In this document: piece by piece, positions 1-64,000 of the stretch
Layout: each line of letters begins with the position of its first letter
Numbering within the stretch: the first letter of the stretch is position 1
Source: Tridacna crocea
Lineage: Eukaryota; Mollusca; Bivalvia; Cardiida; Cardiidae
Length of the DNA: 64,000 nucleotides
Assembly: GCA_943736015.1 (NCBI GenBank)
Contig: OX031063.1
Location: forward strand, 33,944,172 to 34,008,171
Direction: 5' to 3'
The notes under the pieces: model-generated
Database searches by the model: none
The model's input: the letters and a program-made list of their open reading frames with translations, nothing else
What the model was told of the DNA's origin: nothing
Program-made: the position numbers and the translations under genes

Positions 1-168
1 AGCTGTAGGTTCTGTTGTAGCAGTCACTGTTATGGTTAACCACATGAAGTATTTTTTTATCATTTTATTTTTTTCAGAAATATTTATTGCTACATGGAAA
101 AGACAATAAAAACTCTATATGAAAGGTTGTCATTACTTTTGAATCCTAAGCTTTACTGTATAGTTGTT

Positions 169-186
169 TATGTGGTATACCACATG
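169..186. other. 16-bp perfect palindrome in SCLT1 intron
   Basis: ATGTGGTATACCACAT at 170-185. A related GGTTAACCACATGAAG lies at 33-48. It could be the worn end of another small element. Confidence 0.3.
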
Positions 187-238
187 ATAAAACATTTTTT
201 GATTTCTCATCTACTTTATTTTTTTAATTGGATGGTAG

Positions 239-3074
239 ATTGAATGATAAGCTGAAGAATGCAGTGTACAGCCAGCTCGGGGATAAGGGGGGAGAGATAG
301 AACAGCCCACAGAACTCATACAGACTGACGAGCAGATGCTACAAAATATGCAGTATCAGATAGACACAGCATTACAGGTAAAGATTTAGTACAGGCCACA
401 GGATATCCTCGTTTATTTGTTACCCATTACCTCACAATTACAAGTTATAATAAGGATAAGCAGGAAGGCCCTTGAAAACAACGTGAGAAATAGAGAAAAT
501 GCTGGTAATCAATATTTTCTCCAATTCTCACAATGTTTTCTATCCTATTCGAGACAAAAATCATTCATTGAGCTACATTTAATTTGTCATGTGCAGATGC
601 TTTCAGTTCAGTCTAGCACAAAATTTTATAGTACATGTATTGTAAAGAGTTAATCCATCGGTGAACATACTTCATTTGAATGTATTAACTCTTTACCAAA
701 CAATCCAGACTTTTAACACCCCTGCAAAAGAATCCTTTTGAAAACATTGTGGTAATCAGCATTTTCTCCATTTCCAGCAATGTTTCCTACTTTTTCCAAA
801 ACAAATTTCATTTTTTGAGCAATGTTTATTTTGTCATTGAATTTGGACCAGTCCAAAAATTTGTTGTTTGGTAAAGAATTAAAGTTTTTGCAATTGGTAA
901 AGGGTTAGCAAAATAACATAAATAACAAACGCTGTTGATGTTATTTGTATTTGTCATCAAAATAGAAACTACAATTACAAAATGGAACATTGATTTTGTT
1001 TCTAATGAGTAATTTTTCTCTTTTTACTCATACAAACTTTAAAAAAGCTATGATTTGCATTTAGATTTTTATTTTCAATTTTTCTATATGAACATTACAT
1101 CTAGGAAAAAGATGCTGCCATAGAGAAATGGCATGAGGCAGATGCCGAGATAGACAGACTTCAAGGACAACTGCAGGTAAAGTCATAATCGCCTTATCTT
1201 GCTTGAGATCAAGTAAATCTAATTATAGTGTTCCAGGCTTGTTTTAAGAGAAACCAAATTGGAAGTAAGTCATTGCTATAATCATTTCTGAGGCCTGATG
1301 AAGATCATTGCATCAAGAAGGACTTGTCTCTTCCTGCTGTCATTTACAAGTGGACTTTATGTTAATTAATTTTGACGGAAGGCACTTTCACCTTATTTTG
1401 TTCTTACATTACAAAACCAATTGAGTATTTAACCTTTTTAAAAAGGATTTGGAAAATATTATGAGAAAATTAACAAAATGCTGGTAACTAGCATTTTGCC
1501 GTTAACTGCAATGTTTTCTACCCCAACAAAAGAAAACTCAAAAAAGGTAGAAAAATAAAATAAAGAAGAAAAAGATTTTTTTTTTTTTTTCAGTAATATT
1601 TATTTTGTTGCCTGCAAATGCTTTGAATTTAGTTAAGTCTGAAATTTCACCTTTGGTAAGGAGTTAAATGTATTTTTGTGGATGGATGTGTGTACTCACT
1701 TTCTGCCACAACAACAAACTTTCAGACTTCCCCAAATTGATAGTACATGTATCTGCTGATTATAGATATAACCTAAAAGCCTTTTATCAATGAGAGGCTA
1801 GAAAATACTGTGCAAAAAGAAGAAAACATACTGTATCCAATATTTTCTCCTTTTCCACAGTGTTTTCAAAGAACTTCTTCCACAGGATAATTAATACAGG
1901 GAATTAATTGGCATTGCCTGTCATGGGTACACAAATATTTGCAGTAAAGTTTGGATTAGGGTATGACATACAAATTATTTGAAGCAAGAAAATTGTACTG
2001 CACTTATAACTGTTTTCCTCTGAGGAAGTTATATCGGTTGCAAGTTGACCTCATATTTGCACAAAATGACCATGTAATAAACCAATATTATGCCTGGTTT
2101 ACGCTAGCTGATTGTGCTTTTTGCCTTTAATATTGGTTGTTTGTAGACCAACTGGATGGTTGTGTCATATCTTTTGTTTAGTTAGCTAAAAATAAGTTTC
2201 TTTTAAACTCGCACCTGCCGAAAATACTGCATACGAAAATTTATGCTTCAGTTATGAATATACATGCGTGTGGATTACCTATAAAAAACAAAAGAAACAA
2301 TGCTGAATGATTTATTGAATTATTAATCACTGTATTAGATAACTACAGAAGTACTTGTAGGTGTATGTTGGACCATCTCTTCCTGCATGTACATATATCA
2401 GTCTAAGAGTCAGAAAATATAGCGAAGTTTGCACTATCAATATAGTGAATTATGCTTAGAGCGAACTAAATCTAGCTGTCCCCTGAAATTCACACGATCA
2501 TAGTTTTACTGTAGATCATTTAAAGGTATCACTGAGCTTTCCATCTGCTTTTTTAACCTATTAGCCTCATCTTCAGGTGCTCAAACAGATAGCTTTCAAC
2601 AAGATAAGAATGCTTAGAACATGCACAAACACTACTTGTTCAATTTGCTGCTTCTCTGCAATCTTGAGAAGTGCCCATCCCTAATAATTTTGTGAATTTA
2701 CACATATTTGTATTACAGTTTCATATTTGAATAATCCTATTTCATTATTTATAATCATAGGAAGAGAAGAGTAGCCATCAATGGGGAGTTATTGAACAAC
2801 AGGCTCATCAAGTAAGCATCTATGAGAATGTTTCATATATACTTTATTTATCAGAGCTCAAATGTCCCCTTGAGTCCAAAAGGGTTGTCTACCTCCTCCA
2901 AAATCATCTGTTCTTCCATGCTATGGCAAAAGGGAATATAATGCATCTCTGTGATTCATGGTACAGAGCAAGCTATCATATGATTATAGAGCCTTATAAT
3001 TTGATTAGTTGAACAATCAACTAAATCATTAGGTAAAATGATCCTTAGACATGCATTACAACCCCCCCCCCCCC

Positions 3075-3106
<32 letters not shown>

Positions 3107-6100
3107 TGATCTGTGTCAGCCTGTGGGGACCTTGGAGACTGACATGGGTCAGTTCTTTTTGCAGGAGCATTACTGCATTCAGCTTTCCTAACATAGAGCA
3201 TGGCTGAGAAAGAGAAGAGTTACCATCAAACGGGTGATTTAACAACAGGCTCATCAAGTAACTAGCAATGAATATTTCATACCTGATGTATCAGAGGTCC
3301 AAAAGGGGTTTCTATGTGCTCTAAAATCTCAGTTCTTCAATAACAATATGGATATGAATAAATATGATAGCTTCTCAATACTGATATAGATGTAGGTGCT
3401 CTCTGACATTGCTATGCTCTGATATATGGTGAAAAACATTTTGGCTCTAGCTTTAGTAGTTTTGATATTTGAGATTATGATTAACCCTTTACCAAACAAT
3501 CCCTGGTTTTCACGACCTTGACAAGAGGCCTTTTGAAAACATTGTGGGAAAAGGAAAAAATACTGATAACCAGCATTTTCTCCTTTTCCCACAATGTTTT
3601 CCACCCTATCCAAAACAAACTTTAATTTTTGAGCCACATTAATTTTGTTGCCTGCAAATGCATCCAAATTTGAAGAGTCAAAAATTTTGTCATTTGGTAA
3701 AGAGTTAAAGTCAAACTCTTCTTCTTTATCAAAAAAAAAAAGTTTGACTCTTTGTACTTAAACATTTATATGCGAAAATTCAGCTACCAGCATTTTTTTT
3801 TTTAACAATGTTTTAAGAAACATTTTTGTCATGGTCATTAAAACACAGAATTGTTTGGTGAAGGGTTAAATGAAATCTTGAGTTTACTTTAATGTTAGAA
3901 CTTGTTTTAGTATGACAACTCTTTTTGTATTTTAGATGCAGTCTGAGTACTTTGAAACTGTCAATCTTTTAAATAGAGAGCTTGAGCAAGTACAGCAGGA
4001 ATTAAGGTTTGTTCTTTTTTACAGTATTGGCCCCTATCAGATAACAAAATGGAAGGCACTTGCTGAGAAGAAAGTTAATGTGCTGCAAATGATGGGACCT
4101 GTCTTTTGAAGAACAGAAAACATCTTGGGAAATGGAGAAAGTGCTGGAAATCAGCAGTTTCTGTATTCCACAATATTTTCAAGTCTTCTTTTTCCTCTGG
4201 GTGATTTCACCCTGTACCACAATCTTGAGTTTTAACAACCCAACAAAGAAAGCTATTGAAAACATTGTGGGCAATAGAGAAAACTTAGTATTTCCTCCTT
4301 TTCCAATGACTTCTACCCTATGAAAGACAAATTTTATGTCTCAAGTTTGTTTAACTTGTTGTTTTCAAATGTTTTCATTCTGGACAATGCTAAAATAATT
4401 TTGCCTTATAAGAAGTAAGAAGTAAAACATAGAGTTGCTTTGTGGAGGGGATAGCCCATTGATGTGCAAGTATAAATTTATATGCCCCTGCGTGTTACAG
4501 CTCTAAAGAATATTGTAGAAGAAAGAGCAGTTACTTGTTGTTGGGTATCATTCTTTGAACCTCAATGTTTTTAAGTCTGTTGAAATACAAATGTATGTGT
4601 TTGTTTTATTAATTAATTTTGACAGATCTGCAAAAAGTCTTAAACCTACTTTTGTTACCTGATGCAAAAAATTTAAATGCTGATTATATTTGGTAGCTGA
4701 TATTAAATGTCAGTCATATTTTGCAATATGATAAATATTTTGTAAAGATGCCACTCCTGTACCTGAGATATATCTATTTCTTAAGATAATCTTTTTGTAG
4801 GCAAGCAAGGCATGAACTAATATTTTATAAAGATGCCACTCCTGTACCTGAGATATATCTATTCTTAAGATAATCTTTTTGTAGGCAAGCAAGGCATGAA
4901 CTGGAAACTACAACTTTACAAGTAAAAGACCTGAGAAGAACAAACAAAGAACTTGAACAGCAGCTAAACTGGAAGGTAGTTTTCTTCTTTCTTTTTTCAT
5001 ATGCCATCCTCTTTCAATGCTAGCTCAGCCCACTTGCTGCTGTTGGTAGGACTTAGTTCATGTAATATAAGGATTTGAACTGCTAATCTTACAATGAGTT
5101 GAAATTTCTATTAAAGGTGGGTATTTAGAATTTTCAAATCACACCAAATTAAAAAAGTATATATGTCACTGAAATTTTTATGAAAAAACAATACAAATCA
5201 TCAGTAATGAGAGTCATAAAATTACGAAAAAAAATTTTTTTGGCGGTGGTATTCCCTTAAAAGGCTATGTAGCCTCTTAAGCTATTTTTAGATTTCCCGC
5301 CAAAATAAAAAAAAATATTGTGGGAATGTTAAGTGACTTGCACGTGACTAATGACTCTGAAATTCTATAACATAACAAATGTGTAATTATTTTCTATACT
5401 GTCTAGAACTTTGTATGCTATGTTTGAAGCTTCGTCTGTATATTTCCGGTATGTAAATGAGCGAGTTGCTCTTGTAAAAATAGACCATGTTTCCCTTCAG
5501 TGTCGACCTAGGCTTTAGTAAAACTCTAATTTATCTAGTTGTCAGATGGTTTTTGACTACTGGGTTTTAATGAATGAAAATTATAAGGCTTTGGGAGTAT
5601 AAAGATGATTTTTTTGTATTGTTGTAAAATTTTCGTCCCAAAATCTGAAATGCCACCTGTAAGGGTGTAATTAAAAGTAATAAAAGTAAAGACTGGTTCT
5701 GCTCCCATGGCTGAATATATTTTCTCTATAAGAATTTTAGACTGTTGCATAGAAACCTTGTGCTTTATAATACTGATGTGCATTGGTTGATAGATGTGAT
5801 CTGATAACGTATAAATCCTGCTAGAAATTAATTCAAATATCAAGCAAACAAGTGCAATCCATAATATGCTACTCAAGAAAGTTATATACACATAATACAA
5901 TTTTTTTACTGCCTGTCATTTAACCCATTATCAAACAATCCCTACTTTTGACTACCCTGAGAAAGAAGCCTTTAGAAAACATTGTGTTAAAAGGAGAAAA
6001 TGCTGGTAACCAGCATTTTCATCTTTTCCCACAATATTTTCTACTCTTCACAAAACAAATTTCAAATTTTCAGTCGTTTTTATTTTGTCGTCTGCAAATG

Positions 6101-9100
6101 CTTTCGATTAGGACAAGCCTAAAATAGTGTCGTTTGGTAATGAGTTAAATTTCAGGAAATTCTTTAAACCACTGCTCCACAGTGGCAATTTTCAGGCCTC
6201 TGCATTTGGCACCATTGAAGCATTGTAATACATGTACATGTACTCTACCACACAATCCTTTGTTCAAATAACATTTAGAACCAGCATTTCGTTCTTTTCC
6301 CACAATGTTTTCTACCTGTTCCGGGACAAATATTGGAATATGAAAAAAAAGAAAAGAAGAAAAAAAGAAAAAAAAATTAGATTGTCATCTAAGAATACTT
6401 TAGGTCTGGTCTAATCCAAATTTTTGCCATATTCTAAAGGGTTATCAGATAAGCTCATTACATGGGCAGAAATCTAGGGTGACTTCACAAAGGTTTGGAA
6501 AGTTATTTATTTACTGTGTCATCTTAGGATCAAGAGGTTGCAGAGGTGATATTTAAGGAAGGGATCACAGATAGTAAAGTTGGTGAGCTGAAGAGAATCA
6601 TGGATGATCTTAGACGAAAGTAAGATGATATTATGATGCAGATTTATGTGTCTCCTTCACTGTTATCGTCTTGTGTATTTTTCAGTATTTACACCTTTCC
6701 TTACTTTTTATACATTTGGTCATCAATTTTTTGAAATAGGGTTATTATGTTTTCCAGATGTGTTTGTATTCATTTGAATCCCACCGTGGCGTTATTGCTA
6801 TAAATGTCATTTGCAGGTCATAATTCGATAAGAGAAAAATATTCCATATCAAATCGTATGATCCTGAGGAGGGCTATATATTTATTGTCATATTGTTTTA
6901 GACTGTCTGGTCAAGAGAATGAGACAGAGGAACTCAGGAGAGAAAAAACAGCATTAGAAGTGAGGATCAGTGAGATGCAGAAAAGAAAGTAAGTGACATT
7001 CAGTAACAGTTACCTAAAACAGACACTGAATTTTTATGGGGTAGACATCAATCATTAAAGAGCTTTTCTTACCCAGAGATAGTTTACAGTTTGACTCTTT
7101 CAGTGCCAAAAGTGAAAATGTTGTGTTTTTTTTTTAGTAGCATAGATCAAGATCAGCCTGAAAGGAATGTACAGTCTGATCTTGAGTTCATATCATCAAA
7201 TAGTTCAGTCCAACTTTTAAGCTAAAAGTCTTTTGGAGTTTTAATAGAATGTAATCCTCAGTCTCAGAAATGTTTTAAATCGTATACTTTAGGCTGAAAT
7301 CAGCATTTTGACTTGTACCTGTAACCCTTGGTCAGGTGTTTGCTGTGTAGGCTAATTGAGTTTAACACAGCCTTTCAAGATAGGATAGTTTTGGTAGCTC
7401 TAAAATTTGTTTTGTTATGTGTTACAGTACTGATGTGGGTAATAGAGAAATGGAGGCAGTCACCCAAATGAGAGAAGCAGTTCAGATGGTAGAAACAGCA
7501 TCACTGGAGAAGGAACAAGTAACTGATAGATAGACTTTGTTGCTTCAATTATTTTAGAGCTGACTATAAAAATATGTGAACACATTACTGTGTTCATTTG
7601 TCCTACAGTATACATGGATATGCATGTGTGTCGAAAAAATTTGCAAATTAAGGATTACAAACATTTTGCGTATAGACTTTTGTTATTTTGTTGGTATACT
7701 TGTGGTAAAATATGCACAGAGGAATTTTTACAACTTCTGAAATTTGCGAAATTACAAAAATTTCCACATCACAAAAATCTCCATTTGTACAGTATTTTAT
7801 CATACAGCTGACGCCTGTGGATAAACGTAAACCAAAGAAGAAATTATTCACAATAAGTAATTTCTATATTACTACAACACTCATTTGTATTTATGTAATG
7901 CAAATTAAGTTAGTACTGGTTTTCCATATTCAAAAGATCTGATTTTAAGCTGTCTACCTCAAATTTGCTTGGAGAATTGTTAAGTCTATGAAAGGGAGCT
8001 CTGCAAACATCCGTGTAGAATTGTGTGGTCTATAAGAATCAGAAAAAAGAAAAAAAAAAACTATTAATGAGGCAAGGCAATTCAAGGCATTGTGTTTTGT
8101 TCATATTCTGAAGCTTCAGCAGAAAAATAAGCTTTGGTATCAGCTAAATGAAAAGACAAAAATGAAATTCAGCCTTTTATTAATTTTCATACTGTTCTTT
8201 CTGTCAGACTTAAAAAAAGACTAGACTGGGTTTTTTGTTTGTTTGTTCGTTTTTTCGTTACAATGAGCATCTATGAATCTTATCTCCCAATGTACATTTA
8301 ATATTACCCTATTTTAGGTTCATTTTGGTTGTATTTTATTTGTATTTCATTATATGATCAATCATTTTAATGTGGATGGAATATTTTTCATGAATCCGAC
8401 AGGGATTATGGACATTGGGTTTAGGGAAATGAGCTTTTCTTCCATAATGGACCAACAAACTTTATACTGTATATAGATTACACATGTTTTATGATAGACA
8501 TGTTTTTGCTTGACTGATCAGAGCACTTTTAACCCTTTCCTACTTAATCACAAGTTTGAAAGACTTTCAAGAAGATATTTGTAAACATTATGGTAAAATG
8601 AGAAAATCTTGGTAACCAGTATTCCATCCTTTTGCCACAATGTTTTCTATCCTATCATAGACAATTGTCACCATATGAGCAATATTTGATTTGCTGTCTT
8701 GAAATTCCTCTAATTTTGACCAGTCTAGATTTCATTTGTTTTGTAAAGAGTTTAAAAACATGATTGTAAACTGGGAAAAAAAATCTTATTAATTTCATTT
8801 TTTCTTTCTGATTCTTATAGTGCTATTAACTCAGGTTGACCATACAATTCCACAAGGATGTTTACAAGGATAACATTTCTTTTTGGAGTAAAGTATATAA
8901 ATCTAAAATTTCTGTCACCTTTTAGGCAGAGATTGCTGTACAACAGAAGGAAGAAGAGTTAGATCAGTTAAGAGAAGTTATAAACAAGCTGATCAATGAG
9001 GCAGGGGCAAGAACAAGGCAAGAGGTGAGTGGTCCTGAAGTTTTAGATTGAATTTCACTGGTTATGAAACACAGATATGAAGATTGATTTGAAAGTTGAT

Positions 9101-12100
9101 ATGAATCCATTATGTTAATCATTTATGAAACTTGGGACTTTTTTTTTTTTTCAAAGATTTCACTTTAACACATAACCTCCCTTGTTTTCAGTGTAATATA
9201 CCCATTACGAGTATCTCAAACATGTTTAATATCACTATTGTGTGACATCATTTTTAATGTCATTATGTATGTATTTCATAGAAGTGAATGGGTTTTCATA
9301 GATATTACCACCTGTGCATCTGTGTCTATGCTTTTGCATCATCTGATCTATAATTTGTGAAATACCTGTATGTGATAAAAAGAATCTTACATTTGTTAGT
9401 GTACGAGATAAAATTTCTTATTAAACTTGTCAAGAAAAAATGTTATTAATCTTGCCAAATGCTCGCTTAATAACTTTTTCCCTAGACTGGTATTGAATCA
9501 GCATTCTCTTCTTCCCACTATGTTTTATACCCTTCCAAAAATTAATTTCCGAGTCAAATTTTCTGTCATTTCTGTTTGGTAAAGAGTTAAAGAAATTTCT
9601 TGGATTAATGCTTAATCTGTAAATATCCAAATGACAGTATTGTTTTTAATTATAGGTAGATGCAGTGAGAAACCAGTGTAATGACAGAATTAAGAAGCTA
9701 ACAGAAGAAGTCCATGTCCTTGAAATGGTGAGCTGTTTCTACTGTTCCATAAACTTTACTGCATCATATTCTATCATGTATGATACATACCATTTGGTGT
9801 TATATCACACAGTCTTGATCAAGATCAGACTGCAGTGTTCCTGTTGCCTCATTTTTGGCTCATGGTGTCTGCTTTCGATATGCATGCCCTTGCTTTGCCC
9901 CACACTACCACTCGCGACATAATTGCCTTCAAAGATGGCGAAGAGCACTGTCACAATGAATAGAACATGGAGTCTAATCTTGGATCTACAAAGCCTGCAT
10001 TGTGCATCTAAACCAAACCAAAATGTATTCTGTATATGGTAGAAACGTATTGTGTGACCTTTGAGGACAACGAGTTCTGTTGGAAACAAAAATATGAAAA
10101 AGAAATGATGCCTGAAGTTGGACTTTATGTAATTGCTTTTCAATTAGAAATGTATTATTTCATAGACATGTAAATTTCCCGAGCAACCTGTGTTACCTTC
10201 TAACTATACCCTTGTATCATTGTTTTGATTGATAAAATTATATTTTGAATCCATTATCAAAAAATACAATAGCATCAAGACAATATAGTTTTATTTATTG
10301 TGGCTTAAATTTTTATTGTGGCTTAAATGATAAAAGTTGTCTTTGAAAGGGTAGAAACCATTGTGGAAAAAGGAGAAAATGCTGGTCACCAGCATTTTCT
10401 ACTTTTCCCATAATGTTTTCAAAAGCCATCTTATTCAGGGTGGTGAAAACATGTGATTTTTTTTTTTATTAAGGTAAAGCATATTTTGTGCAAAAGAATG
10501 CCAAATAAGAGAAAGATGAATAGGAAATGTAGACAGACAATAGGATGTTCTATGAGCTTCCAATGCCATTTTTTGCAAAGTTGGCACAGTACTGCTTTCT
10601 TGAAAATCTTTCACCCCAGGGTCTTGGTATTTGAAAAAATTTTCATGTAGAATGCATCAGTTATTTTCAGCATGTCTCTTTTGTCACTGAAGAATCTCTT
10701 TTATCAAATTTCAGGACAATTCTGAGAAACAGGACAGCTTAGAAAAAGCAGTGAGAGACAAAAGAGCTGCTGAGTCAGAGCTTGAAAGAGTAAGTGCTTA
10801 GTTTACGTATCAAGAAAAGTATTGCTTTTTTGTCAAGTATATGCATGTCATTATTTTACAGTTTGTACTATTTTGTGTATGTGTAGGTTATAATAAAGAT
10901 TTATATCTTTAGAGAAAAGATATATTGTGCATTTCTTTCTTTCTTAAAGTTGTTGAAATACTACTATATGACGACAGGGTCAAACATGGCCATCTGGTAG
11001 ATAGTACCTTTACCTCACAATGACGCTTTCTAACTACCCTGGGAAAGAGGCCTTTTGAAAACATTGTGGGAAAAGAAGAAAATGGTGGAAACCAGCATTT
11101 TCTCCTTTTCCAACAATGTTTTCTACCCTTTCAAAATAAAAATTGCAGCATTTGAGCCACACATAAATTGTCGTCTGCAAATGCTGTCAATTTGGACTAG
11201 GCTTAAATTTTGTTTTGTGGTAAAGGCTTAAAATTGTTTCTTCCTCTTTTATAGATGTACAAAGATGGAGTAGCTCACATGAACAAAGAGATGGGAGATT
11301 TTGAACTAATGAATAAGAGAGCTATTGCTGCAGAGAGGGCAAGGGATGATGCCTGCTTACAAGTAGAAACCCTTCAACACAAAGTGAAACAAGAGGAATT
11401 AAAGTATGTGACATGCTAAACTGTCTTCTCTTGATTTTTACTTCTTTAGCAATTGTTACAATCACAATTTTGTACCCCTGGCCACTATCTGTTTCTTCCT
11501 GATTATTGAAAAGTGTTTAATTCATAATCCAAATAATGCAAGTTTTACAAAATGTGTGGAGCAGATAAATGGTTGCAAAATAGTTGATACAACAGCTATA
11601 AGTCAGGCCTATATTCTCTTTATTGTTGTCATAATATCTAAATGTTGAGATAATAGGTAAATAAGACATATGAACAGAATATTAAGGGGAAAAAAAAATG
11701 ATTTATCTACAACTGCATTTAAGGTCTGTTTTAGGACTAAACTTGTAATTTCAGTTCACACCAGCTTAAAGAACAACTTGAAGCTCAGTTGTATGGAACA
11801 AGAGAAAGGCTTAGTCAATTACAGCAAGAATTTGAGAACAGTAATGATGACAGAATAAAACTTATGGATGAACTTGATGAGCTAAAAAAGAGATTACAAA
11901 CAGCTCAGCAGGAAAAAGAAGCTGCCCAGAGAAAATACCAAAAAGAGGCGAGTTATTATCTCTTTACCATGCAATCTTGACTTTTAACGACCACATCCAA
12001 GAAGGCTTTTGAAAACATTGTGGGAAAAGGAGAAAATGCTGGTAACCAGCATTTTCTCCCTTTACCACAACGTTTTCTCCCCTTCCCAAAATAAATTTCA

Positions 12101-15100
12101 ATTTTTCAGTCATTTTTGTTTTGTTGTCTGCAAATGCTTACAATTTGAACAGGTCTAAAATTTTGTCATTTGGTAAGGAGTTATTCTTACTAGCTTTTGT
12201 TTTTTTCTCAAGAAAGCCTAACATGGGATCATTCAAACTAAAACAAATTTTGTCAATGTTGCTTTGGAGAAAAAAAAAAACATAAGTAAAGGCACACTGA
12301 CTGCCAAAAGTAGCCAATGTGTGGCTGCCACTGGGTCTTTATGCTCATTCATTGACATTCCTACTTTTTAAGCTTTTGGAAGGATAAGAGAAGGTATTGT
12401 AGTAACCATTACATGACTTCAATGTTACAAATGTGAAGTGGAATGCTGTGTTCATTTAAATTATCTTTTATAATATGACAAATATGACAAACCGTATAAT
12501 CACTTGCATTTAGCAAAACATTGATTTTTATTAGATTTTGGAGAAAAGATAATAAATATTTAGACTTGGTTTATTTGACTGCCATATTTCAGATATTTCT
12601 TTATCTTGCAGATTACTATATTTGAACAAGACAACAACATGAAAATTAGAGAATATGAGGTGAAACTGCAATCAACAGAAGATGTTAACAGACACACTGT
12701 AGCAGAGTTGAGGAAATTGTTGTCAGGGCAGCAACGAATGTGTGCCAAGTAGGAACATTGCTTATTTATGATTTCAGAAAAAAATATTAGTGGAATGTTT
12801 CAGATATTAATTGACATACCTTCTGAAACTGTTTACCACACAATGCAAGGTTATAAGGATCCCAAGAAATAAATTTGGATTAGTCTGTAATTTGGCAGCT
12901 GATGAAAAGTTCAATATTCTTCATGAATGTCACCTGTCTCTTTTTTAAATGTAACTGTCTGTATCTTATAAAATGAATCAGGAAAGAGCATAAGATGCAT
13001 TATAAACCTTTTTTTTTTCTTTAACTCTTTACCAAATGACAAAATTTTAGACTGGTCCAAATTGAAACCATTTGCAGACAAAATGAATGTGACTAAAGAA
13101 TTCAATTTTTTTTTTGGAAGGGCAGAAAACATTGTTGAAAAAGGAGAAAATGCTGGTTACCAGCATTTTCTCCTTTTCCAACGATGTTTTCAAAAGGCTT
13201 CTTTCACAAGGGTGTTAAAAGTTGGAATTGTCTGGTAATGGGTTTAGGGAATTTCTCTTGCGCCACTCTTTTCTTCAAGTAACTTGTCACAAATTTGTTA
13301 TATACACAGATAAGAAGCAGTAAAAAGCTCTCCTTTTCTGTACTACACACTACTGACCTCAGTGTTGAAGTTTACAGGGATGTAAGAGTGTTCTTTTTTA
13401 ATCACATCATTACACTGTAGAAAAAATTGTAGTGTAAAGAAATTTTGGAGATTTGAATTACACAAAGATTTGAAGGAGAGATCAAACATTATTTTTCAAC
13501 AATATTGAAATTAATGTGTAAAAAAATAGCATCTGCCTGTAGCGAGAACTTGCTTTTTTTCCAACAATATTTGCAAAAATTAGATTCACAGCCAAGGTAT
13601 AGTCATAAATGTAATTACAGATAAACAAATTTATCTTTTGTAACCTGCTACTAAAAAAGTTAAAAATACTAATGGATTTAACTGTTTAACCTTATAGGTG
13701 GAAGGAAGAATGTCATAATGTTGCCCAAAAATATGAAATTAAGATAAATGAGCTGAGAGGTGAAATGACAGTGTTAAAGAAGAGAAATAATGAAGTGACT
13801 AAACTTCTTAAAGACAGTCAAGAAAAAACCTCACAGGTATGTTTGACCTTTTACCATACAATCCAATGATTTTGTTTCTTAAAAATAAGAGCTTGTTTGA
13901 ATACACAGTAAGTAGTCTGTACCAAACAAGAAAATATTACACTTGTCCAAATTGAGGGTATTTACATATGATAAATGAAATTCAGCGCAAATAATGGATT
14001 TTTTGTGTGTGTGAAATAGAAGTATTTTTGTCAATTATCTGGTTAAAACCTCATCCCAATCTCCCAATAGGAGAGCCCTTGTTTTACAACCCATCAGTCT
14101 GTACCAAATGACAAAATTTTAGTTTTGGTTTTCAGCATTTCTCCTGTTTTCGAAATGTTTTCAAAAGGCTTCTTCCTCAGATTTGTTCAACTCACAGGGT
14201 TTTTTTTATATAAAGGGGTTAAAAAGATTGTTGAAAACAATGGGAGAAAAAGCAGCTAATGCTGGTAACGAGCATTTCTACTTTTCTCACAAAAATGTTT
14301 TCATCTGATGGTTCCGGAGTAATGTCTATATCTTCATACTTTCAGGCAGAAAAGATGATACAGGAATACACAAGAAATATTCAGAGAATGGAGCAAAGAA
14401 TGAGGGATTCAGAAATGCGGGCTGCTGATGCTGCAAAGCAGGTGGGTAATTTGTATGTATAATTATAGGTGACTGGAGCTTCATTGGTCTGCCACAGAGT
14501 GCTGAAATTTTTCAAGATAGATCATTGAAGAGAATTAATGAAAACAACACATTGACAATTTTCTTCAATGTTGTGTATAGTAAATCAAGGTGGGAGACAA
14601 AATCAAATATAATTTGACCACCTGTTCCTTTTGGAAAAAAATATTCAAGTAAATACAGATAAAATAATATGTTATTGATGGGCTCAGAAATAATTCTTCT
14701 TTTGTTCCCTGGCTGTTGAAGGTTTAACTTGACTCATACAACCAAGCATTTGATCCCCATGTGCTCCTGTCACACAATTCATTATACTGCAGCAAATTCA
14801 TAGTGTTAATTAACTTTATATATCATGGAGGCAGTGAACCATTGTGCTATTTTATGCAGGTGCTTTTAATTTAGAAAATTAAATCCCTATTAGTTCTGGA
14901 AAGACTTGGGAAATAATTGATATCAAATGGCAAATTGAACTTACGGCCTGTGTAGTACAAATCTTGTCTAAAGACAATGCAATGTAACAGCTTGGCAATT
15001 GAGTACTTTTACCAGTGGCCCATACTTTTTACTTGTTTGTAACGGTTTCTTACAGTTGTCAAGACAAGCCATACGAGAAAAACAGATAGAGAGTGAAAGA

Positions 15101-17329
15101 AAAAGCCTGGCCCAGGAATTGAAGAGAAGTACAATGGAGGCTTCTACAAGATCTGTCAGGTAACTTTGTTTATTGTTTTCTCTGGTGCTAGGTGCCATCT
15201 AAGGCCTTTTTAGCTCACCTGAGCACAAAATGCTCAAGGTGAGCTATTGTGATGGACCATTGTCCGGCGTCTGGCGTCCAGCATCTGTCGTCTGTAAACA
15301 ATTTTTTCAAACATCTTCTCCTAAACCACTGGGCCAATCGTGATGAAACATAGCAGGGATGTTCCTTGGGTGAAGCTCTACCGAAGTTGTTGAAAGAATT
15401 TAATTCCACATATAACTCTGGTTGCCATGGCAACAAAAAGGAAAAAAAAAATGCAAAATTTTTGAAAATCTTCTCTTCTGAAAGGAGAAGGCGTAGAGCT
15501 TTGATATTTGGTTTGTAGCTACGCCTAGAGGACTTCTATCAAGTTTGTTCATATGGTGCCCCTTGGATCAAAACTGGCCCAGCCCCAGGGGTCACAAGTT
15601 CGAACATGGGAACAAAAATTAAAAAGGGAAAACTTCAGTATTTCTTCTCTAATACTGGAAAGCTTAGAGCTTTGATATTTGGTATATAGCATCTCCCAGA
15701 GGACCTCTACCAAGTTTGTACATATTATGTCCCTTGGGCCAAAAGTCGCCCTGTCCCAGGGGTCACAAGTTTGTACAAAGATGGAAAACTTTAAAATTCT
15801 TCTTCTCTGAAACTGGAGAGCTTAGACTTAGAGCTTTGATATTTGGTATGTAGTGTCTCCTTGGGAATGTGGACCTCTACAAAGTTTCTTCAAATGATGT
15901 CGCTTGCGTCAAAACTGACCCAACCCCAGGGGTCACAAGTTTGAACGTAGGAACAAAGAAGGAAAACTTAAAAATTCTTCTCTAAAACTGGAAGGCATAG
16001 AGCTTTGATATTTGGTATGTAGTGAACCTGTTCGAAGTTTGTTAGCCTACCTGAGCACAACAAGTTCAGTGAGTTTAAAATTGGGTCACCTGGGGTCATA
16101 AACTAGGTCAAATTAAAGAAATACCAAAGAATAGTGGGCACACTAGAGGCCACATTTATTGCTCAAATGGCTAAAATTTGGGTGGAATGTGGACGATTTA
16201 GAGGCTACTTTTCAAGCTCAATTGACTCGACAATCCATCAGACACTTAATTTGGATTGACATTTGACCTATTGACTCAGGTGAGTGATGCAGGGCCATCA
16301 TGGCCCTCTTGTTTAGTCTTTTCAGTGTACCTGTCCTTGCATTCTGGGATGTTACTACTTCACAAAACACTTTTCCAGGCTACAGGCTAATATCATGACC
16401 TTCTGAAACAATCTGCAGCTGAAGGACCTGAACATGTACTAGTAAAATAGGAATTAGCAACATTAGTTAAGGTCTAAGACAATAGACATCATTGCATAAA
16501 GACTTACTGAAGGAGAATATTTTAATAACAAGCAGATTCTCCTTTTCTCACAGGAGTCCTTTGTGGTTAAGTAGTAAAAGTGTAGGATTTATCACTTTAC
16601 CAAATAATAAAAATTTGGACTCACTCAAAATGGAAGCATTTGCAGACAAGACAGTAACTCATGTGTTGCTCAAAGGATGATTGCTGTTTTTGAATAGGTA
16701 GAAAACACTGTCAGACAAGAAGAAAATGCTGGTTACCAGCATTTTCTCCTTTTGAGACAAAATTTTCAAAAAGCCTCTTCTTGGAGTTTGGTAAAACACA
16801 GGACTGTTAGGTTATGGGTTATAATCTTGAGGCCTGGGTTTCAATCCTTACCTGTAGCATACCAGGTTTGTTTGGCGCAGTAGAGTGACTAACTCTTTAC
16901 CCCACATCAAAATTTCAGACCTGTCCAAATCAAGAGCATTTGAAAAAAAAAAAAACAGGTTCATTGTGGCCCTGATTGTGATATTTATATTTGAAAGTAT
17001 AAAGCGCATTTCCAACAGTATTTGGAAAAGAATTCCTCTAGTTTGTTAAAACTTGGGATATGTGTAGTTAAGGGTACCGGAAACTAAGCTATATATCATC
17101 AACGAAAGATACAAAGTATTGAGATTTTAAAAGTATTGAAAATACAATAAATCTCCTTTCAGATGTCCTTGAGTAACCTTTTATCTGTCATTTTATGAAA
17201 ACTTTCTTCTCTCATTTTAGAACTCAACCAGATGAACTCTTACTTGGAGACCTGGCCTCTAGTCAAAAGTCAGTAAATGGTTCTGTACGAAGACCTGGTG
17301 AAATTGACAACTTTTTACATGATAGATGA
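239..17329 (+). CDS. SCLT1: SCLT1 (sodium channel and clathrin linker 1), 3' 18 coding exons, 5'-partial
   Basis: SCLT1 is a coiled-coil protein of the centriole distal appendages, needed for docking the mother centriole and building cilia. Exons seen: 239-377, 1105-1176, 2761-2811, 3936-4006, 4885-4975, 6528-6619, 6902-6988, 7428-7518, 8926-9024, 9656-9727, 10715-10789, 11255-11403, 11755-11947, 12612-12748, 13698-13836, 14346-14441, 15056-15159, 17221-17329 (stop TGA 17327-17329). All junction phases agree. Every intron begins GT and ends AG except the one after 11947, which begins GC. The joined reading is about 621 codons, almost all heptad-like coiled coil. Blocks recalled from vertebrate SCLT1 recur in order: TRQEVDAVRNQCNDRIKKLT (exons at 8926 and 9656), ELRKLLSGQQ then KWKEE (12612, 13698), and MRDSEMRAADAAKQLS (14346, 15056). 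The last 35 residues after VRT are lineage-specific. Human SCLT1 is 688 aa, so roughly the first 100 residues lie off the left edge; no start is present here. Confidence 0.93.
421..650 (+). mobile_element. TTAA palindromic MITE, decayed copy
   Basis: The layout of the family is kept (GAAAAC, GAGAAAATGCTGGTAA, CACAATGTTTTCTA, GTAAAGAGTTAA) but with many substitutions in both stem arms. Confidence 0.65.
685..882 (+). mobile_element. TTAA palindromic MITE, internally shortened
   Basis: TTAACTCTTTACCAAACAAT at the left and TTTGGTAAAGAATTAA at the right. Part of the left stem arm (GGGAAAAGGAGAAAATGC) is missing, so no full hairpin can form. Confidence 0.75.
1429..1667 (+). mobile_element. TTAA palindromic MITE, old copy
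   Basis: TTAACCTTTTTA to GGTAAGGAGTTAA with the core AAAATGCTGGTAACTAGCAT. It has an A-rich/T-rich insertion around 1545-1590. Confidence 0.7.
1779..1890. mobile_element. TTAA MITE relic (hairpin region only)
   Basis: Only the palindrome region is recognisable (GAAAATACTGTGCAAAAAG to TTTTCCACAGTGTTTTCAAA); no ends remain. Confidence 0.5.
3061..3102. repeat. Poly-C/poly-A tract
   Basis: A run of about 13 C is followed directly by about 27 A. It is simple low-complexity sequence between the real SCLT1 exon at 2761 and its decayed copy. Confidence 0.9.
3205..3350 (+). pseudogene. Decayed duplicate of SCLT1 exon 2761-2811 and downstream intron
   Basis: GAGAAGAG, then CCATCAA, then ACAACAGGCTCATCAAGTAA, repeat the order of exon 2761-2811 and its donor about 450 bp further on. 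The following intron sequence (TTTCATA, ATCAGAG, GGGTTTCTA and CAGTTCTTC motifs) also parallels 2825-2925. The copy is 2 bp shorter inside the exon part, which breaks the frame, and has no matching acceptor. Confidence 0.7.
3481..3707 (+). mobile_element. TTAA palindromic MITE, near-consensus copy
   Basis: Runs TTAACCCTTTACCAAACAAT to TTTGGTAAAGAGTTAA, with a good hairpin centred near 3571. It shares its right TTAA with the next, decayed copy. Confidence 0.85.
3704..3869 (-). mobile_element. TTAA MITE, decayed copy sharing a TTAA with its neighbour
   Basis: Starts on the TTAA that ends the previous copy and closes with AATTGTTTGGTGAAGGGTTAA-type sequence. The left stem arm is degenerate. Confidence 0.55.
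4040..4410 (+). mobile_element. Two decayed TTAA MITE relics
   Basis: GAAAACATCTTGGGAAATGG near 4115 and GAAAACATTGTGGGCAATAG near 4258 mark two degenerate hairpin regions. Ends are not definable. Confidence 0.5.
4715..4903 (+). repeat. 85-bp tandem duplication copying a splice acceptor and 5' end of a SCLT1 exon
   Basis: The segment from about 4730 through GCAAGCAAGGCATGAACT at 4801-4818 is repeated 84-85 bp later (acceptor at 4883-4884, exon from 4885). The two copies differ by one T and one or two substitutions. Only the downstream acceptor continues into an open exon. Use of the upstream acceptor at 4799-4800 reads into an in-frame TAA within the duplicated intron sequence. Confidence 0.85.
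5230..5300. repeat. Short inverted repeat TTTTGGCGG...CCCGCCAAAA
   Basis: Complementary arms about 45 bp apart sit inside the SCLT1 intron. The element class is not recognised. Confidence 0.4.
5919..6148 (+). mobile_element. TTAA palindromic MITE
   Basis: Full layout from TTAACCCATTATCAAACAAT to GTTTGGTAATGAGTTAA; hairpin core AAAATGCTGGTAACCAGCAT. Confidence 0.85.
7519..8528. other. SCLT1 intron without recognised features
   Basis: AT-rich intron with short A-runs and GTTTGTTTGTTC simple sequence near 8235. Apart from a CAAATTAAG-like hairpin around 7640-7870, nothing was recognised. Confidence 0.4.
8529..8755 (+). mobile_element. TTAA palindromic MITE, diverged
   Basis: TTAACCCTTTCCTACTTAAT to TTTGTAAAGAGTTTAA. 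The stem has several mismatches. Confidence 0.75.
9421..9590 (+). mobile_element. TTAA MITE, decayed and shortened
   Basis: The right end GTTTGGTAAAGAGTTAA is clear; the left half and the left stem arm are mostly lost. Confidence 0.55.
9810..10030. repeat. GATCAAGATCAGACTGCA fold-back repeat
   Basis: TTGATCAAGATCAGACTGCA at 9813 is partly mirrored by GTCTAATCTTGGATC and CCTGCATTGTGCA near 9970-10010. Related pieces occur near 7145, 19095, 37500, 49845, 50275 and 57270. This is a dispersed short fold-back family of unknown class. Confidence 0.45.
10345..10455. mobile_element. TTAA MITE relic (hairpin plus one flank)
   Basis: The palindrome GTGGAAAAAGGAGAAAATGC to GCATTTTCTACTTTTCCCAT around GGTCACC is clear; the outer parts are eroded. 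Confidence 0.6.
11001..11231 (+). mobile_element. TTAA palindromic MITE
   Basis: From TACCTTTACCTCACAATGAC to TTTGTGGTAAAGGCTTAA. It ends 23 bp before the SCLT1 exon at 11255. Confidence 0.75.
11755..11947 (+). CDS. SCLT1: SCLT1 exon with GC donor (GC-AG intron)
   Basis: This exon ends AAAGAG at 11947 and is followed by GCGAGT rather than GT. The next exon (12612) starts in the matching phase, so the junction is fixed by the protein reading QKE|ITIFEQD. GC-AG introns are a known minor class. A TTAA-type element begins only 8 bp into this intron. Confidence 0.8.
11956..12184 (+). mobile_element. TTAA-type MITE flanked by TTAT, 8 bp inside a SCLT1 intron
   Basis: TTAT CTCTTTACCATGCAAT at the left and TTTGGTAAGGAG TTAT at the right. 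Both flanks are TTAT instead of TTAA, consistent with insertion at a near-cognate site. Starts 8 bp after the exon end at 11947. Confidence 0.8.
13021..13246 (-). mobile_element. TTAA palindromic MITE
   Basis: Starts TTAACTCTTTACCAAATGAC and ends CTGGTAATGGGTTTA. Centre GGTTACC shows the minus orientation. Confidence 0.8.
13848..14305. mobile_element. Cluster of decayed TTAA MITE fragments
   Basis: Recognisable pieces are TACCAAACAAGAAAATATTA, TACCAAATGACAAAATTTTA and AATGCTGGTAACGAGCATTT, without definable ends. Confidence 0.5.
15207..16314 (+). repeat. Long interspersed repeat with TAGCTCACCTGAGC head and GGCCCTCTTGT tail
   Basis: The head TAGCTCACCTGAGCACAAAA folds with GCTCAAGGTGAGCTA. 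The tail is TCAGGTGAG followed by the hairpin GGGCCATCATGGCCC and CTCTTGT. Inside are about four units of 163-172 bp marked by GAGCTTTGATATTTGG near 15497, 15669, 15832 and 15999. It resembles a repeat I remember as common in bivalves. The 3' hairpin recalls Helitron ends, but CTTG does not fit their CTRR rule, so the class is open. Lies in the last SCLT1 intron. Confidence 0.75.
16587..16822 (-). mobile_element. TTAA palindromic MITE, diverged
   Basis: CACTTTACCAAATAATAAAA at the left, AGAAAATGCTGGTTACCAGC core, GGTTATGGGTTAT at the right. Confidence 0.65.
16890..17073 (-). mobile_element. TTAA MITE, decayed
   Basis: TAACTCTTTACCCCACATCA and GACCTGTCCAAATCAAGAGC identify the minus-orientation start; the hairpin is eroded. 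Confidence 0.5.
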
Positions 17330-17415
17330 CCTGTATCTGAATCCAACCCACTAACACTCAAGTTTTTTTGTCGTCTGACTTGTGGAAAGGAAAGCAAGAA
17401 ACCAATAAGCTGTCT
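17330..17415 (+). other. Probable start of SCLT1 3' UTR
   Basis: Follows the TGA at 17327-17329. No convincing AATAAA occurs within the first 100 bp and MITE sequence begins at about 17416, so the polyadenylation site is not placed. Confidence 0.4.
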
Positions 17416-17870
17416 TAAGTCTTTAACAAACAACAATTTTTTTGATTTGTCTCAATTCAAAACATTTGTAGATGACAGGTCAGTTGGGGCTAAATTTGTG
17501 GATTTTGTCTTTGGAAGATTAGAAAACATTGTGGAGAAAAGAGATTGGTTAACCCATTAACATTCAATCCCTACTTTTGACACCCCTGAGAAAGAGGCCT
17601 TTTGAAAACACTGTAGGAAAAGGAGAAAATGCTGGTAACCAGCATTTTCTCCTTTTCCAACAATGTTTTCTACCCTTCCCAGAACAAATTTCAATTTTTC
17701 AGTCAGCTTCATTTTGTCATCTGCAAATGCTTTAAATTTGAACCAGTCTAAAATTTTGTCATGTGGTAAAGAGTTAAAAGCGTTTTCTCTTTTACCAATA
17801 CAATAATGTTTTGAAACGAATTATTTGTCAGGGTCATTGAAACTTGAAATTCTGTGTTAACTCAGTATTT
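17416..17870 (-). mobile_element. TTAA MITE split by a nested copy
   Basis: The first half ends GAAAACATTGTGGAGAAAAG ... GATTGG at 17548. The second half resumes AAGCGTTTTCTCTTTTACC at 17778 and ends TCTGTGTTAA. The break is at the centre of the host palindrome. Confidence 0.7.
17549..17777 (+). mobile_element. TTAA palindromic MITE nested in another copy
   Basis: Complete copy TTAACCCATTAACATTCAAT to CATGTGGTAAAGAGTTAA, flanked by TTAA on both sides and inserted in the copy spanning 17416-17870. Confidence 0.85.
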
Positions 17871-17939
17871 CCATGAACAATATACCAGCAGGCGACCTAG
17901 AAAAGACCTTTATTAAATTTCTATAATCAGTATGAATTA

Positions 17940-18200
17940 ATGTTTTTCACATGATTAGAAGAGAAAATGTGGCCATAGGAGAAAATGCTTGTTACAAGTA
18001 ATGTCTCTAGTTGTACAACAATTGTTTCAAACACCTCAATTGTAAATCAGTAACAAGGTAGGGAAATAATTTAATTTGAAAACATAGATGCAGAAGAGGT
18101 TAATACTTGACATTAGGAATTTCTGTCTTTCTCACAATGTATTTCATAAGCAATGTAGGGCAGCTACAAAGTCACACACCTGTGTGGTAATGGGTTGATG
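17940..18200. mobile_element. Decayed TTAA MITE fragments downstream of SCLT1
   Basis: GGAGAAAATGCTTGTTACAA and CTGTGTGGTAATGGGTT are the recognisable pieces. They lie between the SCLT1 stop and the RWDD2 3' region. Confidence 0.45.
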
Positions 18201-18568
18201 ACCCTTTCTATCTCAAAATTTTTTGAAAGCAATCACTGACTTACCTGAACCAAGCCATATACATGTACCTTGTTAAATCTAATCTGTCTCTCTCCAATCT
18301 GTCCCTCTCTTTCTCTTGAAACACAACAAATACATTTTTCATGTGTACATATATAAACAAACAGATATTTATGATTTATGTATTTTATTTCTTGCATAAA
18401 CTATGAGTACAAACATTAAAGGTGCCTTACTCTCATTATACCTTGTTTTCATTCATGTCATAGAGAGCTTTGTACTTTTTCTAACTTAAGCTCAACATTA
18501 CTAACACATGCCGAACAAAGAAGCTACCTAGTATATTTACTTACAATAAAAGCTCTACACGAACTGAA

Positions 18569-18930
18569 TCAAGACCACAGAGCATCAAAGAGGAAAAAAA
18601 TTAACTCGTTTGAACTCTTCATGACACATTGTGTGAAAAATAAAAGAAGTAGATCTAAATTTCTTGGAACAAAGAACAGCATTGCTACTTTTCCATCATT
18701 TTTCCTAAAGCTGTACACAGCCGCAAGGAAATGTGGATGGGAAAAAAGAATAACTATATCCATGATTATCATGTTTAAAAATATTTCCAGGTAAATGATG
18801 ACTGATCCAAGGAAAAAAGTATCCAAATTTTCTGGAGTTATGAACTTGTTTGAGGAAATGAATGTTTGCCTGGTATGACTGATGAACTCATTCTCAAACT
18901 GTTTTTCACAGGTAGCTGTATCAAAGACCT
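18569..18930 (-). CDS. Unrecognised open terminal-exon candidate, minus strand
   Basis: Read on the minus strand, a pyrimidine-rich acceptor ending TTTTTAG abuts 18930. From there 120 codons stay open to TGA at 18571-18569. The frame begins VFDTATCEKQFENEF and includes a hydrophobic segment (LGSVIIYLEIFLNMIIMDIV) and LFFVPRNLDLLLLFF. It lies 270 bp beyond the RWDD2 stop on the same strand. It is in the right phase to be spliced from RWDD2 exon 1 as an alternative last exon, but it could equally be chance open sequence in the RWDD2 3' UTR. I do not recognise the protein. No start codon is needed if it is an internal or terminal exon. AATAAA on the minus strand occurs around 18380. Confidence 0.25.
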
Positions 18931-19202
18931 AAAAAGTTAAAAACAATCAATTTGCTGTTACTGTCCTAAATAAGTCAATGTTTACTATTGGTAGACAATG
19001 AATAAATCTTACATCCCCTGTCATGTTGCAAATTCATGACTGTTGTCAGACCATCCCTTAAAATATCCAACAGGGTAGATCTATAATCAGAACACATGCT
19101 TCGAGCAGTCTAATCTTGATTTGCGCTGCTGACAAAAGCACCTTGCTTGCCAAATCTTAAAATGTCTGAGAAAATATTTAAAAAAGTAGTAAGGCAGTCT
19201 TA

Positions 19203-21772
19203 TCATGTAACACCCATCTTCCCTTCCACACCAAAATAAGATTGAAAAATATGTCCACATCCATGTGCATCTAAAAACTCATACAGTTTACCCAGGTCCA
19301 TGTGATACTCTCTTCCTTTACCACCTCGTGCATCAAAAACTTTCTCTTCAAAGTCAGAAAACTTTCTATGTTTAGTAATATCACAATCAATTATTTCCTC
19401 AGAATCTTTTTCTTTTATCATCAATCTTTTCCAGTTTAGTCTGCGTAGCCTGTACCAATACTCATCAACCACCTTACCATACCCCTCCACACATATCACC
19501 CCAGGTTTACCAGGTAAACTAAAACCAGTCAATTTTAATTCCTCTGCCCAGTCTATGATATCTCTCCTTTTAAATTTACTATAAATATGGTGACTATATA
19601 TCCACAACCTTGTAAATACTGTATCATTTTCCACTTTGGCTACACCTGCTGGCTGTACAAGATTGTTCTTGTCTTGGTACTTCACCAAATTTTCCTGAAT
19701 CCATTCTATCACAGATAGAAGGCACATTTCATTTTTCTCTGTACTTAGTAAAAATTCTTGCAAATCTTCATTAAGTTTCTGATGATTACTCCGACTCATA
19801 TTTGGTGACCTAGTAAACACTACAGGTCGCTGGGATGGATACTCATGAGGAAGCTGACATGCAAGTTCAGCTGTGATCTGAAATTGTTAACAAAGCCTGA
19901 TATATGTGACAATGAAGAAATGGTCTTTCTTGATCATAAAAACAATTTCAAAGAATGCTATCAATGTGGATCAGTTATTTTATTTAGCTACAGGACGTCT
20001 GTTACCAATTTTACACCAGGAATTCAAGATGGCTGCCAGTAGTACATGAGAAGGTAACTTTATAAATCATTTAGCCCTTTACCACACAATCCCGACTTTT
20101 AACGACCATGGGAAAGAAGCCTGTTGAAAACATTGTGGGAAAAGGAGAAAATGCTGGTAACTAGCATTTTCTCCTTTTCCCGCAATGTTTTCTTTCCTTC
20201 CCAAAAGAAATGTCAAATTTTCAGTCACTTTTATTTTGTCATCTGCAATAACAGACTCTGTGGTGTGATGCAAGTAATCACATTTGTATATGTGCATCCG
20301 TAAATGGCTTGCAATGCGCGAAAAGGGACATTCGGACATCTGCGTAAAGTGTTGTCTCGCATCAGCCTGCGCAGTCCGCGCAGCCTGATCCAAGACGGCA
20401 TTTTCCGTTTTTGTGATTTTTTATGTTTTGCGGAAGTCTACTGAGGAACAAAATCTAATGTAGGCATAAAGTGCTGTCTCAGATCAGCCTGCGCGAAGTG
20501 CGCAGGCTGATCCGAAATGACACTTCACAACAATGTCTGAATGCCCTTTTTCGCATGTTGCAGGCCAAATTCAATTCTGTAAGACAACCGGCTGAATATC
20601 AAGGTACTATGGTCCTTTGACATGCTGAAAAATTTATTGAAAACAAAACATTTTGATGGAAGCCAGCCTGAGGGGACAATGCTGCCTGACATGGCCCAAT
20701 ATCTTTTGCAGATACATTAAACCAAATTTTCACAGAGCAAGGCTCATACACATACAACTGGCACTCCAGGGCCCATATTCACCAACCATTCTTGGGAAGG
20801 TTCTTTGTCTTATTCTCCAGAATTTTCTACATTTTTAAGTAACGCAACTTCTGATTGGCTAAAGCAAATGGTTTAGCCAATCAGAAGTTGTGTTACATAC
20901 AAATTTAGAAAACCTTGGAGAATAAGACTAAGAATATTCTCAAGAATGGTTGGTGAATACGGGCCCAGAATAAGGTTAGTTAACCCTTTACCAAACAATT
21001 CCTGGTTTTTACGACCCTGAGATAGAGACCTTTTGGAAACATTGTGGGAAAAGAAGAAGATAATGGTAACCAGCTTTTCATTTTATCTTTTTCCCACAAT
21101 GTTTTCTACCCTTCATAGAACAAATTTCAGATTTTCAGTCACTTTTATTTTGTCGCCTGCAAACTGTAAACGCTTTCAATTTGGAGGAGTGTAAAGTTTT
21201 GTTGTCTTATAATTAGGGTCATTTTCAAAAAAATAAAGACAGTACTAAGTGGTAGAACAGTCTTTTGACTTGCAGAAAATTTACCTATCAAAAAAAAAAC
21301 CTTGGGTCGCCAAGCATTGATAGGGGTCTTTACTTTTACAATTACACTACACTACCTTTTTACAGTGCATGACTCACATGAATTTTTATGTAAATTATGG
21401 CAATCAAATAAGCTTAGCCTTTCACCAGTCTGATTTTCCAAGCCATCAATTTCTTGCACAAAACAGAAATGGGTTTAAAAAGAAAACTGAAAAGGTATAC
21501 AAGTTCTATTTAATCACCTTGCAGTTTTCTGGGGCTATTTTCAGAGTGAAGCCAAATCTTGTATGGAGATAGTCATATTTCATTTTCCCATCAAGAAATG
21601 CCTGTATGTTTATAGCTGCCATTTTGTCATCTAGTCTGAGTTCACCAGCGTTGGGGAACATACTCTCCAACATTTCTATCTCCGCTAACTGTAGCTGTAA
21701 TGTCTCGTTGACATCAACAGGACTTTTGAGATCAATATCATCCTCTTCCATCCTTTAAAGAGAGACGAATAT
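19203..21772 (-). CDS. RWDD2: RWD domain-containing protein 2 (RWDD2A/RWDD2B-like), two coding exons
   Basis: Minus-strand gene. Exon 1 is 21772-21518 with ATG at 21751-21749 and donor GTGATT after 21518; exon 2 is 19877-19203 with acceptor CAG just above 19877 and stop TGA at 19205-19203. The join is phase 0 and gives 78 + 224 = 302 aa, close to human RWDD2A (292) and RWDD2B (319). The N-terminus (TLQLQLAEIEMLESMFPN) is the start of an RWD fold; PHEYPSQRP is the conserved Pro-rich turn of that fold. The C-terminal half carries the DUF1115-type signature FTRLWIYSHHIYSKFKRR, then LPGKPGVICVEG, and ends with FGVEGK. The molecular function is not well defined; RWD folds bind protein partners. 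The N-terminus looks more like RWDD2A and the C-terminus more like RWDD2B, as expected of an unduplicated invertebrate gene. A CAG acceptor just upstream of exon 1 implies a non-coding 5' exon further right, which I could not place. Confidence 0.92.
20071..20249 (+). mobile_element. TTAA palindromic MITE, 3' truncated
   Basis: TTAGCCCTTTACCACACAAT through a good hairpin to CATCTGCAA, after which family sequence stops. Lies in the RWDD2 intron. Confidence 0.75.
20306..20566. mobile_element. CGCGCAGGCTGATC fold-back element, full copy
   Basis: Ends GGCTTGCAATGCGCGAAAAG and CCCTTTTTCGCATGTTGCAG are inverted repeats of each other. Internal palindromes GATCAGCCTGCGCGAAGTGC ... CAGGCTGATC lie in each half. 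AAAT flanks both sides. It is GC-rich against its surroundings and belongs to a family I recall as abundant in heterodont bivalves. Confidence 0.75.
20769..20966. mobile_element. Second palindromic MITE family (GGGCCCATATTCACCAACC)
   Basis: A 198-bp element whose arms are near-complete inverted repeats: GGGCCCATATTCACCAACCA at the left and TTGGTGAATACGGGCCC at the right. CAACTTCTGATTGGCTAAA pairs with TTTAGCCAATCAGAAGTTG at the centre. It lies in the RWDD2 intron. Confidence 0.85.
20980..21216 (+). mobile_element. TTAA palindromic MITE
   Basis: TTAACCCTTTACCAAACAAT start; the stem is partly mismatched; the right end is eroded (TTGTCTTATAATTAG). Confidence 0.7.
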
Positions 21773-21869
21773 CTGAAAAAAAATTCACAAAACTGAATCT
21801 GTTTTTACTTCTACATAAATGTATATTGTCATTTTAGGAATCTGATGACATATTTTGCCCAGTGACAAC

Positions 21870-22115
21870 CAAGCCCCGGTGTCTCAGTTGGTACTGTAGT
21901 ATGCAGGACTTTTGACCAGTTTCTTTCCAAGGATTGATGAGAGTCATTGCAACAGGGTTCATTCCTATCTCACCACTGACCATTGTTTCAGTGATGGTTA
22001 TGTTGGAAAGCAGCCAGTGGCTTGGAAAGATAATTGTGCAGAGTACTGGTATACAGACTCCAGGAAGGCATGGTCAGGTACACTGGCCGCTGTGATATAA
22101 CTAAAATAATGTTGA
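21870..22115 (+). repeat. SINE-like repeat with tRNA-like head and GATATAACTAAAATAATG tail
   Basis: A GTCTCAGTTGGTACTGTAG head is followed by CACTGACCATTGTTTCAGTG, AAGCAGCCAGTGGCTTGG and the tail GATATAACTAAAATAATGTT. The middle recurs near 60760-60850 and the tail near 59636, which supports an interspersed family. Lies upstream of RWDD2 exon 1. Confidence 0.55.
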
Positions 22116-22226
22116 AGATGGAATTGAAGACCAAACAATCAATCATTTGTAAAATTATTTACCAAGTGACGAAAGTTTGGATTTGCCTGAATTGAAAACC
22201 TTTACAGACTATATTGTAAGAATTGC

Positions 22227-22455
22227 TTAACTCTTTACCACATCAGAACATTTTAGACTGGTCTGAATTGGAAGCATTTGCAGACGACAAAATAAAGGTG
22301 ACTGAAAAATTGAAATTTGCTCTGGAAAGGATAGAAAACACTGTGGGAAAAGGAGAAAATGCTGGTTACCAGTATTTTCTCCTTTTCCCACAGTGTTTTC
22401 AAAAGGCTTCTTTCTCAGGGTCATCAAAAGTAGGGATTGTGTGGTAATTGGTTAA
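22227..22455 (-). mobile_element. TTAA palindromic MITE, stem variant CACTG/CAGTG
   Basis: TTAACTCTTTACCACATCAG to GTGTGGTAATTGGTTAA. Both arms carry the variant (AACACTGTGGG and CCCACAGTGTT). A half-copy relic abuts at 22150-22226. Confidence 0.85.
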
Positions 22456-22477
22456 ATAAATTATAAAAGTTGTCTAT

Positions 22478-22640
22478 GGTACGGTATGGTAGAAAACATG
22501 GTATGGTAGAAAACAGTGTGGAAAAATGATAACACACTTGCTACCAGCATTTTCTCCTTTTCCTGCAATGTTTTCAATATTTTAGGCTTGTCCAAATTGA
22601 TTGCATTTGCAAACAACAAATTTGATTCTATTCAAATTCG
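22478..22640. mobile_element. TTAA MITE relic
   Basis: GCTACCAGCATTTTCTCCTT and TTAGGCTTGTCCAAATTG identify it; the order is disturbed, with a short GGTACGGTATGGTAGAAAAC repeat. Confidence 0.5.
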
Positions 22641-22644
22641 ATTT

Positions 22645-22813
22645 TTAACCCCTTACTACACAATGACGATTTATAAGGCCCCTGGGAAAGAAGCCTTTTG
22701 AAAACATAGTGGGAAACACAATGAAAGCCACATTTGAGCCACATTGAAATTGTCATCTGCAGATACTTTCAATTTGGTCAAGCCTTAATTGTTTTTGTCT
22801 GGCAAAGGGTTAA
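22645..22813 (+). mobile_element. TTAA MITE lacking its hairpin
   Basis: Both ends are present (TTAACCCCTTACTACACAAT, TCTGGCAAAGGGTTAA). The palindrome is deleted after GAAAACATAGTGGGAAA. Confidence 0.8.
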
Positions 22814-23059
22814 CTGAGTTCTGAAAATTGACAACACACAGAGCCATCTGGTATTCCAATGAGAAATAATTGGAACACACACCTATCGGGGTAAAAAAAA
22901 GGTCCACTTGTCCTTGCTAGTAAAAATTTGGTGGGGGCAATTGATTATGCTTCTTTGTTTAACTGTACGAGGAGTGCAAAATAGCAGGAGAACAAATAAC
23001 AATTCTGAAATTTTTTGGACCCTGCATATTAATACCCACTTGCATCCAAGCACTTCAAA

Positions 23060-23205
23060 TAACTCTACCACACAATGATCCCCCAAGTCCCAAGAAATAA
23101 GGCTTTTGCAAACATTATGGTGGGAAATGGGGAAAATGCCATCACTCAGCATGTTTTTCTTATCCCATACTGCTTTCTGTCCTATAATAGTCAAGTGTTG
23201 TCATA
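23060..23205 (+). mobile_element. TTAA MITE, decayed
   Basis: CTCTACCACACAATGATCCC, GCTTTTGCAAACATTATGG and CTTATCCCATACTGCTTTCT mark a degenerate plus-orientation copy without its right end. Confidence 0.5.
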
Positions 23206-23219
23206 GATTAACAGACTAT

Positions 23220-23447
23220 TTAACTCTTTACCAGATGACAAAATGTTAGCCCTGTCCTAATTGAAAGTACCAGCAGACGACAAATTAAATGTGGCTGAAA
23301 AAGTAAAACGTGTAATGAGAGGGGTGAAAAACATTGTAGGAAAAGGAGACAATGCTGTTTAACAGCATTTTCTCATTTTCCCACAATGTTTTCTAAAGGC
23401 TTCTTCTATATGGTCGTCAACAGTAGGGACTGTTTGGTAATGGGTAG
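23220..23447 (-). mobile_element. TTAA palindromic MITE with TTAA at its hairpin centre
   Basis: TTAACTCTTTACCAGATGAC to GTTTGGTAATGGGTA. The centre reads GCTGTTTAACAGC, so this copy contains a fresh TTAA at its own dyad. Confidence 0.8.
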
Positions 23448-23449
23448 TG

Positions 23450-24350
23450 TAGATTGTCTGTTACCAGCGAAGACCAAACTAATCGTAACTGCAAAGATTT
23501 TGTCGCAATGTTACAAAGGATCAGATATCCCATTTTTTGCTCTGAGATTAGGGATTTGTTTTTTAAGTTGTTATCCGGTAACACGGTCATTCCGAAACAC
23601 ATGTAAGGTAACATTATGGTTTCTTCTCTCTCGTCTCATGGAAATGATTGCTCAAAAAAGGAAACCCTCTAACGTTAGTGTGATCATCTCATTTCTCTTT
23701 TATTGCTTGAAGCTACTTGTATCTAAATTCATTCAAAGATCATTTCAATGAACTACAATCGCCACATCACTACTGTGCTGTAGGATTTTCTACTAGATCT
23801 ACCGGAATATTATCTAAAAATGAATAACCTGTCATTCACGTATCGCTGAATCTTTGACAATACAATAGTTTATCATCTCTCAATCGGGCATATACAATAA
23901 TGTCAGTCACAGTTTAATAATAAAGTTTTAATTCCATTTAATTTTGAAGAAAAATGAGCAGACAGGATCAATGACATTACGTATCAATCGAATAGCCCCC
24001 AAACAACCCGAAACTACCGTAACCATACCAATCGCCTGAGGCTACCCAAATATACGCTATAAACCGCTCTTGACACATGGAAATATTAGAAATAAAACTA
24101 TACAGAAAATCAAAGAAAACAATACACACATATAATTACAAAAAAAAAAAAAACAGACATAGTCAAATTTCGGTTTCATAATATCTGTAGCATTTGAGTT
24201 TGTGCAACTGCAAAAAGTATCGACTGAGGTCACCTGGCTGATCTAGGTTGAATGTTCTTGCTATTGGTCAAAATTCTGCATGTCAAAAAGCAAATCTCCC
24301 TCATGATACAGCCAAATGTAAAACAACATTAACGGATCCAAGATTATGAT
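23450..24350. other. Region between RWDD2 and the LINE relic, unassigned
   Basis: It has more CG dinucleotides than the surrounding introns (for example near 23620 and 23990-24060). It could hold the promoter or non-coding first exon of RWDD2, which is transcribed leftwards from this side. No motif fixes a start site. Confidence 0.3.
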
Positions 24351-24360
24351 TTTTTTTTTT

Positions 24361-24400
24361 AAGAGCGCCGCTCTTTAGCTCAGTGGTTAATGGTCATAAA
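24361..24400 (+). repeat. tRNA-derived SINE head fragment
   Basis: CTCTTTAGCTCAGTGGTTAA resembles a tRNA D-arm / A box. No B box follows, because LINE sequence begins directly after. Confidence 0.4.
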
Positions 24401-25460
24401 CGACCAACCAGATTCAGCAGATCTATATACTGCTGTCAGATTGTTCGCTGATGATACGAAAACGTACTCGACAATCAATACAGACTGCGATGTAGAAAAT
24501 CTTTGAACGTACTACTGACAAGCTGTGTGACTGGTCCATTCAATAGGATATGGACTTTAACCCTTTCCCAAACGACAAATTTTAGACTCTTTTCAAACCG
24601 AAAGAGTTTGCAGACTAATATTTGGAATTTGATGAAAATGGTAGAAAGTTCTCCTAAAGGGTAGAAAACACTGTGGGAAACGGAGAAATTGCTCATTATG
24701 AGCAATTTCTCCTTTTCCAAAAGTGCTTTCAAAAGACTTATATATGCTGCAGACACGTAAAAACCAGGGCTTGTTTGAGAAAGGGTTAATGAGAACAAAT
24801 GCAAGAGACTTCATCTTGTTAAAAAGGAATTCAACCACAACTATTTCATGAAAAATAAGGATCTAAATATAATACCAATTTCAAACATAAAAGAAGAAAA
24901 TGACCTTGGAGTCATAATTGAAAATAAACTGTCATTTGATGGTTACATATCAACAAAAATCAACAAAGCCAATAGAAATCTTAGAATTATAAACAGATCA
25001 TTTCAATTTGTGGACAAAATAATGTTTCTCCACTTATACAAGTCTCTTGTGCGTCCCCATTTAGAGTAAGCCTGTCTAGTTTGGACACCGCATCTCAAAA
25101 AACATCAAGTCGCCCTGGAGAACGTTCAAAGGAGAGCCACAAAATTAATCAAGAACATATAGGTCACTTATCATACAAAGAGAGACTTCTTCAACTAGGC
25201 CTCCCTTCTCTCGATTACAGAAGATTGCGAGCAGATATGCTCCAGGTCTACAAAATAATGAATAATATCGCCTTGAACTCGACAAATAATCTGCTAGTAA
25301 CTACAAATTCTAACAGAACCAGGGGACACAACCTTAAACTAATGAAACAATCATCAAATACAGAATTACGTAGGAATAAGGTGGTTGACTAAGGAACAGT
25401 TTGATACATGAAATAGTAAATGCCCCAAGTATTAATTCTTTCAAGAATCGGCACACCATC
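24395..25460 (+). mobile_element. Decayed non-LTR retrotransposon (LINE, CR1/L2-like) reverse-transcriptase fragment
   Basis: The reading shows the RT active-site box FADDT (from 24444), then CDWSIQ, then after an interrupting MITE (24557-24789) the typical C-terminal run: NDLGVIIENKLSFDGYIS, INKANRNLRIINRSF, LYKSLVRPHLE, VWTPHLKKHQ, VQRRATKLI, LSYKERLLQLGLPSLDYRR and VNAPSINSFKNR. Known LINE proteins of the CR1/L2 type carry these blocks in this order. The frame is broken by stops (for example TAA at 25067) and at least three frameshifts, so it is dead. The upstream polymerase domains and endonuclease are absent. Confidence 0.85.
24557..24789 (-). mobile_element. TTAA palindromic MITE (GCTCAT core) inserted in the LINE
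   Basis: CCCTTTCCCAAACGACAAAT to TTTGAGAAAGGG between two TTAA copies (24557-24560, 24786-24789). Core GAAATTGCTCATTATGAGCA. Removing the element and one TTAA rejoins GACTT and AATGAG in the LINE frame (DFNENKCK). Confidence 0.9.
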
Positions 25461-25559
25461 CTTCCAAGTTTGAGCCACTATCACTCCCAAGTTGCATCAA
25501 ACAACCGAATCAATGAAAAGAAATGGATCTCTAGAAGTCACAGACTTACCAATGATCCG

Positions 25560-25640
25560 GGAACAGTAAGTTAACAGTAAGTTAGGTTATGGTGTTGGTC
25601 TTTCGTCCCGGCGTTCTTGGTTCAAATACTGCTCGGTCTT
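25560..25640 (+). repeat. Possible tRNA-derived SINE fragment
   Basis: GTTAGGTTATGGTGTTGGTC and CTTGGTTCAAATACTGC resemble A and B box spacing. It also contains a direct repeat of AACAGTAAGTT. It is weak. Confidence 0.3.
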
Positions 25641-25917
25641 TGTATTTCTGTGATGCATTTGTTCTTTTGTTTCTCTGTTTAAGACTTAATTCATAAGATT
25701 ATCCACTAATAGGAGGTTTTACTATACAAACAGAGAAGCATAGATCCAAATTCGGTATACACCAGAGGTCGTATATCCATATATAAGATCCCTGGCCTGT
25801 TCACGTTCTCTGTGTATCATAATCTTGATTCAGGCCATCCATCAAAGGTCCTGGTTTTCGGCATGATAAAAGGGTTTTTAAGGTAAAATCGGGTCTGTTA
25901 TTAAAAGGGTCTGAAAT

Positions 25918-26068
25918 GGCCTGCAGCACGCGAAAAGGGCATTCAGACATTTTTGTAAAGTTTTGCCTCGGATCAGCCTGTGCAGTCCGCGCCTACAGGC
26001 TAATCCGAGACAGCATTTTACAACATTTTTAGAATTAGATTTTGTGCCACAGTAGACTTGCGCTGCAC
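25918..26068. mobile_element. CGCGCAGGCTGATC fold-back element, partial
   Basis: GGCCTGCAGCACGCGAAAAG start, GGATCAGCCTGTGCAGTCC core, then the AGATTTTGTGCCACAGTAGA segment that matches the middle of the 20306 copy. It is cut off where the mariner relic begins. Confidence 0.65.
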
Positions 26069-26470
26069 ATACGAGGGGTGATCTGAAAGAACGTGGGCCA
26101 GTGCCTGTATCGGAATATTGTTATAAAAAGCAACTTGGATTGTTCACTATTTTCAGTTTAAAGTGACCTCCTCTGAATACTATGCACTTACCCATGCTTG
26201 ATTTCCATGAGCGAAGCACGTATGGGAGTGCGTCAAGTGACGTTACCATCAAGGACCCGGTCGTGACGAGGGTTAGCTTCTCTCTGCTCTCGTAGTGCAT
26301 GCCATATAAAGAATCTTTCAAAACATACAGTCAGGACTACATTATACGGAGCGTTGGCAAGTGTTTCCATGTTTAGTTTTTTGCAAAGTTTCCAGTACAG
26401 GTGTGGCTCTGTGAGCTAGGGCATCATTTTGGTGTAAAGTGACGTCACTTTGCAGGACTTCGGGTTAAGT
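26069..26470 (-). mobile_element. Mariner-like transposase relic, C-terminal part
   Basis: The right boundary is TA followed by ACGAGGGGTGATCTGAAAGA-type terminal sequence. Read on the minus strand, fragments in different frames resemble the end of a mariner transposase (HQNDALAHRATPVLETL, then VLRSWKSSMGKCIVFRGGHF). Multiple frameshifts and stops are present and the N-terminal two thirds are missing. Confidence 0.5.
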
Positions 26471-26479
26471 TTTTCGTAC

Positions 26480-27110
26480 CGTGTATGTGAAGTTCATTTG
26501 AATAATGTGGGCATAAAACTCAGTATTGTTTGTAGTATGTATAGAGCATGATTTAGAAGAAAAACAGGGTAATAGAAATACTTGATGTAGATAACTTTGT
26601 CAAGTGACTTAGAAAGGTTAGCTTTACCAGTGGAAGGCGATGTTGAATGTTTCAAAACACTGCTTTGTTGTTTAGATTCTCGTTAAAGTGTGTCTATCTT
26701 TCATGGCATGTTACAATGCGATCAGTAAAGTTTGATCTCTACCCTAATGTATTCAGAAATTTCTTTAAAAATTTCGATTCTAACCCCAATTTTCTTGGGC
26801 GTCAGTTGCCGAGGTACCCATGGCACATAGTGCAATTACGCGACATTCCAAGATTCCCTGTCAAAATCACCTGGACGCTTCCATATGAAAGATCAAATGA
26901 CAACATCTTGGCGATCTTATTTTACATGCTGCTCTACAGCCGTTATGATTTTTCTGTAACTGATGTTAATTGATAGACGGTCAGATTTAGTGTCATCTTT
27001 AACAGTATCGCACCCTTGTCTAAACCAGTCCGACCCATGTACAAATATCAGATTTCTTTAGTGCGGAGCCCCTATAATTGGTTCTTTAGAAATCGCTTTT
27101 GATTTCCGAT
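26480..27110. other. Unassigned intergenic sequence
   Basis: A 108-codon open frame on the plus strand (26647-26973) has no recognisable similarity and no coding-like context. Nothing else was seen. Confidence 0.3.
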
Positions 27111-27121
27111 GAATACTTGTA

Positions 27122-27218
27122 GTTTCGGATTAGCCTGCGTTAATTGCGTAGGCTGATCAGGGATGACACTTTACGCAGACGTCTGAAGTCAACTGCCTCT
27201 TTTCGCAAATTGCAAGGC
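27122..27218. mobile_element. CGCGCAGGCTGATC fold-back element, short fragment
   Basis: CGGATTAGCCTGCGTTAATT, CGTAGGCTGATCAGGGATGA and the end CTTTTCGCAAATTGCAAGGC. Confidence 0.6.
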
Positions 27219-27224
27219 ATAAAG

Positions 27225-28010
27225 ACATGATTAAAATTAAAAAAAAAAATAAAAATACTTAAATTAAAAAAAAAAACAAAACATAATACGGTGCTAAATA
27301 CTTACCATGCTTTTTCCGGTAATTCTTTGCATCTCGACTTGCGATGAGAGTTAGATTGGTTTACTGGACATTATGTTACTCCATTGATGTCAATTCCATT
27401 CCTTTCTTCACGACAAATTCATTTCCGTTGAATGCTGAATCTCGATTATTAAACGCTTTTAAAAGTTAGAAGGAAAAGTGATGACGTCCTTGACCTCACA
27501 GATTGGAGAGAAAATATTTCCGAATTTTAGAAAGAAATAGTTACGATTGTGTGAAGTTTCAATTGATGAATGGGCGGCATTCCACCTCTTATGACAGTTT
27601 GACTTCTGCAAGTAACTTTTACGATTAGACAGGAACGTGCAAGAGTCGTAAAAAGAGATTTGACCGTAAACTCCCACATCTGTCAAAATTTCTCGAAATG
27701 GTTGAGTGACTAAGTGTAAAAATAAATTTACCCATCTTCACTCGTTATCTTGCATAATGAATGTGCAGCTATTAAAATTGTCATTTAAATACATAATTAC
27801 AATCAACATGACCGAAAACTCAAGTAAATTCGTGTCAAATATTGTGGCGAAGGGAGAAATATCTTATTTTTACCTTTTACCAAAATGTTTTAAAGTTGGC
27901 CAATGATATTTACCCGACCGTCGTGTACACACTGAAGAAAATTCATATTGCAAGGCCAGTTGTCGTGTACCTAATGAAGGAAAACTTGTTGGGTGCAGAC
28001 GGTCCTGTCC
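27225..28010. other. Unassigned intergenic sequence upstream of FHIP1
   Basis: A-rich tract at 27235-27290, then mixed-composition sequence with CG dinucleotides that could contain the FHIP1 promoter or first exon. A faint MITE hairpin (TATTGTGGCGAAGGGAGAAA) sits at 27838. Confidence 0.3.
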
Positions 28011-28015
28011 GGACT

Positions 28016-28060
28016 GATAAAATATTGTCTTGGAGGCACGACTTACGTGGGAGCTAGTAC
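28016..28060 (+). repeat. Solo arm related to the 29890-30575 inverted repeat
   Basis: GACTGATAAAATATTGTCTT and GGCACGACTTACGTGGGAGC match, on the opposite strand, the outer right arm near 30535-30575. Confidence 0.55.
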
Positions 28061-28225
28061 AGATAACTGTCCCCAAAGGCGATGTTACTTTTCGACTGGT
28101 CGCCTCTGGGTACAGAGACAATCCGAACAAAATCAGTTGAAAGTTCCGCACAGATTTTGTGCGCAAGTTTGAACTCTTATAATTTCCCAAATAGAGCGCA
28201 AAACTAGGATTTAAACATACCTGTG

Positions 28226-29481
28226 CAGTGCTCTCAATAAGCGGACGTCGACGTGTATTACGTCCAAATTTTTAGAAAAAACGTCGGCATTTTCCAAGTT
28301 GGACGTTTTTTTAACGTCCATATTATGACAAAAACGTCCGAGGATTTCAACCCGGACGTTTTTTTTTTTTAATGCACAAAGGGTTTGACGCGTGTGGAAA
28401 ACTTCGATAACATCCATTCAATGTAAGGAAGGCGCTTTACAAAGAGCCTCTATAGCCATGTAAAATCGTTTGGTGATCCAGATCACTGTGTACAGATGAC
28501 AATTACACATATGCGATTGTTTATCCAATTTATGACCGGATTATGTTAGGTGTTTAATTGGTCCATCAATTTAAGATCGCTTAGTAATCAATCGTCTTTA
28601 ATTTGACTGCAGCGATAGAAATTAATGGACAAATGCATTTAATAGAGGCATGCAATCGAAGATCGGGGAATGTTGTTTGTTTTCAAAAATGCAACATGAA
28701 AGAAATTTAAATAATCGAGTAGATCTAATAGATCTACTAATTATTTGTCCGACTCTTTAAAAAATCAGCAGCTCATAGTTTCGTTACGCATTTCTTTTGG
28801 GAAATATGCAGCGTACTTAAGGAGTTTTTTTTTTTGAAAGAATCATTGTGTGACTTGATCGTCGTTACGAAGGAATTCACGTCTGTCTGAAATACCTGTC
28901 TTCTATAATCCACTAGGAAACTGAAAGAAATTCATGCACATCAAATTACAAGATGGATGGTTTCACATGTTCACTTGGTTTAAAACAAATGACGAAAGAA
29001 ACAGGCTTTTGTGCAACACATCATTTTAACAATTATGAAACATGGAAGTGGTTATAATTCTTCAGTTACTACCATCCTAACACTTCTAGTGCAAAATGGA
29101 ATGAAATTTCTTATTAATTGATAAATAAGGATTTATACTGGTATAATATTTTTGCACATTTCTGATGGACCAGAAATTTATTTGATGTCCATCTTGAAGA
29201 TATTTGTTGATATTTTGTTCTTTTTTCAGAAAAGGGAGGTAATTCTTATTTCCTTTTTTACCCCCATTATATGGTTATTCTAAGGACATGTCTTCCTGGA
29301 TAAAACTATACAGTAACCACAACATAAGGTTGGTCATTCCGCAACACAATTAGAATAAATCTAAGCTCAAGACCACATTGACCGATGTGGAAAAAAAAAT
29401 CCTGATTTTTTAAAAAAAATTCCTGAAATTTGAACATGGAATTACAAAAATTCCTGAAATGGTCCCTTATTGAGAGCACTG
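28226..29481. mobile_element. 1256-bp non-autonomous DNA transposon with 16-bp TIRs and 6-bp TSD
   Basis: CAGTGCTCTCAATAAG at 28226-28241 is the exact inverse of CTTATTGAGAGCACTG at 29466-29481. CCTGTG directly abuts both ends (28220-28225, 29482-29487). Sub-terminal repeats differ: copies of GGACGTTTTT on the left (28300-28365) and of ATTCCTGAAAT on the right (29430-29460). No transposase-like frame was seen inside. The superfamily is not assigned; the 6-bp duplication is unlike the usual 8 bp of hAT. Confidence 0.75.
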
Positions 29482-29889
29482 CCTGTGGCTTGCGTATTCA
29501 ATGTTCTTAAATTTGAAATGCAAATATTTTCAATTCAAACGCTGATAGTGAGAAAATACCGTGCATTTCATCAGTGACTTGAGCTGTTTACGTTCCTGAA
29601 AACATTCAAAATGGCCGCCACGCACGATAAATTTCGTCCGTGATTTTTCCGAGATAAACATGTTGTAAACGCCTTCCACAAGCTTTTTATGTAATGAATG
29701 ATTTAACAATTTGTTCATGGTCATGATTAGTACTAAAATTTAATTGCATTTCACTGCAATACAGATAAAACCAACGAAACAGAAAGTCAGTATAGCGCTC
29801 TATATTTGCTACCGGAAAATTTACGATGGACTTGAGACGGTACGGTGTACAGTAAATGTCCAAATATGAAAAAGATCACCGGGGCGTCT

Positions 29890-30575
29890 CATTATTCAGA
29901 CTAACGTGGGAGCTATTTTCAATTTCTTCATTCAGTACACGACGCCATCATGTCCGCAGTGAAGAATCAGATTCTTATTTACACTGTGTAAATGGGATGG
30001 GCCAAAAGGGTCGTATTAAGTTATACATCCGGTCGTTTGTCCATCCAGTAGCAATTTCTTGTGTGCCCAACTCCTCATACAGTTGCATTGGAATTAGATC
30101 TATTTGAAACTTGCCACAATGAATTTCCATGATGTCTAGTTGTGCATGTTACTCTCAAAATTTGGATCATACTAGACATCACGGAGATTCATTGTGGCAA
30201 GTTTCAAATAGACCTAATTGCGATGGAAACTGTTGGAGGAGTAACTGTTGCTCACACAAGAAATTGCTAACGGACAGACGGCGAGCCGGTCGGGTGTATA
30301 GTGTAATACGACCCTTTGGGCGTATAAAAAGGATGCAAGCTGCGTCTGTGCATTTGTTTTATGACACCCTGTATAAATGACTATTGCCATGTGCTCCACT
30401 GAGAACCGTCTATGCCATGCCAGTTCACATGCCATTCCGGGTTTTGGCCCAGCCTATTTACAAAGTGTATGTAAAAGTCTGATTCTTCACTGTGGACACA
30501 ACTGCACTATGTACTGAATAAAGAAATCGGAAATAGCGCCCACATAAGTCGTGCCTCTAAGACGATATTTCATCA
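29890..30575. repeat. Large imperfect inverted repeat (fold-back)
   Basis: The left arm has GTGGGAGCTATTTTCAATTT, GTGAAGAATCAGATTCTTAT, GGGTCGTATTAAG, TTGAAACTTGCCACAATGAA and GATGTCTAG. The right arm has the complements in reverse order down to GCGCCCACATAAGTCGTGCC. The centre lies near 30156. The right arm has about 100 bp extra around 30325-30435. No convincing protein is encoded. Confidence 0.75.
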
Positions 30576-30584
30576 GTCTAGACT

Positions 30585-30866
30585 CTTTCAGATTGAACGC
30601 ATTTACAGATGAAAAATTGAAAACTTCAAAAGTGATACAAATGAATTGAACCATCTTGCTTTAATATCAGTGTATACTGACAAAATTTTGAACACAACCA
30701 AATTAGAAGTATTTGACAATGACATGCATTGATATGATGATTTCTAGGTAAATGTATTGTAATAAAGATAAAAATTCTTGCTACAGACTTTTCTCCTTCT
30801 CTAGCGATGGGTTCAATAACCTTTTTTTCTCAATGAAAACAATTGATTATATGGTGAAGGGTCAAT
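30585..30866 (-). mobile_element. Decayed TTAA MITE relic upstream of FHIP1
   Basis: ACAAAATTTTGAACACAACC, CTACAGACTTTTCTCCTTCT and ATGGTGAAGGGTCAA keep the minus-orientation order at low similarity. Confidence 0.4.
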
Positions 30867-30987
30867 GGAAAAGTTGAAAAATACAAAGGGAATTAGGCTT
30901 TAACTTACCGTAAATATCTTACTTTGAACTGAAAGCAAATTATTTTTTGATAATAATCATAAATCTTTACATTTGTTATTTCTGCAG

Positions 30988-31097
30988 ATTTCTGTGAGGA
31001 AATGATGCATACAAAGGGACAACATAGAAGGTCAGTGCATAACATCAAGGTGACTAGTCTGAAGTGATGTATCACAGACTTAAATAGACCTGTCAGA
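30988..31097 (+). promoter_or_regulatory. FHIP1 5' UTR with two overlapping upstream ORFs
   Basis: The exon begins after the CTGCAG acceptor at 30987, so at least one further non-coding exon and the promoter lie upstream. Two short upstream reading frames precede the main ATG. One runs 31002-31067 (21 codons plus TGA). The second starts at 31067, inside that TGA (TGATG), and ends with TAG at 31087. They could reduce initiation at 31098; that is inference. Confidence 0.5.
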
Positions 31098-34000
31098 ATG
31101 AGTTGGTTTAAAAGAAGAACAGATTCTAGGGCTTCTCAAAGGTCCTCTGATACTAGCAGTTTGAATAGTGAAGGGATGGTGATAGAACAGCGGTCTAGAA
31201 GAGATACAGATCCTGAAACTTGCCTGGAAGTCTTTCGCAATCACTGGGAACAAGCATACCTTGTTATAAGTAGAGATGCTAACAATGCCAGTACATCTAC
31301 AGCTGATGAAATTGAGGCTGTAAGGCAGAATTTTGAGCAGATGGTAACATTACTTGTGGAAGAGGAAGGTGAAGAAGGACAAGGCATGCCTGGTCCAATC
31401 CTTCACTATCTCCTAGAACATGAAATACTGGAAAAGTTCTGTGGCTGGTGCCATAGAAATAATAATGAGACCAGTAAACTGACCAGGGAGCAGTTGAGAA
31501 TGTTTGAACATTTGATTAGCCAATCAAGACAGTTACTTCTAATACATAAACCAGTGATCAGACCGCTTCTAAACCTTCTGGCATTTTGTAGTGATGATAT
31601 GGGTAATACAAACATTGAGAACAGTTTGGTACTAATACTCCATCAAATCTGTATCAGCATCTCAAAGGAGAAGGTGATTCTGGAGAGTTTTTTTAACACA
31701 AATGCAGACCATGGTCCCACAAAATTCTTGATATTCTCCCTGTTAATTTCATATTTACACAGAGAAGGTTCTATTGGCCAACAAGCCAGAGATGCATTGC
31801 TGCTGATTATGGCTCTATCATCCAAGCATCCATACATTGGGGAATATATTGCTGAAAACTCTGATTTCTGCCCAGTAAGTTCCTGTAGATGTATCTGACT
31901 TAGTAGTTAAAAACCAACAAATCTGAATTCAATTTGTATAATGAAGTTCAATATTAACTATCAGATCATCTGATGCTGAACAGCAGATGAATGGTCTTAA
32001 AATTTGAATAGGGCTAAATTTAGGTTAAGTGGTGTGTTTAACCTCTTGTTATGATTTTAACTCCTTGAAAACATCAATCATTCATGCTTGAAATAAAAGC
32101 AAAAAAAGAAGAAAGACACAAAAGTTGCTTCCATCACCCTGGATTTATTTTTTTACTCTACATCACATGAACAAATTGTAGACTTGAAGTATTTGCAGAC
32201 AACAAATATGACCCAAGAGATGATTTTAATCATTGAAAGGGAAGAAAACATACTTGGAAAAGGAGGAAATGCTGGTTGCAGACATTTTCATCCTTTTCCT
32301 TACAATACTTCAAAAAAGGCTTCTTCCTTAGGGTTGCTTAACTCTTTACCACATGACAAAACTTTGGACTACTCCAAACTGAAATCATTTGCAGACAACA
32401 AAATAAATGTGAATATGTTGAGCTAAAGGTGGATTTCTTTTTTTCCCTTGTTTACTAAGAAACCCTTTTTTCAGTGGACTACCCCAAACTGAAATCATTT
32501 GCAGACAACAAAATAAATGTGAATATGTTGAGCAAAAGGTGGATTTCTTTTTTTCCCTTGTTTACTAAGAAACCCTTTTTTCAGTCTTTTTACCTTTCAT
32601 GACAAAAAAATGGAGAAAAATTAACTGCAATGACACTTTCATTGATTTTCATTGTGGATTTTGTCTAGAATGTCTCAGCCAAGAAGTCAGTGTAGACTTG
32701 AGGTCAGACTGCATAATACAGTGGCTGCAGCTCTACTTGTGAAAAGTGGTATTGCTCTGTACCAAACAACAAAAACTTGGTGTCACCCAAACTGAAAGCA
32801 TTTTGCAGACAACAAATTAAATCTGGCTGAAGTATGAGATATAGTTGGGAAAAAGTAGAAAACATTGTGGGGAAAAGAGAAAATGCTGGTTACCAGCATG
32901 TTCTCCTTTTCCCACAAAGTTTTCAAAAGGCCTCCTCCTTAGGGTCGTTAAAAGTCATCATTTTGTGGTAAGGAATTAAACATGAGATTGTTTGGTAAAG
33001 GTCACATGGATCTATTGTTCAATTTGATGGCAATTCAGAATTGTTGAAAAAGAATGATTCATAAATTGTCTGTACAAATCATCTCTAATTGTTGATTTAT
33101 TATTGTTTTTGGTCAAAGCACTTCATGGCCCCAGTGTAGGTCCGAGTACATGTGAAACCAGAAACAAATGAATAGATGAGCTGTTACACTGATATTACTT
33201 AACCCTTTACCAAACAATCCCTGGTTTTTATGACCCTGAGGAAGAAGCCTTTTGTAAGCATTGTGGGGAAAGTAGAAAATACTGGTAACCATGCTGTTCT
33301 CCTTTTCCCACAATGGTTTCTACCCTCATGGAAACAAATTTCAATTTTTGAGTTATCTTTATTTTATGGTTGGCAAGTGCTTTCTATTTAGATCAGTCTA
33401 AAACTTTGTTGTTGGTAAAGGGTTAAGTAATATTACAAGAATCATTGATCATCACCAAATGTTATTTTTTTTTTTTTCATTTTGCTTTAATTTTAAAGTT
33501 TGAGCTACAATTTTTTTTAATTATTTGAATGCAGGAATGTATGGATAGATGTGCTGGCTGCCTTCAATGAAACTTAAATAGAAATACATTTGCAAAAAGT
33601 ATTTTACTTTTTACCAAAAGATAAAACATTAGACTTGAACATATAGAAAGGAAAGGACAGAAGACAAATGAGATTAGGCTTAGATGATGATTTCTATAGA
33701 TTTAACCCATTACCAGGCAATCCCTAGTTTTGATGAGCCTGAGAAAGAAGCCTCTAGGAAACATTGTGAGTAAGGAGAAAATGCTGGTTATCAGCATTTT
33801 CTCCTTTTCCCACAATGTTTTCTACCCTTTACAAAACAAGTTTCGAATTTTCACTCACTTTTATTTTGTCGTCTGGAAATGCTTACAATTTGGACAAGCC
33901 TAAAATATTGTCGTTTGGTAATGAGCTAACCCTTTCCCAAATAATCCCGGTTTTCACGACCTTGAAGAAGAAGGCTTTTGAAAACATCGTGGTTTTCCCA

Positions 34001-37000
34001 TAATGTTTTCTATTCTTCTAATGTTAAAATTTAATTTTTGAGTCACATTTATTTCATCTGCAAATGCTTTCAATTTGTACATGTCTAAAACTTTGTCGTT
34101 TGGTTATGAGTTAAGATGGTAGAAACACGGATAACAGAAATATCATACAGTAATGTTCAGAACTAGCATATTTTTCCTTTCCTAAAACAATTTTCAGAGA
34201 CCTTTTTTTTCTCAAAAGTTGTGATTTTCTAGACATGGGTTGTTAAAAAAAAAAAATTAGATTGTATTTGGCTATGTTGATCCAGAATAAATCCCGAAAG
34301 TTTATAGGAGAAACTTACATATTCATGAAATTACTTTCAGGTACTTGCTACAGGGTTGAGTGGCCTATATTCAGACTTGCCAAGAAAGATAGAGATACCA
34401 AGTGAAGACTGGTTCCACATTACGGATGATGATGTCGCCAACATGAGAGAAATGTCCATGTTCTTGAATTCACTAGAGTTTTGTAACGCTGTTGCACAGG
34501 TATGCCTTTCCATTAACTCTTTACCACAGGACAAAATTTTAGACTGGTTTAAATTGAAAGCATTTGCAGAAGACAAAATAAAGGTGACTGAAAAATTGAA
34601 ATTTGTTCTGGGAAGGGTAGAAAACACTGTGGGAAAAGGAGAAAATTTTGGTTACCAGCATTTTCTCCTTCTCCTACAGTGTTTTCAAAAGGCTTCTTTT
34701 TCAGGGGTGTCAAAAGTAGGGATCGTGTGGTAATGGGTTAACCCATTAACACACAATCCCTACTTTTGACAACCCTGAGAAAGAAGCCTTTAAAAAAATT
34801 GTGGGAGAAGGAAAAAATGCTGGTAACCAGCATTTTCTCCTTTTCCCCCAATGTTTTCTACCCTTCACAAAACAAATCAAATTTGCAGTCACTTTTATTT
34901 TGGTATCTACAAATGCTTTCGATTTGAACAGGCCAAAAAATTTGTCATTTGGTAAAGGGTTAACCTTTAAACTTGGGTCTTTTATTTAACCTTTGAGAGA
35001 AAATGTGTGTAACCAGCATTTTCTCCTTTTCCCACAATGTTTTCCGTTGATTTTGACATAAATTTTATCATATAAGCTATATTTTCTTTGTCTTCTGTTC
35101 TTACGAACGAAGTCCGTAACAAAGAAACAAATGAATAAATGCATGGCAGAAATAAGGATCGGAGCGGGATTCGAACTCCGAACTCCCGGACGCAAAGCCA
35201 ATAACCTAACCACTGAGTCAAAGAGATATCTCCCTGACGCAGTAGCCAGGTATTGTATTTAAATCGGGAGTATGCCATGCAGGAAGGAGTGGTCTCCCGT
35301 AACACACCCCCTCTTAAAGTCATCATTTATTGATGACTCAAAGCCTTATTAGGCAGGAAGTCCAATTTTGGACAACAAATGGGATTTATGGCTCAATGGC
35401 CAATCCCGGACGAGCCCCCATCTTACGAACGAAGTCCGTAACAAAGAAACAAATGAATAAATGCATGGCAGAAATAAGGATCGGAGCGGGATTCGAACTC
35501 CGAACTCCCGGACGCAAAGCCAATAACCTAACCACTGAGCCAAAGAGATATCTCCCTGACGCAGTAGCCAGGTATTGTATTTAAATCGGGAGTATGCCAT
35601 GCAGGAAGGAGTGGTCTCCCGTAACACTGTGAATGCCTTCTGTAGACAAGACCAAAATTTTCTTGCCAGGTAAGGAATTAACTCTGAACCACACTATCTA
35701 GACTTTAATAACACTTGAGAAAGAGATTTTGGAAACATTTTGAGAAAAGAAAAATTTACTGGCTACCAGCATTTTCTCCTTTTCTTGCAAGGTATTCGAC
35801 CCTCATCGAACCAAGTCTCGTAACACCAGCCACATTTAAATTGTCTTTTGCAAATACCTACAGTTTGGATGACCCTAACTTTTTGTCAGTTAGGAAAGAG
35901 TTAATTCATTACCTCGTGTAACAAATTTGCAGTAGATATTATTTTGAAGTACTTTCATTAGAGTGTAGGTCAAGAAAATTTTGTTGTTTTTCCTTAGGTC
36001 TGATCTGTCTAGTAATTTGTGAGCAATTCTCAGCAGAACAGCCTAACAAAAGCAATATTATAGTCGGAACTATTTGAAACAGCCATTCATCAAAAGGTCA
36101 TGGTGGCCTTTTAACCCTTTACCTCATATGCCCATTTTAGGTTCCTTCAATTCAGCGGCAAATAAACATGATGTCAAAAACATGGACAAATGGGGAAACA
36201 ATTATCTGATCAAATGAAAAACATTGTGGGAAAAGGAGAAATTGCTCGTTACGAGCAATTCTCCTTTTCCCACAATGTTTTCAAAAGCTGTCTGTTGTTG
36301 ATGTGTCTAAATGAGTATCTATGGAGTAAAGGGTTAAGACATGTAACAGCATAATGCAGCTATGTAGGCTCTCAGCATTATGTGTGACCAGCATTATGTT
36401 GCTACCTGTCAGAAAGCTGTTTTTTGCTGTTTTTTTCTTAGCCTCTGCAAAGGGTTTGACTGTATGTAAATGTGTTTGTTATTTTACATGAAGCCTTTAC
36501 TACTTAATCCTAAGTTTTGACAACCATGACAAGAAAAGCCTTTGAGAACTTTGTGGGAAAAGGAAACAATTCTGGTAACCTGCATCGTTCCTGATTCCCA
36601 CAATGATTTCTAAGCTTTCATCTATTGTCGTTTGAGCTTGATTTACTCAGTTGTCTGCAAGATCTTTCACCTAAGACAAGTCTAAAACTTTGGCATTTGG
36701 TAAATAGTGGAGATTTTTTTTTTCAATATTTTGCAGACTTTTTTTCCCACAATGTTTTCTACCCTATCAGAGAGCTTTTAAAGCTCTTTTGTACAAATTT
36801 ACAGTTTGTCATCTGAAGATGTTTTAAATTTGAAAGAGTCTAAAACTCGTTGTTTTGGAAAGGGTTAACTGTTTAAAATGCAGACTTGTTCTGATTGAAA
36901 GCCTTTACTGACAACAAATTAAATGTGTAAATGGTAGAATCTTTGAAAGGGTTGAAAGCATTGTGGGATTAGGAGAAACTGTTTGTTAATTGCATTTTCT

Positions 37001-40000
37001 CCTTTTTGTACAACATTTTCAAAAGGCCTTTTTCCTTTTGTTGTTTTTGTGTGTGGTAAAAGGTTAATAAATTTACCACATACTGCATTACAATGAACTT
37101 TTGTATGTTTGCAGCCCTACCTCAGTAGTCAAGAATCCTATATCAGTTATAATCATAGTAATAAATGACATAATTGTTAACATTTTTAATCTTTGAATGA
37201 AATCCCATTTATGATAGAAAGTATGTGTGTAGAGCATAATACATGATCTATTGTCAGCTCTTTAACTCTGTCAATTGTAATCATAGGAATAAATGACATG
37301 TTATTAGCATTTTTAATCTTTGAATGAATCCCAGTTATGATAGGATGTATATCTTCATTGGCTCTGTTTTAGAAATTTCTTCTCCTAGAACTTTCCATTT
37401 TCTCTGGCTTTGAAAAGTGGTTCTCAGTTTTAAAATACTTGTACATGATCAGGGAATAAATTATTCTTCCCTTATTAATTAAAAGTCTTCCTGGAACATG
37501 CAGTCTGATCTTTTATTTATACCATATACAAAGACATAATTATTAATTGTCTGCGAAATTTCAGTTCTTTTGCCTGACTCACCATGACCTTTTACCATTT
37601 ATCCCACTACGTTGAGTTTTAAAAACATGAAGAGGAAGGCTTTACATTGTAGGAAAAGGAGAAAATGCTGGTAACCAGCATTTTCTCCTTTACTCACACT
37701 GTTTTCGCACTGTTTTCTACCCTATCGAAAACAATTCTGTCATTTGGGCCATATATTAGTAGTTATCTGCTACTTTAAAGTTACACAAATCTGTATTTTT
37801 GCCATGTGGTAGAGGGCTCACTCTTTACCAAAGGCCAAAATTTAAGACTTGTCCAAATTAAAATCATTTGCAGACGACAAATTAGATCTCTGTCAAATGA
37901 CAAGATTTACACTCAGAGGGGTACAAACACTCTGGGAAATGGGGAGATTATCCAAGATCCTTCAGGATGGAGTCATTCAAAAAGAGTATGGAGACAGGAA
38001 AAAATGCCAGTAGCCAGCATTTCTCCGTTTCCTACAGTTTCTCCAACCCACCGAAGGCAAAGCCCATGGATTGGGCTGCTTTAAATTTGTCGTATGTCAA
38101 CATATTGAATATTGAATAATACAGATTAGGTAAAAATTAAAGTCAAATTTTGAAAATTCAAGATAACTTTTTGATTTTATAATACATAAATGATAGATGC
38201 TTTTTCTGATTTTTTTTAATCAGTAGGTGTTTGTATGAAGTTTTAGGATTTTGTCTTGTGCCCTATTTCTTGTGCATGCAAGCTGTTCTATTTTGAGATG
38301 CTCTATTTTTAGATTGCCCATCCCCTTGTAAGAGACCAGCTTATCAAGTTTATATATAATGGCTTTTTGGTACCAGTGCTAGGTCCAGCTCTACATCAGG
38401 TAAGTACATGTCAATACAATAGTTGTGTGACCATTTCTTACCTTCTTACGAAACTACTAAGCTTGCACTTAAAAGTTATGAAACCGCCAGAATATTTGGA
38501 CTTCTTCCAGCACCATGATAACCCTTTACTCCATAGATACTCATTTTGACGTATCAACAACAGACAGCTTTTGAAAACATTGTGGGAAAAGGAGAAATTG
38601 CTCGTAACAAGCAGTTTCTTCTTTTCCCACAATTTTTTCCACTCAATCAGATATTTGTATCCTCATTTATCCATATTTTTGACATCATATCTTTATTTGC
38701 TGCTAAAATGGAAGAGCCTCAAATTGGCATATCAGATAAAGGGTTAAACTGATACAGAATATATGAAAGGAAAGCATTATACAAGTGCAAAACTGACTCC
38801 AAATTGTCCAGGAAAGCACAATGCAAATTTCTAACCACCCTGACAAAGATAACATTTTAAACATTGTTGGAAAAGGAGAAAATGCTGTTAAGCAGCATTT
38901 TCTCCTTTTCCCACATGTTTTCAACCCAATGAAAGGCAAATCTTATGTTTTGATGGACATTTAACTTGTCATCAGCAAATTCTTTCAATTTGGACAAGGG
39001 TAAAATTTTGTCATGAGATAAAGACTGAAGCAATGCATAATATGTCAGTCAGTGATAGTGATATAAAAAGCTTTTGCTTGCAGACATGTTCTGATTCATT
39101 TTTATGACGACAAGGGTTTTTTTTATCATTTTTTTTTATCTCTTTTTCAAGTAAACTAAACTTTATGCTTGACCAAAAAATTTGCAGATGACCATAAAAT
39201 AGGGCATATATGATGGAATATACTGGTACCTATAAAAGGGTTTTGGTAGTAAAGATTGGGAAAAATGGAGAAAAGCGTTGTTTATCAGCCTATTCAGCAA
39301 CCTTTTTCGTTATGATCTAAGCCATATTTAGTTTGTCATTTGCAGATTCTTTTAAAATAGGATATTCTAAAATTTTGATTCTTGGTTAAAGTGTATTAAA
39401 TGAAGTTTCTGATAAAATTGGTGATCAGAGATCAGAATTGCCTACTATTTTTAAGAATGTTCTGTGTCGAATTCTTCTGGATTTTTTACATTGGAAAGTA
39501 ACACAATTTCTGACTTTTTTTTCTGATCAGGTTTTAACTTTCCAGTGTGTAATAAATGTTGGAGAATTAGTCACAGAATATCCTTAACTCATTACCAAAC
39601 AACAAAATTTTAGGTTTGTCCAAATCGAATGCATTTGCAGACGACAAAATAAAAGTGATTGAAAATTTGATATTTGTTTTGTGAAGGGTAGAAAACATTG
39701 TGGGAAAAAGAGAAAATGCTGGTTACCAGCATTTTCTCTTTTTCCCACAATGTTTTCTGAAGGCTTCTTTCTCAGGGGCGTCAAAAGTAGGGATTGTGTG
39801 GTAGTGGGTTAAGAATGGTTGATGAATGCGGACCCAGAATCTTCACATAATCATTATGAGGATAACACTCGAAACTAGAGATATTTTTTCTGACGCCTGT
39901 TTCTTTGAATTTTGATTCCCAAAGTTTATAATTGTACCCCACAACTTAAATGCATGTGTTCTTGACTTGTGTTTATGTCAAGGGGTCAATTGATTACTGT

Positions 40001-43000
40001 ATGAGAAGGTTCAAAGAAACCAAAAAAATCTTACACAAATCATGAAAAGTCAAAAGTTTTAAGTAAAACATCATTTGTCAACATCAATGAAAATATTCTG
40101 ATTAAAAGAAGATTACAAAGGTCACTTTTATTCCACCTATGTTTTCCATTGTTGAAGTTGTGAAAAGTCATATTTCTGTAGGGTTTATTTGTTATTGGTT
40201 TAGGAGTACCGGTATATTGTACTTATACATGTATTTATTTTCCAACCTACATTGTACTTAACCCTTTACCAAATGACATAATTTTAGACTGGTCCAAAAT
40301 TGAAAGCATTTGCAGAGGACAAAAAAAAAAAGTGACTCAAAAGCTGAAACTTGACTTTAGAAGACTAAAAAACATTGAAGGAGAAAATGCTGGTTACCAG
40401 CAATTTCTCCTTGACCAAAATGTTTTCAGAAAAAAAACTAGGATTGTTTGGTATAGGGCTAAACTTTAATAGTGGATAAACATTTAATATGTTGAGCAGA
40501 ACGTAGATTTCTTTTTTTTTTTCCTTGTTTACTAAGAAACCCTTTTTTTCAGTCTTTCAACCTTTCATGACAAAAAAAATGAAGAAAAATGAACCCCAAA
40601 GACACTTTCATTGAATTTCATTGGATTTTGTCTAGAATGTCTCAGCCAAGAAGACCGTGTAGACTTGAGGTCAGACTGCATAATACACTGGCTGCAGCTC
40701 TACTTGTGAAAGGTGGTATTGCTCTGTACCAAACAACAAAAACTTGGTGTCATCCAAACTGAAAGCAATTTGCAGACAACAAATTAAATCTGGCTGAAGT
40801 GTGAGATATAGTTGGGAAAAAGTAGAAAACATTTTGCGAAAAGGTGAAAATGCTGGTTAATGTTTTTAAGTATTTTCCTCCAAGATCATTAAAAATTTGG
40901 ATTGTGTGCCAGTGGTAAAAGGTGAAGGGTTAGGTCAGGATTGATGAGCAAGTTTTAAGTTGTAACATAAGTGCTTGTTCTGAGTCATCTAGAAGAGAGA
41001 AAAAAAAACCATAGCAATCACAGTCCATCTTTTTTAATACAAAAGCCTTTTCTTGGTATTGTTAGGGTCCAGAGCTTTTTTATGCAGTTAATCGAACATC
41101 ACATATTGTATGGTAGTTTCCTTTGAAGGTTATCTTTTTAGGCATGTCTTTTAAGGCAGGCATTTTCTCATGCTAGTAATCATTTTTTCTGTGTAATACA
41201 TCTTATAATACTGTTATTCTTTGTTTACCAATGACTTTAGAAAGTTAATAAAGAATTTTATCAAGTCATGGACAAAAAGAAAGTACCAAAGTCCAAAAAA
41301 GGCCAAAAGCCTGTCTTAACAGTGTCATCAGATTTTGGTCAGAAGGTAATTTAACTTAAACACTTTCCCTTCCGCAATGCCAGACACCCAAATGTCCAAG
41401 TACAGGAAAACCCAATATCAAGCTCATATATTACCCTAGATCAAAACCTACCTCTTGCTGATATCCTTTTTCCTTTGTCACACATTTAGTAACATTCCTG
41501 TTTTCTACAGTACAATGTCAATGTTGAATTTGAAAATTCTAAAAGAAGCATACATGTATCAGGTAATGGGCTTTTTTATATTCACTTTTAAATTTTATGT
41601 TGAATGCAACCAGAATGGAATGATCTTCTCTCCCATGAGAGAGAAATTCTATTCCTTTCGGAGAGCAAATCTTTGGAAGGTAATGTACATTCTACATAAC
41701 TGCATCCTTAATTTCAATTAAGTTTTAACTTATTTTTATTTTAGTTACTGTCTAATTATTTCCAAAGAAAAGAGAGTGGAAGGTAGCTTTTGAATAACAA
41801 AATAAGGCAATTTTTCTTGTAACCTTTTTGACTGAAGCTTAGTTGTGTTTTGTTTAATTTTGAAGTCATGATATTTATAAAGTAGCATTAAACTGCTATC
41901 CCCACTTATGTTGGTTACTTTCTGTATTGCAGAAAAAGATTTTTAACCCTTTACCAATCTTGCGTTAAACACTGAAAGAGAACACATTTTGGAAACATTG
42001 TTGGAAAAGGAGAAAATGCTGGTAATCAGCAGTTTCTCCCTTCCTGCAGTGTTTAACCCATAACCACAAAATCCCTACTTTTGACGCCCCTGAGAAAGAA
42101 ACCTTTAGAAAACAGTGTGGAAAAAGGAGAAAATGCTGGTAACCAGCATTTTCTCCTTTACCCACAATGTCTTCTACCCTTTAAAAAAACAAATTCAAAT
42201 TTACAGTCACTTTAATTTTGTTGTCTGCAAATGCTTTCGATTTGGACAAACCAAAAATTTTGTCATTTGTTAATGAGTTAAACTTTTCTACCTTACCGAA
42301 GACACCCCCCACAATTTTAGCCTCATTTAATTTGTCGTCTACCAATGCTTTGAATTTGGACAAGTGTAAAATTTTGTCATTCTGTAGAGGTTTAAAAGAT
42401 TGAAGTAAACGGTACTTCTGGCAATTTCCTTCTTTACCCTTAACCTTTGCCCAAACACACATTAGTTTTAACAACCTCGAAAAAGACGCCTTTTAAAACT
42501 ATTGTGGAAAAGGGAGGAAATGTTGGTAACCAGCATTTGCTCCTTTTCCCACAATGTTTTCTTACCTTTCCCAAAGCAAATTCAAATTTTTTAGTCCCAT
42601 TTATTTTGTCGACTGCAAGTACCGGTACTTTCAGTTTGGACAGGTCTAGAATTTTGTCATTTAGTAAAGAGTTTACTTGTTTTTTTGCCCACCTTTTCTT
42701 TCAGAAGTTAAAAAGATAATGAAAGACTGTAGATCAAATTCTGTTACTAGTATGTAAACCACATCACACTTTACGGGAACAAAATTTTTTGATAAAACAT
42801 TATTTAAAATCTGATTTTAAATTTTTTAGATCACTGAAAAAGAAAAACAGAAAAAGTTGGTACCAATAACCAGATTTACAGAAGCCATAAAAATTACTGT
42901 TGCTCCATTTACATTGCTAAATTTGTTAATACATAATATATAATTATTATCATTTTTTCCACAGTATTTTTCAAAAAGAAATGTTAGAGATAGTGCATGT

Positions 43001-46000
43001 TACATAAGGAATATATTTTGATGAACTGAACAAATTTGAATTAGACCTCAACAAAAATGGTACCTTTTACCACATCATCCTTAGTTTTAAAGACCCTGAA
43101 GAAGATGGTCTTTGAAAAGATTGAGTGAGAAATGGAGAAACTCCTGGTGAACAGCATTATCTTCTTTTCCCATAATGTTTTCTTTTAACTCTTTACTCCA
43201 TAGGTACTCATTTCTACACAATTGCTTGTAGGAGCCTTTGGAAAACATTGTGGCAAAAGGTGAAATTGCTCGTGACGAGCAATTTCACCTTTTGCCACAA
43301 TGTTTTCTATGTTTTCAAAAGGTGTCATATATACATAAGAAACGGTTCCATCCTTGCTGTTATTTAGGATCAATCAGAATGTTTTCAATTTTGATGAGTC
43401 TAGAATATAGCCATTTGAAAAAAAGTAAATTGGAAAACCCTTAATTTGTGCAAATTTCTTTGCCGTGTTAATTGTACCTTACATAATTACGATATTGATT
43501 TTTTTACGCTACTGTGAATTTTTTGAGTTTCTGCCTTATCACCCTAACTATATACAAGGGTTACCTATTCAAAAATTTGTTTGCCCTCTGCTTAAATCTT
43601 CACCAGACAACAAAAATTTTGACTCATCAATTTTGAAAGCATTTGCATGATGTAGTGCCTGTGACTCCGATAAAGGTAATCGGCAGAAGGGACAAAATCT
43701 TTGTTTGAAAGGAAAAGAAATCTTAGGAAAAGCAGGTTCTGCCTTTCCCACATTGTTTTCAGAATACTACTTTACAATTGTCATAGAATCATGGCATTGT
43801 CTGGTGAAGATTTTATTTGTTTGATATCATTTAATTGAGTTTGGTTTACTTTAATCCTATCCTTTCCAAATGCATTTCAAGAAGCTTCAATGTGAAGTAA
43901 CTATTTTAAACCACCTTACTCTTTACCAAACAACAAACTTTTGGACTGAACCAAATTCAAAACATCTGCAGACAACAGATTAAATCTTGTTTATACAGTG
44001 ATTTCTGACTTTGATAGGGTAGAAATTAAAGTGGAAAAAGGAGAAAATGCTGGTTGCCAGCATTTCTCCTGTTCCCACAATATTTTGTACAGGCTCCTTT
44101 CTCAGTCAGGACTGTGTAGTATTGAGTTAATTAATTAATTAGTTAATTGCTTCATTCTGAGTTTTAACCACCCTCAAAAAGAGGGCCTTTGAAAACATTA
44201 TGACTCCAAAGATAGAGAAAATACTCCAGAAGGAGAAAATACAAGACTTAGTGCTTCCAACTTGGACATGTATAAAATTTTGTCGTCTGTTTAAATTTCA
44301 AATTTTCATTCACATTTATTTTGTTGTTTGCAAATGCTTGTGATTTGAACAAGCCTAAATTATTGTCGTTTGGTAATGAGTTACGTGTTGTAAGGTTTTA
44401 TGCTATGATACAAAATTGCAGCTGTCAATTTTGGAAAGATCTCTGTTAATGTGAGGAATGAACATAGATTTAGGTATAATTGTGGAAGAGGTAAAAAATG
44501 CTCTTTCATGTATAGTCTGCTGCAAGACACTCTGGGATTCAGCTTCCGCTAAACTCTTTACCACACGACAAAATTTTGGACTGGTTTAAATTGAAAGTAT
44601 TTGCAGACGACAAAATAAAGGTCACTGAAAAATTGAAATCTGTTCTTGGAAGGGTAGAAAACACTGTGGGAAAAGGAGAAAATGCTGGTTACCAGCATTT
44701 TCTCCTTTTCCCACAATGTTTTCAAAAGGGCTCTATCTTAGAGTCGTAAAACGGGATTATTTGGTAAAGGGTTAACTAGATGACAAAGGTTCAGACTGAT
44801 CCAAAATGAGAGCAGTAACTGTGCAGATGACAAATCCAATCTAGTTTAGATAGCGATAGCAGTTGTCCGTGGAAGAATTTTCTTCTTTTCCCATGATGTT
44901 TTCTTAATTCCTATTTCTCAGGGTGATTAAAATTCTAGATTGTGTGGTAGAGTAAACAACTTGGGAAGTGAAGAAATTTTGCTTCTAATGAGAAATCAAC
45001 CATTTTTAGATGTTGTGGCATTTAATCAATCTGTTCATATCTGCAGTAGAAATTTTTTGAAAACATTGTGACATAAGTAGGTAAATATACATAAATGTCA
45101 ACACAATCTTTTTGCCTTCAAACTTTTATTTTATGTGTACTATTTGTGCTGGTTTATGGTTGGTCAAACATGATCTGTTATGTAGCATTAGAGGTTTATT
45201 CCACATTAGAAGACAAAATTTAGGTTTGTCCATAAAGCACTTACAGACAATTATATTAAATGCTGTTAAAGAAAGGATAAAGAATGCTTTTGAAAAATGA
45301 GAAATATTGTGGGAAAAGGAGTAAAATGTCGTAACCAGAATTTTCTCCTTATCCAGCAGTGTTTCCTAACCTAAAGACTGTTTCAGATTTTTTAGCCACA
45401 TTAAATTTGTATTCCAGAAATGCTTTTCGGTTGTACAAGTTCGGAATGTTATCGTTTGGTAAAGAGTTTAGAAATAATCCATACTTTGACTAGTGAACAG
45501 GGGAAGCTTTTTAAAAACACTGTAAATGAAGAATTGCATGTAACTTCCATCTTCTCTTTTTTTTCCGCAGTGACTTTTACTTGATCAGAAAACATCAGTT
45601 CATTCCGATCAGTTGCAAATTTGTTATTTGTGATGCATTCAATTTGGAAGAGTCAAATATCTGATGTTTAAGAAATAGTCAACTCTTCCTTTACCTGAAG
45701 ACAAAAGCTTAAATTTGTTTATGATAGTCAAGAGACCATTGTGGAAGCAGCGAAATTTTAGTACCAGCATTTTCTCCTGTTCCCTCAATGTCTTTTGAAA
45801 GCCTTTTTCCTCAGAGTCATCCTAACTTTGGATTGTGAATTTTGACTTTGGAAGGGTTAAAACATTGTGGGAAAAGGGGAAAAATGCTGATTACCAGAAT
45901 TTTCTCCTTTCCCACGATATTTTCAAAAGTTTTCCTTTTCAGGATCATTAAAAGTTGTGATTGTGAGGTAAAGAGTTAACCCTTTACCAAGCGTCAAAAT

Positions 46001-49000
46001 TTTAGACTTGTCCAAATTGAAAGAACTTGCAGACAACAAAATAAACATAACTCAAAAACTGAAGTTTGTTTCCAGCACGGAAGAAAACATTGTGGAAAAA
46101 GGAGAAAATGCTGGTTACCAGCATTTTCTCCTTTTCCCACAATGTTTTCAAAAGGTTTCTATCTCGGGTCGTAAAAACCAGGGATTGTTTGGTAAAGAGT
46201 TAAAGGATGAGCCTTTTTACAGTTACTATTCTGAATTTCCAAAAGAGTAAAGAATTTAGAAATAAAAGGTTGATGTAGAAAGAGCTTGATTAAGTGGAAC
46301 AATTTTTCTTTTCTTACTTAATTTATTGATATAATAGAAAACCAAAGAGTTAAGACCTGTTTAAACAGGCCGTGACAAAGTGGGCTGAATATTTACCCAT
46401 ATATCTGTGTCTAACATTTATGTTTTACAAATTTTTGGTGTAGGATGTTTCTGGGTTGCCCACACCTTTACTAGACTCGCCCATGTTCTCGGTCAGTATT
46501 GCATCCTGCAGATCTCCTGGTTGATTATGAATTTAAATATTCTTTTTTTTGTTGTTGTCTTTTTCTTTGTTTCTATTGCTGCATAGAATGGCTAGATTCA
46601 GTGTTTTATGTTGATGATGTTTTTTAAAATTGTCTGGTTCATATATTTTTTTTGTGCTTGGAATGGTATACAGTTTTGTTTCATTTGTTTTGTCCATTTT
46701 CCCAGTGAATGTCATAAATCTGGACTCCTTACCAAACAAATGAATTTCAGACTTGTCCAATTTGAAAGAATTACATGTAGCAGATGACAATAACTATATA
46801 TACCCGTGTATATTATCACGAGCAACAGACTTTTATATTGGCCCAAATTGACAGTATTTTCAGACAGCAGAATGAACATTTGAAAAATTTGTTATGGCAA
46901 GGGTAGAAAACATTATGGGAAAAGGAGAAAATGTGGTTACCAGCACTTTTCTCCTTTTTACACAATTTTTTTAAAAGGCTTGTTTCGCAGGGTCGTTAAA
47001 ACCTGGGATTGTTCAGGAAAGGGTTTAAAAAAAGATACCGTTTGTCTTTTGAAGGATAGAAATTACTTGGTGGAAAAGAGAAAATACTGATTGTTTGCAA
47101 TCATTTTCTCTTTTTCCCATTTTTTCTTCAGGGTCATTAAAAGTTGTTACTGTTTGGTAAAAAAATGAATGAATGTTTGATATACTGAGGGTATCATTTG
47201 CATACATAACTTGAAAGAATGATGTGCATAGCTTTAGATAACCCTTTCCCAAACAACCCCTTTTTTTCACAATGCTGAAAAAGAACACTTTTGAAAATAT
47301 TGTTGGAAAAGGAGAAAATGCTGGTTACCAGCATTTTCTCCTTTTCCAACAATGTTTTCTTCCCTCCTAGAACAAATTTAAATCTTTGGATCACATTAAT
47401 TTTGTTGTCTACAAATGCTCTCGATACAGAACAATCTAAAATTTTGTTGTTTGGTAAAGAGTTTAAACATCAGAATTGCAATAACAGAACTTTGAAAACA
47501 TATTTATCCAGCAAATACCTTTTGCTATCATGTTTTAACCTTTCATTTGGTAGTCTTATCATCTGCAGATAATTTGCCATCTGCAAGTGCTTTCAATAAT
47601 GACTTGCCTATCATTTGGGAAAAGACTTAATTTGTTTTTTGTTTTCTTATTTGTTCAGTGTTATTGATGTTTGAGTTCCATTTCAGTATTTTTTATATAT
47701 CTTTAGTTTATGTTTGTCACTGTATTTGTAATTACTCTGATATTCAAAGCAATCTGATGCTGATGTGCTGAGACTGACTCCATTCTGATAGAACATCTGA
47801 AAGTTTTCAAAATAAGTTATTGATTATAAATGTTGCTTTCCATTTTTGTTGGGTAATCCAGAGCTTGCTTGCCTTGCTTGCTTAATTTGCATGACCTTTA
47901 ACGAGTATATAACAATAGCCTCATAGGAAAAAAGCCTTAATGACAAACAAATGCCATAGGACAATTTTGAACATCTGGATTGACAAGTATATGTTGTGCA
48001 CTCCTCCTTTTCAAAATGTTTTCTAAAACTGCAGGACTACTTATATTTTATCTAAATATAGTAAACATGCCAAATAGTAAGAATATACACACATTGTAAA
48101 ACATCATAAGAATTCTACCTGTTTTTCGGTTGAGGGCATTAGGCTTTTTTCTTCTGGAGCTTTGTCCATACCCAGTTTTATTTGCTGTTTAAATCACATA
48201 CATGGGCCCATTACTTTGTATGTGTTACCTGTTCACTGGAATGAACAAGGATAATTGGAAATATGAAATAAGCAAAGATAAAACTGCAAGTTAAAGGCAG
48301 TATGAAATATTATTGAAAAAAAAAAGATGTAGTGGATCTTGTACTGTTTTGATGTAAGGTGAACCTGATCACTCTTACAGTTGTGTATGTTGTTTAACAT
48401 ATCCTGTATGAATATTCTCATTTTGCACATGTTTGTGTACCTGGAATTACTTTGACTTTAACCTGTGAAAAAGAGGATCAGAATTTCTGCATGTACCTAA
48501 CATTCCATATTTTTTTTCGCAAGCATCAACTTTGTACTTAATCTGACTTTTAGAAAAGAAAACTGTTTTTCTTATGACTGGTTTTGCAGTTAGACAGCTC
48601 TGGGTATGTTGTATTCACTGACAATTCTAAACTGTATTCTTAGTCTAAATCTAAATTTTGAATATAACACAATTTCTGATTGACAGAATCAGCTGGATTA
48701 GCAATTAAAAGTTGTTACTTTAAAATTTAGAAATTTTTGAGAATTAGATAAAGAATGCTTGTAAGAATAGTTGGTGAATATACTCCCTGGTTTAACTCTT
48801 ACCAAACAATCCCATGTTTTTACGACCTCTAGATAGAAGTCTCTTAAAAACATTGTTGGAAAAGGAGAAAGTGCTGGTAACCAGCATTTTCTCCTTTTCC
48901 CACAATGTTTTCTTACTGTTCCCTAAACAAATTTCAATTCTTGAGTTATGCTTATTTTGTCATCTGCAAGTGCTTTCAATTTGGATGAGTCTAAAATTTT

Positions 49001-52000
49001 GTCATTAGGTAAAGAGTTAAGTATTTGGATACCATGTATGTTTCTATCACTCTTTGTCAACTAGTACACATGCTCTTCTACTGAAATGAAGTTGCCTAGG
49101 CTCAGACTCCAGCAGGAGATTTTAACTCATTACCAAATGACATAATTTTTTATTAATCCATACTGGAAGCACTTGGAGAGAACAAAATCATCTTGACTCA
49201 AAAGTTGAAACTTGGGTTGGGAAGGGTAGAAAACCTTGTGGGAAAAGGAGAAAATGCTGGTTACCAGCATTTTCTCCTTTTCCCACAATCTTTTCTAAAG
49301 GCTTCTTTCTCAGGGGCGTCAAAAGTAGGGATTGTGTGGTAATGGGTTGACACACTGATTTTAGATGGCATCGGCCTGTGGTGTCATATTTAATATTATA
49401 TCAACAATGTAAACTGGATATTTATTATTTCAAAACGAACAAAGTCTTTAATACCTCACTTTAATCCTATTACAAATCAGTTAACAAAGTTAATAACCTA
49501 TTACCTAAATCATTATTGGCTGCTTGTTACTTAGGGATTGCATATTTTGCCGTTTACTCTGTTGTTGTGGTGCCTTACAAACAATGGTCTTTTCAAGCCA
49601 CTGCCTGCTATTTCTTGTAACCCTTTGCCAAATGATTTTGGACTTGTCCAAAATAAGCACATTTGCAGTTGACAGTGCTGCTCTGTTTAGTGCAAGCATA
49701 TTTTTCCTTTCCAAGTAAGTGTGTATTCAAAACGATTTTTCTTTAGTCATTAAGCAGGGGATTATGGGTAAAAGGATTTAACCCAAGCATGTCATTTTAC
49801 AACTTTAATTACCCATGTTGCCATTGCAGTTCAAGATTAGACTGCAATCTAATCTAATTAACCTATGCTGTCCACTTTTCCAGGATATTGTGGAGAAGAG
49901 AAACCTTGGGAGCTTATTCACCAACCATTCTCAGAAACATTCTTAGTCTTATTTGCCATGTATAAACAAAATGGTTTAGCCATTCAGAGGTATCGTTACT
50001 TTCAAATTTAGAAAATTCCAAAGAATAAAACTTGGAATGTTCTTTAGAATGGTTGGTGAACTTACTGTTATTTGGGTCATATTTATAGAATGGAAAATCT
50101 GTTGGATTTATTTTGAGCTGAAAAAGTAGAAAAAATAAAGGGTATGAAAGAGTTAACTGGAGAGAGAATTTAGATGAATTATTTGGCTATGACTTACTGA
50201 TCAGTCCTATGGTGTGATTTAGGTTGAGCCAGATTTTCGATTCATAATCCATTGCTTACTACGTTTACCTTCTGTAAAGTCTGATCTTGATCTATGCTGT
50301 CCATGTAAGTAAATAAATTTTTCACCAAATGGCAAAATTCTGGACCACATTGAGAGTATTTGAAGACAACAAAGTAAATGTAGTTATGAATTGATGACCT
50401 CTGTCTTTAATTGGGTAGAAAACACTATAGGAAAAGAAGAAAATGATTGTGACTAGAATCTTTTTCTTTTCCCCTTCTTCCTCAAGGTAGTGAAAACTTC
50501 CAGTTGTATGGAATAGTGTTAATGCAGACTACTAACTTAACCTATTACCACACAATCCCTACTTTTGACACCCCTGAGAAAGAAGCCTTTAGAAAACATT
50601 GTGGGAAAAGGAGAAATTAATGGTAACCAGCATTTTCTCCTTTTCCCACAATGTTTTCTACCCTTCATTAAACAAATTCCAAATTTTCAATCACTCTTAT
50701 TTTGTCGTCAGCAAATTTGGACCAGTTTAAGATATTGTCATGTGGTAATGGGTTAAAGCTTCATAAAGTACTCATCTTTAGAAAAACTGGGCTGCTTCAT
50801 GGTATTTTGCATGTACCAAATCTGACCTTTCTATTCCAGCGTTTTTAGCTCACCTGAGCACAACGTGCTCAAGGGGAGCTTTTAGGATCACCCGGTGTGC
50901 GTCGTCCGTCGTGCGTTGTCAACAATTCTTTAAACATCAACTCCTCCTAAACCGCTGGGCGGATTTGGACAAAACTTGGCAGGAATGTTCCTTTGGAGGT
51001 CCTCTTTAAAAATTGTTCACAGAATTTGATTCCATCAAAAACTCTGGTTGCCATGGCAACCAAATGGAATTTTTTAGCAAATTCTTTAAAAATCTTCTCC
51101 TCTGAAACCGCTGGTCGGATTTTGAAATAATTTCACAGATATGTTCCTTGGGTGACCCTTTTCAAAAATTGTTCGTGAAATTTTGATTCGTCAAAAAATG
51201 TGGCTCTGGTGAATGGGGGCTTCTTGCACTATACAGAAATGAAGGAATTCTTTAAAAATCTTCTCCTCTGAAACCGCTGGTCGGATTTTGAAATAATTTC
51301 ACAGACATGTTCCTTGGGTGACCCTTTTCAAAAATTGTTCGTGAAATTTTGATCCATCAAAAAATGTGGCTCTGGTGAATGGGGGCTTCTTGCACTATAC
51401 AGAAATGAAGGAATTCTTAAAAAATCTTCTTCTCTGAAACCGCTGGTCAGATTTTGAAATAATTTCACAGATATGTTCCTTGGGTGACCCTTTTAAAAAT
51501 TTGTTCGCGAAATTTTGATTGGCCAAGAAACATGGCTCTGGTGAATGGGGGCTTCTTGCACTATACAGAAATGAAGAAATTCTTAAAAATTCTTCTACTC
51601 TGAAACTGCTGGTTAGATTTTGAAATAATTTCACAGACTTGTTCCTTGGGTTACCCTTTTCAAAAATTGTTTGCGAAATTTTGATCGGTCAAGAAACATG
51701 GCTCTGGTGAATGGGGGCTACTTGCACTATACAGAAATGAAGAAATTCTTGAAAATTCTTCTCTGAAATGGCTGGACAGATTTTGAAATAATTTCACAGA
51801 GATGTTCCTTGGGTGACCCTTTTCTAAAACTGTTCGCGAAATTTTGATTGGCCAAGAAACATGGCTCTAGTGAATGGGGGCTACTTGCACTATATGGAAA
51901 TGAAGAAATTCTTGAAAATTCTTCTTCTCTGAAACCCGTGGTCAGATTTTAAAATAATCTGACAGAGATGTTCCTTGGGTGACCCTTTCCAAAAGCTGTA

Positions 52001-55000
52001 CATATAATTTTGATCCGTCAAGAAACATGGCTCTTGTGAATAGGGGCTACTTGCACTATACAGACATGATGAAATTCTTTAAAATTCTCTTTCTCTGAAA
52101 CCCCTGGTCAGATTTTGAAATAATTTCAGAGAGATGTTCCTTGGGTGACCCTTTTCAAAACTTGTTCGTAAATTTTGATCCATCAAGAAACATGGCTCTC
52201 GTGGATGCGGGCTACTTGCTCTTATACAGAAATGAAGAATTCTTAAAAATTCTTCTTTTTGAAACTGATGGTCAGATTTCAAAATGACTTTTACAGGTGA
52301 CCTTTTGAAAATTGCTTGGCAATATTATAAAATTGGTTCCAATGTTTCAATACCTCAAAAAAAAAAAAAAAAATAGACTATGGTCATCTCAAAAATTCAG
52401 GTGAGCGATCCAGGGCCATCTTGGCCCTCTTGTTTTCCATTTCCCTCTTTCTGTTTTCATTGTAGAAAATAATCTGGATTTTCATGAATGTTGAACAAAA
52501 TCCTTTGATTATGCATATTCTTCTTGTATATCATAATAAGAGACATCTTTATCTAGGTCTTGTGTCCAAAATCGTTGACTGGTAATTTACATCAATGACT
52601 TGTAAGTTCCTCAAGATTTCTTCACGGAGATTCTTAACTGTTTTATATTTGTAACCACACAATGCCGACTTTTGTCGACTCTTAAGAAGAAGTGTTTTGA
52701 AAACATTGTGGGAAAAGGAGAAAATGGTGGTAACCAGCATTTTCTCCTTTTCCCACAATGTTTTCTACTCAGTCAAGGGAAAGTTTCATTATTTGAGCAA
52801 CATTGAAATTGTCATCCGCTAATGTTTTGAATTTGGATGGGTGTAACATTTTGTCATATGGTAAAGAGTTAACCATTCTAACTAGTATTATTGAAAAGAA
52901 TAGGGTTAGAAAACCTTGTGAGAGGAGGCCTTTGGAAACTTTTAGGAGGAAAGGAGAAAAAGCTGGTCAGTGGCATTTTCTCCTTTTTCCACAATTTATT
53001 TCAACATTTTGAAGTACAAATTACATCATTCTAGTCTTGTATACAATAATTTTTACCTGGAAGTGCCTCCAATTTTGCACAAGTCTCAAACCTTGATCCA
53101 AACGACAGATATTTGGACTGGACCAAATGCAAAGCTTCTGCATACATTAAATTAAATCTTTTTAATATGATGATTCCTGACTTTGATAGGGTAGAAAATA
53201 TTGTTGGAAAATATTGTTGGAAAAGGAGAAAATGCTGGTACCCAGCACTTTCTCCTTTTCCCACAATGTTTTCTGTAGGCTACTTTCTCAGGGTCATTAA
53301 AAGTTGGGATTGTGTGGTAAAGAGTTAACCCAGTACCACACAATCCCTACTTTTGATACCCCTGAGAAAGAAGCCTTTTGAAAACACTGTGGGAAAAGGA
53401 GAAAATGCTGGTAACCAGAATTTTCTCCTTTTCCCACAGTGTTTTCTACCCTTCCCAGAACAAATTTCAATTTTTCAGTCACTTTTATTTTGTCGTCTGC
53501 AAATGCTTTCAGTTTGAACCAGTCTAAATTTTTCTCGTGTGGTAATGGGTTAAATTGCCTTGAGAAACAGTGCTTTTAAAAATATGCCTGGAGAAGAAGA
53601 AAATGCTGGTAACCAGCATTTTCTCATTTTCATGCAATGTTTTTTTCTTCCCTTTCAAGAAGAAAATCATCATTTCTTTCACATACAGTTTGTCTTCTGC
53701 AAATACTTTTGAAACTGGACAAATCTAAAATTTTGTCGTTTGGTAAAGAAATCTCTTTTGTCTTTAAGAGACACATTTCATCAAACAATAAAATTTTGAA
53801 AGTATTAATTTTGCAGACAATGTATTGAACATAGCTCAGATCATTGGTTCAGTCTTTGATAGGATAGAAAACAATGTGGGAAAAAGGAGTAAATGCTGGT
53901 TGCCAGCATTATCTCCTTTATCCACAATGTTTCAAAAACCGTATCGGGATTGTTTGGTAAAGAACTAAATGTAGTAAAATGGGTCTTATTTGTGTAATGT
54001 CCCGTTGTGATAATGTAGCCCTGTATCTCGTTTACATCTGAATCTACTTTTTTTTTTCCTATTTCAGAATTCCAGAGAAGAGGTTATCACTGCCACAGCC
54101 TATCTAGACCTGTTTTTACGGAAGATTACAGAACCTGCCCTGATCAAAGCATTTTTAAAGTTTATTTTTACAGAGAAAAATGATGAGATTGTTATCTTGG
54201 ATTCATTAATCACAAGAATAAACAGTAGTTCAAAGGTAAAATTTATTTCTATTCAAGCAAGATCTGTGAATATATACCAATATTTTGTGTTCAGGTTCGA
54301 TAAAAGATCTTAACACTTTTGTAGGAAGTAAAAACTGTTATAGCCAGAATATTGGCCATTTGGATCAAAGATCAGACTTCATGATTTTATTTTAATCATT
54401 TAGCAAAAAAGCCAATGTTTTTACAAGCCTAAGGAAGCAGATCTTTGAAAACATGGTAAGAGAAGGAGAAAAGAAGTTTGTAACCAGCAACTTTCCCCTT
54501 TTTCCTTAGTCAAAAATTCATAAACTGAGTTGCTTTCCCTTTATTATCTGCATGGTTTTTTCAGTGGAACAAATCTTATAATTTTGTTATTATTTTAACA
54601 TTGATTTTTCTATTACAGTTGTCCCTTGTTTCTCTGTCCTTATTTTACACCTTAGTGGATCTGAACTGTGAGGATGTCATGTTTGACCTTGTGTTCAAGT
54701 AAGTGTAAGATTTTTAGTTCTAGAGCATTTGTATTTATTGACTATCAGGCACTGTCCATTGTCAACAGTTTCTTTTTATATCATTCCTCCTTACTCTGTT
54801 AGAATAAAACTTAATACAAACTATACAAATGTGGTACTGCTTCAAAAGTGCTCTAGTTGTATAGATAGTTCACATGTCCTGTTTTTACAACTGAAAATTC
54901 AATATTTCAAAGTTCCTCAGAAATGAAAAGGTAAGAAATGGAGCAAATGGTGGTAACCAGCGTTTTCTCCTATCCCTTCACTTTTTTGTACTCTATCAAA

Positions 55001-58000
55001 CACAGAATTCATCATCTAAACAACATTAATTTTTCATCTGCATACGCTTTCAATTGGTCAAGTCTAAAATTAGGTTGAGAGGTTCAAGTCTAAAATTAGG
55101 TTGAGAGATTAAAGGAATTGAAACAGTATGTGTATTAGAAGTACCTCAAAAATTGTGAAAATCTCGACCCATGGGTGACCCTTTCTTTGATGGGTTGAAG
55201 TTTTAGCTTCTGTGTTCTTTAGGTGGGAAAGGGAAAATTTGGAACATCTTAATTTTTAAAATCACAAGGCCTAAAATTTTTTTGAAACTGCAGTTTGGGT
55301 TAGAAATTGCTCCACTCTAGGAATCATATACCCAACAACAAATAAACAATGATGATTCACAACATAACGTGTTTGTTGTAAAATGCACTCGTGAAATTGA
55401 GACTAAAATTACAACAATGTAAAAGTGGTTGAAAAAACAGAAAAAAGAGTTTGATGCAAGATAAGCAGGTAGGTAAATTTCTTGTATTTTCTCTGCTTTC
55501 AATTCCCATTATTGCAGAATGAGGCTAATGGAAAATCTCCATGTGGCTCATTGCCTTGATGCAACACTTAACTTTCTTCTTTTGTCTTTTCAGGCATTTG
55601 ATTCCATGCACCCATGTGATGGTGAGTCAGCGTCGTTCAGTTCGAGACCAGGATATCTATGGGAAAAGTGTGGAGAAATTCATGTCTTTACGACCCACAT
55701 GTTGTTTGCCAGAAATAGATAGCCCAAAACACAAGTAAGACTGCTTTGGTGTTGTGCTCTAAATGTTTGTATTAAGACTGCATATGATACTAGAGATTTT
55801 AACATGGGCATAGTTGATTTAGGTACCTTTGTTGTATTAGTATTTGTAACAAGGTTTTCATAATATCCAGATTAGCAGAATGGCAGGTGAAAAATGTTTA
55901 TTCTTTTCATTGTAAATCTCTTGTCAATCTTACCCTTTGTCATGCTATCCTGATTTCAAATGACCCTGAGATTGGATCAAGCCTTTTGAAAATATTGAGG
56001 AAAACAAGAGAAAATGCTTGTAACTAGCATTTTCTATTGTTCCTAAATTTTTTCTTTACTTTCACTAACAACCGACCTTGTTTGAACTATATGTGTCAAT
56101 TACATTATGATTATGTAGTCAGCAAAAGCTTTCGATTTGGATTTGTCGAAAATTTAATTATCAGGCAAGTAATTTATCGAATAACACCATAATATCTTGA
56201 ATGAAATGAACAATTTGACTCTTTAGATAAAAGGCCAGAACACAAACTGTCCTCTCTGATATTTTATTTAACTCTTTCCCAAACAAGCCCTGGTTTTTAC
56301 GTTTCTGCAGTACAAGTCTTTAGAAAACACTGTGGGAAAAGGAGAAATTGCTCATAACAAGCAGTTTCTCCTTTTTTCCACAGTGTTTTCTAGCCTATCG
56401 GAAAACTTTCTGCCATTCTTATCAAATTCAAAATTGTCATCTGCAAACACTTTGAGTTTGGGACAGTTTAAGATTTGTCATCTAGGAAAGGATTGAAAAA
56501 ATGTGAATAAAAAAGGTGAGGTAGCTTCATTTGAAATCATGGTGTCTGCTGTTGACAACCATATCAATTTTTCAGGAATTAGATTTCTTTTTTCCATCAT
56601 GCGGATGCAATCTAACTTACCACTTAAAATATCAAATTGATAAATAATTTGCTCTATGCAGTTAAGTTTGCCTTCTGTGCAGTATTTTGTTGTTTGCAAT
56701 TTATGAATACACAGTTATGCTTTTCCAATTTAATTTAATTATCTTATTTTTGTTTTTACATAGTAATGTTGTAAAGTATTCAGGATGAGACCAGACTGTG
56801 GAATGAAACAAACAGTATTTTCATTTTTATATAACATCATTAAAGTGTCTCTTGCTTTGGTATGATTTTGTTAATGCTTCATACACACACAAAAAAATGC
56901 AGTCATCGACCATACATGGCTTTTAGAAAAAAGTCAAAGTAGTGATCTCTGTTTAAGTCATGAATAGATATCAGAACTTTTTCGTTTTGTCAAAATGTGA
57001 TCATCAGAGATCTACTACTTGTAGGAAAGAGTTGTCCTCGGCGGAATACCGAGTTATCCTGGATGACAGAAATTTAACCTTTATTGTGCTAAATAAATGA
57101 AACTCTCAGTTTATTTTTATATCCTAAATACAGTCAAAACTGTCCTAAGCAGCCAACCAAGGGACAAGCCAAAAGTGGCTACATATGACAGTTGGCTGCT
57201 CAACACATGTAATGCTATTTCAAACTTATTTTCTTTAAAAGAAAAAAGGTCTTATTGTGGACAGCAATGATCAAAGATCAGACTGCATGTTGTGTGCAAT
57301 CTGATCCTGATCAATGCTATCAGCAAAAGGTCACTGAGTTGAACCTAGCAGTTATCCTTGTCTGTAATGACAGTATATACAGACAGCAAATTAAGTATGA
57401 GTCAGTTGTTGATTTGTCAATGTTATCTAATTTTATTTGTTGTCTGCAAATGCTATCAATTTTTACGAGTTTAAAATTTTGTTTTGTGTGTAAGTGTTCA
57501 GTTTATTATAGTTTTGATTTTCTTAAATTGTGTCCATATACATGTAATTTTGAAAGGAGCTATTTCATGCATGACTTTTGTTTTGTCAATTTGTGTATTG
57601 TGTTTAACACGTTGGCTTACAAGTTCTAGATAGATACATGTAGTAGAATCATTCATAACAATATCAGTATCATAACATTATATTTAAAACTTTGTAGTTG
57701 ATTGTAGTGGCCATATGGCTGTGGGTACATAGATGTAGTTGATTGTGGGGTCTGTCATGAAAACAGAGATTAGGCATTTCTTCACTAATTGGATTTCATT
57801 TATTCGAAGGAATTTATTATCTAGACTTCTTTATGGAGCACAATCAGTGACATGTTTACAGACAATATGAATAAAGATCAGACTTTTTAACTGCTATCAG
57901 AGAATGCAGTGCTTATTTAGAACTAAATAAAGAGCTACTTGTCTGTGTGCCATATTGTTTTCAAAAGCAGTCTGCTTCAAGTCCAGAAAAAGTCCCTTGC

Positions 58001-61000
58001 CTTAAACCTTTACCACACACTCCTATGAACTACATTGAATGAACTTGATATAGATGGCAAATTAAAAACATTGTAGGAAAAAAGGCAAATTACTCTCCTC
58101 CCATTAAAAGACATATTCCATTGTTTCAGAAAAGCTTGATAAAGTGTCTGCATTATTTAGCTCACCTGATAACAAAGTGCTAAACATGAGCTTTTGCTGT
58201 CATGCTTTGTCTGGCCTTCATCATGCGTTGTGCATCATCTGGTGTCAACTTTTACCTTGTGTACATTCTAGAGGCCCTATTTTCAGTCCGATAATCATGG
58301 AATTTGGTCAGAATGTTTGTCTTGGTGATACTTCAGACAATTTTGATAATGGGTCATGTCAGGTCAAAATCTTAGAAAAACCTTGGTACACTCTAAAGGC
58401 CACATTTTGAGTCCAATACTTGGTCAGCCTGTTTGTCTTGATATTACCTGGAATGAGGTTGAAAATGGGTCATGTTGAGTAAAAAAAAAAACCAAACTAG
58501 GTTCATAGGTCAAATCTTGGAAAAATGTGTAATTTCTTTAGAGGCCAAATTTTTAGTCCAATACTCTTGAAATTTGGTCAGAATGGTTGTCTTGATGATA
58601 TCTTATAATAATGTGTTTGAATATAGGTCATGGTAGATTAAAAACTAGGTCAAATCTCAGAAAAGTCTTGTATATACTTTAAGCCCCTGTCACACCAAAC
58701 TAGATCTAAGAACGTCTTTCCCTGTCCTGACATGATTGGAAAACGGGTTCCAGTCATGTTATTTTGGCCAGAAAATGCCTGAATCCCCCGTCTCACCAAA
58801 CCTGTTTATAGAGTGTCTTATCCCGTTCAAAAAAATTGAACAACAGGCTGTGATCAGGATAGGACGTGTAATTTCTGTTCGCAAAATACAAACACACTGC
58901 CAATTGATGACCGACTGTGCTGTGTCTCTAATAAGATCGTAGGCAGTTCTGTTGGTAGTACTGTACATCCATCTCATTTTGAGTTTGTTGTCATTCCATC
59001 TGATTTATTACAGGATGGGATGGATGGCAAAAAATGTTGAGCAGGCTCAAAGTTCTGGAGGACCCTTCCCATCCTAGACCGTCCATTAAGTTTGTAAACT
59101 TCTGTTTGGCAAAAATTTTTGGTACAAGTTTGGTATGAAGGGGATATTAGAGGCCACATGTTTTGTTTCAGTACTCTTGAAACTGGGTCAGAATGTTTGT
59201 CCTGATGATTTCGTAGACTAGATTGAAATTGCTTATATTAGATTAAAAACTTGGTCTTGAGGTCATTCCTCGGTAAAACCTTCTGTATTCCCACGCCGGC
59301 ACATTTTCTCAAATACTCGCAAAAAGGGGTCAGAATGTTTTTCTGGATAATTTCTACATGTTTGAAAATAGGCAATATTAAGGTAAAAAGTGGGTCATTA
59401 AGACATATTCAAGTCAAAGCTGGTGTTGTATACTATAAAGGCCTTATATGAAAGTGCAATACTGGGGTTCTGTGTGACCTAGTAGTACAGTGTAGGACTC
59501 GTGACTTGGAGGCCCCTGGTTTGAGTGTCACTGGCTCCATAGGGTTTTTTCACAGAAGTGTCCATTGGCAAGACACTTCACAGCCTAGCCTAGTTCTGGT
59601 GAAACTTAGGAAGACATGAATATGAGCTATTGTCGTGATATGACTGAAATAATGTTGAAAGCAGTGTAAAATACCATTCAGAGGAAATAAGGGTCCAATA
59701 ATAATGAGCATTTTTAGAATGTTTGTCTTGAGAAATTGGAAATGGGTCATATTTAATCAAAAGGCCGAGCTGAGAGAATTCAGGGCTATAATGGCCCTCT
59801 TGTCTCATTTTCCTACAATGTTTGCAAAAGCCTTCTCTGTCAGGGTTTTAAAACTCAGGATTGTGCAGTAAAGGGGTGAGTTAACTCTTTACCAAACAAC
59901 AAAATTTTAGACAGGTCCAAATTGAAAACACTTGCAGGTAACAAAATCAGCAGAAGTCAAATATTAAAAATTGTTTCCAGCAGGGTAGAAAACATGGTGG
60001 AAAAAGGAGAAAATGCTGGTTACCAGCATTTTCTCCTTTTCCCACAATGTTTCCAAAAGGCTTCTATCTCAGGGTCGTAAAAAGCAGGGACCGTATGGTA
60101 AAGGGTTAAGTTGGACTGTATTTGTATGCTATCTAGAACTTGTAGACAGTCTGCACATGGTGTTGTGAAGTGGTTTTGGTGTATTGTAGTCTTGGTGATT
60201 TGCCTGGCCTTCCCCACATTAGTGAAAATACTAACCAATCTAACAGTCGCAGCCCTGTTAAAAAGTTCTTTCGCAGAGATAAACAGCGAAATAAGATGCC
60301 AGAAGTTATCAGGTAAAGTAGACTCCTTACCAGACAAGGAAACTTTAGACTTTTTCAAGTTGAAAGTACATGTATTTGGTGAAATGTCACTCAACTGATT
60401 TAAATTGCATTTCAAAGGGTAGAGTTGAGCCCAGCAGCAGTCAGTATTGCACAGACCAGGGGGGTGCTGGTTTGAATCGCCAGCATAGTGCAGCTAATTT
60501 CTTTCATAGGGTTCGCTCATTACCAAACAAAAATAATTTAGGCTTGTCCAAATTGAAAGCATTTGCAGATGACAAATTTAACATGACTCAAAAAATAAAA
60601 TTTGTTTTGGGAAGGGTAGAAAACATTGTAGGAAAAGGAGAAAATGCTGGTTACCAGCATTTTCTCCTTTTAATACAATATTTTCAAAAGGCTTCCTTCT
60701 TATAGTCGTCAAAAGTAGGGATTGTGTGGTAATGGGCTATTGATAACCATTGTGACAGAATTCATTCCTTTATCACTGTTGATCATTGTCTTGATGATGG
60801 TAATATGGGTAAGCAGCCAGTAGCTTAGGAAGAATATTGTTTGAAGTATTTCAATCACTTTAGCCTTATTTGATACATTGTCTGCAAATGCTCTCAATTT
60901 GGATAAGTCTGAAATAGTTTTCTCTGATTTTGGATTAAGGAAAATTGGAGGATGGTAATTTGTGTTTTCCTTGTTGATACTGTACTGTATTGCAATAGGA

Positions 61001-64000
61001 CCATTAAATCTGTACAAAAAGATATATTTAGACCTGTCCAAATCCAAAGAATGCAGCCAACAAAGTTACATGGTTCTTAAGATGGGATTAACTTTGATAG
61101 GATTGAAAATATTGTAGGAAAACAGGAATTTGCTGGTAGCCACCATATACATGTACATGTACTCATTTTTCCATGATGATGTCAAAAACTTCCCTGGAGG
61201 TTCTTGAATTAACCCTTTACCAAACAATTCCAAGTTTTTACATCCCTGAGATAGAATCCTTTTTCCTGCAGGAAACAAATCTCAATTTTTGAGGTGCATT
61301 TGATTTGTCGTATTCAAGTGCTTTCAATTCGGACCCGTCTAAAATTTTGTTGTTTGGTAAAGAGTTAAGATTCAGGATAGTGTAGTGAAGGGCTGAGGTG
61401 TGTAGAAAAAGTAATAGATCTTTCTTGTACCACTTACATAGATCTGTGGTACTACTCCATGTATCTCTTTCTTTCATGAAACTTCATGAAACTCTGATTT
61501 TCTAAAAGTTCTAGGACTGGCCAAAAGTGAAGTTTGTGGGTGTTTAAATGAATTTAAATTCAAATTACGACTTTTGAATGCATGGATAATGTTGTGAAGA
61601 TGAATATCTGTTATTTAACTGTTGATCCAAGTGTTCATGGCTGAGAGGAAAATGAATTTTATGACTAGGTGAAAAGTTGCAAGGTTGCTTTATCTATTGT
61701 GTACTTTTTGCTTCATTATACAATTTATTCTTTTGCCAGTAAGTAACACTTTCACTAACCATACACTGACAGATAGTCACCTTCACATTAGATTCTGTAC
61801 TTTTAACTGGTGTGATTTAACCCTTTCCCAAACGACAAACTTTTGGACTAGACCAAATTGAAAGCATTTGCGGACGACAATTCAACTCTTGCTGAAAAGA
61901 TGATTTCTGTCTATGATAGGGTAGAAAACATTGTGGAAAAATGAGAAAATGCTTGTTACCAGCATTTTCTCCTTTTCTCACAATGTTTTCAAAAGGCTAC
62001 TATTCCAGACCCATAAAAACCAGGGATTGTTTGGGAAAGGGTTAAGTGTCTTTTAACAATCACATTGTTTACTTTTGGCTGTCACTGCACCTTTAATAAA
62101 CTTTTTCCATGGTTTCTTGCACATTTAGAAAATATTGTGGAAAACATAATGTGCATCTGTCTTTATGTCTAACTTTTAGCATTTTTTATGTTATTACGTT
62201 CTGTACCATTTTTTTTTTTCACACGTTTCCTTTGCTTAATTTAGACATTAGTTTTGAAAAGTTTTCATTTTAGTAATTCCCAGTAGTGTTCAGTGATTTC
62301 AAGATAATCCTGTTTATGCTGTTTAACTTGATCTCACAATATGAAGACAAATTTTGAGCTTGAAAAAGAAAATGATATTGTAAAGGTATGCAGGATGTGG
62401 TGTGCTGAACTTCACCAGCATCAAACTTTCATCAGACTATGTGCAAATATATTCATTCAGGGTGATTGGTTTTAGTAGTGGTAGTCTCTGCAGGCCAGAC
62501 TATTTCCCAAATGACATTATTCATACCCCAGCAAAACGAATGTTTTCTGGGGTATACTGGGATCAGCCCGTCTGTGTGTCCATCTGTGTACAAAATAGTA
62601 GTAATTGCCTGTTTCTGTCAAAGCGCTGGCAGGGGTATTAAGTCACATTCAGTGACAGCTCTGGTTTAAAGAGGTCCAAGTTGGTAACATTTAAGTGATG
62701 TTGATAACTGTTGTTTTATTAAACAAGGACATACAAATAATAATGTACTAAGTCCAAAATTTGTAAGGCAAACAAATGCCATTTTTTACCTACTTAACAA
62801 TACATGTACATGTATTACTTACCGATATTCCAGAAGCCTTTGGACAGCCCACACCCACACCGACCTAACCTGAATATCGACCACTTGAGTGACAAACTTC
62901 CAGAAGCAAGATACTTCACCAAAACTTTCAAACACAAACTGACAATAGTTATTGATTACCAGTATTTCATAAATGAACTAACCAGTGCAACATCATAATC
63001 CTTATGAGTAGTTACTACAGAAACTTGACTGATGTCATTTACACCTTACTATCTGAGTATACATGCACTTCCTATAATAGTTAAACCTGTTTATGACACA
63101 AAATATGTCAAACAACCTAAAAAAAGTTCAAGATAGTTGGAAAGTGAAGTATCAAATACAAGTCTCCCATATTAATCATGAACGCCTTTGCATTTCCAAA
63201 TGAATCATCATTGGCTGTAAACTTGATATGCTGCATTAATACAGCAAGTCATTTGAGTGGCGATTACTTTGCACATAGCTCTTATTAGAACCGGGATCAA
63301 AGCACCATACTTTGAGGTGAAGGAACTTAAATATCAAAGAAATTGGCCAGGAAACAGGAGGGTCCTGTTGGTGTTTTACATTGTGTGCTGGTGCATTAAT
63401 TAGGTGATGTCTTCCAACATCACCTCACAAAATATTTTTATATTGTTTTTTCTGTCTTTCTTTCTTTGGGTAATGAAGCAAGCAATTTCAGATACTTTTT
63501 ATCAAATTACCATTCTATATTCTTATACTTGTCTTATTATATCTATGATTATGATAATTTATGATTGTAAGTTGTGACCTATGTTGTATTTTGCAGTGAT
63601 CACAAAGAAGAAGAGGTGAAGACAGCTTTTCCAGCAGGAACATTTGGCAGTAAACTAGAACATTTTGAAACCAGCTACCTAGAGTACTTACATGATGCTC
63701 ATGTAATGTTACAGAAATGTGCAGCTGCTTGTAGAGTTTGGTTGTACCCATATGATGGTGAAAAGCCTCCAATTAACATGCTAGACAGCCTTTCTGTTAT
63801 TCTACAAAACGCAAGTGATGTATCAGAGGATGCAGAAAGTGCAAAAGATGTGACAAATACACCAAGTGTAGTTGAAACTTCAAACTCTGCTAAATCTATA
63901 GAGCAAGGAAAAACTTCCTGTGATATTTCTGTTGAAATGGATGTTGAAGCAAGGGATAGTGCAATAGATGGTAATGATGATGATATTAAAGAATTGGGAA
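30988..64000 (+). CDS. FHIP1: FHIP1 (FTS and Hook-interacting protein, FAM160A family), 5' seven coding exons, 3'-partial
   Basis: FHIP proteins join FTS and Hook to form the dynein adaptor complex that links early endosomes to dynein. Exons: 30988-31874 (5' UTR, then ATG 31098), 34341-34499, 38313-38399, 54068-54235, 54619-54698, 55594-55734, 63597 to the window end. Phases agree throughout, giving about 543 codons so far. The protein opens MSWFKRR, as human FHIP1 opens MSWL. Family blocks recalled and seen in order: PGPILHYLLEHEILEKF, YSDLPRKIEIPSEDW, SLEFCNAVAQ then IAHPLV, NGFLVPVLGPALHQ, TATAYLDLFLRKITEPAL, CEDVMFDLVFK, HLIPCTHVMVSQ, and YLEYLHDAH followed by CRVWLYPYDGEKP. The last exon is still open at 64000 in an acidic, Ser/Asp-rich stretch, which matches the variable linker before the C-terminal domain. 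The start was chosen because the exon begins at a CAG acceptor and 31098 is the first ATG in the conserved frame. Paralogue assignment (A or B) is not meaningful here. Introns are long and filled with repeats. Confidence 0.93.
32170..32343 (-). mobile_element. TTAA MITE, truncated
   Basis: ATTTGCAGACAACAAATATG through GGAAATGCTGGTTGCAGACA to CTTCCTTAGGGTTGCTTAA; lacks its first about 50 bp. Confidence 0.55.
32365..32584. repeat. 110-bp tandem duplication
   Basis: TGGACTACTCCAAACTGAAA at 32365 recurs at 32475 with two or three differences. Each unit ends AAACCCTTTTTTCAG. It begins inside a TTAA MITE start. Confidence 0.9.
32516..32860 (+). repeat. Segmental duplicate, copy 1 (partner at 40480-40850)
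   Basis: Shares ATGTTGAGCA, GTCTAGAATGTCTCAGCCAA, GTAGACTTGAGGTCAGACTG and GCTGCAGCTCTACTTGTGAA with the partner 8 kb downstream, in the same orientation and order. Confidence 0.85.
32748..32979 (-). mobile_element. TTAA palindromic MITE
   Basis: TCTGTACCAAACAACAAAAA to TTGTGGTAAGGAATTAA; good hairpin around GGTTACC. Confidence 0.75.
33199..33426 (+). mobile_element. TTAA palindromic MITE
   Basis: TTAACCCTTTACCAAACAAT to TTGGTAAAGGGTTAA; the hairpin has several mismatches. Confidence 0.8.
33712..33929 (+). mobile_element. TTAA palindromic MITE
   Basis: TTAACCCATTACCAGGCAAT to GTTTGGTAATGAGCTAA. The right flank is shared with the next copy. Confidence 0.8.
33926..34114 (+). mobile_element. 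TTAA MITE with hairpin centre deleted
   Basis: CTAACCCTTTCCCAAATAAT to TTTGGTTATGAGTTAA. After GAAAACATCGTGG it jumps straight to TTTTCCCATAATGTTTTC. Confidence 0.8.
34513..34741 (-). mobile_element. TTAA palindromic MITE, 13 bp after FHIP1 exon 2
   Basis: TTAACTCTTTACCACAGGAC to GTGTGGTAATGGGTTAA. The GTATGC donor of exon 34341-34499 lies just upstream. The right TTAA is shared with the next copy. Confidence 0.85.
34738..34963 (+). mobile_element. TTAA palindromic MITE, abutting the previous copy
   Basis: TTAACCCATTAACACACAAT to CATTTGGTAAAGGGTTAA, in opposite orientation to its neighbour, one TTAA between them. Confidence 0.85.
34986..35075 (+). mobile_element. TTAA MITE fragment
   Basis: TTAACCTTTGAGAGAAAATG then ACCAGCATTTTCTCCTTTTC and CACAATGTTTTC, truncated before the SINE copy. 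Confidence 0.6.
35101..35305 (-). repeat. tRNA-derived SINE, copy 1
   Basis: On the minus strand, TGACTCAGTGGTTAGG (A-box-like) is followed at tRNA spacing by GGAGTTCGAATCCCGCTCC (B box). The body ends in GTTACGGACTTCGTTCGTAA. A 205-bp unit repeated almost unchanged 322 bp downstream. It is not a functional tRNA, as the acceptor stem is missing. Confidence 0.8.
35423..35627 (-). repeat. tRNA-derived SINE, copy 2
   Basis: Same 205-bp length as copy 1 and nearly identical; this copy has GGCTCAGTGGTTAGG, closer to the A-box consensus. The near identity suggests recent duplication. Confidence 0.8.
35678..35904 (+). mobile_element. TTAA palindromic MITE, diverged
   Basis: TTAACTCTGAACCACACTAT to GTTAGGAAAGAGTTAA; the stem is imperfect. 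Confidence 0.7.
36111..36337. mobile_element. TTAA palindromic MITE, subfamily B (GCTCGT core)
   Basis: TTAACCCTTTACCTCATATG to TCTATGGAGTAAAGGGTTAA. The hairpin is GGAGAAATTGCTCGT, T, ACGAGCAATTCTCC: the same outer stem as the main family but different inner stem and flanks. Confidence 0.85.
36485..36868 (+). mobile_element. Two decayed TTAA MITE copies in tandem
   Basis: The first runs from GCCTTTACTACTTAATCC to GCATTTGGTAAATAGT (about 36708). The second keeps only TTTCCCACAATGTTTTCTAC to TTTTGGAAAGGGTTAA. Confidence 0.6.
36865..37067 (-). mobile_element. TTAA palindromic MITE, diverged
   Basis: TTAACTGTTTAAAATGCAGA to GTGTGGTAAAAGGTTAA; core TTGTTAATTGCATTTTCTCC. Confidence 0.65.
37589..37819 (+). 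mobile_element. TTAA palindromic MITE
   Basis: CTTTTACCATTTATCCCACT to CATGTGGTAGAGGGCTCA; intact inner hairpin; short direct repeat CACTGTTTTC. Confidence 0.7.
37817..38055 (-). mobile_element. TTAA MITE, decayed, abutting the previous copy
   Basis: TCACTCTTTACCAAAGGCCA start; GCCAGTAGCCAGCATTTCTC core; ends eroded. Confidence 0.55.
38518..38747. mobile_element. TTAA MITE, subfamily B
   Basis: ATAACCCTTTACTCCATAGA to ATATCAGATAAAGGGTTAA; core GGAGAAATTGCTCGTAACAA. Lies 118 bp after FHIP1 exon 3. Confidence 0.8.
38810..39026 (+). mobile_element. TTAA palindromic MITE, TTAA at dyad centre
   Basis: Core AAAATGCTGTTAAGCAGCAT; ends eroded (GATAAAGACTGAAG). Confidence 0.65.
39150..39390. mobile_element. 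Decayed TTAA MITE relic
   Basis: TTTGCAGATGACCATAAAAT, GGGAAAAATGGAGAAAAGCG and TTGGTTAAAGTGTATTAAA only. Confidence 0.4.
39436..39835. mobile_element. Second-family palindromic MITE interrupted by a TTAA MITE
   Basis: AAGTAACACAATTTCTGAC and GTGTGTAATAAATGTTGGAG before 39583 and GAATGGTTGATGAATGCGGA after 39812 match the order of the 20769-20966 element. Confidence 0.65.
39584..39812 (-). mobile_element. TTAA palindromic MITE nested in the second palindromic family
   Basis: TTAACTCATTACCAAACAAC to GTGTGGTAGTGGGTTAA, with TTAA on each side inside the host element. Confidence 0.85.
40258..40463 (-). mobile_element. TTAA palindromic MITE, shortened stem
   Basis: TTAACCCTTTACCAAATGAC to TTTGGTATAGGGCTAA; part of the outer stem is lost. 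Confidence 0.75.
40480..40850 (+). repeat. Segmental duplicate, copy 2 (partner at 32516-32860)
   Basis: Same order of blocks as copy 1 with scattered substitutions and small indels. Both copies end in the same TTAA MITE sequence. Confidence 0.85.
40722..40933 (-). mobile_element. TTAA MITE within segmental duplicate, 3' stem arm lost
   Basis: TCTGTACCAAACAACAAAAA start. After AAAATGCTGGTTAATG the right arm is missing. Ends near GGTGAAGGGTTA. Confidence 0.6.
41241..41345 (+). CDS. Possible cassette exon in FHIP1 intron (35 codons)
   Basis: A pyrimidine-rich tract ending CTTTAG precedes 41241 and AAG|GTAATT follows 41345. The 105 bp are open in phase 0 on both sides, matching the phase-0 FHIP1 exons at 38399 and 54068. 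The encoded stretch is Lys-rich (MDKKKVPKSKKGQKP). Vertebrate FHIP1 as I recall it has no insert at this point (after GPALH), so this would be a lineage-specific or alternative exon. It is not part of the repeat families seen around it. Chance cannot be excluded. Confidence 0.35.
41943..42395 (+). mobile_element. TTAA MITE split by a nested copy
   Basis: The left part runs to TTCCTGCAGTG (42052). The right part resumes ACTTTTCTACC after 42281 and ends TTCTGTAGAGGTTTAA. Confidence 0.7.
42053..42281 (+). mobile_element. TTAA palindromic MITE nested in another copy
   Basis: TTAACCCATAACCACAAAAT to CATTTGTTAATGAGTTAA, TTAA on both sides; hairpin with stem variant AACAGTGTGG. Confidence 0.85.
42440..42675 (+). 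mobile_element. TTAA palindromic MITE
   Basis: TTAACCTTTGCCCAAACACA to CATTTAGTAAAGAGTTTA. Confidence 0.75.
43058..43427. mobile_element. Composite: TTAA MITE with a subfamily B copy at 43184
   Basis: The outer copy runs from GGTACCTTTTACCACATCAT. At 43184 a subfamily B start (TTAACTCTTTACTCCATAGG) and its perfect 67-bp palindrome (43241-43307) are set into it. AATGTTTTCAATTTTGATGA to CATTTGAAAAAAAGTAAAT resembles the outer copy's right end. The right end of the inner copy is not definable. Confidence 0.65.
43590..43815 (-). mobile_element. TTAA MITE, decayed
   Basis: TCACCAGACAACAAAAATTT start and TTTCCCACATTGTTTTCAGA; inner stem GCAGG/CCTGC-like remnant only. Confidence 0.5.
43916..44130 (-). 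mobile_element. TTAA palindromic MITE
   Basis: TTACTCTTTACCAAACAACA to GTGTAGTATTGAGTTAA; core AAAATGCTGGTTGCCAGCAT. Confidence 0.75.
44150..44384 (+). mobile_element. TTAA MITE, rearranged
   Basis: The left part (TTTTAACCACCCTCAAAAAG, GAAAACATTATG) and right part (TTGCAAATGCTTGTGATTTG, TTTGGTAATGAGTTA) are present; the hairpin is replaced by an AGAGAAAATAC direct-repeat-like stretch. Confidence 0.55.
44549..44775 (-). mobile_element. TTAA palindromic MITE, near-consensus
   Basis: CTAAACTCTTTACCACACGA to TTATTTGGTAAAGGGTTAA; only one mismatch in the stem (AACACTG against CAATGTT). Confidence 0.85.
45195..45840. mobile_element. Cluster of decayed TTAA MITE fragments
   Basis: TTGTGGGAAAAGGAGTAAAA, TCGTTTGGTAAAGAGTTTAG (45450-45470), CAACTCTTCCTTTACCTGAA and TACCAGCATTTTCTCCTGTT belong to at least three old copies. 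Confidence 0.5.
45835..45979 (-). mobile_element. TTAA MITE, 5' truncated
   Basis: Starts near the hairpin (TTTTGACTTTGGAAGGGTTA) and ends GTGAGGTAAAGAGTTAA. The right TTAA is shared with the next copy. Confidence 0.65.
45976..46203 (-). mobile_element. TTAA palindromic MITE, near-consensus
   Basis: TTAACCCTTTACCAAGCGTC to TTGTTTGGTAAAGAGTTAA. Confidence 0.85.
46444..46491 (+). CDS. Possible small cassette exon in FHIP1 intron (16 codons)
   Basis: The acceptor GGTGTAG ends at 46443 and a donor GTCAGT starts at 46492. The 48-bp interval is open in phase 0 and reads DVSGLPTPLLDSPMFS, more linker-like in composition than the surrounding AT-rich sequence. It is in frame with FHIP1 exons 3 and 4, like the candidate at 41241. 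Evidence is limited to splice consensus and composition. Confidence 0.3.
46822..47165 (-). mobile_element. Two TTAA MITE copies in tandem, diverged
   Basis: The first has TATGGGAAAAGGAGAAAATG and ends GGAAAGGGTTTAA near 47030. The second keeps GTGGAAAAGAGAAAATACTG and ends TGTTTGGTAAAAAAATG. Confidence 0.6.
47238..47465 (+). mobile_element. TTAA palindromic MITE, stem variant GTTGG/CCAAC
   Basis: ATAACCCTTTCCCAAACAAC to GTTTGGTAAAGAGTTTAA. Both arms carry the variant (ATTGTTGGAAAAGG and CCTTTTCCAACAAT). Confidence 0.85.
47470..48655. other. FHIP1 intron without recognised features
   Basis: AT-rich. A possible worn MITE piece lies near 47990-48040 (TCCTTTTCAAAATGTTTTCT). Nothing else was recognised. 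Confidence 0.35.
48656..48785. mobile_element. Second-family palindromic MITE, half copy
   Basis: AACACAATTTCTGATTGACA and AAGAATAGTTGGTGAATA match the right half of the 20769 element. Confidence 0.55.
48792..49020 (+). mobile_element. TTAA palindromic MITE
   Basis: TTAACTCTTACCAAACAATC to TCATTAGGTAAAGAGTTAA. Confidence 0.85.
49132..49350 (-). mobile_element. TTAA palindromic MITE
   Basis: TTAACTCATTACCAAATGAC to GTGTGGTAATGGGTTGA. Confidence 0.8.
49615..49783 (-). mobile_element. TTAA MITE, internally deleted relic
   Basis: GTAACCCTTTGCCAAATGAT start and GGGTAAAAGGATTTAA end; no hairpin remains. Confidence 0.5.
49918..50068. mobile_element. Second-family palindromic MITE
   Basis: TTATTCACCAACCATTCTCA at the left mirrors AGAATGGTTGGTGAACTTA at the right; shortened centre (AAAATGGTTTAGCCATTCAG). 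Confidence 0.8.
50315..50523 (-). mobile_element. TTAA MITE, diverged
   Basis: TTTTCACCAAATGGCAAAAT to TATGGAATAGTGTTAA; stem weak. Confidence 0.6.
50537..50756 (+). mobile_element. TTAA palindromic MITE
   Basis: TTAACCTATTACCACACAAT to CATGTGGTAATGGGTTAA. Confidence 0.85.
50843..52434 (+). repeat. Long TAGCTCACCTGAGC repeat with a 166-bp tandem array
   Basis: Head TAGCTCACCTGAGCACAACG with GCTCAAGGGGAGCT; tail TCAGGTGAGCGATCCAGGGC with CTTGGCCCTCTTGT. Between 51060 and 52300 are about seven units of 166 bp (TCTGAAAC anchor at 51101, 51267, 51433, 51599, 51762, 51928, 52094). Each unit also contains GTTCCTTGGGTGACCCTTTT and GCTTCTTGCACTATACAGAA. No protein is encoded. Confidence 0.85.
52647..52872 (+). 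mobile_element. TTAA palindromic MITE
   Basis: TTTGTAACCACACAATGCCG to CATATGGTAAAGAGTTAA; strong hairpin. Confidence 0.8.
52869..53060 (+). mobile_element. TTAA MITE, decayed
   Basis: GGAGGCCTTTGGAAACTTTT and GGCATTTTCTCCTTTTTCCA only; shares the TTAA of the previous copy. Confidence 0.5.
53090..53327 (-). mobile_element. TTAA palindromic MITE with short stem duplication
   Basis: TCCAAACGACAGATATTTGG to GTGTGGTAAAGAGTTAA. AAATATTGTTGGA is repeated twice in the left stem. Confidence 0.75.
53324..53553 (+). mobile_element. TTAA palindromic MITE, sharing TTAA with both neighbours
   Basis: TTAACCCAGTACCACACAAT to CGTGTGGTAATGGGTTAA; stem variant CACTG/CAGTG on both arms. Confidence 0.85.
53554..53750 (+). 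mobile_element. TTAA MITE, 5' shortened
   Basis: CTTGAGAAACAGTGCTTTTA through AAAATGCTGGTAACCAGCAT to CGTTTGGTAAAGAAAT. Confidence 0.65.
53768..53967 (-). mobile_element. TTAA palindromic MITE, diverged
   Basis: TTCATCAAACAATAAAATTT to GTTTGGTAAAGAACTAAA; ends about 100 bp before FHIP1 exon 54068. Confidence 0.65.
54395..54605 (+). mobile_element. TTAA MITE, decayed
   Basis: GTTTTTACAAGCCTAAGGAA, GAAAACATGGTAAGAGAAGG and TTTGTAACCAGCAACTTTC; fills the short intron between exons 54068 and 54619. Confidence 0.5.
54920..55112 (+). mobile_element. TTAA MITE, decayed, with 26-bp tandem duplication
   Basis: AATGGTGGTAACCAGCGTTT core; near the right end the segment TCAAGTCTAAAATTAGGTTG is repeated in tandem. 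Confidence 0.55.
55935..56177 (+). mobile_element. TTAA MITE, decayed
   Basis: GCCTTTTGAAAATATTGAGG, AAAATGCTTGTAACTAGCAT and TTATCAGGCAAGTAATTTA. Confidence 0.55.
56268..56496 (+). mobile_element. TTAA palindromic MITE (GCTCAT core subfamily)
   Basis: TTAACTCTTTCCCAAACAAG to CATCTAGGAAAGGATTGAA; core GGAGAAATTGCTCATAACAA. Same subfamily as the copy in the LINE. Confidence 0.8.
57110..57330. repeat. Fold-back repeats (TGGCTGC and GATCAGACTGCA types)
   Basis: TAAGCAGCCAACCAAGG against ACAGTTGGCTGCTCAACA, followed by GATCAAAGATCAGACTGCAT against GCAATCTGATCCTGATCAAT. Both are short inverted repeats of unknown class. Confidence 0.5.
57400..57495 (+). mobile_element. TTAA MITE right-end fragment
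   Basis: ATTTTATTTGTTGTCTGCAA, ATGCTATCAATTTTTACGAG and TAAAATTTTG match the right half of the family. Confidence 0.5.
58005..58140. mobile_element. TTAA MITE relic
   Basis: AACCTTTACCACACACTCCT and AAAACATTGTAGGAAAAAAG only. Confidence 0.4.
58155..59805 (+). repeat. Long TAGCTCACCTGA repeat, third copy, different interior
   Basis: Head TAGCTCACCTGATAACAAAG; tail CAGGGCTATAATGGCCCTCT. The interior carries repeated GGTCAGAATGTTTGTCTTGA modules (58310, 58430, 58575, 59190, 59330), unlike the other two copies. A SINE-like piece with GTGTAGGACTCGTGACTTGG and GATATGACTGAAATAATGTT is inserted at 59461-59665. Confidence 0.7.
59461..59665 (+). repeat. SINE-like insertion with tRNA-like head
   Basis: GTGACCTAGTAGTACAGTGT then CCCCTGGTTTGAGTGTCACT suggest degenerate A and B boxes. 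The tail GTGATATGACTGAAATAATG matches the tail of the repeat at 21870-22115. Confidence 0.5.
59881..60109 (-). mobile_element. TTAA palindromic MITE, near-consensus
   Basis: TTAACTCTTTACCAAACAAC to CGTATGGTAAAGGGTTAA. A fragment of another copy (59805-59884) abuts it on the left. Confidence 0.85.
60510..60737 (-). mobile_element. TTAA palindromic MITE
   Basis: GCTCATTACCAAACAAAAAT to GTGTGGTAATGGGCTA. Confidence 0.75.
60740..60850 (+). repeat. SINE-like fragment related to 21870-22115
   Basis: TATCACTGTTGATCATTGTC and AAGCAGCCAGTAGCTTAGGA repeat the middle of the 21870 element. Confidence 0.5.
61209..61367 (+). mobile_element. TTAA MITE lacking its hairpin
   Basis: TTAACCCTTTACCAAACAAT to GTTTGGTAAAGAGTTAA; the palindrome is replaced by a few bases (TTTTTCCTGCAGGAAACAAA). 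Confidence 0.8.
61817..62045 (-). mobile_element. TTAA palindromic MITE, near-consensus
   Basis: TTAACCCTTTCCCAAACGAC to TTGTTTGGGAAAGGGTTAA. Confidence 0.85.
62520..62700 (+). repeat. CCCCAGCAAA hairpin-headed repeat fragment
   Basis: ACCCCAGCAAAACGAATGTT folds with TCTGGGGTATACTGGG and is followed by CCCGTCTGTGTGTCCATCTG. It resembles another invertebrate interspersed repeat with a hairpin head and GTCCGTC-like body. Confidence 0.45.
62705..63596. other. FHIP1 intron before exon 7, little recognised
   Basis: It contains ACATGTACATGTATTACTTA near 62810 and no repeat family seen elsewhere in the window. It ends with the acceptor TTTTGCAG for the exon at 63597. Confidence 0.4.

Follow-up and report, generated by a model that had tools for sequence, protein, structure and literature searches.

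A stretch of 64,000 nucleotides of the Tridacna crocea genome (C8:33944172-34008171, hereafter the window) is crowded with copies of a short palindromic element. This raises the question of what the element is, how far it extends beyond this locus, which transposase may have moved it and what its palindrome does. We searched the window with an iterated nhmmer model of 225 positions and obtained 116 non-overlapping matches at E ≤ 1e-3, 60 on the plus strand and 56 on the minus strand. The same profile search of the reversed window sequence gave 0 matches. The terminal 17-mer TTAACCCTTTACCAAAC, with up to 3 mismatches allowed, matched 80 times in the window versus 0.5 times expected by shuffling. 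These results confirm the initial annotation in that a single family fills the window in both orientations. Its estimate of about a fifth of the window proved too low when relics are counted, as the matches cover 19,092 of the 64,000 bases (29.8%). Its figure of about 60 copies was slightly high for near-full-length copies, which make up 49 of the 116 matches, fragments included. The typical length of 225-230 bp agrees both with the length of the model and with that of the element, which is about 229 bp with both TTAAs included. When 51 near-full copies from the window were compared, the nearest pair was 10% apart and the mean pair 33%. The individual copies that are discussed below or that best represent the family are listed in Table 1.

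The flanks of the window copies were examined for TTAA. Of the 5' ends that could be scored, 35 of 58 had an exact TTAA, as did 32 of 56 3' ends; with up to one mismatch allowed the counts were 50 of 58 and 47 of 56, in keeping with the TTAA flanks first described. Both flanks were exact in 18 of 39 copies. Two genes have copies between their exons. One is RAI16-like, with Pfam matches in three exons whose limits are approximate; in the other, an RWD-domain gene, copies lie between an exon that matches Pfam and one recognized by eye. A reading frame is left open in some copies and these frames were taken as accidental. Peptides like those of the open frames are presumably present among predicted animal proteins, and five peptide phrases, including some from the open frames, had no match in the literature searched. 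Scans of the window with Rfam at the gathering threshold and for tRNA genes were empty. The palindrome core gave no match in viral and prokaryotic contig collections and one full copy gave none among phages and plasmids, as expected since these collections are prokaryotic and viral.

Table 1. Representative copies of the MITE family in the window (positions are those of the whole stretch).
Position	Strand	Feature	Remark
421..62045	.	One piggyBac MITE family, 116 scattered copies and fragments	Iterated nhmmer model
3481..3708	+	Near-full copy, CCCTTTACC type, TTAA at both ends	
5920..6148	+	Near-full copy, ends CCCATTATC and CTCATTACC, TTAA at both ends	
13021..13246	-	Near-full copy	
17549..17777	+	Near-full copy, TTAA at both ends, adjoins two further copies	
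20980..21207	+	Near-full copy between two RWD-domain gene exons	Second exon, 21506-21754, by eye only
22227..22455	-	Near-full copy, TTAA at both ends	
22645..22813	+	Copy with internal deletion, most of palindrome gone	Matches to model 1-70 and 138-225 side by side
24557..24789	-	Divergent subfamily, CCCTTTCCC end, palindrome differing by four compensated pairs	
33199..33426	+	Near-full copy, TTAA at both ends	
33702..34114	+	Two abutting copies with one target tetramer in common (now CTAA)	
34513..34741	-	Near-full copy, among the younger ones	39 other scored genome copies 95-97% identical
34738..34963	+	Near-full copy, TTAA in common with copy 34513..34741	
36111..36337	-	Divergent subfamily whose flanks depart by 47% from consensus; one mismatch between palindrome arms, two pairs compensated	
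39584..39812	-	Near-full copy, EL1-like CTCATTACC 3' end, perfect palindrome	
39692..39758	-	67-bp palindrome of copy 39584..39812, 33+1+33 bp, 0 arm mismatches	
41943..42394	+	Older copy split by nested insertion	Model 1-118 before and 116-222 after inner copy
42053..42281	+	Full copy nested inside copy 41943..42394, TTAA on either side	
43187..43425	+	Divergent subfamily, flanks 43% off consensus, arms perfectly matched, four compensated pairs	
44550..44775	-	Near-full copy	
45976..46203	-	Near-full copy, TTAA in common with neighbour	
47238..47465	+	Near-full copy, centre base flipped (T)	
49122..49350	-	Near-full copy	
50537..50756	+	Near-full copy, TTAA at both ends	
53325..53553	+	Best-scoring near-full copy, TTAA at both ends	
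59881..60109	-	Near-full copy, TTAA at both ends	
61209..61368	+	Copy without palindrome (model 54-122 missing), TTAA at both ends	
61817..62045	-	Near-full copy, CCCTTTCCC ends, TTAA at both ends	

The extent of the family was examined over the whole genome, which comprises 1,048,827,098 bases in 31 contigs. An exact 31-bp core of the palindrome occurs 183,553 times, while its reversed control occurs 0 times. Twenty arbitrary 4-kb stretches (80 kb) yielded 69 matches to the model, 28 of them near full length; these cover 13.0% of the sampled bases (bootstrap 8.3-18.3%) and 4 of the 20 stretches were empty. This sample is poorer than average because it holds 6 cores when 14 were expected. Extrapolation gives about 0.37 million near-full copies genome-wide by sample density or about 0.83 million when calibrated by cores, and the total probably lies in the hundreds of thousands. 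The exceptional abundance claimed for the window therefore holds for the genome. Neither a low copy number outside this locus nor an absence of TTAA flanks, either of which the initial annotation had set against its own reading, was found: the family is genome-wide and TTAA flanks are common. The copies differ in age. For the window copy 3481-3708, 39 other genome copies are 85-87% identical (40 of 6,296 candidates scored); for the copy 34513-34741, 39 others are 95-97% identical (40 of 4,712 candidates scored). The family comprises young and old subfamilies and its source copies went on changing.

A transposase gene that might serve the family was looked for with PF13843, the piggyBac transposase family. 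With 116 of 196 first-look candidates scored, the genome has at least 118 matches; none of these lies inside the window, in agreement with the earlier reading that the window lacks such a gene. Thirty of the matches were taken as loci for the comparison of ends, and a piggyBac element with still closer ends may be among the matches beyond those 30. Six loci (L025-L029 and L034) hold almost the same unit, with 97.8-99.98% identity over 4.1 kb. The element EL1, of about 7.2 kb, was delimited by comparison of its copies on C10 and C9, which are 99.94% identical over the 7,194 bases in C10. It starts with CTCATTACCAC and ends with GGTAATGG(G). Six EL1 copies were read at both ends: TTAA is present on both sides of those on C15, C3, C5 and C18 and on a single side of those on C10 and C9. 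Another copy, on C17, was read at its right end and has TTAA there. The long exon of EL1 has an open frame of 492 residues that scores 297 bits against PF13843, and its closest relatives of solved structure are piggyBat (9c0f, E 5.7e-40) and piggyBac (6x67, E 4.3e-36). An acidic first exon upstream begins MSDSDSD, with splice sites placed by eye, and the C-terminus, also judged by eye, is cysteine-rich. The second element, EL2 (C7:18507265-18513640, 6.4 kb), carries TTAACTCTTTCCCACAC at both ends, and its transposase domain and that of EL1 are 84% identical. EL1 and EL2 are both bounded by TTAA plus MITE-like tips, each has four tandem 35-bp units at its right end, and at least 3 MITE copies sit inside each of them, some 400-1,090 bp in from the left end. 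The genome contains what the initial annotation had suggested looking for, a transposase flanked by matching ends.

The ends of these elements were compared with those of the MITE. The MITE 5' end resembles the terminal 35-bp unit of the EL right ends. The right end of EL2 agrees with the MITE consensus at 30 of 40 positions, and its 22 of 30 over positions 11-40 was reached by 0 of 5000 shuffles; the right end of EL1 agrees at 25 of 40 positions and at 17 of 30 over positions 11-40 (P 0.0012). As controls, 14 ends of seven other piggyBac elements, which form four families by their ends, agreed at 11-18 of 40 positions. The best of these unrelated ends, that of L011, reached 18 of 40 and, over positions 11-40, 13 of 30 (P 0.016). 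When compared with the window copy 39584-39812, the EL1 right end matches the 5' end at 31 of 39 positions (local score 38, 200-shuffle maximum 22) and the EL1 left end, TTAACTCATTACCA, is identical to the 3' end at 14 of 14. The left ends of the two elements resemble the MITE 3' end over a tip of about 13 bp only, with 6 of 30 and 8 of 30 agreements at positions 11-40. The tips of 149 MITE 5' ends read CTTTACC in 41, CATTACC in 27, CTTTCCC in 16 and other variants in 65; CATTACC is the tip of EL1 and CTTTCCC that of EL2, so both are present among the MITE 5' ends. The CC[CT]T motif described in PMC2872659 fits the CCCTTT 5' end of the consensus, but not the CTCTTT 3' end or CATTACC, and the ends of EL1 and EL2 depart from the motif as the MITE ends do. 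Since one whole end and one tip are shared, the MITE belongs to the EL piggyBac lineage. It is not a simple deletion product, since the match between its 3' end and the EL left ends stops after about 13 bp; we rejected the idea that EL1 or EL2 gave rise to it by losing internal sequence, only one end being homologous beyond the tip.

Three marks of a piggyBac-type MITE were found: a TTAA target site duplication, a short and non-coding sequence in high copy, and ends that recur in piggyBac elements with a transposase elsewhere in this genome. Two other views of the family were weighed against these observations. The coverage of the window (29.8%) exceeds that of the arbitrary sample (13.0%), as it would if the repeats formed a cluster peculiar to this locus instead of a genome-wide family. 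However, the 11 exact cores in the 64-kb window are the same as the genome average of one per 5.7 kb, and the 40 copies scored in the search with copy 3481-3708 are spread over 18 contigs. The genome-wide data refute such a cluster and we give it virtually no chance. The other view concerns the superfamily, for which the initial annotation had offered both piggyBac and Kolobok. Sola3 elements also use a TTAA target. That a Kolobok-type or Sola3-type transposase made this MITE is very improbable in our judgment, even though the TTAA target is common to these superfamilies (for Kolobok, PMC9587614), since piggyBac transposases with matching ends are present in the genome and since the termini disagree: those of Kolobok are given as 5'-RR..YY-3' (PMC9587614) whereas those of the MITE are 5'-CC..GG-3' or begin with CT. 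Kolobok was excluded on its termini, the transposase search of the genome covering the piggyBac family, and the piggyBac half of the initial assignment stood, as the transposases of EL1 and EL2 match PF13843 and lie between ends like those of the MITE. Judged by its sequence, the family is classified as a non-autonomous MITE of the piggyBac type and not as Kolobok. That it is a piggyBac-type MITE is very probable; a transposase of the EL lineage would have mobilised it, and EL1 and EL2 may be the full-length relatives that do so.

We propose that, by the established piggyBac mechanism, a transposase of the EL lineage would bind the MITE ends and excise the element, which would then be pasted into TTAA sites elsewhere, among them those at the borders of older copies. 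Reinsertion at the bordering TTAAs would produce abutting and nested copies, and successive bursts from source copies that differed slightly would raise the copy number. The copy at 42053-42281, nested in an older one with TTAA on both sides, fits insertion at TTAA. There are 23 abutting pairs in the window, including at least 2 single copies split in two by internal deletion, versus 2.2 expected under uniform placement. A simulation with 95 insertions and 440 TTAA sites, both numbers chosen by us, gave 16.8 (10-25) abutting pairs. Because random choice among TTAA sites alone yields this many, we claim no insertion preference for older copies and dropped this idea. Since the EL1 copies are nearly identical while the nearest pair of near-full window MITEs is 10% apart, the present EL1 need not have moved most of them. 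The younger MITE copies, which are 95-97% alike, partly bridge the age gap to EL1.

The central palindrome was examined next to the rest of the element. At its centre the consensus has a perfect 67-bp palindrome (33+1+33), exactly as the initial annotation had it, with 33-bp arms and one unpaired base. When the copy 39584-39812 was folded as single-stranded DNA, the whole copy had a z of -10.0. For further analysis we pooled 162 of 290 distinct copies, having dropped those with fewer than 30 scorable arm pairs and left out, as duplicates or short pieces, L001, L025-L029, L034, L040, L052 and L063-L072. Read in element orientation, 125 of these 162 copies have A at the centre, 25 have T, 7 have G and 5 have C. 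The A in one orientation and T in the other that had been noted is therefore mostly one base read from two strands. Columns vary least inside the palindrome (0.07-0.11 in bins of ten) and at the extreme tips of the element (0.12 and 0.08); the flanks vary most, with values up to 0.28. In nine bins of flank divergence, the palindrome diverged at 0.40-0.63 of the flank rate. Deletions of at least 20 palindrome columns were found in 10 of 143 copies versus 2 of 143 for a control stretch, a count that leaves out 4 copies split into two matches; this excess is as expected of an unstable inverted repeat. The palindrome is among the most conserved parts of the MITE and its arms are kept matched.

Co-variation between the arms was examined by counting compensated double changes. 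The 68 window copies have 43, versus a shuffle mean of 18.3 and maximum of 33, and the 162 pooled copies have 103, versus a mean of 37.1 and maximum of 58. When the partners were slid by 1-7 columns (ten pairings), the same 162 copies gave 18-33. The pair 75/99 was then counted genome-wide. Against 183,553 wild-type cores there are 4,914 with a single G>A, or 2,457 per arm, and 186 with the compensated double versus 32.9 if the arms were independent, a 5.65-fold excess. For the non-partner control, the single was found 13,642 times (6,821 per arm) and the double 264 times, or 132 per orientation versus 91.3, which is 1.45-fold. The arms at pair 75/99 therefore co-vary beyond what differences in copy age produce, by about 3.9-fold over the control; this genome-wide result is that of one pair and one control, the single-mutant count of a second pair being 929.

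Two processes could keep the arms matched, namely selection on the source copies or arm-to-arm correction within copies by template switching or recombination. Correction would produce the excess of compensated doubles both in the pooled copies and, genome-wide, at pair 75/99, and recombination between the arms, by inversion, would also flip the single centre base. A>T accounts for 25 of 37 changes at the centre, whereas among changes at A sites of the arms it accounts for 102 of 260 (Fisher p 0.0013); of 115 full copies 13 have a T centre, and A predominates in the three copies nearest to each of them. We also considered and rejected a centre base that evolves fast, A>G/C being not significantly faster there than at arm A sites (p 0.07). 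However, many of the 103 doubles are marks shared by subfamilies (T61C 16, A79T 12), the excess is smaller for rare types (41 versus 13-29 with slid partners) and singletons show none (10 versus 9-22). Private complementary doubles are few; there are 9 in 66 copies, versus 0-3 in eight slid controls, and 4 of the 9 are at the subfamily site 61. The private-change rate in the arms is 0.55 of the flank rate, but in a stricter test, limited to columns at which the seven nearest copies agree, it is 0.80 (95% range 0.62-1.05), a deficit that is not significant and does not demonstrate protection at the level of the copy. With this last value, a palindrome that corrects itself in dead copies was kept only as a rival to source-level selection, and we regard arm-to-arm correction as possible but unlikely to be what keeps the arms matched.

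Since the source copies kept their arms matched while the rest of the element drifted, we infer that the palindrome would aid mobility, either as a binding site for a transposase dimer or as a hairpin. This is the least certain step of the proposed mechanism and the role of the palindrome is a conjecture. The cysteine-rich domains of piggyBac and piggyBat bind as dimers to palindromic or imperfectly palindromic repeats near the ends (PMC7351741, PMC11707139) and, by analogy, a binding site would be plausible. The EL elements have the TTAA target, the transposase family and the cysteine-rich C-terminal domain in common with piggyBac and piggyBat (PMC7351741, PMC11707139). The repeat of piggyBac is 19 bp long and lies near the tips (PMC7351741, PMC11707139), whereas the MITE palindrome is 67 bp long and central and the EL right ends hold other repeats, the four 35-bp units. 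Within 400 bp of either end of EL1 and EL2 no long palindrome was found, only ones with arms of 8-10, which counts against the proposed explanation. We tentatively suggest, as a view that we somewhat doubt ourselves, that the palindrome could be a functional cis element from outside the piggyBac lineage that raised the MITE well above its autonomous relatives as a substrate and so led to several hundred thousand copies, its arms being kept matched by source-level selection, by arm recombination or by both.

The closest precedent is provided by the CMITE families of Acropora corals and their partner AmiPB1 (PMC2872659). As described there, the CMITEs have a TTAA target, CCCTTT-type ends and several variants in common with the present family, a piggyBac partner with matching ends and little internal similarity, and abutting copies. 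A 75-bp internal region is more conserved between the CMITE families than their ends are (PMC2872659), which recalls the conserved centre of the window MITE; the word "palindrome" is absent from the main text of that paper, the part that this comparison covers. The CMITEs are about 100 bp long with about 1,600 copies per genome (PMC2872659), whereas the MITE studied here has 229 bp and, by extrapolation, 0.4-0.8 million near-full copies. The T2-MITE of Xenopus is likewise a TTAA-targeting family of an animal genome, but its termini are given as AGGRR and it was assigned to Kolobok (PMC6004289). The window MITE is of the same kind as the CMITEs, on a far larger scale and with a conserved centre that is demonstrably a 67-bp palindrome. 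No description of it was found in the titles and abstract beginnings of the literature matches listed, so the family may be new to print.

These results indicate that one gene-less family occupies, to an order of magnitude, a tenth of this gigabase-sized animal genome. By way of comparison, the MITEs of Aedes aegypti taken together are reported to make up about 6.4% of its genome and Thalos, the most numerous MITE family of wheat, to have 42,321 insertions (PMC5199201, PMC6200218); the comparison is one of scale and no record is claimed. The question that the CMITEs raised about the role of a conserved internal region is now testable because nearly identical transposase-bearing relatives are present in the same genome. 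In addition, the 183,553 copies of the palindrome core offer a natural archive of mutation in an inverted repeat whose spacer is a single base.

The copies of EL1, a transposase-bearing piggyBac element of about 7.2 kb, are 97.8-99.98% identical to one another over the 4.1 kb compared, and their transposase domain is without stops. This near-identity, together with the stop-free domain, suggests that EL1 is an autonomous piggyBac element that has been active recently or is active currently. MITE copies, which are non-autonomous piggyBac-type elements of about 229 bp, are carried inside EL1 copies as passengers. The right ends of both EL1 and EL2, a second transposase-bearing element of 6.4 kb, hold a 35-bp subterminal unit repeated four times in tandem; these units are candidate binding sites for the transposase. 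Besides EL1 and EL2, the genome holds at least four further piggyBac families, with the ends TTAACCCTTTATATAC, TTAACCCTTTCAGCGC, TTAACCCTTGTCATGC and TTAACCCATTTATGCC, and the transposase domains are identical between some of their elements.

Location of the elements and repeats (C, contig; L, genome locus)
Feature	Location	Strand	Remarks
EL1	G000:C10:12635477-12642670		near-identical copies on C9, C15, C3, C5, C18
Other piggyBac family	L014-L019, L023		~2,765 bp
Other piggyBac family	L020/L035
Other piggyBac family	L021/L022/L032
Other piggyBac family	L011
MITE copy, palindrome wholly or mostly gone, both ends kept	window 61209-61368
MITE copy, as above	window 22645-22813
Open frame pair, almost same long peptide, few hundred bases apart	window 34982-35326, 35349-35693	minus	
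Open frames, similar peptide phrases	window 15549-15821, 51395-51688, 52079-52324	minus	by eye
Open frames resembling non-LTR reverse transcriptase relic	window 24779-25392	plus	by eye

The single-arm variant 77 A>C of the palindrome core was counted unevenly by strand across the genome (589 forward vs 340 reverse). Among the matches listed, at least seven plus-strand copies fall within 1 Mb of contig C2 (G000:C2:23332673-24248229), where one copy was perhaps amplified via local duplication.

Other repeats also occur in the window. Since the paired frames encode almost the same peptide, they are a second repeat, duplicated locally. The three frames sharing peptide phrases probably belong to another repeat family; the one searched against Pfam had no match, nor did the first part of the non-LTR-like stretch. 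On the antisense strand of the MITE, a frame is open across most of the element in many copies, with peptides like NSLPNDKILDW..ENIVGKGENAGYQHFLLFPQCFQ. These frames are likely accidental and could turn up as spurious predicted proteins.
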